Source: Amphibalanus amphitrite
Taxonomy: Eukaryota > Arthropoda > Thecostraca > Balanomorpha > Balanidae
Assembly (NCBI RefSeq): GCF_019059575.1
Contig: NW_024881586.1
Coordinates: 186,001-250,000, forward strand
Direction of reading: 5' to 3'
Length of the DNA stretch: 64,000 nt
Part shown: positions 1-64,000 of the stretch, one piece after another
Position numbering within the stretch: the first letter of the stretch is position 1
Layout: each line of letters begins with the position of its first letter
Made by a program: the position numbers and the translations under genes
The notes under the pieces: generated by a model
Databases searched by the model: none
What the model saw: the letters and a program-made list of their open reading frames with translations, nothing else
Told to the model about the DNA's origin: nothing

Positions 1-389
1 TTATGTGTGTCAATGTGTTTCCCTCTGTAATGCCCACCGAATGGTGGTTAGTGGGAATATGAAATAATAATAATAAAAAATTAGGGATATCGGATGTATT
101 ATTTTAGGACGGCGGCGGCAGAAGTCACAATTGTCTTGTTGACACCTGGCATAGACGTACATTTTTGTACGTCACTTTGAACGAGCATATCAGGCAAGCA
201 CTAAATGTAAAAACAAAACAGTTGATGTCAGCAGCTTAGTAACATGTTGTTTAACAATGCTAGAAAGTTTCATACAAATACTCGACAAAAAATTAATTCA
301 TGCATATATGGGTATTGATCAATGCGAGGGTACTGAAAGTTTCGTCGCGATCAGCCGCTTTTTAAGCGAGTTATTCGCGAAAAACCTTA

Positions 390-429
390 GGGGGGTTGCA
401 TCAACCCCCCCCCCCCTGTGCGGGCGAGG
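390..429. mobile_element. Right end of a GC-hairpin element
   Basis: A G-run, the core TTGCATCAA and a C-run are followed by TGTGCGGGCGAGG. That terminal word closely matches the right terminus of the element ending at 32246. The preceding sequence (about 325-389) resembles the interior of other family members, for example near 61680-61750. The left end is not identifiable in this window. Confidence 0.5.
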
Positions 430-876
430 TCATGTTTTGATAGCAAGACTGAAACAGACTTTTTTGGGTAGCCAGGAAATCGCATGCCAGAGCCTATTCA
501 AATTCTTTTATCGGCCTTTATATGCACCAGTCGCATACAGGTACGGGATTTATCATACGATTTCCAGACAATCGAAAGACTGTTTGGAGACAACAAAGGA
601 AGGAATGAGTGAGTTAAGTTGAAAGTATTAATTTGGTTCAAAATGATGATGTAGATAACCTAGTTATTTAAAGCTGAATATCTTATGACGAGAGCGGTTG
701 GCATTTTTGGTATGCAGTGTTATTCATTGAGAACCGGTCGGAGCGTTTGAGTCTTTAATTTAGTGGTCGCCGCTTACTAATCATGCGGCATACACGCCGC
801 ACATAACCGCCAATGCCGCAACGTAGCTTAGATTTCGAAGTAAGCATTTAGTCCCACCCATTACCGCGGACGCCAT
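430..876. other. Unannotated stretch, no gene seen
   Basis: I see no ORF with coding character, no RNA gene and no clear repeat boundary. The open frame at 257-622 crosses the hairpin of the previous element and is not credible as a gene. Confidence 0.4.
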
Positions 877-1444
877 TTAAAGGAAATAGTTCACTTTTTA
901 ACATGGGTTTTGAACTGGAATAGCAGTTCCGTAGCTTGGGCTGAGACGAGCATAAATCAGGAGCTTTTACAGCCCAACGATCACCCTAGGCAAAGATATT
1001 CTATTTCTCGTCCCGAAAAAGGTGTCTTGCGTTGAGGATGTGTGCCTTGCATATATTTCCATCCAGTATGAAAAGAGCATGGGTCCCGAAAATTCTTCAG
1101 AAACTAGAGAAATTATCTACGAGAACTCTGAGAAATTCTCGTACTGATCAATTAGGACATTCAGGGGAACCAGGGGAACATTATCAGATCGAGCAGATCG
1201 CCCAAATGCCGGTGGCTGCGATAATTTCTCTGTTTCTGAAGAATTTTCGGGACCCATGCTCTTTTCATACTGGATCGCGTGTGCCTTACAGAAACTGAAA
1301 AGTTCTTCCTATATCAAAATATAGAAAAAAAATCTTTTGTTATAAAAAGGTTTTATTTTCTTTGCTGATTATTTTGAACATAAAAAATAATAAATTGTTG
1401 CAAAAAAAAAAAATAATTTCGTGAAAGTGAACTATTTCCTTTAA
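877..1444. mobile_element. MITE, TTAA target duplication, TIR AGGAAATAGTTCACTTT
   Basis: The left end reads TTAA then AGGAAATAGTTCACTTT, and the right end is its reverse complement followed by TTAA. This gives terminal inverted repeats and a TTAA target-site duplication of piggyBac or Sola3 type. There is no coding capacity. A separate inverted-repeat insertion (1061-1275) sits inside it. Confidence 0.7.
1061..1275. repeat. Foldback inverted repeat nested in a MITE
   Basis: Arms of 44 bp (1061-1104 and 1232-1275) are perfectly complementary, and pairing resumes further inward after a one-base bulge. A 9-bp direct repeat, GTGTGCCTT, lies outside the arms at 1040-1048 and 1279-1287 and may be a target-site duplication. 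Confidence 0.7.
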
Positions 1445-1764
1445 TTGCGTCCCAGAAAAGCTATTTATGGCACCTAAAAGCTGACTCGCCCCAAAATTGG
1501 TCCTCAGCACCTATTTGGTGGATACCAGCACCAATCATGGAAAATGACCTTAATTAGCTGTTTCTGGCACCTATTCATCGGTACGCCTTACTCTTTTTTC
1601 TGAATCTGGCACCTAAATGCTGAGCGTAGCACCAATCTAGTAGAAAAATGAACTACTGGCTGGTAGAATCATGTTGTTCTGGTATAATGACCCCTGGAGT
1701 CTAGCCTAAAGGTTGCCAGTGCAGCTACACTCTAAGACAGCCCCGTAGTGATCTCAGCATTGTA
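1445..1764. other. Dispersed repeat remnant, no gene
   Basis: Short motifs such as GGCACCTAAAAGCTGA and GGCACCTATTCATC recur here. The reverse complement of 3830-3930 carries similar wording (GGCACCTAATTGCTGATC). The two stretches look like diverged inverted copies of one repeat family. Confidence 0.35.
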
Positions 1765-2744
1765 CCGGGTGTCCCAAAAGTAAGGTCATCATTTGTTTTG
1801 GCCACACTGCCAAAAATACGCGATGGATAGATATAAATAGGACATCATATGAAAGAGCATTTTATAAAATTTTATTCTGACATACATATGAGTCAATACA
1901 TGGGCTCGTAGCCCCACATTTGCTGCTTTTCTACATGGCTACCATTTCGGGCCGCGTGCATGAATAGACTACGTTTGACTTCCTCCACTATTCTGGAGCG
2001 ATTCTCTGGTGAGATGCCGCCTATGTTTGCTCGAAGGGATCATCCTTTAGTTCTTCCCGGCTCGTTGGGTTGTCCTAAAAGACAATCTTTCTGTTGTGTA
2101 TCCAGAGAATAAAAATATGAAGGTGTAACGTCAGGTGACCGCGGAGGCCATTCAATGGCGTTGCCCTGACTGAAAATTACGGGATCTCACATCCACTCTT
2201 GGAGACAATGCATGATCTTCAGGATGGTGCAAGCATAGTCTCCATCCTGCTGAAACCACTGCTGGCTGATGGTGTCGGCACAGCTGCGTTGCGACGAGCG
2301 GAAGAACCACTGGGAGGACTCTCGGCCACCTCTCTTGATTTATTGTCACCCGATTCCCACTGTCGTCCTCAGGACCTCGAAGCACAGGTGGCTAAGTATA
2401 CATGCCCTGTTCGTACGTTATACCTTTTTTTCTGACGTTTTACCGGTTGAGGCGAAACTATGCATGAGTTCAGAGATAGGGCGAGCTGATAGGGTCTGCT
2501 TAGGGCCGAAAACTGGGCGGTATTTACCCTTTGTTTTAATGACGGACCCTCTCTAAGAGTTGAATTTCGACCTTCTCAGTTTTATGCCTACTGCTCGGTG
2601 TAGTTATGATCAAAAATGGTTTAAGCATGCAAGAAAATAATTTTATGGATGTACCTTGCACGTGTTAAAATTGGAAGTGATTCGGACTCTTACTTCTCGA
2701 GATATTTAAGTTTTAAATCATGACCTTACTTTTGGGACACCCGG
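1765..2744. mobile_element. Mariner-like DNA transposon, decayed
   Basis: Both ends carry inverted repeats beginning CCGGGTGTCCCAAAAGTAAG, flanked by TA dinucleotides (1763-1764 and 2745-2746), the Tc1/mariner target duplication. The element is about 980 bp. The minus strand holds degraded transposase sequence, described separately. Confidence 0.8.
2040..2254 (-). pseudogene. Degenerate mariner-type transposase fragment
   Basis: Minus-strand translation gives QQDGDYACTILKIMHCLQEW, then a stop, then EWPPRSPDVTPSYFY. Family members typically show a QQDGAPPH-like motif followed by a WPPRSPDLTP-like motif around the second catalytic Asp. The internal stop, the loss of the residues after QQDG and the lack of a full ORF show it is dead. 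It lies inside matching mariner termini, which supports the assignment. Confidence 0.65.
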
Positions 2745-3583
2745 TATATGACGTTTAAGTAAGCAAATAATATTGATTTGTTTGAAAAAACTATCATTTA
2801 AATATTTTAAAGTATTTATTTGTAACGCTTAAAGGGAAACATTTTTGTGAGTAATTGTCTCGATTTTGACCATTAAAACGGGTATTGTATTTTTTGACGT
2901 CATCAAATAGCTCCAAAAAAGAAATGTAATGTTATCATTCCGTTCAAGGCCGCTGAAGAAACGCGGGATCTTGCGTGGGACAATATCCGTTGTTTGCCGC
3001 GCATAGTTGTGCCGTGGTTGTGCCTTTTTCATCCGTTTCTTACTTATGTGTGCATGAAGCTTTGATTTTGTTTTTGGTTATTGTGTGGCCGGTCAGTCAA
3101 ACGCCCCTGTAGAAACCGGACGCTGTGTTTGATCGAGATGGAGTCAGACGATGATTGCAGAAAGCCAGAAAGCTAATAATATTGAAAAGAGGGCCGGTTG
3201 CGTGGCATGTCTGTTCAGAGTTGACATTTTGCTTTACTCCAGTTTATGACCTGAGAGCCTGGCTGGAAGTGACGGATCCAAACTTTTCACGTTAAAATGG
3301 CTGAGGGTGCAACAATCTCTACATAGCGGGCTGGTATAGGAGCGTCTTGCTATGCTGCACCATAGCTGGCTAGTGATTCTCTTTTGGCTAGAAATGGCAT
3401 TAATCATTATCTCCACTGGCGAAAATGGCACTTGACATCACCGAATGCAACGTTCATGTTTGTTAGGATACATAAAATCAGGAAGATTACGCGAATTAGG
3501 TAGGCAAACGTGGAATAAAATAGGTGCTGGATGTTTTGGTTTTGGTGCTGAATCAGCAAACAGCAAATACGGAGTTCAACTAG
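2745..3583. other. Intergenic, no gene seen
   Basis: AT-rich sequence with short open frames lacking recognisable motifs or splice context. I see no RNA gene. Confidence 0.35.
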
Positions 3584-3814
3584 ACGATCTGGCAACTGAG
3601 TATATATAGATTGACAATTGTTGATAAGCGTTTAGGAAGGCCTTTAAATTAAATATTCATTTGCTTTAAATTAAGAATAAAGTTAAAATTGAAAAAATGA
3701 TATGAAACGTCGGGCTATATCTCATTTTTTCAATTTTAACTTTATTCTTAATTTAAAGCAAATGAATATTTAATTTAAAGGCCTTCCTAAACGCTTATCA
3801 ACGATCTGGCAACT
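3584..3814. repeat. Perfect 80-bp-arm hairpin flanked by 14-bp direct repeats
   Basis: Positions 3621-3700 and 3722-3801 are exact reverse complements over 80 bases, separated by a 21-base spacer. ACGATCTGGCAACT occurs directly before (3584-3597) and after (3801-3814), like a 14-bp target-site duplication. No ORF is present. The perfect match implies recent origin or ongoing gene conversion between the arms. Confidence 0.85.
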
Positions 3815-3993
3815 TTAGGCTGTGTGGAAGCAATTAGGTGCCAGATTCAGATATTAGGGTCGAATAAGCATTTTGGGGCTGATCAGCAATTAGGTGCCAT
3901 AAACAGCTTTTTAGGGACCAGAAACAAATATTCCCCAATTACCGCTGTGCCAGCCAGCACCCCCGGCCGCAGGCACACGGGCCTGATCCGCCT
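3815..3993. other. Dispersed repeat remnant
   Basis: Contains TTAGGTGCCAGATTC and TTAGGTGCCATAAACAGC motifs related in inverse orientation to 1450-1620. No coding signal. Confidence 0.3.
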
Positions 3994-5050
3994 TCAACCC
4001 TCGCCGGCCGATGGGAGGGGGGGGGGGGTGTCGCCCCCTCATATGATATTTTTTCGCGATAGCTCCGAACACGCTGGCGATAGAGAGCTGAAACTTGGCA
4101 TGCCTTCCCTTTGATTCAAGCCGGATCTTTTGACACCAACCGCATTTTCGGATCAGGTCAAGTCACTGACCTATGGCGTCATAAGTGAACCTCTGCACGG
4201 TCTTCACATGTCGCAACTTCGTAACGCCGTCACTGCCAGAGGAGCTTTCACAGGGGAATTAAACTTGCAGGACCTAATATCCATTACGAGTCTCACAACT
4301 TGAAATTCTCGCATTTTTCTTACAGGTCATTATAAGGTCAGGCCATTTTCGTGACCTCACCATTAGGTAGGTCACCTATAAGTAAAGGGAGGAAAATGAA
4401 AACTGCTATTCTGGCACCGGGAACGATCTCCAACTATCTCAAACACAAATCGTGATTTGATGCACTCCTTGCAAGTTTTGATGCGTCACTTTTGCAATGT
4501 TGATCTTGCGTGACGTCATTTATGACGTCATTAAGGTGACATTAGTTTTTCGTCAATAACTCTCGATCAAATTGAGCTAGCGAGTTGAGAAAGCCACCAA
4601 TGGACTCAGGAAGACCTGCCGAATCGAGTGATATGCAACATGACCCCCTTCGACCGATTTCGTGATCTGGGGGCGCTGACCTGACCTTGACCTGAGGTCA
4701 ACACCCTGAGTTGACCTCACCGAACCAAAAAGTATATAATTCGACGCGTCTGCGCGAGGTGAACACGATGCTGCCAAAATCGCGACTCTGCGGCCGTGTT
4801 TTGCGAAGTTATTCACGAAAAATGGAACCGTTCCTTGGGCCACTTGACCTGACCTCGGAGGTCCCCGGTTGACCTAGGACCTTAAAATCGGGTGTCAATC
4901 TGTGCGTCTCGTAACGTCGCACACGCTCGTTTTTTCTGCGACGCGCTAGCTTCACCAGGGGCGAAACGGCGAGGGGAATGGGGGTCGTACCCCCCCCCCC
5001 CCCTTTGGCCGGCGTGTATGTAGAAAACCAATAGGCCCGGCGAGGGTTAA
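3994..5050. mobile_element. GC-hairpin element (code CTCGCCGGCC)
   Basis: The left end is TCAA-CCCTCGCCGGCC, then a G-run, a short core and a C-run (about 4013-4036). The right end has GGGGGTCGTACCCCC, then TTGGCCGGCG, a spacer, GGCCCGGCGAGGG and TTAA (5047-5050). The terminal word therefore occurs twice at the right end. The interior has many AGGTCA half-sites and a paired TGACGTCA near 4510-4535. No transposase is encoded. Confidence 0.75.
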
Positions 5051-5637
5051 ACAGATCCTTCGGTCCTGTAACATGTCCCGAGGGCAAGGCATCGCCTCAT
5101 GCCCCGGAGCAGCCCTCTGACCTGCCGGGCCCGATAAATCGGGATAGCCCCAGCGTGCGCACTAGTACGGTGCTGCACTTGGGGTAGTGGCCGAGAGGGA
5201 AGGGGAGGGGCCCTCTCCGACGTCACTGGGCCATTGGGCATGACAAACACGATGGTGCCAAAATGTGGCTCTGTGACCATTTTCGGCGAAGGTTTCACCG
5301 AAGGCTTAGTTTAGAGTATTTGATCTAACCACCTCATTGGTAACTGGATGATCTGAGGCCAAATTGGATTCCGGTCGCTGCAGCTATTGTAACAGCGCAA
5401 ACGCTCGTTTTCCCGTGATCAATTAGGAGATTAGGAGATATTAGGAGATAAGCTCAATTAGGAACGAAATGGTGAGAGAGATTCCTCCCCTCGGCCGGGG
5501 AATGTGCAGGGCTGTAGAAAATTAATCGATAGGTCGGGCGAGAGAGTGATTGGCAAAGTCGTAAAATCAGCCTGACCTTAGGTTAGGTATAGGTTGATCT
5601 TGTGGTGCAGTAGTCTTAGATCTGATGCTTACCTTAA
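5051..5637. other. Intergenic, no gene seen
   Basis: Contains a short iteration of ATTAGGAGAT-like units near 5425-5460. Nothing else is recognisable. Confidence 0.3.
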
Positions 5638-5849
5638 AATAGCCGTTTTCACGACGGCTATCTGGTACACGTTTGGTGCACATCTGGTGGAGATCAGGTG
5701 CAGATTTGGTCAAATCAGGTTCAGTGCGTCTCTTAGTAGCTGTCAGCTAGGTTACACTAATTGCTTATATGCCTGCTTTGTCGTATTATCAGAGAGCATC
5801 ATCGATTAAAATACTGAAATAGATTCATAATGGCCGTTTTCACGACGGA

Positions 5850-7196
5850 ATAGCAGGCATCTATTTGATACCAATATAATCCTTTGGTTCCTCAGGAATT
5901 TTAGTAGTTCTTTTTAGTAGGTTTACCAGCTTTCGAATGAATGGCGCGTTAGTTTGCTATTTTTCTATTAAATATCACATCGATTTACTTTATCTAAGGA
6001 TTTATCACTAACATCAACATAAAGCGTAAGCACAATTATAAAATTATGAAATTATTAAATACTAGTACAATAGTTAAAAAAAGATACTGAGTTGCCACAC
6101 TACAAAAGATATATTCATTTATGGCGCACGACAGACATTTAGAAAGCAGCGCCCTGTTTTATTGCACGCTGCTAGCCGCTTCCATTGGGTTTTGCAGGCC
6201 GACGTCATTGGTTGTTACACGTATGATGTCACGCGACTTGTGGCCTATCACGGCTCTTTAATGATCTCCACTAAATGAATGCAACAATGGCCTTTTAAGT
6301 TGATATCTGTGGCCATCTGTCTATGGAGCGACCAATATGAAAGTTAGATGAATTTACCGGGGTTACATGACTATGAGCAAGCAAATGTGTATCAGGAATG
6401 GATTCAGGTGGAGAATTGCGCTGGACCATGAGTGCTCGAGCGCTCCCAATTCCACGCCGATTTGGCTTTGGAGCCGAGACAGACGATGCGGGTCAAGGTC
6501 ACCGCTGGGGTAACGCTGGATTGGCTGCGCCCGAGCACCCGTAACGCGGCACAATTCTCCATCTATAGATTTTCCTATTCGCTCAGCATTGTGATACCTA
6601 GGTGTTCGTAATAGCAATTACTCTGCTTATGTACTTATCCCCGGTTATTTAAAATAAGTTTTTGTGAGGGGATATCACGGCTATAGGTAGGTTCTCAGTT
6701 GCCCTATTCACGACTTTCAAAGAATGCTCCGATATCTAAATACCGCACAGACCTACTGCATTGGTGAATCTGACAAAAGGTCTGTGGAATTACATTCCCC
6801 CTCACCACACCCCTAAAAACTCATCCAGTGTCCAAAACCACTTTTATCGACTCGCCAAAAAAACACACACACACACTCACACAAAGCATGGGGCATGTCA
6901 GCTCTCAGTTCATTTATCATTGTCTTTACCATGGTTCAATTGCATTGCGCGATTCAAAGCACGTGAGTGCCTATATAGTATATATGTAGAAAATAATACC
7001 TACAGCAAAACATCAAAAATTACAAAGGCTACAATGCTTAAAAAGTAGGTTCATCAAGGAAGCCCATTTTAGCTTGCGTGGTGTTGCCAACCATGCGATT
7101 CCAACGCGGGCTATTCACAACGTCTGCAAAGGCACGTTAACAACTGACAAGCCGCCACCGCTGCCACTTATTCATAGATGGTTGATATCGCAGCTT
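5850..7196. other. Left arm of the large TIR insertion, no gene seen
   Basis: Mixed AT-rich sequence with a short CA microsatellite near 6862-6882. A CpG-rich stretch starts near 7080 and would continue directly into 18085-19160 if the LTR element were absent. Confidence 0.4.
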
Positions 7197-7200
7197 GAGC
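7197..7200. repeat. Target-site duplication GAGC, left copy
   Basis: Matches GAGC at 18081-18084 directly beyond the other LTR. Confidence 0.75.
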
Positions 7201-10200
7201 TGTAGCGAGGGGATTTAGAAAAGAAGAAGAAAGAGAGGATAATAACTGCTTCCTTGCGGGTAATCAAACGCCTTCTTTGCGGTTGATCCAGCACCGCGGT
7301 CCACTGTCGTTCAGCTGGTTGTAGAGGAACAGAGCTATTTGCTGCTGGAATGAACTCGATAGTTGAACTGGTAGAACAGGGGAGCTTGAGAGTCTTGGAA
7401 AAGATCCCGAGATAGATCTAGAGAGAGATCCAGATAGTGATGAGATCCTGAGATAGATGTAGATATAGATCCACCTGATAGAGATCTTGAGATGGTGTTG
7501 AGATCCACCTGAGGGAGATGTCTAGAGATCCACCTTGCATACAAATACATCTGATGGAAGATGCTTTTTAATTTAGAGGCTTGATGATTCTGTTCATTGT
7601 ATAGACCATGATGCACGAGATGCTTCTTCACTGCTCGGATTAGGGATAGAGGTATCCGATCAGCTGGGTTTGCGGCACAGTTGGGCAGGTGAAGGACAGG
7701 GCATTCGAAGTCCCGATGACCACTGCCAAACATATGGGTGGTAATTACATTGATAAATTGAATGTGATCATTCGTCCAGTCACCCATTCCTATATCACTG
7801 GCCTTCCCATTAAGAAAATTGCCCACTTAATTCGTATTAGCGTTGCTAGTTTTAAGTTGCCCTCGAGATTAATTAGTTTGACTGTCCTAACTGAGCTTCG
7901 CTAAACTCCCATCGGCCTTATCCTAAGATTCATCCTTTACCATTCTCACTCTCATCCTCTCTCTACGTTCGTTCGTCATATATTCACCCCAAATTTATTT
8001 AGCGCCCCTCGAATTCCCTCCGATGGCGTTAGGTGCCTGACTAATAGCGATCTCCCCGGCGAGATAAATGTCTCTTTCCGAAATCCATATGCATGCTCCG
8101 CTAACCGGCGACAAAGATACTTACCGCAGGGCCGTCCAGAATAATTGCATAAATATCCACCCTACTAATTTATGGGATTCACTACACGACCGATAGACTT
8201 ATGGTACACACATACACGATTTATATCCGACTTATCTCTCTACCGGGAGAGATTACCTATGCCCTCTTCCGGTCCGCGTGTAACATTCCCGTTCACGACC
8301 CAGGGACCCTAGTTCATATCCTGGAACTATCCTTAACCATGGGATTTACTATTCAAGGCCTTACGTGTCCTGGAGTACATTCTTCCCTCCCCTGAGGCTG
8401 TCCAGTACCGATTAGAGTACCTTTACGAAATAAGTATGAGGACTTATCCGGGACACTACGGCTCGCCTTATCCGCCCTTTGGGTGACTCACCCCTGACCT
8501 TCGGCTTCTTGCCTTTGGCATAACTTACTCTCCACTGCATACTGTGCCAATCTTCCCCTTCCCCCCTGCCGTAGAAACCTCTCACTGCCTTCTCACCCAG
8601 TGTTACCTAAGCGGGAAAATTAACAGTGGCCGGTACCACTGGCGGAAAACGTGCATATGCCCTGCGTACGTGACGGTGTGTCCCTCTTATTATTCCGGTC
8701 TGGACGTGGGTTTCGAGAAGTGCATCTGTGTCTCATACAGTCATGCTGGTAAACGTTACGCCATAGGAGGCGGGCAAACAAGCCGTCTGTGCCTCACAAT
8801 GCCCTGTGCCAATATTGTTGGAGTAATTATTGGCGCTAACTCGCAAGAACGCGAATAGCAGAAACGCATAATTTAACCAAATCTAATCGTAATCTCAAGT
8901 CCTAATTGCTGCTACACGCGTGAACCTTATCATCAGTTCTCGTATACAATCCTAGCAGACCTTGAACCGCTCTTGATTTAATCAGACATATGATCTAGAA
9001 CCAATTAACACGCATCGATCTGCCGTCTGGTTGTGATCCACCGTACCATAGTGAATTACTGAATGCTCAAACGGAAATGCCTCCTTGAAACTCGTTCGAT
9101 AGCTTCTGATGGGCTACTAGTTACCTAAACAAATTATCTTTATAGAGTGCCAGAATATTGTCATAGGGTCCCTAGCCTTTCATAGGGAATCTAATTTAAA
9201 TCATCCTATTAGCAGTAAACAATGCGCATCAAACGAAGTGCAGTCCTAGATATCATATAGCATATCATATTTAACTGTCTACGTTCTTATCCCGTTGCAA
9301 CTTTCCGCAACTAACCAGACTCCTATACGTGACCTTCACCTACCGCCCGCGCCCCAATTACGGCTAACCCACTGCCCCTGTTGTGGCTGCTTCTCGCGCC
9401 CTCTGGCGGCTCAACGCCCGTGTCGGGAACGACGATTACGACGGCCGCCGGCCGGCGCCGCGTCGACAGTCGACAGTTGTCAAGGCCGCGCCGCGATGGG
9501 CGCGTCATCACTCGCGGTGCAGTACTGGTGTGTGCGGTCTCTTCGGGCCGGGAGATTCAACGGCTGTGTCAGTGAGTGTGAATCTGGTAAAATATCGCTT
9601 CGATATCTCCCTGTTCGACATCTCATCAGCTCCATTCCACGTAAGTTTTTTTTTTTTTACTCCTGTCCCATTTGATCGTTTCCCAACAAAGCTGGTCCTT
9701 TCTAGTATTTATTCTACAAAGCACAACGATCGGTACCTATATTAGTCGCATATTAGTTCTAACCACAAACATTTCTACATCTACCTGTTACTCGACATTT
9801 CGCAATTTCAATGACGCAAAGTGACCATCTAAAGTCGCAAAGTGTCAAACCGTCAACCTCAAACCACTGCTCGCAACTATGCACCTAAGTAACAGGAAAA
9901 ATTCCGCCGTACGCTCAAGCATTCGTATCTGTCGCAAATCATAATTCATAGCCATATTCATAGATCGATCGCATGAATCAGTCGCCACCTTAAAACATTA
10001 CATTCCTTTCAAACGTATTTACCTGTTCTATAATTGATTTCGACTTCCATTTTAGCTTCCATTTTAGATTACAGCAATATTACCAATGATTTCGCAATGC
10101 AACTTTTAGTGAGTACAGCACGAATCTAAACCCTTTATTTCACAAACGTTCCAACCTCAAAACGCACCTGGCCATCGCCCATAATAAATCGAACGAACCA

Positions 10201-11607
10201 TCTTGACCGAAGACAAAGACATTTCAACGTTGTCACGCATCCTGTCATCAATTTCAGCGTTCGTGACACTGAGCTACTTATGTAAATTTTCGGATCTCGC
10301 TCTTGGCCTAATCGTGAACTCCCACTGACAATAACGGTTTGCTGGCGACTCTGACATGACCTCGAAATTCAGATCCTAACATGCTACTAGGGTGTCTGGA
10401 CCAATAAGTTCAAAGTAATTTAAGTTTTCCAATTCCAATTGAGAGTGCATTTTATGGTAACCGAAAATGTTTGGCAGTCGTCACGGGCACGGCACGCTGG
10501 GCAGAGGGGGGGGGGCAAGGATTGGGATTGAGCAGACTTTTCAACAACACTCACATTCTGGAGTTCTCTGCGCTTCCGCTTCTCAGTGTGGTCTCAAGCG
10601 TCGGCGGTTGTCCTCCGGCTCTGGTCACTCGAACTGAAGAGGCTTCTCGCGGGTGACCCGGACTGACGGCGGCTCCCAGATGGCGTCTCCGGCTCCAGCT
10701 GTGGACTGTGACTCTCGGCTGCTCGACTGTGATTCTGCCTCTGGTTGGGTGGCGCACCCTTTTATAGTTGGGGGGGGGGAGGGGTGACTGCCACGCCCTT
10801 GCGACGTCATCTTCCTCTGCCTTCTTCTGGTGGGTGGGGCCGTAAGATGGCGCCCTCTGTCCTGTTTAGTCACCTTGCTCCTCTGTGCCTGCAATTTTTG
10901 GCCGTCGAATCGTCTTCGTGTTGAGTGCTTTATCATTTTAGTAATCGCTGGCATAAAACAATCCCCGAAAGGTTTGTGATTTTCGAGTTTTAATTTTGAT
11001 TCTTCAATTTCATTTTATTCAAACTTTTGTTTCCTTCCGTTTCGTCTGCCGGCAACGCCCCTTGTGACGTCACTCTTGCTCCGCCCACTGGCCCGGGTGT
11101 GGCCGTAAGTCAGCGCCTTCTTCCTCTGCGGAGATCTCTGGAACTACCTCATGAGGCCATTGTGAGGTCGGTCACCCGGTTGTTTTGCCAGGGTCACTCA
11201 CCCTGGGCTGATGTACCCGACAAAGGAGGCTGTGTGCTCCAGCCGGCATCCATCCTTGACACTGCTCCATGATCTGTTGACATATCTTACTGATCCAGCG
11301 CTCCCAGCCGTTATCTGTCCTCGGCGTGGGTCCATGAGCTGTTGACAATGTTACTGATCCAGCTGTTACTTGTTGGGGTTCGAATCGTTCATCCTGCGGT
11401 AGCTGTCTCCAAAAGCGCGCGTCTTAATGGGAGTTTAACGGCTGCCCATTCTGTGCGGACAGTGATAGATTAGGGGAACTGGGGGGGGGGGAATTGGGTG
11501 TGGGAAAGCGAGCTAGGCGTGTGGCCGGACTGCGAGGGAGAGGGACTGCCGGACCGAGCCGTGCCGAAAAGATACTACGTTAAATGTTCAAGATGTAGCG
11601 TGCTACA
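7201..11607 (-). repeat. Downstream (3') LTR of the LARD element
   Basis: 4407 bp, near-identical to the other LTR. Homopolymer lengths here versus the other copy are T 13/11, G 10/11, G 10/8 and G 11/17. Near-identity indicates recent insertion. A GATC/AGAT-rich simple stretch lies at about 7395-7540. No convincing polypurine tract borders it at 11608; the minus strand reads GGACTGAAGA just before the LTR. Confidence 0.9.
10759..10766 (-). promoter_or_regulatory. TATA box copy in the downstream LTR
   Basis: Same TATAAAAG context as the other LTR. From this LTR it could drive transcription leftward out of the element into 7200 and below. Confidence 0.65.
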
Positions 11608-11879
11608 TCTTCAGTCCAAACAACCCTAGTTGCGTCCTCGCAACTCATACGAAGAAAAGTCATACCCCTTACTCATCTAAATCTACACAATCATCTGATC
11701 TTCAGCAACGCCTACAACATGACATCGTATACCTAGTACAGTACACACACGCACCTGTTGTTCCTCGTCCCCACCTCAGTTTGTCGTTCACCAGATCCGG
11801 GTCACGGGCACCAACCACTTTGGTTAGCCCGATGTCGTCGGTGGCCGTTCGGTAAGTGGCTTCTCAGGAGGGTGAAGGC

Positions 11880-12860
11880 TGCCATGGCAGCCCAGGTGGG
11901 CGGCCTCAACAGCAGTTCGGGTGGCGGCCTCCATGGCAGCCCGGGTGGGCAGCCTTCACGGCAGCCCGGGTGGCAGCCTGGGTGGGGCGGCCTCCACGGC
12001 AGCCAGGGTGGGAAGATTCCACAGCAGCCCGGACGGCGGGTTCCGTGGCAGCCCGGGTGGGCAGCTTGCACGGCGGCCCGTGTGGGCAGCCTACGTGGCA
12101 GCCCAGGTGGATGACACCTCTGTGGCAGTCCGGGTAGGCGACCTCCATGGCCGGCCCTGCCGCGACCTCTGTGGCCGCCCGGGTGGCAGGCTCCGTGGCA
12201 GCTCAGGTGAGCGACCTCCATGGCAGCTCAGGTGGGTGACCCCCGAGGCAGCACGCGAGGGCAACGCATCCCCGTGGCAGCCCGGTTGGGTGACCATCGT
12301 GGGAGACCCGTGACAGCCTCCGTTGTAGCTCAGGTAGGCGACTTCCGTGGCAGCCCAGGTAGGTGACCCTCGTGGCAGACCCGGTGACAGCCTCCGTGGT
12401 AGCTCAGGTAGGCGACTTCCGCGGCAGCTCATGTGAGTGACCCCCGAGGCAGCACGCGATGGCAATGCATCCCCCGTGGCAGCTCAGGTAGGCGACTTCC
12501 GCGGCAGCTCAGTTGAGTGACCCCCGGGGCAGCACGCGAGGGCAATGCATCCTCCGTGGCAGCACAGATGACATCCGTGGCAGCTCAGGTATGCGACTTC
12601 CGCGGCAGCTCAAGTGGGTGACCTCCATGGCAGCCCGGGTAGGTGACCTTCGTGGCAGACCCGGTGACAACCTCCGTGGCAGCTCAGGTAGGCGACTTCC
12701 GCGGCCGCTCAGGTGAGTGACCTCCGAGGCAGCACGCGAGGGCAATGCATCCCCGTGGCAGCACTGGTGACCTCCGTGGCAGCTCAGGTAGCGACCTTTC
12801 GGCGGACCAGGTGACCGCCGTCGCAGCAGCCCAGGTGGGTGATCTCTGCAGCAGCCCATC
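11880..12860. repeat. Minisatellite, about 24-25-bp unit, in the LARD interior
   Basis: Degenerate units of the form GGCAGCYCRGGTRGGYGACCTCC repeat through the region. From about 12190 a higher-order pattern appears, in which blocks containing GAGGCAGCACGCGAKGGCAA recur roughly every 200-300 bp. Open frames on both strands (for example 11802-12221 minus and 11921-12313 plus) are by-products of the repeat and encode Gly/Pro/Arg-rich repeats. Confidence 0.85.
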
Positions 12861-13279
12861 TGAATGGATCGTTTGGCAGTTGGTCTTGCAGCATCCTGGC
12901 ACCCTCTCCTCGTTCACCAACATGATAATCGCCTTGGCTGTGTTGTGAAGACGACCGTGTTTGATTTTGATTCAGTACAACACGAGGATTTCGCCTGTTC
13001 TTCTTCCTCTTCTGCTTTTGATATTGCTGTCCTTTTATCCTCAATACTCTAGAAAGTTCGAGCTCTCCTTTGCAATACAGCAGCTGACCGAGACTTGGAC
13101 TTGTTGTACAGCAGAACGTAGAAGAATTGATATGCTGATGCAAACAATTGTCAAGTTTCATTTTCGGCCTGTCTTCTGTATTAGTCTGATCCTTTGTTCA
13201 TGAGACAGCTTCATTTCCTTATCTTATCTTCAACAACTTCTTCTATGTCCTTTTCAGTATTCGTAAGACCGCTTCCTCT

Positions 13280-13560
13280 CATCAGCCACCATCATAAGCT
13301 TCATCATCTTCACACATCTTTCTTTAGCTCATCCTCTTCCTTCACGTCGACCCCTGCAGCACGTTTATTTCCACTGCTGTCAGTATTTCGAACACCTGCT
13401 CAATTCTTCAACTTCCCTGTCATCAGCCACCATCATAAGCTTCATCATCTTCACACAGCTTTCTTTAGCTCATCCTCTTTCTTCATATCGACCCCTGCAG
13501 CACGCTCATTTCCACTGCTGCCGGTATTTCGAACACCTGCTCTATTCTTCAACTTCTTCC
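13280..13560. repeat. Two tandem copies of a 141-bp unit
   Basis: CATCAGCCACCATCATAAGC begins both 13280 and 13421, and the copies align throughout with scattered substitutions. The unit lies about 100 bp from the primer-binding site, in the leader region of the LARD transcript. Confidence 0.85.
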
Positions 13561-13650
13561 TCTTCTCCATACGGTTGACTTTCAATTCATCAACTTCGGG
13601 TTCGGCGGCTTGTGCCAGTCTACCAGCTTCACAATTTGAGAATTATCAAA

Positions 13651-13668
13651 GCCCCACGTTGGGCGCCA
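13651..13668 (-). other. Primer-binding site, tRNA-Lys type
   Basis: Minus strand reads TGGCGCCCAACGTGGGGC two bases after the LTR end. It is complementary to the 3' end of tRNA-Lys (the Lys-1,2 type primer site of several retroelements). This fixes the element's orientation. Confidence 0.85.
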
Positions 13669-13670
13669 TT

Positions 13671-16600
13671 TGTAGCGAGGGGATTTAGAAAAGAAGAAGA
13701 AAGAGAGGATAATAACTGCTTCCTTGCGGGTAATCAAACGCCTTCTTTGCGGTTGATCCAGCACCGCGGTCCACTGTCGTTCAGCTGGTTGTAGAGGAAC
13801 AGAGCTATTTGCTGCTGGAATGAACTCGATAGTTGAACTGGTAGAACAGGGGAGCTTGAGAGTCTTGGAAAAGATCCCGAGATAGATCTAGAGAGAGATC
13901 CAGATAGTGATGAGATCCTGAGATAGATGTAGATATAGATCCACCTGATAGAGATCTTGAGATGGTGTTGAGATCCACCTGAGGGAGATGTCTAGAGATC
14001 CACCTTGCATACAAATACATCTGATGGAAGATGCTTTTTAATTTAGAGGCTTGATGATTCTGTTCATTGTATAGACCATGATGCACGAGATGCTTCTTCA
14101 CTGCTCGGATTAGGGATAGAGGTATCCGATCAGCTGGGTTTGCGGCACAGTTGGGCAGGTGAAGGACAGGGCATTCGAAGTCCCGATGACCACTGCCAAA
14201 CATATGGGTGGTAATTACATTGATAAATTGAATGTGATCATTCGTCCAGTCACCCATTCCTATATCACTGGCCTTCCCATTAAGAAAATTGCCCACTTAA
14301 TTCGTATTAGCGTTGCTAGTTTTAAGTTGCCCTCGAGATTAATTAGTTTGACTGTCCTAACTGAGCTTCGCTAAACTCCCATCGGCCTTATCCTAAGATT
14401 CATCCTTTACCATTCTCACTCTCATCCTCTCTCTACGTTCGTTCGTCATATATTCACCCCAAATTTATTTAGCGCCCCTCGAATTCCCTCCGATGGCGTT
14501 AGGTGCCTGACTAATAGCGATCTCCCCGGCGAGATAAATGTCTCTTTCCGAAATCCATATGCATGCTCCGCTAACCGGCGACAAAGATACTTACCGCAGG
14601 GCCGTCCAGAATAATTGCATAAATATCCACCCTACTAATTTATGGGATTCACTACACGACCGATAGACTTATGGTACACACATACACGATTTATATCCGA
14701 CTTATCTCTCTACCGGGAGAGATTACCTATGCCCTCTTCCGGTCCGCGTGTAACATTCCCGTTCACGACCCAGGGACCCTAGTTCATATCCTGGAACTAT
14801 CCTTAACCATGGGATTTACTATTCAAGGCCTTACGTGTCCTGGAGTACATTCTTCCCTCCCCTGAGGCTGTCCAGTACCGATTAGAGTACCTTTACGAAA
14901 TAAGTATGAGGACTTATCCGGGACACTACGGCTCGCCTTATCCGCCCTTTGGGTGACTCACCCCTGACCTTCGGCTTCTTGCCTTTGGCATAACTTACTC
15001 TCCACTGCATACTGTGCCAATCTTCCCCTTCCCCCCTGCCGTAGAAACCTCTCACTGCCTTCTCACCCAGTGTTACCTAAGCGGGAAAATTAACAGTGGC
15101 CGGTACCACTGGCGGAAAACGTGCATATGCCCTGCGTACGTGACGGTGTGTCCCTCTTATTATTCCGGTCTGGACGTGGGTTTCGAGAAGTGCATCTGTG
15201 TCTCATACAGTCATGCTGGTAAACGTTACGCCATAGGAGGCGGGCAAACAAGCCGTCTGTGCCTCACAATGCCCTGTGCCAATATTGTTGGAGTAATTAT
15301 TGGCGCTAACTCGCAAGAACGCGAATAGCAGAAACGCATAATTTAACCAAATCTAATCGTAATCTCAAGTCCTAATTGCTGCTACACGCGTGAACCTTAT
15401 CATCAGTTCTCGTATACAATCCTAGCAGACCTTGAACCGCTCTTGATTTAATCAGACATATGATCTAGAACCAATTAACACGCATCGATCTGCCGTCTGG
15501 TTGTGATCCACCGTACCATAGTGAATTACTGAATGCTCAAACGGAAATGCCTCCTTGAAACTCGTTCGATAGCTTCTGATGGGCTACTAGTTACCTAAAC
15601 AAATTATCTTTATAGAGTGCCAGAATATTGTCATAGGGTCCCTAGCCTTTCATAGGGAATCTAATTTAAATCATCCTATTAGCAGTAAACAATGCGCATC
15701 AAACGAAGTGCAGTCCTAGATATCATATAGCATATCATATTTAACTGTCTACGTTCTTATCCCGTTGCAACTTTCCGCAACTAACCAGACTCCTATACGT
15801 GACCTTCACCTACCGCCCGCGCCCCAATTACGGCTAACCCACTGCCCCTGTTGTGGCTGCTTCTCGCGCCCTCTGGCGGCTCAACGCCCGTGTCGGGAAC
15901 GACGATTACGACGGCCGCCGGCCGGCGCCGCGTCGACAGTCGACAGTTGTCAAGGCCGCGCCGCGATGGGCGCGTCATCACTCGCGGTGCAGTACTGGTG
16001 TGTGCGGTCTCTTCGGGCCGGGAGATTCAACGGCTGTGTCAGTGAGTGTGAATCTGGTAAAATATCGCTTCGATATCTCCCTGTTCGACATCTCATCAGC
16101 TCCATTCCACGTAAGTTTTTTTTTTTACTCCTGTCCCATTTGATCGTTTCCCAACAAAGCTGGTCCTTTCTAGTATTTATTCTACAAAGCACAACGATCG
16201 GTACCTATATTAGTCGCATATTAGTTCTAACCACAAACATTTCTACATCTACCTGTTACTCGACATTTCGCAATTTCAATGACGCAAAGTGACCATCTAA
16301 AGTCGCAAAGTGTCAAACCGTCAACCTCAAACCACTGCTCGCAACTATGCACCTAAGTAACAGGAAAAATTCCGCCGTACGCTCAAGCATTCGTATCTGT
16401 CGCAAATCATAATTCATAGCCATATTCATAGATCGATCGCATGAATCAGTCGCCACCTTAAAACATTACATTCCTTTCAAACGTATTTACCTGTTCTATA
16501 ATTGATTTCGACTTCCATTTTAGCTTCCATTTTAGATTACAGCAATATTACCAATGATTTCGCAATGCAACTTTTAGTGAGTACAGCACGAATCTAAACC

Positions 16601-18080
16601 CTTTATTTCACAAACGTTCCAACCTCAAAACGCACCTGGCCATCGCCCATAATAAATCGAACGAACCATCTTGACCGAAGACAAAGACATTTCAACGTTG
16701 TCACGCATCCTGTCATCAATTTCAGCGTTCGTGACACTGAGCTACTTATGTAAATTTTCGGATCTCGCTCTTGGCCTAATCGTGAACTCCCACTGACAAT
16801 AACGGTTTGCTGGCGACTCTGACATGACCTCGAAATTCAGATCCTAACATGCTACTAGGGTGTCTGGACCAATAAGTTCAAAGTAATTTAAGTTTTCCAA
16901 TTCCAATTGAGAGTGCATTTTATGGTAACCGAAAATGTTTGGCAGTCGTCACGGGCACGGCACGCTGGGCAGAGGGGGGGGGGGCAAGGATTGGGATTGA
17001 GCAGACTTTTCAACAACACTCACATTCTGGAGTTCTCTGCGCTTCCGCTTCTCAGTGTGGTCTCAAGCGTCGGCGGTTGTCCTCCGGCTCTGGTCACTCG
17101 AACTGAAGAGGCTTCTCGCGGGTGACCCGGACTGACGGCGGCTCCCAGATGGCGTCTCCGGCTCCAGCTGTGGACTGTGACTCTCGGCTGCTCGACTGTG
17201 ATTCTGCCTCTGGTTGGGTGGCGCACCCTTTTATAGTTGGGGGGGGAGGGGTGACTGCCACGCCCTTGCGACGTCATCTTCCTCTGCCTTCTTCTGGTGG
17301 GTGGGGCCGTAAGATGGCGCCCTCTGTCCTGTTTAGTCACCTTGCTCCTCTGTGCCTGCAATTTTTGGCCGTCGAATCGTCTTCGTGTTGAGTGCTTTAT
17401 CATTTTAGTAATCGCTGGCATAAAACAATCCCCGAAAGGTTTGTGATTTTCGAGTTTTAATTTTGATTCTTCAATTTCATTTTATTCAAACTTTTGTTTC
17501 CTTCCGTTTCGTCTGCCGGCAACGCCCCTTGTGACGTCACTCTTGCTCCGCCCACTGGCCCGGGTGTGGCCGTAAGTCAGCGCCTTCTTCCTCTGCGGAG
17601 ATCTCTGGAACTACCTCATGAGGCCATTGTGAGGTCGGTCACCCGGTTGTTTTGCCAGGGTCACTCACCCTGGGCTGATGTACCCGACAAAGGAGGCTGT
17701 GTGCTCCAGCCGGCATCCATCCTTGACACTGCTCCATGATCTGTTGACATATCTTACTGATCCAGCGCTCCCAGCCGTTATCTGTCCTCGGCGTGGGTCC
17801 ATGAGCTGTTGACAATGTTACTGATCCAGCTGTTACTTGTTGGGGTTCGAATCGTTCATCCTGCGGTAGCTGTCTCCAAAAGCGCGCGTCTTAATGGGAG
17901 TTTAACGGCTGCCCATTCTGTGCGGACAGTGATAGATTAGGGGAACTGGGGGGGGGGGGGGGGGAATTGGGTGTGGGAAAGCGAGCTAGGCGTGTGGCCG
18001 GACTGCGAGGGAGAGGGACTGCCGGACCGAGCCGTGCCGAAAAGATACTACGTTAAATGTTCAAGATGTAGCGTGCTACA
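13671..18080 (-). repeat. Upstream (5') LTR of the LARD element
   Basis: 4410 bp. It starts on the minus strand TGTAGCACGC and ends CCTCGCTACA. Measured from 18080 leftward, about 845 bp precede the TATA box, so U3 is about 0.85 kb and R plus U5 about 3.5 kb. U3 carries a TGACGTCA palindrome (17530-17537). The only differences I noticed from the other LTR are lengths of one T-run and three G-runs, which account for the 3-bp size difference. Confidence 0.9.
17228..17235 (-). promoter_or_regulatory. TATA box of the upstream LTR promoter
   Basis: Minus strand CTATAAAAGGGTGCGCC contains a consensus TATAAAAG. Its placement after about 845 bp of LTR, on the same strand as the primer-binding site, fits a Pol II LTR promoter. 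The start site would lie near 17200. Confidence 0.7.
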
Positions 18081-18084
18081 GAGC

Positions 18085-19160
18085 GTCAGCAGCGCGGCCC
18101 ACAACGCGTCGGCGCCAGCGCACGCAGCTGTTGGCACTCGGCAGCCGGTGTTGCGACTTAACGGCCGGCCGGCCCCATGAAGGAGAAGCTCTTGCTGAAG
18201 CTTTGTGATCGCCTCATAGCCGCCTTGGATGTCATCTTTCTTGGCAGATCCATCCGTTCAGATGGTACGGTGCAGTCTGGATAAAGGACGAAGTCCAACG
18301 CCGCTAACCCCGCGACGGCCACCCCAGAACGTGGCCGCAGACCGAACGGGCGTGAGGGCCGTAAGGGCCACCCCGCCATCCGGTAGGTGGCTGAGCAGCT
18401 GGGCGGCGGCCGCGCTGAGATGAAGTCCCAAACCGCCATGTCGCCATCACCGCCATCACCATTGCTGCAGCTGTTCCCAACCGCCTCCATTGCCGCCGTT
18501 GTCAGGTATTGCCAGCAGCCGCGCCGCGGGATGTCAGAAGCCGCGCCTCCAGCGCCCCTCTCCGCACGTGTGCAGGTGCTCTGCGGCCGCCGGGTCCGAC
18601 GTCCAGGCAGAACATGATATTTCCATGCTGCTCCGACGGTGGGCTGGTCTTGTTTGGGTGTTCCTCCACTGTGACGTCGGTCACGCCTACCCCGGCCAGG
18701 GCGCAGAGGCCGACGTCTCACCATCCGGTTGCGGTCCTCAGTCGGGTCGCAACGTGTGCCTCTACCGCAGCGTGGAGCGCGCTCCCGCTGGGCAGCGATA
18801 CAGCCAAACGTAACATGCGGGCGGCCAGCGCTGCGCCGGACAGCGGACCCATGCAGGGGGTATGCCGGTCTCGGCCATTAGCGGGGTCGTCGGGGCCGAG
18901 GCTGTACATACAGCTGGTGACCGCGTGAGCCGCCAATCGAAGCTCACGGCTTATAAGCTCGACGCGGGCATCACACGTTGTCCCGATGGGAGCTCCACGA
19001 CGCCGCCGCGAACTCCAGCAGCGCGGCTCGCAGCGCGAAGACCGGTACGGACGGCCGGGGCGCAAACGGCGTGCGGGAGTCGCAGGCGACGGAAGACGTT
19101 CTGCGGACAGAAAGGGTTGGGCATAAGCTGGTCGGCAGGACACTCTTGAGCCGAGCCTTT
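18085..19160 (-). pseudogene. CpG-rich, coding-like stretch, possible gene fragment
   Basis: I do not recognise a protein. On the minus strand, frames with coding-like composition abut. One contains ALRAALLEFAAASWSSHRDN (about 19010-18960). A second, in another frame, continues RVELISRELRLAAHAVTSCM down to about 18720 and includes SGAALAARMLRLAV. A third short frame near 18500-18684 has TVEEHPNKTSPPSEQHG. Frame changes and stops argue against one intact exon. Base composition is far more GC-rich than the flanks, and the stretch lies inside the large TIR insertion, so a captured gene fragment is possible. Plus-strand frames also exist, so strand is uncertain. Confidence 0.25.
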
Positions 19161-20699
19161 GATGTAATTACAGATGATCCAGAAGCATGCACAAAAATTC
19201 ATGACACACTATTCCCATTTATGTATTTGCTACATATGATATGATATACCAGCTCATGATCAGTGACGCATTCTGGGCAATATGTTCTAAAGTGAAGTAA
19301 CTGAAGTTACAATTGACAGCTTAAAAAAAACACACACACGCACACACATTCGATAGCTTATGAGAATAACATGCCTTGTCTGTTTAATGCAGGAAAATAT
19401 TTTTCACTTTTTTAGAAACAGCAAAACCGTTGTCAACATGCCATGTCAACTATCTAAACAATTTTTATGGAAACTGCTCTAGCTAGCTTAAAGTTCCACA
19501 ACGTTTCCGGAGCACTGCACCCAAACTCAGTTCATGTTGCAAGAAAAAACAGTAATAATGCCTCCTAATTTTGAATGAAATATAGGTATGAGTAATTTGA
19601 TTTGGAAATTGGAAAGCAACAAATTTCCGCACATCATTTTAGCAAAATTACTATTTTCTTCAGCCACCAGGTTTTGCACAAAACTATAGTAAACTTTATG
19701 ATCTAGTTTACACCAAACCAAAGCCCCTTTTAACAAATGTTGAATAAATTTTAACAATTTTAAAAAATGTATCGTGGAAAAAATGAAAAGTGTAGATTTG
19801 TAAAGCCGGGATATTTCACGGATTAGGCACTTAAAGAAATATCTTCACCTTTCTTTGAGCCACCAGCCTTCACCAAGTTTTACACGAATGTAGTGAACCA
19901 GACAATGTGGCAACTCAAAATTGTGATGGTTTGAGATAATTATAACGGTAAAAGAAAAAGCAACACAAGGTTCCTTACCCTCGCTTTTTTCACTAGTCCA
20001 GATGAGGCTTCAACTGTTGCCGACCTGAGGAGCTATAGGGACTTGAGCTTTCCAAAACTCAATTTCTAAGGGCACTGAGCAGTGTTTGGGTTTCACACGT
20101 ATGCGATCGTAAGTTATATTAAGTTAAAGCAAGCAAAGCAAAGCATGATGCCCCGCGCGTCCACCCGCGACCACGTCCCGCGTCCGACTCCCGACCGCCG
20201 CGTGACCCGAGGCTCCCGGCGGTCACGTGACCTACCGGCCGGGACTGCAAACGGCCTTCAACACCATTCTTGTATGACGTCATATCCTACTGAGGTGCTG
20301 ATTGGTTATTTCCACCGTAGTTATTTTTGTTTCATTGTTTTGCGTGTTTTTCTTATGTGAAATGTAATTAAAAAATTTGCCATATTTTAATCGCCATTAA
20401 AACATAACTCAATACGCATAAAAGAAAGCTCGATATATACTTTCCTTGTTTTTAAGAATTCCGGAATTAGATACCCGAGGGAGTAAAGTTGCCACGCTGA
20501 TTTGATACCTCATAGTCGAAAGGTGGGCTACTAGAACCAAAAATTGCTGTGTTTGTAAATAAATAAGTGATTTGAGGGCAAAAAATGCCCGGATTTAAAC
20601 TTCTAAAATTATTTTGAACATAAAATATTTCAGTTTGAGGGATGTTAAGGCCTCAAAGGGTAGGTACTTTTTAGGTATTAAATAAGTTCCTCTGCGAAA
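19161..20699. other. Right arm of the large TIR insertion, no gene seen
   Basis: AT-rich with a CA microsatellite near 19329-19348 and a GC-rich island at about 20150-20250. No recognisable ORF. Confidence 0.4.
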
Positions 20700-20810
20700 G
20701 TTCCGTCGTGAAAACGGCCAATATGAAGATATTTGCTTTAAAAGAGATTAGGTGCAGATTTGGTCAAATCAGGTGCACTCGCCGGATAGACCGTCGTGAA
20801 AACGGCTAAT

Positions 20811-21620
20811 AGAAATCAAATAGTGTGTGCGGTTTCACTATAATTTATTGTGCTTTTGAGCAAAACACAAGGCCTTTTACTGTCCGTTCTGTGTTGCAAT
20901 ATTTTGCGACAGAGGCTACGAGGGATGGATCAAATCAATGCACAAAAATATTCCTATGAATGCCGTCAATCATTCAAATTATGCGTTCGTCTGTAACACG
21001 AGGCTAACTAACTAGTAAATGACTACATGCATGATGTACTATGTAGGCCTCTAAGTGAGCAATAACTCATCATGTTCAACCAATGATGAATAGCCCTTCA
21101 TTTTCAGCCCACAAAGGCCTTTAGGACGGCCCTGACAATCAGTGAAATGAATGTCGTGCGGGCTCCGATGGAACCTTTTATCGTGTTCGAATTCCCCGCG
21201 CTGGATTGTAAAGACAACAGGGTGGACGAAAGAAAATCGACGAAGGATTGCGGGTGCAATTGATGTCTCTCTGATATTTTAATGCCATGTACTTAGCCGT
21301 TCGACCATGACTCAAAGCCTAGGCACTAATGCACTATGAAACGATTAGGCGGGGGTTGTCACCCGGCCAACAACTCTACGGCAATGCTGCCCGACTCGCA
21401 GTAGTTTCCACTGACTGGTTGCAAGTCGCGGCGGTGAGACTGCCGACACCCAGTCTCGCCCGACGGCCTAGACGCAAGATAGCCTTAGAGTTGATTTGAC
21501 AATATTCTTTTACATTCCCAAGCTCATTAAGTCTGGTGCTGAGGTGGAAAGTTGCAGCTGTTCCTACCGTCACGTGCGCAAGCCTACCACCTATCGAAGC
21601 CGCAGCCGCGCTGCCCAGCC
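20811..21620. other. Upstream region of the plus-strand lectin-like gene
   Basis: No ORF or repeat boundary recognised. The transcription start of the downstream gene is not evident. Homology to the second lectin-like gene begins only about 27 bp before the ATG. Confidence 0.35.
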
Positions 21621-22571
21621 ATGCGCCCCCGTCTGGCCGCCGTGCTCGCCGTGCTAGTGGCCGCGGCGCTGGCCTCCGAGCGGTTCCAGCTCGGCGTCGG
21701 TCCCCGTCCGTCCGTCTGGCTGCAGCAGCCGGCCGCTCCGTCGCTGGTGAGCTGCGCGGCCCGCTGCCGACAGCTGGGCAGCTGCCGGCTGCTGGTCTGG
21801 GAGAGCGGCAGCTGCCGGCTGGCGGACGGCGACAGCACCTCCGCGGCGACCGAGGGGCCCGAGATCGCTCTCTACCGACGTTCTGACACTCTTGTATCGG
21901 TCTCGGGTACTCTGAGTCCTACAGCAGGCGCTGGTATTTCGACAGCGTCTAGCTCGATCACGACTGAAGGTCAGACTGCATCTACTATATCGACTACAGA
22001 GATCCCTGCGTCTACCACGACCTCGACAAGCGAAGTGTCCACAACGTCCCCGTCCACCTCAACCATCGCTCCAGCTTCCACTACCGCAACGTCAACAGAT
22101 GTCCCCACGACCACTACGTCTTCTACAGCCCAGCCTACGACGGTTACCACTACGACTACAACCAGTCCGTGTCCCTCCGGTTTCACACTGGTGGACGGCC
22201 ACTGCTATTGTCACAAGACCACTGATTCCGCTCTGAACTTTGACGGCGCCCGGGCGATGTGTTCTTCACTGGCTAGTGGCGGGGAGCTGGGGGGTCTCTA
22301 CACGACAGCACACCTCGAGTTCTTCGAACAGCACCCGGACCGCCCAAACACGCAGCAGTGGATCGGACTCCAGGTACCTCGTTTTACCACTCAATTCAAG
22401 AACCTTATGGACGGCTCTCGCCCGGACATTCCTAACTTCAGTGACCTTCTCGAAGGTTCCTATATCAATATGCAGCTTAGCCTTCCGGCTGGCCTGACAA
22501 GAGGAACACTGCTGAGAACTGCTGCTTCAACTGAGCTGTCGGCTGCTGTCTGTGAGGCTCCCATCAACTAG
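21621..22571 (+). CDS. Secreted PAN/Apple-like, mucin-linked C-type-lectin-like protein (copy 1)
   Basis: 316 codons in one exon. I chose the ATG at 21621 because it starts a clean signal peptide (MRPRLAAVLAVLVAAALASE). Residues about 22-90 form a Cys-rich PAN/Apple-like module (VSCAARCRQLGSCRLLV). Residues about 95-195 are almost all Thr/Ser/Pro/Ala, a likely O-glycosylated mucin stalk. Residues about 200-316 form a C-type-lectin-like domain starting CPSGFTLVDGHCYCH, with the conserved WIGL and terminal VCEAP. No EPN or QPD sugar-specificity motif and no WND are visible, so calcium-dependent sugar binding is doubtful. It is paralogous to 32266-33414 in inverted orientation. A role in secreted recognition or adhesion is inference. 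Confidence 0.8.
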   Translation: MRPRLAAVLAVLVAAALASERFQLGVGPRPSVWLQQPAAPSLVSCAARCRQLGSCRLLVWESGSCRLADGDSTSAATEGPEIALYRRSDTLVSVSGTLSPTAGAGISTASSSITTEGQTASTISTTEIPASTTTSTSEVSTTSPSTSTIAPASTTATSTDVPTTTTSSTAQPTTVTTTTTTSPCPSGFTLVDGHCYCHKTTDSALNFDGARAMCSSLASGGELGGLYTTAHLEFFEQHPDRPNTQQWIGLQVPRFTTQFKNLMDGSRPDIPNFSDLLEGSYINMQLSLPAGLTRGTLLRTAASTELSAAVCEAPIN

Positions 22572-22944
22572 ACGGAACTACAGAGCAGCATTCTGCGATC
22601 CATTTTGGACTGGTGAGAAGTAAGACACAACGTCACATCAATCCGCCGGAGAGTGCTACTTCAATTTAAAAGAAGATTTAGTTCGAACCTTTTGAATGGA
22701 AGGATTCACAAGGACAGAGCCCCCGTTAAGCGAAGGTTGTTGCGTTGACCCTGCCCTCTACCCTCCGATCGCGCAATGCCGGTTCTATGGCAAAATTTGG
22801 AGTCCAAAGTTAAACGTGCACACAAAGGGGCGCAGCCGGTCCCCTCACTAACTTCGACTGGCCTCGGCCTGCCACTAACCGCAACTATACCTATCAGGAG
22901 GCTCATAAACGTCGAGCGCCCGTCACGCTTCGAGCCCGGACTGT

Positions 22945-23010
22945 TATAACCGAGAACGCGCGCCCTCAACACGCGGAGTGCAATGCTCTACCGACTGGGC
23001 TACATAGGTG
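22945..23010 (-). repeat. tRNA-like sequence (SINE head or tRNA pseudogene)
   Basis: Minus strand shows a good A box (TAGCCCAGTCGG, 23002-22991) in the context AGCCCAGTCGGTAGAGCA. It is followed by a degenerate T-arm-like GCGCGTTCTCGGTTAT. No complete cloverleaf is apparent. Downstream minus-strand sequence to about 22700 may be the body of a tRNA-derived SINE, but I cannot see its 3' end. Confidence 0.4.
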
Positions 23011-23112
23011 ATGCATCGTAACTATTTACAAAACTAGTTATTTATGTTTAGGTATGACACACACAGAAATGTCCTTAATTATTACGTCTTTGCTTGGACG
23101 TCATGTCTATGT

Positions 23113-23155
23113 AACCGGATCAGGTTAAAACCGGATCAGGTTATAACCGGATCAG
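23113..23155. repeat. Short tandem repeat of AACCGGATCAGGTTA
   Basis: Almost three copies of a 14-16-bp unit abut the left end of the following MITE. Confidence 0.7.
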
Positions 23156-23271
23156 GGGCCGTATTCACGTCGACTTCGTAAGTCGATTTTCTTTCGTAAG
23201 TATAATTTGGTATTCACGTCGACACTTCTTAAGTTTTTATCAACGGAGTTCACGTGAATAAAAAAATTTAC

Positions 23272-24158
23272 TTAACCCTATTAGTGGCAGGGGGGGGGGG
23301 TTGTTTTTATCCACCCCTCAGGTTTTTCGGGAATATCTCCGAAACCGCTGAAGCTACGATGCTGAAATTTTCTGACTTTTCCTAAAACTAAATTGGGCAC
23401 ATTCCCTGAAAATTTCAAGTTCATAACTTTACCAGGGGCGGCTCCAGAGCACTGGGAATTGGGGGGTCCTATTCGTGAAGCGAGTCATTTGGGCGAAGAT
23501 CACGATGCTGCACCAGTTTTACGAACAGTGAATGAAAGGTATCATGTGATAACATATACAAAGTTATTGTGCATCCTCTTTTGACACGTTTTTGCTATAA
23601 TAGGCGGATCCAGGCGTCCAAAAAGGGGGGTTATTTTTTACCTCCCAACATAGGTGCCCTGACACCGCCTATGCATGACCAATACAATTTTAGTCGTTCT
23701 CTCATAAGAAAATTGTAACATAACAAGACCATTGCCACCCTTTTTAGAAACAGTACCAACAAAAACCTTATTTACTATACTTTTTGTGTACCCCCAATCT
23801 CAATGATCTGTATCCGCCTATGATTTTTGAAAATGCATATTTTTAGGATCCATGTGAATTCCTGGTTCATTCTCTATCGATCGGCAAAAGTTGCGTTAAG
23901 ATTGGTTCAGAAACCTGGCCGTGATAAACAGTCTAAAATGTATCTGCAATTTGCCCGTTTTTACCCCCCTCTACCCCCCTATTGACATTTTTTAATTTTA
24001 TTTTTTTAGAAATGTAGATCTCGTTGAGCCAAATCGAATGCCGTTTGAATTTTGAAAATCGGCCGGTTAGATCTCGAGATATCAAGGGGGGGTCGTAAAC
24101 AGCCCCCCCCCCTGCCACTAATATGGGGTAGCCAGGAGCCTGCCACTAATAGGGTTAA
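23272..24158. mobile_element. GC-hairpin element (code CCCTATTAGTGGCAG)
   Basis: TTAA-CCCTATTAGTGGCAG followed by a G-run forms the left end. The right end is C-run-CTGCCACTAATA, a spacer, then CTGCCACTAATAGGG-TTAA, so the terminal word is duplicated at the right. TTAA duplicates lie at 23272-23275 and 24155-24158. It sits inside a GGGCCGTATTCACG MITE and contains a smaller MITE at 23600-23821. No ORF. Confidence 0.8.
23600..23821. mobile_element. Small MITE with ATAGGCGGATCCAG ends
   Basis: Left ATAGGCGGATCCAG and right CTGTATCCGCCTAT are imperfect inverted repeats. The GGCGGATCCAGG terminus is shared with elements at 52747, 53921 and 56125. Innermost member of a three-level nest. Confidence 0.55.
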
Positions 24159-24747
24159 GAAGTAGGTCAAACTTAAGAAAATTCTTACGAAAATGATCGA
24201 CGTGAATACGGCCCCAGGAAATTTATTTGGTAGAATATGACTTTAGCTAGTCCGCGATGTTCAGAGGTTTGTTTCTCCGCACATGCAAAGTATTTTGCCG
24301 TTCGCCAGGCCATCGCCTCCCATCGACGGCTGCAACTCACGTAAACAATACAAAGGTTTTGCGAATGATAAATTGGTCTCGTTTTTTTTTTAACATCATA
24401 ACATACGATTAAAGAGAATGAGATGCCAGGGGTCTGCCTCTGAAATAGCAAGACAGAAGCGAAATTCAAATGACCAGTTACGCCGCAGCTCTTTACACAA
24501 ACATGTCATTACCAATGTCCATAATCTTTTCGCGGTGGGTATATCGACGGAGATAATATATATTTCAACAATATAAGGGTATTTGGGTATCTGCAATTCA
24601 GCACACTTAAAATTGGGAATATTGAACAAACGCTCAAACAAAACGGCTATGACGGTTCGAGGGCCTTGGATATACCCCACTGCAGCCATCGTAACCTGTT
24701 AGTGACCGTCAGGTGTTTGGCATCGAAGTCGCAGCTAGTAAGTTTAG

Positions 24748-25933
24748 TTATCCCGCGCGGGGCTGGGGTCTCCAGCCGAACGCGCGGGGCTGGGGGGGGG
24801 GGGGTAAATTTTCCTCCCCCCTGTTGTTATCTCCCGAACTAATGGTCCGATTTGGAAAATTCCAACGCCAATCGAAAGATCTCATCACGGACAACTAAAA
24901 ACATGTACTTAATTTTAAGTTTGAGGTCAAGGTCAAGGTCAGGTCAAGGGTACAAATTGCAAGTTTCAGTATCAGTATCGCCCTTGCACCGTAGTTGCCG
25001 AAGAATGGACTGAGACTGATTGCCCAAAACGTGTTCTTAGGCTACCAAGACAATATTCGTTGCATACAATATCATTCAGAGGTCAAGGTCAAGGTCAGGT
25101 CAGGTCAGGTCAGGTCACCAAAACAAAATATAGAAAAGGGCATGTGCGACACATGTTTTATGGGTCATTTTATTCATATAATTCAATAGGCACACTCAAT
25201 AGGTGATATGGACCACATCTGGATGAATTTCAGGTCGAGGTCAGGTCAAGGTCAGGTCAAGTGTGGTCAAATTTTGAAGTTGGTTGTTAAGGCCTAAAAA
25301 GGTGCCTATCTGATGCAATTTTTCACGGCGAATCGAATGGTGCTATTTTTGTTTCCGTACTAGGTCTAGAACTTCTAAAAAAATTCATTTTTCAAAAAAT
25401 TTGTTTGTCGTGACGTCATAAAATTTTGAATAGCTCCCACATTTTTGAACCAATTCTTCTAAAAATTGGTATGTAGGTGCATATGGACCACTTCTCTGAC
25501 ATATATTCCTGTTTTTTCGATACACGCAAAATTTTGGATTTTATAATTACTTTCCCAAAAAAGTCAGTTTTTTTAGAAAAAAAATTGGGCTTAAATCAAA
25601 TTTTTTCAAAAAACCGAGATAGCAATTTGATAGACAAAGTAGAATCACGTACACCCTTTTTTGTTACGTCTTGATTCCCTTAAAAATGAAAATGTTAGCG
25701 GCGTTTGAAATTTTCCCGTTTTTGAGGCGAAAATGGCGAACATGACGTCACTAAATCGTCATTTTCTCAAAAATTTTCCGAAGGATTTCGCTCAAATTTT
25801 CAGGAAACGTGTCAAATTGATGTAAGAAAAGGTATTAAAAGTTTGGCGGCGCTGCGCGGCGCCGTTTTTCAGATATTGCAAAAATTCGCGAGGGGGGGGG
25901 GGTAAAATTTACCCCCAGCCCCGCGCGGGTTAT
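24748..25933. mobile_element. GC-hairpin element (code CCCGCGCGGGGCTGG), TTAT duplication
   Basis: The left end reads TTAT-CCCGCGCGGGGCTGG, a spacer, CGCGCGGGGCTGG again, then a G-run, TAAATTTT core and C-run. The right end reads G-run, TAAAATTTA, C-run, CCAGCCCCGCGCGGG-TTAT. The element is 1186 bp. Interior arrays of AGGTCA lie at 24920-24950, 25078-25118 and 25230-25262, with TGACGTCA palindromes near 25410 and 25742. It is an inverted near-full-length copy of the element at 26117-29974. Confidence 0.85.
25078..25118 (+). promoter_or_regulatory. AGGTCA array (nuclear-receptor half-sites)
   Basis: Two AAGGTCA units then repeated AGGTC pentamers give several AGGTCA hexamers. It includes TCAAGGTCA, the extended half-site recognised by FTZ-F1/SF-1 and ERR-type receptors. 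The sequence match is direct; binding in vivo is inference. The mirrored element has the same array on the other strand. Confidence 0.45.
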
Positions 25934-26938
25934 TCTATAAAATATGTAGTAGCCGTTTTCACGACAGCCATCTGGTACACATTTGGTGCACCTCTGGTAC
26001 AGATTAGGTACAGATTTGGTCAATTTAGGTTCAGTGTGTCTCTTAGAAGCTATCAGCTAGGGTTGCACTAATTGCTTATATGCCTGCTTTGTCATATTAT
26101 CAGAGAGCATCATCGATTAACCCGCGCGGGGCTGGGGGGGGGGTAAATTTTACCCCCCCTCGCGAATTTTTGCGATATCTCAAAAACGGCAACGCGCAGC
26201 GCCGCCAAACTTTAAGTACCTTTTCTTACATCAATTTGACACGTTCCCTGAAAATTTTAGCGAAATCCGTCGGAAATTTTTTGAGAAATTGACGTTTTAG
26301 TGACGTCATGTTCGCCATTTTCGCCTCAAAAACGGCAAAAGTTCAAACGCCGCTAACATCTTCATTTTTAAAGGAATCAAGACGTAACAAAAAAGGTTAT
26401 ACGTTATTTTACTTTGTCTATCAAATGGCTATCTCGGTTTTTTGAAAAGTTTGGATTTTGGCCTAATTTTTTTTTTTCAAAAAACTGACTTTTTTGGGAA
26501 AATCATTATAAAATCCAAAATTTTGAGTCTATCGAAAAAACCGGAATATATCTCAGAGAATTGGTCTATGTGCACCTACATACCAAATTTTAGAAGAATC
26601 GGGTCAAAAATGTGGGAGTTATTCAAAATTTTATGACGTCACGACACACAATTTTTTTTTGAAAAATGACTTTTTTTGGAAGTTCTATACCTCGTACGGA
26701 AACAAAAATAGCACCATTCGATTCGCCGTGAAAAACTGCATCAGATAGACACCTTTTTAGGCCTTAACAACCAACTTCAAAATTTGACCTCACTTGACCT
26801 GACCTTGACCTGACCTCGACCTGAAATTCATCCAGAGGTGGTCCATATCACTTATTGAGTGTGCCTATTGAATTCTATGAGTAAAATGACCCATAAAACA
26901 TGTGTCGCACATGCCCTTTTCTATATTTTGTTTTTTGG

Positions 26939-26978
26939 TGACCTGACCTGACCTGACCTGACCTTGACCTTGACCTCT
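26939..26978 (-). promoter_or_regulatory. AGGTCA array, inverted copy
   Basis: TGACCT units repeated on the plus strand, equivalent to the array at 25078-25118 read on the minus strand. Confidence 0.45.
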
Positions 26979-27083
26979 GAATGATATTGTATGCAACGAA
27001 TATTGTCTTGGTAGCCTAAGAACACGTTTTGGGCGATCAGTCTCAGTCCATGACTCCATTCTTCGGCAACTACGGTGCAAGGC

Positions 27084-29375
27084 AACTTTTCGACTGGTTA
27101 AAATCATATCTTTGTGACAGGACACACCGAGTACGGATCAACAGCACATTCTCGGCCACTAAAACAATAAATGCGGGCTGCCCGCAGGGATCCGTACTCG
27201 GGCCTTTGCTGGCACTTATGTATCTCGACGGACTTTCAAGACGAATAAAGAATGACATTCTCTTTTTCGCTGACGACACATCTATCCCGGCAGTTGCTGG
27301 GGTATTTCGCCACCCACCGTTTGCTGGGGGGGGGGGGCGTTAAACGCCCCCAGCCGATAACTCGAGAACCAATAGGCGCAGCGAAACGCACGAGGCGGCA
27401 AACGAAAGAGCGCGACGAGACGCTTCAGATGAGTACTTTAAAGTTGAATTTTGAGGTCACAGGTCGGGTCAAGGTCAGGTCAAACACCCAAAATCGGGCT
27501 TTCAGTAGCATGGACTTCAGGACTTCGCAATGGGCGCCTCTCGCCATAAACTCTGTCAGAACGGTGCACAATCCATCTTATAAGGCCTACAAGAGTGTCA
27601 GCTCCATGTAGGGGTCAGTCAAGCATAGGTCAGGGTCAAGGTCAGGTCAACCGGGTAGGCACATATCCCCGAAAATCAAAACTGATATTCGCAGCCTGTG
27701 ACACATGTTTTATAGGTAATTTGGGGCGTAGAACACGATGGTGACATTCATTTTATCATATGTGTACGTGTTTGGCTCAAAAAGTTCAATTTAATAAATT
27801 CATGTATCATGGTCGTGAAGTAGTCACGAAAAATTGCCAAGGTTCAGTTCAAGATTATGGAAAATGCGGAACGATAATCAATAATCGAAGATAGCCATTT
27901 GATTGATCATGGTATTGGCAGTCTAATGGCGTTTACGGAATGTCTGTATGTTTATTCTGTGATTTTATATGATTTTTTGAACATATGCCGTTTTTTCAGA
28001 AATCATGACGTCACTAAAACCTCGATATCTCAAAAATTTTCTGACCGATTTTTTTGAAACTTTGTCACAATAAGCTTCAATCAATTCCCTACAGGTACCC
28101 AAAATTTGGCGCGCCTGCGGCGCGCCGTTTTTATGCTATGGCCCGGCGAAAAAAGTGGGGGCGTTTAACGCCCCCCCCAGCAACTCGCGGGCTATCTACG
28201 CCTCGCACACGACAGCAGACATTGACGCCGTACAGCTATCACTACAACAAGACCTCAACGAAATCCACAAATATGGTCGAGAATGGGCAATTACATTCAA
28301 CGCTACGAAGACCATCCAACAAACATTTTCACACAGACATCAATACACACCACCAAAGCTCACTTTCGAGGGCGCAAACGTACCCATTCATGAAACTCAT
28401 ACTCACCTAGGCTTGACACTTTCTAAGGACCTACGCTTCCACCAACACGTCAATGCAATATGCAACAAGGTACACAAATCACTCAGTCCACTCTACTCCA
28501 TTGCACGTTACATACCAAGGCCCATTCTCGACCAAATTTACAAGACGTATATAAGACCTTACTTTGACTACTGTGACACAATATATGACGGACACATAAC
28601 AATACAAGACGCTGCCCGACTTGACACGCTACAAAACAGAGCAGGGAGACTTGTGGCGGGGGCTATGTTCAGGACGTCAACCGAAAAACTTCTACAAGAC
28701 TTGGGCTGGGACAAACTGACTGTAAGACGACAAATACACAAACTCACTTTATATCATACATTCACTAATCCAAGACACCAAACGCCAAATTATATCACAA
28801 TGATCATGCCAGAAACACGTGCAGAAAACACCGGCAGAACACTACGCAACTCCAACACACACACCATGCCTCCCAACCGAACCACATCCTTCCAGAAGTC
28901 CTTTTTCCCCTCAACAGGCAAATCCTGGAACCAGCTTCCCGAATCCATCCGATCCCTTCCTCCTCGTTCCTTTCAACGAGAGATCTCGAGGCGACTGGGG
29001 GTGCCTGGGCCTTCTCCCTTTCACAAAATTGGCACTAAAATGGGCAATATTTTCCATTCTAGGCTACGAATGCAAATGTCACAACTAAATTCACATTTAT
29101 TTCAAATACAAAGGCACGATACACCTGAATGTGCTTGTGGCTTTGAAACAGAAAATATTCATCATTTCATTCTCGCGTGTCCCAACTATAATTTGCAGAG
29201 GGAGGAACTTTACCGGGACATGTTGCAAATTTTTGGCGAAAATTTTGGTCAAATGTCAACTACACGGTTATTACGTCTTCTTTTGCATGGCGACGATCTT
29301 GGCGGCGGGGACTGTCGTGCGGTGGCTCAGCATTTCCAAAATTTCTTGCTTCGTTCGCACAGATTTACCTATTAA
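27084..29375 (+). pseudogene. Truncated LINE reverse transcriptase and C-terminal domain
   Basis: The first part (27084-27285) encodes the RT motifs GCPQGSVLGPLL and FFADDTS, including the catalytic Asp pair. The frame is then broken by an inserted element. It resumes at about 28196 (IYASHTTADIDAVQ) and stays open to 29375. The rest contains the thumb region (THLGLTLSKDL, IYKTYIRPYFDYC), a WNQLPESIRS motif and a C-terminal Cys/His zinc-binding motif (CACG...HH...C). Endonuclease and the early RT are missing. Without the inserted DNA the two halves meet in frame, so the insertion came after this copy arrived. It is a CR1/Jockey-like non-LTR element; the exact clade is uncertain. Confidence 0.85.
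27286..28191. mobile_element. GC-hairpin element (code GTTGCTGG) inserted in a LINE ORF, CTAT duplication
   Basis: Left CCCGGCAGTTGCTGG, a spacer, GTTTGCTGG, a G-run, GCGTTAAACGC and a C-run. Right GGGGGCGTTTAACGCCCC then CCAGCAACTCGCGGG. CTAT flanks both sides (27282-27285 and 28192-28195), and removing one copy plus the element restores the RT reading frame. The target is therefore 4 bp but not strictly TTAA. The interior has AGGTCA motifs near 27455-27480 and 27630-27650. Confidence 0.85.
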
Positions 29376-30081
29376 TTTACCTACCTCATTCAGTTTTGTG
29401 GGCGGCGTCCCCGGTGGGCTGAGTGACGTCAGCGCGGGTTGGGTCGGTGGCCTGTCGTGGCGGCGGCAGTGGTAGTTTTGTTTCATTACGCTACGTTACC
29501 TTCATTACGTTGTATGTTTATGTTATATTCGACGTTGATCTGAAGGCTATGTTCATGTTGTTTTATGTTTATGATGTCTATCTGATTATGTTACAAGAGG
29601 TGGTGCCTAGAGTCAAGCACAATGTGCTTTTGCACCACTCTTATATTATTTTGCTTTATCTCTGTTATTCATGTTCATTTTCCGATCGTTTTACTTATAG
29701 GTTGTCGATGCGCAATAAACATTCTGGAATGGAATGGAAAAAAGGCCGATACTGTAGAAACTTGCAATTTGTACCCTTGACCTGACCTTGACCTTGACCT
29801 CAAACTTTAAATTTAGTACATGTTTAAGTAGTTCGTGATGAGAGCTTTCGATTGGCGTTTGAATTTTCCAAATCGGACCATTAGTTCGGGAGATAACAGG
29901 GGGGGGGGGAAATTTACCCCCCCCCCCCCCAGCCCCGCGCGTTCGGCTGGAGACCCCAGCCCCGCGCGGGTTAAAACACTGAAATAAATTCATAAAATGA
30001 AGATATTTGCTGTAAAAGAGATTAGCTGCAGATTTGGTCAAATTAGGTGCATTCGACGGATAGCCCGTCGTGAAAACGGCT

Positions 30082-31340
30082 ATCATGTATGTACCTACCT
30101 GGCTACATTTATACACGTTGCCCGATTTCTGAACACGGCGACTGAATGTCTTTTGTGATCTCTTTTGCCGGTCGCAATAGCTCGGGATGGTTTGTTTACC
30201 GAGGAATAGGCCAACTGCCCTCATCTCTTTTTTTGGCAAGTTTGAAAGTGAAGGATTTGATGTCGTGCTAGATTCATACGCAGTCTGTCAACAATGACTT
30301 GCCATACAATGAATGATCTAACAGCTCCTTGGAGCACTTAGACGAGTCATGTTATAGGGCTGGGGCTTATAAGATCCGCTGTTATCGCTGCTTCTTCATA
30401 TCGATTTCTTAGATAACTTGCTCTTGCGAGGCACATTTTATTGAGAAAAAATAGCCTTCCTCTTCCATCGGCTTGATATATTTAACTTCCTCTCAATGAG
30501 TGTATGCTCCTGCGTGAATCCCAGATCATTGGTTCACTTTTGACGCTATTGATATAATGCCCACACATAAGATTGTCATTCAAGGTCACTGACCGATGTA
30601 TGATATTGCTAGGAGTATCATGAAGAAATACAAGTACAGCAAAAGAAGATCTATTATTCATGCAAAACGGAAGCGTAATGCAAGGCAGGAACAACCATTA
30701 TGATGTGACCAATAACTATAGGCCTCATGGAGAACTATGAAAAGCTTAAAAGCGGAGCCATAATGGTCGACAAGTCTTGCTTAGCAAATAAATGCGCAGG
30801 AACAGCCTACGTCTACTACTTATCGTCAAAGCGGTCAGCGAACCATATGATAAGTTTGCTTTGGCAAAGTGCATTCTTATAGCTAGCTTCTGTATTTTTG
30901 CATTGTTCGAAGTGAAGTGTCAGTGAGTTATTGATAAAGTCTGAGTGGAGCTGTACCTAATGGCTAGCGTTAACACGCTAATCAACTTGTCATACCACAC
31001 ATAGCCTTTTAGACTTGCTCGCTAATAATTCGAGCAAAGCTTAGTGCAACTTAATCTATGAAAGATTGCCCCCCCCCCCCTCCCCAAGAAGCACATGCAT
31101 TGGGCTCCAGGACAGACAATGGAACAGTGCTGCAATCGCAAATAATCGGTACCTATGTACCTAAATATCACCATTTCACCGGTCCTTTTACGAATGCTTC
31201 CGTGACTTTTTCAACTTTTCATGATCGCTGTGCTGTAGGTACTGTTAATTTCCGCACTGCTGCGCTGTGACACACCTGTCGGACGGGCTATATCATAACG
31301 TGCTGCTGTGGTGTGCCACAAGACAGGCTTCTGCGGTGCG
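30082..31340. other. Intergenic, no gene seen
   Basis: Short open frames only, no recognisable motif. A C-run lies at about 31070-31083. Confidence 0.35.
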
Positions 31341-32246
31341 TTGAGCGCACATGCCATTTTCCCATCCTAGAACGCACATGGGGGGGGGGGGGGTTGCCAC
31401 CCCCCCCGCGCCATTTCGTTCCTGTTGGAGATAGAGCTTAGCGGTAAAGACCAAAAAGATTCTTTGGGAAGAGACGAATCCAATGATACCCAGTTTTACC
31501 TTCTCAGGTCAGTCATTGACCTTCCAGGTCAGGTCAAACTAAAAAATGCTGCTGTTTTGGGTCACCGTTGGATATCAAGTGTGCTGCTTATCAAATACCG
31601 ATGACGATGCTGTTTTCTGGTGTCAAGCCAGCTAGAACCTCTTTGTCACACTACCCGACTAGAATTTTGCTGCTGAGGTCATTTCAGGTCAAGTTAGGTC
31701 AAGGTCAATTATATGTGTTTGTATGTCTGTGTGTGTCTGTGTGTATACTGATGTGTGCACCGATTGTTTTTGGGTCCATATTACATGAAATCATGATCTG
31801 AGAAGCTGTTACCAAAAATGCAGTCAAAAAACTTCAAAAAAGTACCTAAATTCAGCTTGCCTAAAACGCAATTATCTTAGATGACCTAGGTTGACCTTGA
31901 CCCTGACCTTGACCCCTGTACATCGTCGAACAACATGTTCCATGATAGGTGGGAGGTAAGACTGGCAAAAAAGGCCGAAATCAGGGTGTCAAAAGCTCAT
32001 AAGGCCCATGGCAAACGCAATGTTGAGAATTGGCCATTTGGGTCATGACATGACCTGACAAACAAGGTCATATCTCCGAAACCAAAAATCACAGAAACTT
32101 GAAATTTTCAGTGGACATCAAGAAAGGATAGAGGAGCAGCTATGCGAAAAATCAGCCTTCTAGCTCTAAAAATGTTGAGTGCAGAGCAGAAAGACTACCT
32201 GGGGGGGGGGGGGGTGGCAACCACCCCCCATGTGCGGGCGAGGGTT
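31341..32246. mobile_element. GC-hairpin element (code GCACATG) ending 20 bp from a lectin stop codon
   Basis: The left end shows TTGA-GCGCACATG, a spacer, AACGCACATG, a G-run, TTGCCA and a C-run. The right end has a G-run, TGGCAA, a C-run, CATGTGCGGGCGAGGG and TTAA (32243-32246). The stop codon of the minus-strand lectin-like gene is at 32266-32268, so this element would form its 3' flank or 3' UTR. The interior has AGGTCA motifs and a TG-rich stretch near 31705-31755. Confidence 0.75.
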
Positions 32247-32265
32247 AAGCGCCGTTCCACTTCTT

Positions 32266-33414
32266 TTACTTGATAGGAGCCTCACAGACGGCACCAAACA
32301 GCTCCGTCGCCGCGGTAGCTCGTAATAGCGACCCTGTAGTCAGGCCTGCAGGCAGGCTGAGGTGCAGGGCAAGGGGACCATCCAAAAGGTCACCAAAGTT
32401 CGGTATCGCCGGTCGGGAGTTATCCAGGTTCTTGAATTCAAGACTTCCTAGAGGTATCCTGAGTCCGATCCACTGCTGCGTGTTTGGGCGGTCTGGGTGC
32501 TGCTCGAAGAACTCGAGGTGCGCTGGTGTGTAGAGGCCCCCCAAGTCGCCGCCTCTAGCCAAAGACGCACACATCGCCCGGGCGCCGTCAAAGGTCAGGG
32601 CAGGATCAGTGATCTTGTGACAATAGCAGTGGCCGCCCACCAGTGTGAAGCCGGAGGGACACGAACTGGTTGTAGTCGTAGTGGTAACCGTTGTGGGCTG
32701 GGCTGTAGAAGACGTGGTGGTGGTGGGGAGACCTGTTGATGTTACGGTAGTGGAAGCTGGAGCTATGGTTGAGGTGGACGGGGACGTTGTGGACACTTCG
32801 CTTGTCGAGGTCGTGGTGGACACGGGTATCTCTGTAGTCGTTGCAGTGGAAGCCGCTGAGGGAGCCGTTGAAGCTGCGGTGGTCGCAGGATTATCTGCTG
32901 ATGTTACGGTAGTGGAAATCGAAGTCATGGTTGAGCTGGACGGAAAGGTTGGGGACACTCCGTTTTCTGAGGATGATGTGGTGGACGAATGGACCCCTGT
33001 CGTCGATGCAGTAGATGTAGCTTGAACTTCAGTCACAGTTGTTGACACAGAGGATGTAGTCTGACCTTCAGTCGTGACCGAGCTGGACGCTGTCGAAATA
33101 CCAGCGCCTGCTGTAGTACTCACAATACCCGAGACCGATACAAGAGTGTCAGCTCGTCGGTAGAGAGCGATCTCGGGTCCCTCGGTCGCCGCGGAGGTGC
33201 TGTCGCCGTCCGCCAGCCGGCAGCTGCCGCTCTCCCAGACCAGCAGCCGGCAGCTGCCCAGCTGTCGGCAGCGGGCCGCGCAGCTCACCAGCGACGGAGC
33301 GGCCGGCTGCTGCAGCCAGACGGACGGACGGGGACCGACGCCGAGCTGGAACCGCTCGGAGGCCAGCGCCGCGGCCACTAGCACGGCGAGCACGGCAGTC
33401 AGACGGGGGCGCAT
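32266..33414 (-). CDS. Secreted PAN/Apple-like, mucin-linked C-type-lectin-like protein (copy 2)
   Basis: 382 codons in one exon, start ATG at 33414. Signal peptide MRPRLTAVLAVLVAAALASE and the same Cys-rich N-terminal module as the plus-strand copy. The Thr/Ser-rich stalk (about residues 95-260) is roughly 66 residues longer than in copy 1, apparently by duplication of blocks such as TSTSEVSTTSPSTSTIAPAS. The C-type-lectin-like domain (CPSGFTLVGGHCYCH, WIGL, VCEAP) follows. Homology between the copies runs only from about 27 bp before the ATG to the stop codon. Both copies are intact, so both may be functional. Ligand-binding motifs EPN/QPD and WND are not visible. Confidence 0.8.
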   Translation of the reverse strand: MRPRLTAVLAVLVAAALASERFQLGVGPRPSVWLQQPAAPSLVSCAARCRQLGSCRLLVWESGSCRLADGDSTSAATEGPEIALYRRADTLVSVSGIVSTTAGAGISTASSSVTTEGQTTSSVSTTVTEVQATSTASTTGVHSSTTSSSENGVSPTFPSSSTMTSISTTVTSADNPATTAASTAPSAASTATTTEIPVSTTTSTSEVSTTSPSTSTIAPASTTVTSTGLPTTTTSSTAQPTTVTTTTTTSSCPSGFTLVGGHCYCHKITDPALTFDGARAMCASLARGGDLGGLYTPAHLEFFEQHPDRPNTQQWIGLRIPLGSLEFKNLDNSRPAIPNFGDLLDGPLALHLSLPAGLTTGSLLRATAATELFGAVCEAPIK

Positions 33415-33890
33415 GGCTGGGCAGCGCGGCTGCGGCTTCGGAGAATTGTCCGCTTCCGGTCAGAACAGAGTAAACAAAGCTAGGAAGCTCAGAAGCTGAC
33501 CGTAAGGCAGATATTTGAATTCATAATATAAATCACTTAAAAGTTATGGAGCGAGCGACCGCCAGCCGTGACGCAGCTGAGGGGCCAGCGGGAGCCGACC
33601 GGAGCTCAGCCGACCGTTGAACACCGACTAAGCAGTGACCAGGGACACCGGAGGATGGTTTACCAGCCTCGGCTCCCACCCCCACCGCGCCCACGGCAGT
33701 CACCCGGGGCTACCAGACATGCCGGACATCCATGTCAGAACCGAACTCAGAGCTGGACGATTTGGATTTTCTTGTTAGTGCCAAAAAGGCTATCTTGTAA
33801 TTAACTTCACATACATAGTTCAGAACGTAAAAAAATAGTTGTTTTATTTTAAGCGTTATTTTGAAATTACGTTAATTTGAACGCTTGAAT
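33415..33890. other. Upstream region of the minus-strand lectin-like gene
   Basis: Unlike the upstream region of the plus copy beyond about 27 bp. No clear promoter element or ORF recognised. Confidence 0.3.
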
Positions 33891-33894
33891 TAAT

Positions 33895-34110
33895 TTCCCG
33901 ACTTTTGGGGCATTGACCTGACCTGGAAGGTCAACCAATGACCTAGGACCTTACAGTTGGGCATCATCGGCTTCCTCTCGTCACGGGCAACACGCTCATT
34001 TTTTCCGCGAAGCTCTCTAGCTCGATCAAGGGCCGAACGGCAGGAAGGGGGTCCAACTCACCCCTCCTACATATTAGACGCCGGAAAACGCCCCACACAG
34101 GTGAGGGTTG
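33895..34110. mobile_element. Right-end fragment of a GC-hairpin element
   Basis: Aligns with the right 200 bp of the element at 3994-5050 (GACCTAGGACCTTA, CACGCTCATTTTTTC, GGGCCGAACGGC). It ends AGGTGAGGG-TTGA. The G/C hairpin is eroded to GGGGGTCCAACTCACCCC. No left end found. Confidence 0.5.
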
Positions 34111-34831
34111 AGGCAAATGTCGCCGAACACCAAAATACTCTAAATTTTGGATGCATTGCATACACGTATGTAGAACTGCTGTTTCTCTACAGCGATTAAG
34201 CTTATTTGTGACCTTTACTGGTGTTGTGCTGACGTTCTGTGACAGTCTGACTGTTTCTCGGATGCAACTGCGTCGTTGCCAGTCACGTGTCAATGGAGCA
34301 TCGGTCGTAGTTCATTTTCCGATCTAGTACTCGACCGTGAGGAATGGCAGGATCGTACAGGGGTCTCGACTGTGTAGCGTCACGTCCATAACAAGGTAGG
34401 AGGCATCCCGAGGTGAGCTTGATATGTCGATCGGAAGCCAGAATTTAGCATAGGTGCCCATAGAAACCGATGCCATTTTTTTCACACCAGTTCTGAGGCA
34501 ATAATATGTTTGTTATATCGTTAGTATAATGTGTATTTTCTGCTGTCAGTATTCATATTTCATTAACATTTTGGACTTATTTTCGTCTCCCAGTCGCTTA
34601 CATACCTGAGTATTTTGTTCAATACAATCTGCATGGACTTCTTTCTGTCTCCAGTTTCCACAATACCCGATGGTAAGTCCACGTTATCACTTGCAAGAAA
34701 AAAAACTTGTCGGTGTGACACCAGGAACGACAACAACTCAATAACGCAATCTGACAAAAACTAAATAGAAACAAAGCTGATGCTATTCAAGCTCCGTTTA
34801 ATTATACCAATTGTTTACTCTTTTCAGAATC
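34111..34831. other. Upstream region or intron of the Arg/Ser-rich gene
   Basis: Ends with a polypyrimidine tract and CTCTTTTCAG at about 34818-34827, a good splice acceptor just before the ATG at 34832. A 5' non-coding exon may lie upstream. Confidence 0.35.
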
Positions 34832-35665
34832 ATGGACTACTGGAGGCTTCATTTGCTCCTGTTTGTCTTTTGCAAGCACATTTCGATGGGTGCATCAGTC
34901 CTGAAAATCAGATCAGAATCAACGTCCAGTTCGAATCCCAAAGAAATGTCATCTAGCCTAACCCCTGGCCAACATCCGTGTGCCGAACAGGAACATGAAC
35001 TGCGTAAACTTTTGCCAGACCAATCGGGATCCAAGTCAAAAAGCAGTCGTGTAAGAGAAAGACATTTCAATTCCTCTATTCGCTGTACGGAACAAACCAA
35101 ATATCGCTCCAGATTATCCAAGAGTCAATCCAAGGCAGTTCGGAGCGATATTAAATCAGGCCGACATTGTGTGGGAATTCACAGACGACGTGAAGACCCC
35201 AGTCGCTTCCAGACAAATAGTTCCGGGAGAAACGCTAATCGTTCAATGCTAGCTGAACAATGTCCGACTCTTACAAACAGCTCTGAGACGATAGAGCATG
35301 AATCGACCGAGTCAAGCCGTCGAATGAATAAAACCAGTCGCATTTCAAAAGCTTCCCACCGTCACTCAGAAACTATTCTAGAGCAAGAAGTACCAACCTC
35401 CACAGGAATTGACTCCAGAGGTGCTTCACGTTCCGGAAGATTTACAGCTTCTAAAGAACCTGCACGGATGATCGAATCGGACAGGCGTCACTCAAGAACG
35501 TCTAGACTGCGCTCCCGATCAAGGAAGCGTCGCTCGCGAAGGAGCAGACACCGATCAAGAAGGTCCAGATATCGTTCAAAAAGAACCAGGCGCCACTCTA
35601 GAAGCAGAAGATCAAGGAGAACGAGACGCATCTCAAGGGAGCAGGATCAGTCCATAAAGAAATAA
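34832..35665 (+). CDS. Putative secreted Arg/Ser-rich basic protein
   Basis: 277 codons from the ATG at 34832, just after a consensus splice acceptor (TTTTCAG, about 34827), so an upstream non-coding exon is likely. The N-terminus (MDYWRLHLLLFVFCKHISMG) looks like a signal peptide. The middle is Ser/Thr/Arg-rich with few hydrophobic residues and a few scattered Cys. The last 60 residues are almost only Arg, Ser, His and Lys in short RS/RSR repeats. RS repeats are typical of nuclear splicing factors, but there is no RRM and the signal peptide points to secretion. A basic matrix or adhesive protein is possible but unproven. AATAAA overlaps the stop codon region. I do not recognise a family. Confidence 0.55.
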   Translation: MDYWRLHLLLFVFCKHISMGASVLKIRSESTSSSNPKEMSSSLTPGQHPCAEQEHELRKLLPDQSGSKSKSSRVRERHFNSSIRCTEQTKYRSRLSKSQSKAVRSDIKSGRHCVGIHRRREDPSRFQTNSSGRNANRSMLAEQCPTLTNSSETIEHESTESSRRMNKTSRISKASHRHSETILEQEVPTSTGIDSRGASRSGRFTASKEPARMIESDRRHSRTSRLRSRSRKRRSRRSRHRSRRSRYRSKRTRRHSRSRRSRRTRRISREQDQSIKK

Positions 35666-37251
35666 ATAAGATTGAACGATACGGCTGTTTGACACGAACC
35701 AATAGAGTGAAGGAAGACGGAAAAACATATTTAGCCATCAGAACTTAGAGGCCTGGGAAGTCACTGAATTGCCGGTTTCGCTGTGGTGCTTAATAGTAGG
35801 TTTTGCTGATTGAAATAACTAGACAACTCTGTTTTAAAGCGTATAAGCCATAATAATCTGTTAAACATTTTCTCGACTTCAAGCTAGACTCATGTCCATA
35901 ATTTTGAAGCGCATTTGTGCTTTATAGGTATGCTTTTACAGTAATAACACAAATAATTGATTCCAGGGACAAGTCTTCATCCGAAACTTTTCGTACGGCT
36001 ATCTTCAACCCGATTACATGAAAGAAATAACCTGACGCTACCTAGCTAACCCTTATCGAACACGTTCTAGCCCTAACTTGACCCGTTGCGTTTTTTTAGC
36101 ATTCCTTATTGACGAAGATTTGCCGCGACGAAAACTTGTCAGGTTGCAGAATGCAGAATAACGTCATCTTGCAACGCAAGAAAGGTCCATCCACTTTCGC
36201 TATTAGCCGTCTACGTTATAAATACACAAAACAGTGTATTAGTTTGTCATCAGTTTATTTGTTTATCACATCGGACAACTGTCTGCCGATGTCAGATATT
36301 TTGTTTGCCGATTCTTATATAATAAAAAGACGCCAAAGATCGGAATAAATAAAATAAAGATGATACCTGACAGCATCAACGCTTTGGAGGACAAGCACAC
36401 AACACACAAAGACAAGCAACTAAGTGGAACCGCAGCTAATTAGCTGGCTTTATGACCCAATGGCTCATACATAGGGAATGTCATGCATTAAGACGCTAAT
36501 TCATCAGTGATATCTGCCGTTTGCCAGCTGTCGCCTGCGCTCGACGCTCTGAGAGGCAGTCAAAGGACCGTAGCGAACATCGCCGTCTTTGAACACCTCA
36601 CGATTCATCGAGCTATCGCCATAGCGTGGTGTCTATTCGCGTGTCACAACACTCATTCAGAATGACACTGGCTCGTTTTGCAGCCATCCCTTTCCACGCG
36701 TTGCTAAAGAGACGGATCGCCTTAGTATTTCTCGATCGGCTTGCTCGAGACCTTAGGAGGGATTAAACAGACGACCGTTTGAGGTCAAATGTTTCAGTGG
36801 GGTGAAGAGGTCAGCTGAACAAATGGAACCCCGCACGCAGATGACAGCGGCAGATGACGCTCTCTGGAATCGTCAGCATGACCACCACGGCAGTTTGTCC
36901 TGATGGCGTTTGCGTTCAATACGAAAATATTTGGTCTTCAGTTATACACGTAACATTTTACACACCGAATCGCAACTGCACAGCAGCGCCGACAAACATA
37001 CCGTGAGCAACAGCAGCGCTCCTGGCGGCAGTGTCGTCAACTAATGGTCCTCACTTTCCCACAGCGACCGCATATCGACAATCGCGCGCACACACAAACA
37101 CACACACACGCACCTATCCATCCTATCGCTACATCAATCCTCATGCGAGGATATCATCCCTCACACACCGCTCGACCCTTCCCACTCTCTTACGAAGGAC
37201 CGCTCGCCGTCACCGGCTATCCTCCGTCGCCACCACTGCCGATGAAGGCGG
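35666..37251. other. Intergenic, no gene seen
   Basis: Lies between a plus-strand gene end and the 3' end of the minus-strand superoxide dismutase. Contains a CA microsatellite at about 37089-37111. The AATAAA-type polyadenylation site of the dismutase is not obvious. Confidence 0.35.
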
Positions 37252-40200
37252 TCAGTTGAGGGCTCCGATAACACAGCAGGCCAGCCGGGCTCCGGCGTGG
37301 CCGGTGGTCTTACTGTCCGCCTCCCCGCCCAGGCCCAGGTCGTCCTCGCCGGCATGGATGACGATAGCGCGGCCCAGGATGTTGGCGTCACCAGCAAACT
37401 GTCAACAGAGGTCAGAGAGGTCAGTGGGGTCAGTGAGGGACAATCAACGACGGAGGGTCAGAAGCAACATTCAACTTTCTCAAACTCAAACTCTTTCCCA
37501 AACTCATGTCAAAGGTTCCATCCCCGAATGTAACGCCAGTGAAGAGAGATGGTTCGTGCTGGTTTGGAGCCTTAAGTCCTATAAATCCTCTTAACACGAG
37601 TGATTGTTGTCTGATTAAATGCCGTGCTACATGGTCTCTCTCGAGCGAGTATTTGCCTATGCGTCATTTCGTGCATTATCAAGCTTCATACAACCATGTG
37701 TTCTAGATATTAAATAAAATATGTAATAATGCGGGCAGAAAATAATACACGCATGAAAAGACTGCAGTAACAGGAGCACATTGAATTCAATGTACTTTCC
37801 TTTTAAGAAGCGTTCATTTATAACGATGGCGCGTGCCAGCCCCGCAATACCTTCTGCACGATAGCACTTAGCGCTGAAACACCAATTCACTCCTGGCGTG
37901 CAATATATCAGATTGTTGGGACATCGAGCGGCCTGCTACGCCGCTAGTACTGATATTACTACGTCAGACTGCACCAGTCGCAGTCTGTCCTGTCGATCAA
38001 TGGTCTGGTAATTTGACGTTTAACCAGCACTGAGCAGTCTGACCGGACGGTTACCATCTGACCAGCCGTCGGTAGATAATCTAACCGGGCACCAGTCTGA
38101 TACTATGACTGGTCGGCAGATTGACTGACTGGCCAACAGGCAACAGCTTGAAAATCTGGCAGGGTGGCAATCCGACGGGTCATTTGCATGGTCTGACCAA
38201 TGTTCGTCAAGCGTTTTGAATGTCCCGTGGGACATCTATCAGGTCTCCTACCGTTTGTCCATCTGAACGCAGTTTGACCGACAGTCTGTACAACAGTCTG
38301 AAAAAGTCTGACTCCCTCACCTTGATCATGCTGTCCTTGATGTTGACGTTGGCCGTCAGTGTGGCGTCGGCATCGATGTTGCCCAGGTCTCCGACGTGAC
38401 GGTTCTCGGCCGTCGGAGCGCCGTGGTCACTGCCTGGAATAGTGACCAACCAGTGACTGTTAGATATGGCACTCAGATACCCTGGATTTGGTATTTGATA
38501 TTTTCGATCCAAGGTTTTTGGCATTTTGTTGTTTTTCATGACGCCTATCTACATAGCGTAGATAGGCGTGACGCCATGACGCCATCTGTATAGCGTTCTG
38601 GACTTGGCAAGAAGTTGGTACTTCTCTCAATAAGCCAGGTTGGTTTGGTTTTTGATATTTCATGGTTCTGATAGGCTTTTAGTTTGGTATCGGCTTCCAA
38701 CTTTCTGTATGTAATTGACATCACTAGTGATGAGAGAGGAGACATTTCGCGACGGTAAGATGAAGTGACGCAGGCGCGGTTACACGACAGGACAGGGTTT
38801 ATGTGTCGTGGTAGCGTTGTCCTGACTCGGACTTTGAGTTCAGACCCTGCACGTCTATGCACTCAGCTATGATGTAATCTAGCCATAGTCTTAGCTCTCG
38901 CTGGTAAAGGGGATGGGGAGGCAATGCAGCCTTTCCTAAGGATTTCGTTATGTATTTGGCATAGGAGTGCGAACATTGGTGTGTCAGGTTTGAAACCACC
39001 AATTGCTCCGAATTATTTTTTTTTTCTTTACACCATGACTGTCTAAAATATCTATCAAGAGTCAAAATATTCGATCATTTTAGACATTTCTCTACAGGTT
39101 TCGTCCCCAATTTAGCGAATTATTACCACACTTCGGTTAGAAGCGGGAAGCGTTTTCCCCTGCCCCAATTCACGCCCCTGCAGGGGAATTCGAGAAAATA
39201 AAGAATACGGGCAAGGGTTTAGCAAACGAATGGAAGTCGAATCATCCCTGAATGGCAATACCTGTAGGACCACACCTATCAGGGATCATTTATCACTCAT
39301 TCGAATGGAATAAGAGAATCGCCCGAAGGCGTTTTGGAGGAATTTCAGGTCAGCGGGACAGACCCACTTTGATAAAAATCATACGACTCTGAGGGAGCAA
39401 ATAAGATTTACAAGAATTTATGTCTCCAAGATTGAGTACCTACCCGCTAATGATGTGCCTATGTAAGGTCAAAGGCTCGTTGATATACAGCGTAAGAAAA
39501 AGATACATTAAGCACATATTTCGAGGAACACACCAAGTTTTGATCTCGTTGGCTAAAATTGATGCCTAAGATTCAAATTGATTGACATTCGCGGGAGTTG
39601 GAGTCAAGACCGTTTGACCTGACTCCAACTCCGACTTCCTGCTCGTCGCTATGACTCCACGCGACTCCGTCACCGACTCCGACTCCGACTCCGACTCCGA
39701 ACCCCTGCGACAGAGCCAGGCCGGGTGGTTGTGCACCAGCCAAGGACAAAAAATATGCACTTCGACGCAATTTTGAATTCACTTAACCAGAACATGTAAG
39801 CAATGAGACATATTTATTTAGATGGAATAAAAATAGCAAGAGAACAGTCAATCAGTCAATCGCGAGCCGTCAAATTATTGTTATTAGTTGTTTAATAACC
39901 ACGCACAGAAAGAAGAAGAAAAACTTTTAATTCACACCTGCCACATGGTCTGTTCTAAAAAGTCGTTTGATAAAAAATGTTTACAACCTGTATACGTAAG
40001 ACACACATACCGATAAGCATGTATAAGCACGATGAAAAATACAATAGGATTGTAATTGAGTGGCACATCCGCCGATGCCATTGACAAGCTTTATTGCTAT
40101 AACTATTCGCTATCGTTTAGATTTACGGTCATCACGCACGATATTAGTTCCATAAGAATCGACCAATGAAAGAACTTGACAATCATAAAGAGACAAACAC

Positions 40201-40876
40201 ACAGAAAGACGGAGTCTCAAGTGTGATAGAGAGCCACCCAGGTAATCACACACCCACCATATCCCGCCTTTGCCCGTCAGCTCACCGAAGGGGTTGAAGT
40301 GGCCCTTGGCAGCCTTGCAGCCGTCAGCGGTGCTGCCAACTTGGTGCACGTGGAAACCGTGCTTTCCCGCGCTCAGTCCTGAGGGAAAACGGCGCGGTGT
40401 GGGGTTAGACAGTCAGCGTAGTACAGCTACGGCACCGATGCTATGCTGTAGATTATAAAACAGATGCAGGCAGACACAAGGAAGGACAGGACGACGGACA
40501 GAGAGACAGTGAGCAAAGCTTTACCATTACTTGAGGCCATGAAAACGCTACCAAGTGCAAAATTGATCTAAAGACCCATCGAGTTACACATATCGAGTAT
40601 ATCGAGTTTCAGCTAATGGGTAGGTATACACTATACAAGCCCTATATGATTGATTAAAAGAAGAAAAAAAGGTGAAAAAATGCGCTTGGATAGTAGCTTA
40701 TACCAGCTTGGTGATCAATTTTCAATGAACGTCTTACCGGAGACGGTACCGGTGACCATGATGGAGTCGTCGGAGTCGTCCATCCTCTCGAACATGATGG
40801 TACCTCGCACGTTGCCGCCCGTCGAGGCCTCCTGCAGCACGCACTGCGCCTTCTTCGGGATAGTGGTCGGCACGTT
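37252..40876 (-). CDS. Cu/Zn superoxide dismutase, last four coding exons
   Basis: Converts superoxide to oxygen and hydrogen peroxide. Exons (minus strand): 40876-40738, 40378-40286, 38433-38321 and 37398-37252, all with AG acceptors and GT donors and matching phases, giving 163 codons plus TGA. Copper and zinc ligands are all present: [26 protein letters not shown] and [10 protein letters not shown]. So are the catalytic Arg (GARLACC) and the disulfide Cys pair (DGCKAA, LACC). The LACCVIG C-terminus is like arthropod Cu/Zn enzymes. The 5' exon (start Met, possibly a signal peptide) is not found upstream, so a cytosolic versus extracellular location is open. The first exon seen starts [15 protein letters not shown] after a good acceptor. 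Confidence 0.93.
37960..38310. repeat. Degenerate GGTCTGACCAG-type repeats in a dismutase intron
   Basis: Motifs such as CAGTCTGACCGG, ATCTGACCAGCC, CCAGTCTGATAC and GACAGTCTGTAC recur every 15-30 bp. They lie in the last intron, just 3' of exon 38433-38321. Confidence 0.5.
38541..38569. repeat. 12-bp perfect inverted repeat in an intron
   Basis: ACGCCTATCTAC and GTAGATAGGCGT separated by ATAGC. Related GACGCCATGACGCCAT sequence follows. A small hairpin with no T-run. Confidence 0.6.
39666..39701. repeat. GACTCC hexanucleotide microsatellite
   Basis: Repeated GACTCC or CGACTC units within a dismutase intron. The surrounding sequence is also rich in CTCC/ACTCC. Translated frames here are Glu/Ser repeats and not genes. 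Confidence 0.75.
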
Positions 40877-41539
40877 CTGACGGTCAAAGCGAGAACGAGA
40901 CGTCAGACATGTGGTAGATTTACGCCTTGCACTGTGTTATAAAGGCAATGGACGCACGACATGGGCATGAGAAGTCGGGTATGACGGAGCTCTCTCCCCT
41001 CACACCGGCTGAGTGCGACGAACAGCGCGGCGATTTTTGGTTCTGTGCCGGGACCTGCTGTAAGAAGACCTTACAAAACCAGCTTCTTATTCAAAATGTT
41101 ATTTCATGCTATTGAGGGATTTCAAGATCAAACTAAGGTATATATGCAGGAGCTGGAGTTGAGAACAGCGCGATTTTAATCTCGCGAAGGAATGTCGATT
41201 GAAGTTGATATGAAATTTGATCAAATGCGATCAACAATTAGAATATTTCGTTTAGTTAGGAAAAGAATGGCGCAACTAAGCAATTCGGAGAACTGCCTCG
41301 GTATATCAAATTCCCTATTAGTGTGCCCGTTAGTGTGCGTATCGTATCTAATCAAGGAAAAGGTTTTTAATGTGCTAACTTAGAAAACCTTTGACTTGGC
41401 CATTGAAACGGCATTGGTCGTTTATTAAATGAAGGATGAAATTAGACTCATTATAACAGCAAGCTAGCCGCAGCAACTGTCTTGCAATAAGCTATAACAG
41501 CCCTTACAGCTGCACCGGAAACTTTGTCCGCTGACCTAT
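40877..41539. other. Upstream of the dismutase exons; no exon recognised
   Basis: The missing 5' exon of the dismutase must lie here or further right. I see no ATG plus signal peptide plus donor on the minus strand. Confidence 0.3.
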
Positions 41540-41640
41540 TTAACCCGCGCACCGACGGGGGTCTGCGCCAACTTCGTACCGACGGGGGGGGGGGGGGGGG
41601 GCAGAGGTGAAACAAAGGCCGAATCTTCCACCGACAGCGT
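41540..41640. mobile_element. Solo left end of a GC-hairpin element
   Basis: TTAA-CCCGCGCACCGACGGGG, a spacer, TACCGACGG and then a G-run of about 19. The expected core and C-run are absent; the sequence jumps from the G-run to CAGAGGTGAAA. The terminal word matches the right end at 51795-51815 (CCGTCGGTGCGCGGG-TTAA). Confidence 0.6.
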
Positions 41641-41824
41641 TTCTTCCACCACTAGATTTCCACCAAGTTTCCACCTTAATAGGTAAATAGTAAGTGAGCT
41701 GTTGCCTGTTTCTCACTACCGCAAATGTAAAAAAAAACTTTTTGTCCCTTTGATAATATGGCTATACTTTAACGATATACCACTTATTATGTTTTATCAA
41801 CATTATCACCAATCTGACAACCAT

Positions 41825-42310
41825 TTAAAGGGACCCTCCCACCTTAACATTAGATTTGAGTTGAGATAGCCAAAATGGGGTCCCTGGCTCACAATTACCG
41901 GTTTCGGCACTCACAACATCGAGAAATGCCTTAAATCGGAAATATTGAATTTCAAAATTGCAGCATTTTGATTCAGAGGGGCTAATGCTTAGGAATACCC
42001 CTCTGAATGTGTGACGTCAGCGCAAATATCTAACGATTTTTAAATGTTTGACTAAAACGTTTTGTAGCACGCGGTGGTATATGCTATTTGCGCGCAACAT
42101 CTGCCGCAAACGCCGCACTTCTAAAATAAAGTCGCTAGAAACAGCGGAGATCCCAAAAAAGTAAACAAAAGTAAAAGTCTAATATCTTGAAAACCGGTGA
42201 ATATTTTTCGGTGAAATTTGGTAGATATTCGTTTTCGCTCTTTCTGAACCGAGCGACATCACTTTCATGCCAATTCATAAACTTTTTTGAAGGTGGGAGG
42301 GTCCCTTTAA
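41825..42310. mobile_element. MITE, TTAA duplication, TIR AGGGACCCTCCCACCTT
   Basis: TTAA-AGGGACCCTCCCACCTT at the left and its inverse followed by TTAA at the right. A second copy of about 480 bp is at 52976-53455. Contains GTGTGACGTCAGCG. No ORF. Confidence 0.85.
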
Positions 42311-43117
42311 TGACAAGAACGCTTCACGGCGATATTGACTTATAGTGAAACTGAGCGGTCACTTACCTACTTGTCAGTTAGGTGCTCGGCACGTCATTTT
42401 GTCTCATTCGAAGAAACCGCTAACACGTCAGGAGGTGACCGACAACGTGTATTCAATGTTCAAGAGAAACAAACACGGACACAGTGGTGCGCATTACCTA
42501 TAAGCCCAATACAGTCATGTTCCGGAAATGCGCTTAGATGAAAGGGAAGAACATGTTAGTTCATGGGCCAATGCCCGAATCTACACCAATTTATATAAAC
42601 TTTGGGCCCTTATTCTTTTAAAATGTCTATACATTTTGACATTTTGATGAACAAAAACAATATAATCATCTTTTAGTTGAAACTCCGTCTAGTTTGGAAC
42701 AAAAACAACAGAATCAGACAACAGACAATCAGACAGACATCATCAGACAATCAGACAAAACAACAGAACGTTTCTCTCCCCCAGCCTAATCCATTGTTAT
42801 GGTCAGCACGCCAAGGCGATACAAATATGATACAAATGATACCGTATGTAGGTAGGTACACCTACCGTTCGCTAACGGTCAGCCCAGATATCCCAGCACG
42901 ACCGCAGCTGTAACAGCACTGGCCGCCACTGGCAAATGTCGACTGCATGTAAAGCGAGAAAAGGTTGGTGCAATTCAGTAGCTCCATGCTTGAAAGCAAA
43001 AACCATTTCCAATTCCAGGGCATTCTATCAGACTTCACCTCCTACCATTTCTAATTGTGTACATAGTCTTCGGAAAACTTGGGTTGGCGACGCATCGAAG
43101 TAGGCTCTATAGCTTGC

Positions 43118-46100
43118 TCACCTGAAGACAGTTGTCCTGCGGCATGTTGTACTCTTATGCCGCCTGACAACCGTCCCCTCTATAGCCGTCCTTGCGTCTA
43201 CAGACCCTCTTACAAAGGAGTTGTTATATCGGCACTGCACGGCCTCAACAAGGTCCCCACTGTGGTGCACATCAGGCCCATTCCAGCGAATCATCAGTTC
43301 ACGCTCGGCATTGCGGTGGTCGAGTTGCCTGTGCACGCCGTATATGTCCCCGACCACACTCGCCATGCTCTCCACTACGGACTCTGGGGGACTCAGTAGC
43401 CACAGCCTGATGACTAAGTGGGCGTACCGCTCGAACGTGCGGCTGTCGGTGGCCTCCTTCAGCAGGGCCTGCAGCAACTGCTGGTTGCTCGCCCCCGCTG
43501 GCTGGCCGGTGAGGAACCGATACACGGTCATAATGTCCTCCTCGTCCACGGCCGCACTGACTGGCACCATGCGCTGGCTGACGAGGTTTTCGACGCTGCG
43601 TCGCACGCTCTTCAGGCAGTCGACATTCCTCACCTGTTGGAGAGACTTCAGATCGGCGATGATCTTGGCATCGCTTACGGCCCACTGCAGTTTGCCGTTC
43701 ATCGCTCCTTTCGCGTTCCCTCTTACATCAAGCCCGCGACTGCGGGCACGCGCTCTGTCGCAGAGGGCCGCTACGAACTTCAGAATCGATGCAAGCTGAG
43801 AAAAAAAGACATCCTGGGTTTAGGTAATCATACACGTCGGCAGACTATGACACCTACGTACGTAAAAAACGTATAGGTGGACGTGGGCCTTCAGTTATAG
43901 GGTAAATACGCTGACTTAACTTCGAACATTAAGGATGTCAGGTAGGTAGGTAGACTATATCAAAAAGTCAATTCAGCTAAATGAAACCATTATAGTCAAA
44001 ATTGATGTGAAAATGATCAATAACGCGTCGGACCAGACCAGTTAAATGAAAACAGACACAGATGAAAAAATCAACCAAAATAATTTATTCGTGAAGAGTT
44101 GGCAATTCCTTTCAATCGTTTTCCCGAAAACTGGACACCGCTCATGAACGTTTCTCTCCTAAGTCGTGACTAGCCAACAATCAAGGTCATGTTTAGTTCG
44201 AGCGCAACAAACAAAACTTATTATTGTTATAACTTATTATTGAAAGGGATTTGATGATAACACACCCTGGAGGGGGGGGCAGAATCTGCCCCATTTCTAT
44301 CTCGGCTCCCACAAGAGCTAGAAGGTCGAAATTTGGATAGCTTTTATGTGCAAGTTCTATCACTCCAAGTCAATATCAGTAAGGTCACACGAGGTCAAAT
44401 TTGGCACATCACGACGCGGCTTTGCTGAAATTGTATTGATCTAACGAGTCTTCTCGAAAAAGGAAGCATTTAGGTACATATATATTGAGGAGGTAACGAA
44501 AGTGGACTCTCACTTCACCGATATGAAAAACAATCAGATATATACGAATTATAAACGTTGATGGAGTCATATTATCACATTGAAAGTTTCAAATCGATAG
44601 CTTGAAAATGTGGCCACGGCACAACCGGAAAGGTGCAAAGTTGACCTTTTGCATGTCCGAAATTCGACCTGATCTGGTGACCTAGGCTTAGGTGACACGG
44701 GGTCGTTAATTGTACCCAAAGTGTGATCCAATTCTGGTAAGGTCCTGAGAATTTGGCGCCGCAAGGCCGTTTTTTCGCATCATCAAAAAAAAAAAAAACA
44801 TTGTGGGATAGACACACCGCGCACTGAAAGCAGAGCGCGGGTTAAAAAAATCCATCGGGTTAAAAAAAGCATAACGGCGCCAATCGATGTAGAAACTAAC
44901 GTAAAACGACGCATGGCGACGCAAAAAAAAAAAACACATTTATCGTACCTGATCATCGGCGACAGTTGCTAGTGACGACAAGACCGGCCACCTCTTCTTC
45001 AGCTCGCCTTCGTCGTCCAACTCCACGGCGTCCTGCATCTCCGTGAAATTATCCAGCATCGTGGAGAACATCCTCTGTCGCTCCCAGGGGAGAACCTGCA
45101 GGTTCTGCAGCGACTTGCTGCCCTCCGCGAGCACGCCGTAAATGTCGCACAAGGCTGCCAGTTTGGTCACGAACGTCGGGTCTGTGGAAAAAGAAGCATT
45201 TCACTTTGACGCGGGTTCTTATCTAGCAAATCCGCCCACGTTGAATATAAGGGATAAATTTGTCATTACTGAAGTACCATACCACATACGATACCAGCCA
45301 ACCACTGGCGGTCAGCAGCAGCAGGCAGCGACAAATGCATCTTGGTACAGAAGTGTATACCTGACTAGAAATTGCAGGGCGAATACTAATTGCATTATGT
45401 TTCGACAGTTGAAAACAATCATTGCTTCTCATCAACGCCAACGGTGCATAAAATAGGTTATGGAACATAAGCACAAAAACAGTACATTAAAAAGGCTGCA
45501 TAATTGCATCAACAGCCAGAGTTATCTTCATATTTAAAACTAGATTGATGAATTAATTACACGATGGCTGTTAGCCAAAGTACAAAACGATGAAGAGAAT
45601 TGCGCGAGCCTTACTACTCCGACAACAGGTATACACATTTCCAATTTGTATACCCATGAAAAGCTTACCTCGAAGCAGCCGGAGATCTCGCTGTTCGCTG
45701 CCATCGGTGTCCCCTGATTTGATTTGCTGCTCCAGGGCGTCTTCCATCACTTGCAGGTTGCGGAGGAAGACTTCCAGCGTCTTTGCTGCGTAAGGGGCGA
45801 ATCTTGTCCCCGACCACAGCTTCGGTCGTACCACCTTCTCGCCCCGATCCTCCCCAGCATTGAGAAGCCTTTCGAGCCCTTTGCCCACTGTGTAGCGCTT
45901 GGTGATGCCTGTCACCTGAGCGATGACCTTCTCTACCCACTCACAGCCATTTGAACGTCGCGCGTCATCTTCGGCCAGGTTGAGCAGGTGAGCCCCGTCC
46001 CACAGCACAACTACTGACGGGGCCGTATTGAACCGTGGGTCCGTGGCCCTGAGCCGACTGAGCAGTTTCTCTGGCACTCGGTTATGGTGATACTGCCCAT

Positions 46101-49100
46101 CCATGCAGATTGCAGCCAGTTTGTCTGGGTGAGTCACTCCGACCTTAACCAGAGACTGACAGAGCTCATCAGCCAGTCCATCTCCACTGTGGTCCTTTAC
46201 TACGGGCGCAGCGACTACAAACGATTGGATCATGTGACCCGCAGGCGCCCCACTAACCACAGCTATCACGGCGGTTATGTCGATGGTTCGCTTTGCGACG
46301 GTCACCTTGTCTGCGCACATGGAGACGCATGGTTGCTGCTCAATGAACCTCTGCAGCATACTCGTCATGACAGTCGAGAACTGCAGCCGCATTGTAGGGA
46401 CAAACATGCTGGAGTGGTTGGTGTTACCCACCCTCGTGCCATTCTCCGCCTGGAGAACGACCAGGTCCTCAAACGAAGCCCTTGGCAGGGACCGTTTCAG
46501 GACGAAGTACCCCGTGCGAAGGACGTGACTGGCGGCGCTGGCGTTCCGCGCAAAACGTCCTTTCGCCAACTCGTCCGTTTGTTTTTTGGCGAGTACGGTT
46601 TTTCCGTGGTGTAGGCCACAAAAGTGACTCCTGATGGCCGCCCTCAGGTGCCTGAACGATGATGGGAGAGACTGACCATCTGCAAAACTGGTTCCCAGAT
46701 TAAAGTCGTAGGTGAACACACCTTTTGCGCCCCTTCGACGCACAGCGCCAGACGGCACACATGCAGAACAGGCGATGAGGCCTTCATCTGGGGACTGAGT
46801 GAGAAGGTTGTCTGTAGCAACCTGGAGGGCGGCGATGCTTCTCCCCGAGCGTATCAACAGTTTAGCTGCCTCCGATGTTTCATCCGTTCTTTTCTGACCT
46901 ATCTTAGCAGTAGTCACGCTGCCCTTTCTGAGAATGTCGATGATCTCGTTCAACTTGGATTCATTACGTTTTACTTGCAGGGCAACGCTCTTCATGGCAG
47001 AAAACAGATCTGCTAACTCCCTACTGGGTCCAGCAGGGGCAGCGCCATCACCTCCACGGGCTTCGGAAGTGTTGTTTGCAGGAGGGTTGTCACTGTCTTC
47101 TGCTTCCAGCTGGACAGATTCGTGGACTGGGGACATAGGTGGACCACAGTCCATGCTTTCAGCTGCCGCGGCTGTCGTCTCTCCACTCTCCAGAGCTCCA
47201 TCAGAAGCCTTAAAAAACAGACGCATTAATTGTCACTGGAATGTCAAGCAGCCAGTCCAAAACAGCAAGAAATCGCTAGCGGTACAGCCTGAGCCTTGAG
47301 AGCTTTGTGTAACATATAGTTTTACGCGAGAAGGTAGATGCGCGTTGTGAATTAGGAATAAATGATTTGGTGTGGGAAAGAGATAATTCCATATTTTTGG
47401 GAATGGAACATAAGATCATTGGATCCTAAAAAAAGATTATAACAAGCAAAAGTACCTAACCAAAACTAATCTAACCTGACCTAACCCCACCTAACCATAC
47501 CTGACCGAGCGTTTGGTCATGATCATGTGAAACTTACAAAGTTTTGCGTTAAAAGTATTGTCAGTATGGATGTGAGGTGTCACCTTTTAACACGTGCCGG
47601 GCCGAGGTGGGGGGGGGGGGGTGAAAGGGGAGGGGGGTTGAGCACTAGCTGCGGTTTTTTGGCAGAGCTATTCATGCATCTTTTCCGCATAGGTTGTGAG
47701 AATTTCAGACCTGGGTCATTCAATGTCAGGTCAACAGGCGACTTTGAGGGTGTGCGTGTCAAACAGCGACTTTAAAGCAGTGACGTCACGCTACTCGATC
47801 TGACGGGAGGGTACGACCGTCGCTTGGAGTACGCATGGGAGGTCTTTTTTCAGTTGCTAACATATCCTTGCGTGGCATTCGGCGTACCTGGGACACGCCC
47901 CCTCCACCCTGGAAAAACGCCATTCCGCAAGTGGACCTCTCACTATCGACTGTTAAGAAGGACAACTTGTTGCCTGCTGAGGCGCGAGCCAGAGCCTTAG
48001 AGCACATTGCCGTTTATGATGGTTTTATCACGGTTTATACAGACGGCTCGAAGACAACCGAGGGAGCGGGCTGCTCTTTTGTCGCTGGTCGTGACACCCG
48101 CTCGTTTTCTCTGCCACCGTCCGCCCCGGTATTTTCTTCAGAGTTAGTCGCTATAGAGAAGGCTTTGTGTTTCATCAAGGTTCCTGGCAATCCCTTTTAC
48201 TTGATTTTATCTGATTCTCTAAGCAGCTTATTGGCCTTACGTAGTTTTAACTCAGCTGACCCCATCGTACGGGACATTTTAACTCGGCTTACGTCGGTGG
48301 AGCAATCTGGAAAATCAGTCCGTTTTTGCTGGATTATCCGTTCGGTCAACTTCCAAGTGATTTACTCAACCTGACCCAATTCCTCTCAAAGTCTACTTGC
48401 CTAGTCAGTTGACTGTTACGACGGTCTTGCGTTGTTCTATCTTACCTTGTCGTTTTTATCAAGTCTTTTACTGTCAAGCCTTGGTATATAGAAGGTTTCT
48501 TTTGAAACACTTGTTTTATTAGTGTGACGTTATGGGCGCAAAATGACCTTCGCAGTCGGCGCGCCCTAAAAGCCCCAATAAACAAACAAAAAAGCGACTC
48601 ACTCAAAACGGTAATTGCATTTTGAGCGACGTCTAGAGCAACGACTCATACGCTTGAGCGATTATCTAAAACGGCGATCCGTAAAAGAGCGACTTCAGAG
48701 GAACAGATCGACTATTCTAAGCTAATGGGGATTGGAAAAGCAAAAATTGGCGATTCCTCGCGAAGTATACCTACTTAAGCTTGCTAGCTTGCTTCGTTCT
48801 CGAGATGGCACAGGGGCCGGGGGGGGGGAGCAGGTATTCGCCCCCGTCTACTAAGTTGACGCCAAACCCCGTCGGTGCGCGGGGCTCCGGAGAGTCCGGT
48901 TTTTGTCGTGAAAAATCAACAGTTTCAACGACAAATCACTTATGCACATCGAAACGAAAAACAAAGACTTTAAAATTAACTTCTAAGTATGCTACGAAAT
49001 GCCTACTTCGATATGGACTCCTTACTGTTATTTTCTATTAAATAATACTGCGAAACGAGTGCAATGTGCATTTTACATAAAATGTAGACTGCCAGAAATC

Positions 49101-50004
49101 GTCAAATTTTGATTTTCCAATCACCATTAGCCTAGAATAATCTGTTTTGTTTTGTTTTGTTGGGTTAGGTCCTTTTGGTCTGACGAGATTATTTCAGGAC
49201 AGGAAGGTTCTACACGGTGAGACCCGTCCGGGGCCCCAGTGCCGGAAGCAGTCAGCTGTTCGCTGCTTCCATGTCCCCTCGCACGCCGAGCGCGCCGAGC
49301 GGGCCGCCGGGGGAGGGGTGAAGGGTCAGCAGGGTCGGCCGGCGTTGTTGGTTTAGCTGGCTACCGGCGTCTCAGGGCGCCGGCCGGTCCCGGTAGGGGT
49401 TGGTCGTCATGACAACCGATGGCGGTTGGCAGGGGGAGAAGTAGACGTTAAAAGCATCCGCGTCGGAAAGAAAATAGTCCTGCAGATATTGACGATTTTC
49501 TTGCAAGCGAGAGCAGATAGACGCATGCAAATAACACCGTTAGATGCGTCTTTCAAAAATGCATAATTCCTCACGTGAAAATAAATACTTCTCCACAATT
49601 AATACACCACAGCGGCTCCAGCGACGGGTACCTACCGAAATTTAAACGGAATAACATGCAGACAGTTCACTCAATGGTCTGGTGACTTCAATGCAGATGC
49701 GGTGCAGGTAGTAGAACACTGAGGAGTGAGTGCACAAGGTTTCCCAATCACCCGTAGCTTTTCCCACCCAAAATGATTCATATCATCAGGTACTTACCAG
49801 TGGAAGAGGAGCATAGCAGGCAAACTTTGCCCCAGGCTCAAAACCTGAGTTCTTCACTCTAGCATTCTTATGCCCTCCGTGCTTCCTATTGTTATGGATC
49901 TTGAAGGTATCCGGCCTACCATAAAACTTGCATCCTGGATGACCGCACCGCACCTTTATTTCAGATGGAGCCAGTCTCTGTCCGTGCAGCTTCCTTTTTG
50001 GCAT
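43118..50004 (-). CDS. hAT-superfamily transposase-derived protein, four exons, intact
   Basis: Exons (minus): 50004-49798, 47208-45669, 45181-44949 and 43795-43118, with consensus splice sites and compatible phases, about 885 codons. Exon 1 has a C2H2/BED-like finger (CGHPGCKFYGRPDTFKIHNN). Exon 2 starts with an acidic low-complexity part, then transposase-like blocks: MCADKVTVAKRTID, ICMDGQYHHN, LWDGAHLLNLAEDDAR and KLWSGTRFAPYAAKTLEVFL. The last exon carries a C-terminal hAT-like block (ESVVESMASVVGDI, ELMIRWNGP). These resemble D-, DxAH- and C-terminal hAT blocks, but I cannot confirm a full catalytic triad. It has introns, an intact frame and no flanking inverted repeats that I can see, so it may be domesticated. 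The last exon could instead splice on at CTTCAG|GTGAGC, just before the TGA. Confidence 0.7.
44257..44845. mobile_element. Decayed GC-hairpin element in the last intron of the hAT-like gene
   Basis: CACACCCTGG with a G-run, CAGAATCTG and CCCC forms a left hairpin. The right end is GCAGAGCGCGGG-TTAA (44842-44845). Termini are weakly matched. Lies between exons 45181-44949 and 43795-43118. Confidence 0.4.
47587..48884. mobile_element. Probable GC-hairpin element in intron 1, split by a LINE
   Basis: Left TTAA-CACGTGCCGGGCCGAGG and a long G-run. The right end has a G-run, TATTCGCCCCC, a spacer and CCCCGTCGGTGCGCGGGG. The two halves flank a LINE fragment bounded by AGCGACT repeats. Termini are diverged, so a single element is likely but not certain. 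GAGCGAC-like motifs recur in the interior. Confidence 0.4.
47772..48592 (+). pseudogene. 3' fragment of a non-LTR retrotransposon with RNase H domain
   Basis: The open frame contains VYTDGSKTTEGAG (first RNase H Asp), SSELVAIEKAL (Glu) and LILSDSLSSL (second Asp). After RFCWI the expected continuation with the last His/Asp region is missing and the frame shifts, so the domain is internally deleted. The 3' end has AATAAACAAACAAAAAA. AGCGACT flanks both sides (47765-47771 and 48593-48599), a likely target duplication. It is a Jockey/I-type 5'-truncated copy, on the strand opposite to the host gene, in its first intron. Confidence 0.75.
48890..49790. other. Intron 1 remainder of the hAT-like gene
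   Basis: A GC-rich patch at 49195-49395 has an open frame with no recognisable domain. A consensus donor for exon 1 sits at 49797-49796. Confidence 0.35.
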
Positions 50005-50840
50005 CACGAGGTGTACCTAATCCACGACGAGGGCTCTAACTTATCCACCTCTTCACTTCAACTTATCCGCCAGCCTTTTCCACCACCCCGCAATTCACTA
50101 ATAACGCCGCGGACCTTCAACACTTCCTTCACTGCCTTGAACAACGCGGAAACTAGCGGAGCTCCTAGTGCTGTTAAACTGTTGAGTGCTAGTGTATGAA
50201 ATAAATATTTCTTTATGAAATTACATACAAATGCATGAAACTTTAATACTTCAGAATGGTGTTGTAAAATCAAATATTTTGAGGAATTTATCGCATGTCA
50301 GAATTTTCTAGTCTTTACAATATTGCTCTTCCACCCTCGTCGCCGCGCCGTCGCCGGTCGTCGGCATTGTTTCATCACTAGCTTTTTTCAATAAGGCCTT
50401 AAACTAAAGAAATAATAAGTTATGAGCGAGGAAAAAGGGATTATTGAAATCAGAAAAATCCTTTTTATATTTGACGAGAGTATTGCCGCATTTAACGCAG
50501 CAGTTTACTTTATTTTCGCCTTCCACCATATTCCACCAACCAGAACTTCCGGTGAAAAGTCAGTGGATCTGGGGAATTTCTAAGAAGTCTGCGAAACACC
50601 TGAATATTTCTCTAGGGTTTCGAGAACTTTTCATAATTATAGGGAAATTCAGGGAAAAAAGATAAAAAGGCTTAGGTTTGATAAAAAAAAAATCATTTTT
50701 TTTTAATTTAGATGCTTTCCTTAGACAAGAGAAAGCCGGATCGGGTTTAACAGGCAGAGCATCGGCGGCGGCATTTTTTCCACCATCCAGGATCGCTGAG
50801 TTGCTCGATTTTCCACCGCCGTGCGTCGCCGTGACGGCAC
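50005..50840. other. Upstream of the hAT-like gene, no gene seen
   Basis: A divergent CpG patch (CGTCGCCGCGCCGTCGCCGG, about 50338-50360) lies about 330 bp before the ATG and could be promoter-proximal. No TATA box recognised. Confidence 0.3.
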
Positions 50841-50849
50841 TTTATTTCA

Positions 50850-51815
50850 CCTCTGGGGGGGGGGGCGGATGACCGCCCCCCCCTGAGATCTCGAGAACGA
50901 AGCAAGATAGCGACAAGCGGTAAACGGCATCGGATACGCACGGCCAAGATCTACAATTTTTACTAAGGTCATTTTCAGGTCAGGTCAAAGTTGACGTCAC
51001 AGGGGTCGAAAAAGTCAAAATGGCGGCGCTAGATATGGAGAGAGTTTTTCTCGAATAACTTTCGAATTAGTCAAGATAGGAACAAACTAAGGGCATCATC
51101 GTGATCCTCTCGTCAATCCGCATCGAATGATATACATGTTGACCTCGAAAGGTCAAGGTCAAAGGTTGACCTCAGGTCACGTGACCTCGAGGTCATCATG
51201 TATATCATTCGATGCGTCTTGACGAGCTGAACACAATGAGACCATCCACGCGTCTGTATCTTGTTCCTGTACGGAGTTATTGGCCAAAAACCTTTGGTGA
51301 CCTTTGATGACGTCACATGACCTCACAGCTGCCCAACAGCAAAACAGACCTCAAGGTAGTGAAGGTTGATCGCATATGAAGTCATGTATGGTATATGGGG
51401 CCATTCCGACCCGTTTTAGTGGTAAAAACAGGGAGTTGATTTTTCCCCCCATTGACTTATAATGGGGAGGTCGCGAAATTGACCTGACCTTAGGTCACCG
51501 ATATCAAAATTCCGAGATATACAAATTGTAGCTACTAATGACCTAATAATATCCTGCGAGTTTCAAAGGCCTCCGACATCTACTGTAGCTCTGGCACGGT
51601 GACAAAGTTGCAAAAAAGTGACTTGAGGTTGGGTCATTCAAAGTGACCTGGTGACCTGACCTTAAAAGGTAAGAGGTTCAAACTTGCACACCATGTGTAA
51701 AATTGATGAGGTTATAGTCATACCAAATTTCGCGGCGCTACGCGCCGCGGTTTTCCCGCTATTCGCGAAAAACCTCAGGGGGGGATATCCGCCCCCCCGT
51801 CGGTGCGCGGGTTAA
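50850..51815. mobile_element. GC-hairpin element (code CCGTCGGTGCGCGGG), left terminus altered
   Basis: The left hairpin is a G-run, CGGATGACCG and a C-run (about 50854-50883). The right hairpin is a G-run, GATATCC and a C-run, followed by CCGTCGGTGCGCGGG-TTAA (51812-51815). The usual terminal word is not seen left of the first hairpin. The interior is rich in AGGTCA motifs and has GATGACGTCACATGACC near 51307-51323. Confidence 0.65.
51120..51216. repeat. Palindromic cluster of AGGTCA half-sites
   Basis: CATCGAATGATATACATG at 51120 pairs with CATGTATATCATTCGATG ending near 51216. Between the arms, AGGTCA motifs occur in direct (AAGGTCAAGGTCAAAGG) and inverted (AGGTCACGTGACCT) arrangement, the latter around a CACGTG E-box. 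Confidence 0.6.
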
Positions 51816-52746
51816 ATAGGATCTTGACTACCGTGATTCTGCACACCGCTCGGTAACCGCAGCTTCCGGTCATTCGGAGGCCGCTGGTCATTCTGCACCG
51901 ACTGCTCCGAGTGCACTTCTCACACGAGCGGGCCCTCGCGAGGGCACCGGACATGGACATTGGACAGGGATCAGCTCCTCTAAGTGCAGTAGCTTGTTGT
52001 ACGTACGCATCACGCACAACTGCGTACACCGTCAATGCAACACCAATGTCCAACAAACATACCAGCAGTCTATTTTTGGAAACCACAATTTCTGGCAAAG
52101 CTAGTACGGAATAGGAGAACCAAGCTCCCTAGTCCCCATACAGCTGTGGCCGGTGGCACGGTCGCCAGCCTTTCGGTTGCCTTTGTGACGGAGCTTCTGG
52201 AGGCAGCGCTCATCAGCGCTATCGCTTTCACTTGAACCAGGATGTACGGGTGCCAGGTGGACCATTAATCCGCCGTGGCTGGTCCGTTAATGCGTGTAAT
52301 CCGCGGTGTCACCCGCGGCCCGGCGGCGCGACAGGTGCCGCCGCTATCGGAGACGGCTGGGACACCGCGCCGAGGGTCACGGGCGGGGACAGCGGCTGAC
52401 CCGAGCCGGGGCTCCCTTCACACGCGCGTGACGGACGCCCTGACACGGCGTAATCCCGTGTCACACAGGTGACGTGACGGTGACGGCGACAATCCGCGTG
52501 TTTGATAACGGTAGCCGGAGTATCCCACCGGGATAAATTATCAGCTAACGTCGCATTGCCGCACCCGCCACGACGACTACAGAGCGCCACTTTCAAGGCA
52601 ATGTAATGGTTGGCCTCTCTCCATCTAAGCCAAAGTACGATTTTTCGCTCATTTTGCATTGTGCCTCTTGTAGATTGCTCACTGTGCAGCCCTCAACATT
52701 TTTGCGGGCACACAGATTTATTTTATGTCCAGTGCAGTGATATGAA
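51816..52746. other. Intergenic, no gene seen
   Basis: A CpG-rich stretch at about 52290-52500 without a supported ORF. Confidence 0.3.
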
Positions 52747-53647
52747 CACTGGCGGATCCAGGCTTGCGTTTTGGGGGGGGCCAACTCATGCAGGAGCCAA
52801 ACCTAGGGTACCCCCAAATCCTGTTTTCTCATCGGATTTAGGCCACTTATTTTTCGTCACAGCCCTGACACTATGAATTTTTTTTAACTAAAAAGAAAAA
52901 TATATAAATGGTAGTCCACCCGACCCATGCCTTTATATTACTTTGTAAACACTTACCATTGTTTTTATCGACTAGTTAAAGGGACCCTCCCACCTTAACA
53001 TTAGATTTGAGCTGAGATAGCCAAAATGGGGTCCCTGGCTCACAATTACCGGTTTCGGCACGCACTCACAGCATCGAGAAATGCCTTAAATCGGAAATAT
53101 TGAATTTCAAAATTGCAGCATTTTGATTCAGAGGGGCTAATGCTTTTGGATACCCCTCTGAATGTGTGACGTCAGCGGAGATCTAATGATTTTTAATATT
53201 TTACTAAAACGTTTGGTAGCATGCGGTGGTATAGGCTGCTTTGCGCGCAACAAATGCCGCACTTTCAAATAAAGTCGCTAGGAACAGCAGCAGATATCCC
53301 AAAAAGTAAACAAAAATAAAAGTCTAATCTCTTGAAAACCGGTGAATATTTTTCGATAAAATTTGGTAGATATTCGTTTTCGCCCTTTCTGAACCTAGCG
53401 ACATCACTTTCATGCCAATTCATTAACTTTTTTGAAGGTGGGAGGGTCTCTTTAACCCGCTTCGAGTCAGTGCTTGGGTCCCTTTGCGGGCCGGAGGTGG
53501 TAAAACAGCCCTGTCTAACTCGGCTCCTGGGCCACGCCCTGATTGAACTATGTTTCATTATCGTTTGGGGGAGGGGGAAAACGGGCCACTTTAGGCCTCT
53601 GGGAAGGGGGCATGGCCCTAAATGCCCCCTCCCTGGATCCGCCAGTG
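52747..53647. mobile_element. hAT-like MITE with CACTGGCGGATCCAGG ends
   Basis: Left CACTGGCGGATCCAGG and right CCTGGATCCGCCAGTG are inverted repeats of the CAGTGGCGGATCC type found on hAT-like elements. An 8-bp target duplication is not clear. Contains the whole MITE at 52976-53455. Confidence 0.7.
52976..53455. mobile_element. Second MITE copy, TIR AGGGACCCTCCCACCTT
   Basis: TTAA at 52976-52979 and 53452-53455. Similar to 41825-42310 across its length with small indels. Nested in the GGCGGATCC element. Confidence 0.85.
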
Positions 53648-53964
53648 TAAGAAGAGACCATTGGAGCTGCAGTTGGGTACCTCAGACATCAGGGTACGCC
53701 CTCAGATGTATGTATAGGACTCGCATGGAGACCTCTTATGCTATAGTGTACTGAAAGGACCCAAAGGAGCCTGTCTATATGGGCTCCCGGAGATAGACGT
53801 GGGCCCTCAGGAGCCCGCCAGAGCCCCAATGAGGGATAAGTGAGCCGTGAGGGATACCAAGTGCCTGCAATTGCATATTGCATAAGCCATAACGCCTTTA
53901 CAAATCAATATATTATGCATCCGTGGCAGATCCAAGGGGGGCCACATGGGTCATGACCCCCTTG

Positions 53965-54545
53965 GTGCCCGGGGGCACCACAGGCCTGTCAGGGGCACCA
54001 CCGGCCTAGTATGGGCACCACCAGCCCGCCAGGGGCACCACAGGCCTAGCAAGGGCACCACGGGCCTGTGAGGGGCCCCACAGGCTTGTCAGGGGCACCC
54101 CAGGTCTGTCAGGGACACCAGAGACCTGCCAGGGGCGCCGCCGGCCTCGCAGGGGCACCATGGGCCTGTCAGGGACACCAGAGGCCTAGCAGGGGTACCA
54201 CAGGCCTTACAGGGGCACCACCGGCCTTGCAGGGGCACCTTGGGCCTGTCAGGGGCACCACAGTCCTGTCAGGGCCCAGGGGCACCAGCGGCCTAGCAGG
54301 GGCACCACAGGCCTGCCAGGGGCACCACCGGTCTAGCAGGGGCACCATGGGCCTGTCAGGGGCCCCACCGGCCTCGCAGGGGGCACCACCGGCCTCGCAG
54401 GCATCACGGCATCACGCAGGGGCACCTTGGGCCTGTCGGGGGCATCACGGGCCTGTTGGGGGCACTTTAGGCTTGTCAGGGGCACCACAGTCCTGTCAGG
54501 TCCCAGGGGCATCAGCAGCCTAGCAGGGGCACCCTAGGCCCGCCA
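53965..54545. repeat. Minisatellite, 20-bp unit GGGCACCACAGGCCTGTCAG
   Basis: About 28 degenerate units in direct order with variants at a few positions and occasional indels. Open frames through it (54068-54523) encode a periodic peptide caused by the repeat. There are no spacers, so it is not CRISPR-like. Confidence 0.9.
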
Positions 54546-54735
54546 GAGGTACAGCCCACCGCTAAAGTAATGTAGGGTTTTACCAAACTCAACGGTTGGC
54601 TTTGACTGGCGATTGTTTAATGCGAAGTGATTGAAAAGAAGATGTCAATAGCTAAAGTTGCAGCTGCAAGGGTGACGATACATATAAGCTACATTCAAAG
54701 TTTCATTGTAGTCTGGCTAATCGTTCCTAGGCTGC

Positions 54736-55683
54736 TTAACCCTCGCACGACCAGGCCATTTCTCATAACACGAACGACCAGGGGGGGGGGGGTTGTTACG
54801 ACCCCCCCTGGCGTTTCGAAACGGAAGGTCGTAGAGCTTAGCGGAAAAAACCAACGGATTGCTCTCAACGAGATCTCGCGATTGGTGGTATATTTTTTGG
54901 TCCTAGGTCAACATTTGACCTACTTATGACCGGTCAAAGGTCAAATTTTCCGAAAAAATCACACTTTTTCAACTTTCCGCGGCGATTGCGGCAAAACGGT
55001 GGGAGATATCGACTTGAAACCTTCACTATCGTGTTCCTTGATCAATTCTGTATCGTTTGGTATGTATTTCGTTTCCCTAGCTCTAAAAATGGCGCGTTGG
55101 GAGCGCCGGAAGTCGGCAAGGTCACAGTCGGCGGCAGAAATTCGAAAAATCAAAATTTAAATTTTTGAAATCTGATTGTATTTTTGGATTTGGGAGGTCC
55201 ATTTGCTCCCTATAGAAGCTAATATTGCTGCATATTCCCATTGAGGTGACAAGAATTAGCAAAATAGTGGTTCGGGCGCTTTTCAAAAATAGTACCGGAC
55301 GCTGTTCCTCTTGTGACGTCATAGCTCCGTGACCTGACCTGACCCGGTCAATTTTCTTGCACCACACGATAGCCAATGCTTGCCCCAACATGCATGGGAA
55401 GTTTCATCATGATCCATCAAACAATGTGGGTAGCACCGGCAGAAAACCTAGGGATTCGGCGCACACGTTTGGTAACTGTCGGCCGGAGGCTGTACCTCTT
55501 ATGACGTCATAACTCCGTGACCTGACATGACCCGATCAATTTTTTCGGCAAAAGATGCGCAAAGGTTGCCCCAGAGGGTATTGAAAATTTCAGCCCGCTA
55601 CGACAAGCCGTTTAGCGTGCACTTCGAAAAAACCTCAGGGGGGGGGGGGTTGATACAACCCCCCCCAGGCGTTCTAGGGTTAA
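54736..55683. mobile_element. GC-hairpin element (code ACGACCAGG), TTAA duplication
   Basis: Left TTAA-CCCTCGCACGACCAGG, a spacer, CACGAACGACCAGG, a G-run, TTGTTACGA and a C-run. Right G-run, TTGATACAA, C-run, CAGGCGTTCTAGGG-TTAA. TTAA at 54736-54739 and 55680-55683. The interior has AGGTCA motifs and TGACGTCA near 55315 and 55503. It splits a minisatellite-bearing element. Confidence 0.8.
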
Positions 55684-56034
55684 ACCCCACATTACTTCTG
55701 CTGTGGACTGTACCACAGGCCTGCCAGCGTCCAGGGGCACCACAGGCCTAGCAAGGGCACCACGGGCCTGTCAGGGGCACCTCAGGCTCCCGTGCCCCCC
55801 CCCCCTCCCCCCCAGATCCGCCAGTGATGCCACACCACGCGAAACACCGCCAACTACCAGCTGCCGCGCCATAAACACGTGCCAACAACAGCCTTTTTTT
55901 AAGGTCGACTCCGCTCGCGCAACTTTTGACTGACCCTCACTGCTACTATGTATATTGCTTCCATATTATGCTGTGGAAAGCTTTACTTCACCAAGTGGCT
56001 AAAAACCTCCATCAAGGTATATTTTCTTAGCAAT

Positions 56035-56125
56035 TTTTCTGGCGTTTTGGGGGGGGCCAAACAGGCCACTTTAGGCCTTTGGGGGGGGCCATGGCCCCCG
56101 TGGCCCCCCCCTGGATCCGCCAGTG
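56035..56125. mobile_element. Right end of a GGCGGATCC-type element
   Basis: GGCCACTTTAGGCCT and a G-run, then CCTGGATCCGCCAGTG, as at 53575-53647. The left end is not identified. Confidence 0.5.
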
Positions 56126-59100
56126 GATATGAAACATGAAGTAGGTATGGATGTAGCCAAGCGCATCAAAGTCTCCGTTCAACATCAAATATTATGTAAG
56201 TTATACGACGTTGCCATTACAAAGGAAGGTCTTTATTATTAAAAGCAAAGTGCAGAGCACTGTACTGTGTAAATAAAATTAATAAAATAGGCTGTCCCCG
56301 TTCTTTCTGCATCGGTAGCTCAACGAATTGCTGTGTTAGGTAACAGGCATATTCAGCAAACAATAAAGCGGCCTTTTCTGAAAGGTAGCGCTTCAGCTTG
56401 CAAATATTTCATATTTGTCTAATAACAGTATACAGAAAGTACAGCGTACCTTCATTGTGTAGCACAGTCAATTACAAATCGCTTGAGGTAGGCAGTGCCT
56501 CGAGTTATTGTACAGAGTACAGTTATCATTCAGCACAATGAATAGTAATTATAGGCGTATGAATGTGACCCTATGCTTAGAAGGCTATGAATGAGAATCA
56601 GAGATTGAAGTGAGCTTATTTACTCACTCATGCTACTGTGACATCTAAGACAGTTTTATGATGATCATCAATCTACAGTTCTCAATAGAACGCTTGTTTT
56701 TTATGTTAAAATAATTTCCTTAACGGAAATTCATATTGCACACCTATTCATATTTCACGACATCTTTGCGATTGAATCTAAGTAGGAATATGATCTTGTA
56801 CTTCTTTTTATGAGACCATATAAGAAGTTTGTAATATTTCCGCCCCCACAAAACAAAAAATAAAAAACAATAATACTGAAGGCATGAAAAAGTCATTCAT
56901 TTGTCACTGCTGTTGGTAGAACGTAGTAAGCTGAAGAGTTCAAGATCTCCCAGCGCCAAGCTCCTTGAAATTTCCATATTCATGGATAATGGATTCACGT
57001 ATACCCTGCTCTGGCCTGTGAAGCTCGCACGCCGGCCGTTTGCGGTGGCACTAAATCTATAGCTGTATAGCTGGCGGCGTGGTCAGCCGGTTTCTCCGTT
57101 TTGCCGGCGGTCAGCGGCCGTTGATTGGCACAGCGCCGCGACGGTCAGCGCAGATTTGGGTCATGAACAGGCCGGCCGTGTCTCGTGTTCACGGAGCGAA
57201 AGTGCAGCCGCAAGTAGGTAGGGGGTTTGCAGTGTCCGCAACCGTCCGGAGCGGTGGGTTCAGGAGGGGAGAGGGGGCGGTTTGGAGTGGAGGGGAGAGG
57301 ACGGAGGGTAGAGGAGGCAGCTTGGAGTGGAGGGGAGAGGATGGAGGCCGCCACCGACCGCTGTAATACCTGCGGCGCCTGTCCATGGTCACTGTGCAGT
57401 GCACACGGTGAAATGACAGACTGTGCACGACTGAGAGGCACCGAGTGTTCGGTGATACATCAGCCAGTGCACCAGAGAAATGGTAGACTACTAAGCAAGC
57501 CTAGAAAGCATAGCTTAGAAAGCAGGCCTAGATGCGTCCACCCCTAAGTTCTATGTATTTAAGTGCAACTTGAATAGAGGCGCAAGCATATTTCCGATAA
57601 ACGGTTAAACTGCACGGGCAAATGTGAGGCAATAATGTAAATTGCAAAAAGGACTTGAAGTTAAGTTTCGAGATAACTGCGAAGAGGTTGCTACATCATG
57701 TTTTCTTGCAGTAGCCTGACAAACGTTTCTTCCAGAACCTGGAAATTCTCCCATATTAACTAATGTCTAATCTAACCAAAGTTTGAATGAAAACTTCTGC
57801 AGCAAGGCGGATATAAACTTACGCTTAGAGTAAAGCAAATGTGATGCAAAATGGGTGGGCTTTGAATGTGGAAAACCAATGAAAATTAAACTTACATCAA
57901 AGTTTAAACTAAAATAGCACATGAAAACATAGAAGAATAAGTACCAAATTTGCTTCTGGTGAATCACATTTTTTGTTGTAAAAAAACAACGAAATGACCT
58001 GAAAGACCACATTTTGACATAAAGCGCAGTTGCCAGTGTATTACGTCGTGCAAGAAATAGACACAGGAAACCCATCCACCGGTTGGCATCACCTTTGACG
58101 ACCTCCCTCCCCCTGTTTCAGCCTCGGCAAGCATCGCAAGTGGATCACTCAATATTAAAGTGCATAAGTGGCGACTTTAGATGACATGCACACACCACAT
58201 TGACACACATGTCAAGCACATGTGGCCTGAACGGCGTTTCACCGTCTTCCGCATGCAAACCGTAACACATACCTAGGTACTTAAATTATTTAACAAACCT
58301 CTATCGGCTGCGATCATTGGACCGGACAAACCAGAGTCGTGACACATATAATCAACTAGCTTAGGCTATCACTAAACAACAGCCTTCTCACTGACCTAAA
58401 TACATCACCAACACCGATTAGCATACTTCAGTCAGGCTGGCCATTCATTTTACCGCGCAGGAAATGACTGCGGCAGCCAGGAATTGGAGGGGCGTCGCTC
58501 AGGGTTGCGTATTGGGTGCTGTCCTTTTCTGCGACACTGGCTCAGACCTCGCGATCGCCCTGGCTGGTGAATATCTGGATCACGAGTCACGCACCAACGG
58601 TGCCACGATCACGGGCGGGCTGTTCGGCCGTGATCGGAGCATTCATGGACCGCTGACACCACGCGCACGGTAAGTGAAGGCGCCCACTCGGCCGGACAAG
58701 GTCAGCGTGTAATGAGTGGCTTCGGCAGGCTGACGGCGGTTGAGTGCGCCCGTAAGTCAGACACGTAACTTCAGCTGAGAGCGGGCAGAACCACGTGGTC
58801 GACACGGTGACCCGAATATCGGGTTGGCACGCAACGCCAGACCTTGATCATCTGCATGATGCGTGTCAGGGCTGCATAAAGAACGCCGTAACCAAAAATA
58901 AAGCGACCGCGCTCGGGGATGTTTATCTTGGTATTTAACATTTTTAGTCTCATTAGCATCTGAGATTATCACGGTGTCGAGTTGGGCCCATGCTTCGAAT
59001 GCTGACATTCGGCTTCAGCGCCGGCGTGGTACGGCATTAGAACTGGCAGAGATTACGGGGTCTGAGTGCCGGGTCAAGGGGTCGCTATTAGTGAGCCGCT

Positions 59101-59535
59101 CCTGAGGGTTGGGTCACTGGAAAACGCCTAACAACGCGTCAGACGCAGTCCAGACCTAGACCCAGACGTAGTTTCAGACCCACATCCAGACCCGGAGCCA
59201 GACCTAGACCCAATGCTAGTCTCTGACCAGTCTCAGACTTGATTCGACAGCCATGCCTGAGGCGATGCCGTCGGCCGAATTCCGATTTCGTTTTAGGTGG
59301 CAGGGACTCATCGTCCGTGTCTTGACCGATGACGGGAATTTCGGCTACGGACGATGATTCAGGGATTTTGACGACAGGTGATGATGGGAATTGGCTGCGC
59401 GGCCCCGGGAAAGGAGAAGAGGGAAAGGATACTAGGATCTAAGCTGCAGGCATGTGTCGTAAGCGCGGGAAATAGTCACTTGGGACTGGAGTAAGGGATA
59501 CGTTCTTATGTTTGATAAAGTCTTTCTTCTCTCCC

Positions 59536-59587
<52 letters not shown>

Positions 59588-60204
59588 TTTCCTTCTCCCT
59601 CCTTTTTCCTCCCCATGGCTATGTTCATGACACGACTGCACGCACGTGCGCATTGTCGTAAGTATTTGAGCTCAGGTTCGCGGGACAGCTAGCAGCATCG
59701 GTTGCAGTGTCAGTGTCGGTTAGTCCGTGGCTAAGGTGTCATCTACTAGCCCCAAGCAAGGTTGGCACTCCGTTCTCACTCATCCCACTCGCCAGTGTAC
59801 GAGTATTGTTCCGCTCTCACGGGTCAGCCGACCGGGTGGCCGCGGTGACCAGCGCTCCTGACCCCGTTCTGATCCAGCAAACAGCCGTGGAACGCCCCAG
59901 GTCGCCCAGCCACCCCGATTACGCCGTGTGATGGTATGACCAGCTGCAGCTGACGGCTTTTTACGGCCCGGGCATGCACTGGCACGGTCGCTGGCGGCCG
60001 CGCAATATGTGGAGCACCGGATATCTCAGTACGGGACGGTAGACCGAACACGCTGTGACGGCAGCTCCGGAGCGACGGCATGCCGGCGGGATACTCTAGA
60101 GAAGTAAGGCATTGCCTTGTGTGAATATCAATGACTCTAACAAGTTACCGTCATTTTTTTTGTAGTAGTGTTGATTCATGACAAAATAGAAAAATAACGG
60201 AAAC
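56126..60204. other. Long intergenic region, no supported gene
   Basis: AT-rich to about 57000, then CpG-rich patches. A purine-rich stretch at about 57250-57350 has GGAGTGGAGGGGAGAGG repeated twice. Degenerate CAGACCTAGACC repeats lie at about 59140-59240. Open frames in the CpG patches (for example 58464-58673 and 59707-59931) show no recognisable domain. Confidence 0.35.
59529..59584. repeat. CT dinucleotide microsatellite
   Basis: Long CT run with a few CCCT interruptions. Confidence 0.9.
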
Positions 60205-62077
60205 TTAAAGGAAGACTGCCACCTTCAAAAAGTTTTCTCAGATCGGCCTATGATTTATTCCCTGGACAAAACAAAATTTTAGAATTCACCTGACAAAGTA
60301 TCATCACGTGAATCGCGAAAAAAATTGTCGATTATCATACAATTATCATTCGGTTAATGTCTAGCGACAATGTTTACACATCACTAGACTTCAAGGTCAT
60401 AAGATTATTACATTTTATTTGAAAAGTAAGGTATTTTATGATTTACTAATATATGATTTCATAAGAAATTGGCCATGTTTAATTTATTTTGCATTTAAGT
60501 TCGTAAAACATTTAAAAATCATGGCTCATTTGGAATGGGTCTGGCCCATGTTAAACCCCATTTCCCACACTTTTTTTGGAAAAAATGAACTACTGAATAT
60601 ACAAGTTTAACCCGCGCCCCACTGGGGTCTGTGTATAACACGCCCTACTGGGGGGGGGGGGGGGCTATTCATAGCCCCCCTCCTAACTCCGAAACTACTG
60701 GGCCGATCGTCAAAATTCAAACGGCGTCTGATAGCCCCGGAAAAACTGTCGAGCGAAACCGAATTTCATTGACCTCGAGGTCACCGATGACGTCACAGGT
60801 CAGGTCAAAGTAAAAATTATTAGCACTTTGGCTTGTTCACATTTTGGGCTCTGGCCGCCGTCTTACAAGTCAGATCAGGTTCATTTTTGGTTTCCACACT
60901 CGTGAACAGATGCTCTAGTTACCTTGAGGGTACCAAACTTGTACTTTGATTTTCAGGTCAGGGTCAGGTCATCACAGGTCACGAAAATATTATATCATGC
61001 GTCGGTCACGTGACACATGTATTATGGTCCATTTAGGCCATAGATTTCGAATTTGATATCGTCTGTGTCATTCGAGGTCATTTTGAGTCGAATTTAGCTT
61101 AGGTCAGGTCACTTTCAGGTCAAAAAAGGTCAAATTTTGAAGTTAAAATTGTTCAACAAAAAAGGTGTCTATTGGATGCAGTTTGAGCTCAGGAACACGA
61201 TGGTGCCATTTATATTGGTGTACGATGTCAAATACGTACTGAAAAAGTGATTTGAAAAATTAATAATTGTGAATTTTTTGCAATAATGCGTATAACTTGG
61301 CCATTTTTGAAGGTATTTAGCTAAAACTTGCTAGAGTTACTCATAATCATGCGTTCTGTCACATATATTCCGGTTTTTTCGAAAAGTCAAAAACTTTTTG
61401 AAAAAAATATAAAAATATAAATTTTGAATATTATTATATAAAATTTTCGAAATTTTCAAAATTTTGAAAATCCGAGATACCAGTTTGATAGCGCGGTCAA
61501 TTCTGAGTCCTTTCATGCAAAGAAATTGGATCTAGCTTAAAAACTGAGCTCTTGGGAGCGATTGCCGTGGTTCAATGTTTTGCGTCGAAATCGGACGAAC
61601 ATGACGTCACTCTGACGTCATTTCCGGCCGACCTATGGTAGCTACGAAGTTCAAATTTTGACACAAGGTGTCAAATTGATGCAGCCGAAGGTACTGAAAG
61701 TTTGGCGTCGATACGTCAAGCGGTTTGGAAGTTATTGCAGAAAAACGGGAGGGGGGGGCTATAAATAGCCCCCCCCAGTGGGGCGCGGGTTAATTAACTT
61801 TTATTTTGACACTCCAAAATTCTTCTCTGATCTCGAAACAATCAAAGTTTTGACATATATTTACCAAAAGATAAGAAAATTCATGTTTCAAAGTTATCGA
61901 TAAACAGTAGAGATGTCGGTTTTCTTGGACTAAAAAAATGGCATCAAACTGAACTTTGGTCTCCGATTTCTCGCAAGCGGGTTCGAATTTCGGAAAACCG
62001 ACTTCAGTCTGGGACATAGGTGGCTCAGCTCTAGTGAAAACCGTTTTGTGGAAAAAAAGGTGGCAGTCTACCTTTAA
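60205..62077. mobile_element. MITE, TTAA duplication, TIR AGGAAGACTGCCACCTT, split by a GC-hairpin element
   Basis: TTAA-AGGAAGACTGCCACCTT at the left and AAGGTGGCAGTCTACCT-TTAA at the right. Without the insertion at 60607-61793 it is about 690 bp. The AGG start and CCACCTT motif echo the MITE family at 41825 and 52976. Confidence 0.75.
60607..61793. mobile_element. GC-hairpin element (code CGCCCCACTGG), TTAA duplication
   Basis: Left TTAA-CCCGCGCCCCACTGG, a spacer, CGCCCTACTGG, a G-run, CTATTCATAG and a C-run. Right G-run, CTATAAATAG, C-run, CCAGTGGGGCGCGGG-TTAA. It is 1187 bp with no ORF. AGGTCA motifs lie at about 60770-60805, 60955-60980 and 61070-61130; TGACGTCA at about 60787 and 61602-61620. 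Confidence 0.88.
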
Positions 62078-63840
62078 TGGAGGGCGGCGAATATTCCGAG
62101 ATCCGAGCATATGAAGTCGATTTACCTACAAATAGAGGATCCAACACTAAATAAGACCAGTCATATTACCAATACACGAGACTATATTTAGCACGCACTG
62201 GCTTGAATGTCAGTTTGAAACGATGCGAGGATAAATCCATATGCAGATCTGAGCCTAATCATAATGCAACGAAACGATTCCACCGCACGATTGCAGCGCA
62301 GAGTCGACAAAATTAACCTGCTGGGCTCTACAATTTGACGTCAATCCGCCATATGAATGCATCGCGGTGTCGCGCGTATCCGCTCTCCGGTCCAGGATAG
62401 CTGTCACATATTGGCTAGTCGACCCATCACGACAGCAGACATGTTCAGGATCGGTCGTGGATGGCGCTAGCGCTGACCGGTGACGTCATCATACGACATG
62501 ACCGAATGCAGAGGATCCCAGGGAATCTGCCAATGTGTGTTCTGCTGAGGGATGGATGTAATGCGTGGTTCTGGCGCGTCTCGTAATGTGCGGCTTAATG
62601 GACGGGCCTTATATACGGTTCTCGCTAATCTAAACATTATAATCAAATCAGCAGAAGTTTGGCCAAGAGTTAGGCCCTCAGCTCCACCGATTCTCCAACA
62701 GTGTTCGCCTAACTTTCATGGCTGGTTGATTTTAGACGGACACATGCAAAAACAACGTATGAAGGCGGCGCCGTTTCCCAATGAAGGAAGCCCCTTGCAT
62801 CTGATCAATATCGTGCTCGACTAAAAACTTTCTCAACACAACGCACTCTTATACAACCACCCGGCTACCGAACATCAATTATTTCCTCTTGCGTCTTGCT
62901 TCAGTAACTCTTTACGTTGCGGTCATTAAAACACAGCAGTGGGCGGCGGACTGAATTGGTCAGTCACGCACGCGCCAGTTTAGAGACCGGAATCGATCGC
63001 TTTCTCCTCACTGGAGCTCCACCGGCGGGCGCGGTGGATGGAGTCGGCTGCCGGGGCTGCCCTGCCGCGCGGCTGTGGTAGCGTGTGAGGGTTATTTACA
63101 GCCCTCCCTCGCGCCTTCGTGTGGTAGCGTGCGATGGTAACTTGCAATCTTCTTCGCGGACCGGATCTGAAATGCGATTGGTACACGCAACAAACAGTGC
63201 AGATCGGCAGAGCGGCTCCAGCGAACCAGAGGAAAGGTAGCCGCGTCTACAGGTGGCTAGGAGCTCGTGGGAATTGCCCTATGGAATGGATGGTTCACCA
63301 TAGTTAGGTTTGGTATGATGATGGCAGACGGAACGCGTCGAAATCCTTTATGCTCTTATTATTAGAGAGGAGCAGATGTTCATAGTTCAATAGATTGATT
63401 CAACTAATTGCATATTTTACAGAGACACTGGAGAAGGATGCGATAAGGTATTTCAAAAAAATGGTGGGAAACCTATCATGTCCAATTTCAATGCAGTCGC
63501 TTACGTAACGGGCCTTGGCAATGCATAATGCACATTCAGGCATTTGCAGCTCCAGAGGCCATGCACTCCACTGAAGCAATGTTTCTTATTCCTCGGTGAC
63601 AAACGGCAGCTAAATGGCCACACTCGGTGGGCGTGAGCCGTGAAGTCACCACGTGACATCCCTTCGTTTCGCCAGAGAGGCACAGGTCAAAGGGACAACA
63701 GTCGGCCAGCCGGGCGGCCGGTTCGGTCTCCGTTCCGCAGAAAAACCAACGTCACTGTCATGACAGTCGACGGCTATTCTCCGCTGGAAACGGACCGTAA
63801 AATGTGAAAACGGTCGCGGTTAGTGTATACCTCGGATCAT
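62078..63840. other. Intergenic, no gene seen
   Basis: GC-rich patches near 62995-63075 and 63700 without supported ORFs. Confidence 0.3.
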
Positions 63841-63847
63841 GCGGCGG

Positions 63848-63855
63848 TATAAGAA
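63848..63855 (+). promoter_or_regulatory. Candidate TATA box
   Basis: TATAAGAA, with an ACAGTC initiator-like motif about 23 bp downstream (63870-63875) and an ATG at 63914. An upstream ATG at 63880 opens a 13-codon frame whose stop overlaps the 63914 start. Confidence 0.35.
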
Positions 63856-63913
63856 TAGTTCCGCAGTGAACAGTCGTAAATGTTTCACCTTGACCCGCAC
63901 CTAACGATTCAAA

Positions 63914-64000
63914 ATGAATGAAACGCGTCAGATCAGGAGCCGTCGTGTCGGACGAAACTGCGTCACCATCGTCGCAGTCGGCGCGATCGTGAGCGGTGCG
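63914..64000 (+). CDS. Possible 5' end of a gene running off the window
   Basis: ATG in a good context (TTCAAAATGA) opens 29 codons with no stop to the window end. The peptide has a short basic N-tail (MNETRQIRSRRVGRNC) then hydrophobic VTIVAVGAIV, as in a type II membrane anchor or signal anchor. A TATA-like box lies about 65 bp upstream. Too short to name a family, and chance is not excluded. Confidence 0.35.
   Translation, partial: MNETRQIRSRRVGRNCVTIVAVGAIVSGA

What the first reader, a model, noticed from the sequence alone, without database searches (positions are those of the whole stretch)
3994..61793. GC-hairpin element family whose terminal sequences differ between elements but stay complementary within each element
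At least a dozen full or partial elements share one architecture: a 4-bp target (mostly TTAA), a short element-specific word, a G-run, a near-palindromic core, a C-run, an ORF-less interior, and the same in reverse at the other end. The words differ: CGCCCCACTGG at 60607, GGGGCTGG at 24748 and 26117, ACGACCAGG at 54736, GCACATG at 31341, GTTGCTGG at 27286, ATTAGTGGCAG at 23272. In each case the opposite end carries the complement. Cores also differ and match between the two ends (TTGCCA/TGGCAA, CTATTCATAG/CTATAAATAG, GTTAAAC/GTTTAAC). Seen: the paired ends. Known: piggyBac and Sola3 elements use TTAA. Inferred: a non-autonomous superfamily in which termini diversify but are kept paired, for example by gene conversion between ends or hairpin-templated repair.
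Basis: partly seen in the sequence, partly recalled or inferred. Interest (0 to 1): 0.85.

Follow-up and report, generated by a model that had tools for sequence, protein, structure and literature searches.

The report
Many-worded piggyBac elements with GC-hairpin ends
The strange paired hairpins are the ends of short cousins of piggyBac, a cut-and-paste jumping gene, and this genome holds many thousands of copies in at least twenty versions that spell the recognition words differently but keep nearly the same spacing.

Summary
The elements belong to a piggyBac-type lineage, mostly as short copies without a gene. Each resolved element has a 'single' end (TTAA, 13-15 bp holding the word, then a G-run/core/C-run palindrome) and a 'double' end with a second word copy before the palindrome: the asymmetric plan of T. 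ni piggyBac. Across 20 families bp 1-6 is conserved (85% identity) and bp 7-13 varies (43%). Words and cores match between the two ends of an element beyond all of 10,000 permutations, and the double end is longer by 26-28 bp in 18 of 20. In the 807-Mb genome the single-end pattern matches 16,273 times on one strand, the double-end pattern at least 20,000, the in-between spacing 391. Differing words are most likely family-specific transposase-binding sites. Gene conversion between ends is disfavoured: some elements have unequal ends. Transposase-bearing copies are known for 2 of 20 families, a short/long pair for one. A known superfamily with an unusual palindrome and extreme word diversification.

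The parts
330..430 (+). Decayed single end (core TTGATGCAA) of an element whose body lies to its left; terminus degenerate, other end not identified in the window
3994..5050 (+). Element H, flanks TCAA/TTAA, single end left, double end right; relative L049 is 1029 bp long without one TSD
23272..24158 (+). Element F1 (word TATTAGTGGCA), 883 bp, TTAA TSD; single end left, double end right; 39 other scored copies at 99-100% identity
24748..25933 (-). Element A (word GCGCGGGGCTGG), TSD TTAT; double end left, single end right
26117..29974 (+). Element B, same family as A, TTAA TSD; single end left, double end right; interrupted at about 27083-29741 by a stretch with a reverse-transcriptase-like frame; a paralogous copy of its flank at about 5640-5830 shows one TTAA at the corresponding place
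27282..28195 (-). Element C (word AGTTGCTGG), TSD CTAT, inserted in a frame with a FADD motif (reverse-transcriptase-like by eye; Pfam found nothing in the ORF 28074-29375); without the element and one CTAT the frame stays open across the site
31341..32248 (-). Element D (word GCACATGG); double end left with eroded terminus (TTGA), single end right (TTAA)
33905..34067 (.). Fragment 73% identical to the double-end side of element H
41540..41601 (-). Element K, outer part of the double end; separated from the rest by a 9.25-kb insertion
50856..51815 (-). Element K, remainder, to the single end at 51815; rejoined K is 95.4% identical to L050 over its length
44246..44845 (.). Decayed element J: core CAGAATCTG as in family L085 on the left; atypical T-run end with TTAACCCGCGC on the right
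48819..48890 (+). Partial K-like double end inside the 9.25-kb insertion (read by eye)
54736..55683 (-). Element E, 944 bp plus one TSD, TTAA; internally deleted relative of the transposase-bearing element at C527:290214-294184 (first 389 bp 96.9%, last about 320 bp 94.4% identical)
60607..61793 (-). Element E1 (word GCGCCCCACTGG), TTAA; double end left, single end right

Best explanation
These are piggyBac-superfamily cut-and-paste transposons, mostly short copies moved in trans. Bp 1-6 (mostly CCC[G/T]CG) should meet the catalytic domain, the variable word (about bp 7-14) the DNA-binding domain (DDBD), and the G-run/core/C-run palindrome the dimer of C-terminal cysteine-rich domains, as in T. 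ni piggyBac. One end has one word+palindrome unit; the other has a spacer and a second word about 27 bp further in, the place where a second transposase dimer is modelled on piggyBac's right end. Words and cores match within an element because both ends must be read by the same transposase; they differ between families because transposase and ends diverged together. Shown: anatomy, target sites, spacing, copy numbers, transposase-bearing copies for two families (open frames in C527 and C33). Inferred: which protein domain reads which segment, co-divergence as the cause, and that families without a known transposase work the same way.
For: Genome-wide single-end pattern 16,273 forward matches (control 0), double-end pattern 20,000 (control 2; possibly capped), in-between spacing 391 (control 3). 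20-family table: G-run starts at bp 13-15 (single) and 39-44 (double; 35 in the eroded D); difference 26-28 bp in 18 of 20. Own versus other-family similarity: inner word 0.83 vs 0.46, terminal word 0.87 vs 0.52, core 0.82 vs 0.48, each 0 of 10,000 permutations. bp 1-6 identity 0.85, bp 7-13 0.43. Three transposase-bearing E elements of 3971-3977 bp and one G element of 4723 bp; open frames of 646 aa (C527) and 645 aa (C33); PF13843 E=2.2e-69 and 9.4e-60; for E, PDB 6x67 E=2e-78 including the cysteine-rich tail, with D268, D346 and D447 each aligned to Asp, and piggyBat 9c0f 3.2e-30. E and G group with T. ni piggyBac at 100/100, apart from 14 other transposases of this genome. Element E is an internal deletion of the long element. 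TTAA beside 2,315 of 2,756 exact C-family ends and on both sides of 8 of 8 F1 loci, one being the window copy. Passages: RE bp 34-63 nearly identical to LE bp 7-35, cysteine-rich dimer on the palindrome at bp 17-33, catalytic domain at bp 2-6, DDBD at bp 7-16, a 5-bp insertion in RE halves activity (PMC7351741).
Against: Transposase-bearing copies were found for 2 of 20 families, and a short/long pair for E only. In the tree 4 of 18 own-genome groups fall in the T. ni-type clade, fewer than the word families; but only 43 of 116 scored transposase matches were read, and the ends of L036 and L059 (same clade) were not reached. The palindrome arms (G-run/C-run of varying length) are unlike T. ni piggyBac's, and their centre (mean bp 27.4, range 24.5-30) lies slightly inward of bp 25. 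The second word copy matches the terminal copy at only 5-6 of 10 bases in L049, L073, L079 and L082. The own partner is the sole best match in only 10-12 of 20 families. In one search, 4 of 20 loci showed no matching double end in the stretch held (L047, L075, L081, L083). winD (20) and L082 (30) depart from 26-28 bp. Target sites TTAT and CTAT occur, and 441 of 2,756 exact C-family ends lack an adjoining TTAA.
Confidence: 0.85

Rival explanations
1. Cross-mobilisation: a few piggyBac transposases move all families, reading only TTAA, CCC and the palindrome; words diversify with little constraint and match within an element only because the families are young.
For: More word families (at least 20) than transposase groups seen in the relevant clade (4 of 18 own-genome groups, from 43 of 116 matches read). 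The authors of coral CMITEs suggest such cross-mobilisation for MITEs with divergent TIRs and conserved interiors (PMC2872659). Family E tolerates unequal words.
Against: Words and cores match between ends across 20 families, and the second, internal word copy follows the family. Variation sits in the stretch that piggyBac's DDBD contacts. The two families with transposases have proteins only 36.7% identical to each other.
Confidence: 0.15
2. One reading: termini diversify and are kept paired by gene conversion between ends or by hairpin-templated repair.
For: Words and cores match between ends; each end could fold at its palindrome.
Against: Unequal words in family E, in the window and in three transposase-bearing copies; unequal cores in F1 and H's relative L049; one element with a change at one end only (C1:332444-333640); the single/double asymmetry persists in every resolved family.
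Confidence: 0.03
3. Unrelated transposon families that converged on GC-hairpin ends.
For: bp 7-13 and spacers are only 43% and 34% identical between families; the interior beside the double end is only weakly alike (73 of 190 pairs above every shuffle).
Against: Shared inner motif (about GGTTTTTCGCGAATA) next to the single end: 159 of 190 pairs above every shuffle. Same spacing in 18 of 20. The two families with transposases fall in one clade.
Confidence: 0.02
4. Another TTAA-targeting superfamily (Kolobok or Sola3).
For: TTAA target duplication alone does not discriminate (recalled).
Against: The long copies of E and G encode PF13843 transposases, E matching PDB 6x67; ends follow the piggyBac LE/RE plan.
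Confidence: 0.01

Closest known systems
piggyBac of Trichoplusia ni (PDB 6x67/6x68; PMC7351741, passages read)
   Same: TTAA target, CCC terminus (recalled for T. ni), asymmetric ends with a duplicated motif offset by 27-28 bp at one end, near-palindrome after the terminal repeat at both ends, DDD transposase with C-terminal cysteine-rich domain
   Different: Palindrome arms are G- and C-runs of varying length; at least 20 word/core families in one genome; most copies read are 0.9-1.2 kb without a transposase gene; conserved motif inside the single-end palindrome
Coral CMITEs (PMC2872659, parts 1-3 of 4 read)
   Same: TTAA MITEs with divergent terminal repeats but related interiors in several families; piggyBac-like partner known for one family
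   Different: About 100 bp long; no G/C-run palindromes or single/double ends described in the parts read
piggyBat of Myotis lucifugus (PMC11707139, passages read)
   Same: piggyBac superfamily; imperfect palindromes bound by cysteine-rich domains; repeated subterminal motifs
   Different: Palindromes found on the left end only and at other spacing; weaker sequence match to E (PDB 9c0f, E=3.2e-30)
Tetrahymena M-type IESs with A5G5 tracts bound by Lia3 (PMC4780704, passages read)
   Same: G-tracts at a fixed distance from excision boundaries
   Different: Tracts lie outside the excised DNA, 45-50 bp away, and are read by a quadruplex-binding protein; an analogy only

Membership tests
piggyBac superfamily | TTAA target-site duplication | tested here: met
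   8 of 8 F1 loci; 2,315 of 2,756 exact C-family ends; window exceptions TTAT, CTAT, TCAA, TTGA
piggyBac superfamily | Termini begin with CC[C/T] and inverted repeats of about 12-19 bp | tested here: met
   CC in 20 of 20 single ends, third base C in 19 of 20. The genomic loci were picked with a TTAACCC pattern, so this is biased for them; the window elements were found by their palindromes
piggyBac superfamily | DDD transposase of Pfam PF13843 between the same ends | tested here: met
   Families E and G; not found for the other 18 families
piggyBac superfamily | C-terminal cysteine-rich domain | tested here: met
   E aligns to PDB 6x67 through its Cys/His tail; G has a similar Cys/His tail by eye
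T. ni piggyBac-type ends | One end with a motif duplication offset by 27-28 bp relative to the other | tested here: met
   Double end longer by 26-28 bp in 18 of 20 families; the duplicate is weak (5-6 of 10 bases) in four
T. ni piggyBac-type ends | Near-palindrome centred near bp 25, bound by a dimer of cysteine-rich domains | tested here: inconclusive
   Position roughly met (mean 27.4); the sequence differs and binding is not testable here
piggyBac superfamily | Hairpin-mediated, footprint-free excision | not testable with these tools
   Needs biochemistry
MITE | Short, non-coding, many copies, mobilised in trans | tested here: inconclusive
   Short and many: 21 of 22 short elements with a length are 883-1220 bp (L048 569); 39 other F1 copies at 99-100%. 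Coding content was not scanned family by family; mobilisation in trans is inferred
Kolobok / Sola3 | Kolobok- or Sola-type transposase | tested here: not met
   The long E and G copies carry PF13843; other families untested

The most novel reading that the evidence does not exclude
This genome holds a natural diversification series of one transpososome design: at least 20 paired solutions (word plus palindrome core) to the same end-recognition problem with spacing frozen near 27 bp, in which G/C-run palindromes form a new kind of binding site. Word and core behave as separate modules: nearly the same word occurs with different cores and the same core with different words, while the adjacent interior is kept.
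Probability: 0.25. Interest if true: 0.7.

Novelty: new variant of a known kind. Interest (0 to 1): 0.5.

Why it matters
The asymmetric ends of piggyBac, a widely used gene-delivery transposon, are called puzzling by the authors of its structure, and the proposed second dimer on the longer end is a model. Here some 20 families that share little sequence in bp 7-13 keep the second site about 27 bp inward, independent evolutionary evidence for phased binding. The matched word/core sets, with two transposases, would allow the rules of piggyBac end recognition to be read by comparison, and might give transposases that do not cross-react.

Tried and rejected
Expected the top-scoring piggyBac transposases to be the autonomous partners. 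Of the 30 best (L009-L038), paired ends were found for 19, all plain (such as CCCATTAGTGCC) without G-run palindromes. Hairpins seen in L010, L017, L022, L023, L026, L029 and L031 lie outside the transposon boundaries; L020's boundaries were not found; the L028 transposon sits inside a GC-hairpin element.

The first copy comparison assumed oriented loci; loci from this genome are on the contig's + strand, so it was repeated on both strands.

Pfam at E of 0.1 or less gave nothing for five of six window ORFs tested and a sub-threshold RNase H match (E 0.028) for one; the reverse-transcriptase ORF is therefore named by its FADD motif only. None of the 116 scored PF13843 matches lies on contig C89; most window ORFs were not scanned.

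The G-run as a quadruplex tract (analogy with Lia3, PMC4780704): not testable here and not needed.

Rows dropped before the 20-family test: L045 and L048 (same families as L039 and L050), winA and winB (as L039), winH (as L049), autE_C527 (as winE), overlapping duplicates L040-L043, L046, L051, L052, and L047, L075, L081, L083 (no matching double end). Genomic families were chosen for word diversity from the first listed places on one contig, not at random. The double-end hairpin of L076 was set by hand because its G-run is broken; the double-end cores of L076 and L084 were cut badly by the script and left so. Tree: 43 loci read; rows over 90% identical merged, L013, L014 and L018 had no frame of 380 aa, L054, L056, L057 and L064 were replaced by E_C527 and G_C33; 18 rows plus T. 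ni piggyBac remained.

Literature listed no paper whose title or abstract start describes piggyBac elements with G/C-run palindromes; this covers only the open-licence library and those terms.
Full report
OBSERVATION. The window is contig C89:186001-250000 of an 807.55-Mb, 2,644-contig assembly. GGGGGN{4,20}CCCCC palindromes occur at 22 places in the window (126 overlapping matches; 0.58 expected, 0 of 100 shuffles reach it); three of these look like another repeat. Resolved elements: H 3994-5050, F1 23272-24158, A 24748-25933, B 26117-29974 (interrupted), C 27282-28195, D 31341-32248, E 54736-55683, E1 60607-61793, and K, split between 41540-41601 and 50856-51815. Decayed pieces lie at about 330-430, 33905-34067, 44246-44845 and 48819-48890.

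ANATOMY. Each resolved window element has a single end: 4-bp target, 13-15 bp ending in the word (19 in window H), then G-run, core, C-run. The other, double end reads: target, word, spacer, word again, then G-run, core, C-run. Over 20 families the G-run begins at bp 13-15 at the single end and 39-44 at the double end (35 in D, whose terminus is eroded); the difference is 26-28 bp in 18 of 20 (D 20, L082 30). The second word copy matches the first at 7-10 of 10 bases in most rows but only 5-6 in L049, L073, L079 and L082. Across families bp 1-6 are 85% identical, bp 7-13 43% and the double-end spacer 34%.

PAIRING. Similarity of single- to double-end inner words is 0.83 within families and 0.46 between; terminal words 0.87 and 0.52; cores 0.82 and 0.48; no permutation of 10,000 reached any of the three. 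The own partner is best or tied best in 17, 17 and 15 of 20, sole best in 10, 12 and 11. Ties arise partly because words and cores are shared between families: L044 and L080 have the same core with different words, L074 and the transposase-bearing G nearly the same word with different cores, G and L078 the same single-end core with different words. Exceptions to pairing are informative: E has unequal words (CCCTAGAACGCCT and CCCTCGCACGACCAGG), in the window and in three transposase-bearing copies, and the element at C1:332444-333640 carries CCCAGCTGG at one end and CCCTGCTGG at the other.

GENOME-WIDE. The single-end pattern TTAACCCN{6,14}G7N{5,20}C6 has 16,273 forward matches (control 0), the double-end pattern N{34,42} 20,000 (control 2; the round number may be a cap), and the spacing between, N{20,28}, 391 (control 3). 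Reverse-strand counts are inflated by overlapping alternatives and are not used. If both strands are alike there are about 30,000 single ends, some 4% of the genome at 1 kb each (estimate). 40 F1 matches were scored of 2,473 candidates; the 39 besides the window copy are 99-100% identical, so the family probably moved recently. TTAA abuts 2,315 of 2,756 exact C-family ends.

TARGETS. 8 of 8 F1 loci, one of them the window copy, sit between TTAA. A paralogous copy of B's flank shows one TTAA at the corresponding place. C lies in a frame with a FADD motif, CTAT on both sides; without it and one CTAT the frame reads on. The FADD motif suggests a reverse transcriptase (recalled); Pfam found nothing in the downstream ORF. 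Other non-TTAA flanks in the window are TTAT, TCAA and TTGA.

TRANSPOSASE-BEARING COPIES. 116 matches to PF13843 were scored of 232 candidates in the genome; none is on contig C89. Flanks of 43 of the 116 were read (30). Three copies of one family (C44, C527, C1173) lie between the single and double ends of window element E, 3971-3977 bp apart. Another (C33) lies between the ends of a second family (word CCCTGGTGG, core CCATTTTGG), 4723 bp; relatives at C257 and C431 each showed one matching end in the stretches read. Open frames run 646 aa in C527 and 645 aa in C33; C44 departs from C527 near its C-terminus and C1173 lacks the N-terminal part in frame. PF13843 matches at 2.2e-69 and 9.4e-60. 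The E protein matches T. ni piggyBac (6x67) at 2e-78 over the latter's residues 52-593, through the cysteine-rich tail, with D268, D346 and D447 (named in PMC7351741) each aligned to Asp. In a tree of 19 sequences, E, G, L036 and L059 join T. ni piggyBac at 100/100, apart from 14 other transposases of this genome; those of the 14 for which an end was found have plain termini. E and G are not sisters (E with L036, G with L059), so the tree does not show a single origin of hairpin ends; the ends of L036 and L059 were not reached.

SHORT FROM LONG. Element E is the long element with the middle removed: its first 389 bp are 96.9% and its last about 320 bp 94.4% identical to C527, with about 240 bp of other sequence between. 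At C527 a 948-bp copy abuts the long copy, single end to single end, sharing one TTAA. Across families the 50 bp inside the single-end palindrome are more alike than shuffles (mean 0.58 vs 0.40; 159 of 190 pairs above every shuffle), less so inside the double end (0.53 vs 0.42; 73 of 190).

MECHANISM. In T. ni piggyBac the catalytic domain contacts bp 2-6, the DDBD bp 7-16, a dimer of cysteine-rich domains the palindrome at bp 17-33, and RE bp 34-63 nearly repeat LE bp 7-35; a second dimer on the RE is modelled, and a 5-bp insertion there halves activity (PMC7351741, passages read). The families here fit: conserved bp 1-6, variable word over the DDBD stretch, palindrome next, second unit about 27 bp inward. 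Word and core match within an element because one transposase must read both ends. This mapping is inference by position; no binding was measured. The main rival is cross-mobilisation by few transposases, which the excess of word families over transposase groups allows. Gene conversion between ends is disfavoured by the unequal ends.

COMPARISON AND NOVELTY. Superfamily membership is shown for E and G and inferred for the rest. Coral CMITEs are a precedent for TTAA MITEs with divergent termini and conserved interiors (PMC2872659, parts 1-3 of 4 read). Not found in the searches made (listings of the open-licence library only): G/C-run palindromes as the internal repeat, or this many word families with one spacing in one genome. 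I call it a new variant of a known kind.

LIMITS. Of the 20 family rows 5 are window elements, 14 are loci on contig C1 chosen for diversity and 1 is a transposase-bearing element; 12 are families not resolved in the window. 

Noticed in passing
41602-50855: A 9.25-kb insertion with inverted ends CAGAGGTGAAA/TTTCACCTCTG lies inside the G-run of element K, so its 8-bp duplication would be GGGGGGGG; hAT-like by ends and duplication (recalled). Its ORFs at 45571-47232 and 43118-43819 have no Pfam match at 0.1.
   Followed up: partly
7201-11607 and 13671-18080: A 4.4-kb direct duplication, 99.75% identical.
   Followed up: no
41825-42310 and 52976-53455: A second, different repeat with TTAA flanks and AGGGACCCTCCCACC inverted ends, about 480 bp, 90% identical; similar ends flank the transposase locus L015.
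   Followed up: no
21543-22571 and 32266-33459: Two paralogous ORFs, about 82-83% identical in DNA, with Ser/Thr-rich middle parts and a C-terminal region that looks lectin-like by eye.
   Followed up: no
44760-44863: An end with TTAACCCGCGC but a T-run in place of the G-run, next to the usual single-end interior; GGGTTAA occurs twice within about 25 bp.
   Followed up: no
L067, G000:C527:289270-294184: A 948-bp short copy and a transposase-bearing copy of the same family abut, single end to single end, sharing one TTAA.
   Followed up: partly
L028: A 2.7-kb plain-ended piggyBac element with a 604-aa open frame sits inside a GC-hairpin element (word CCCTGATGG at one end, CCCAGATGG at the other); ten other loci hold near-identical copies.
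   Followed up: partly
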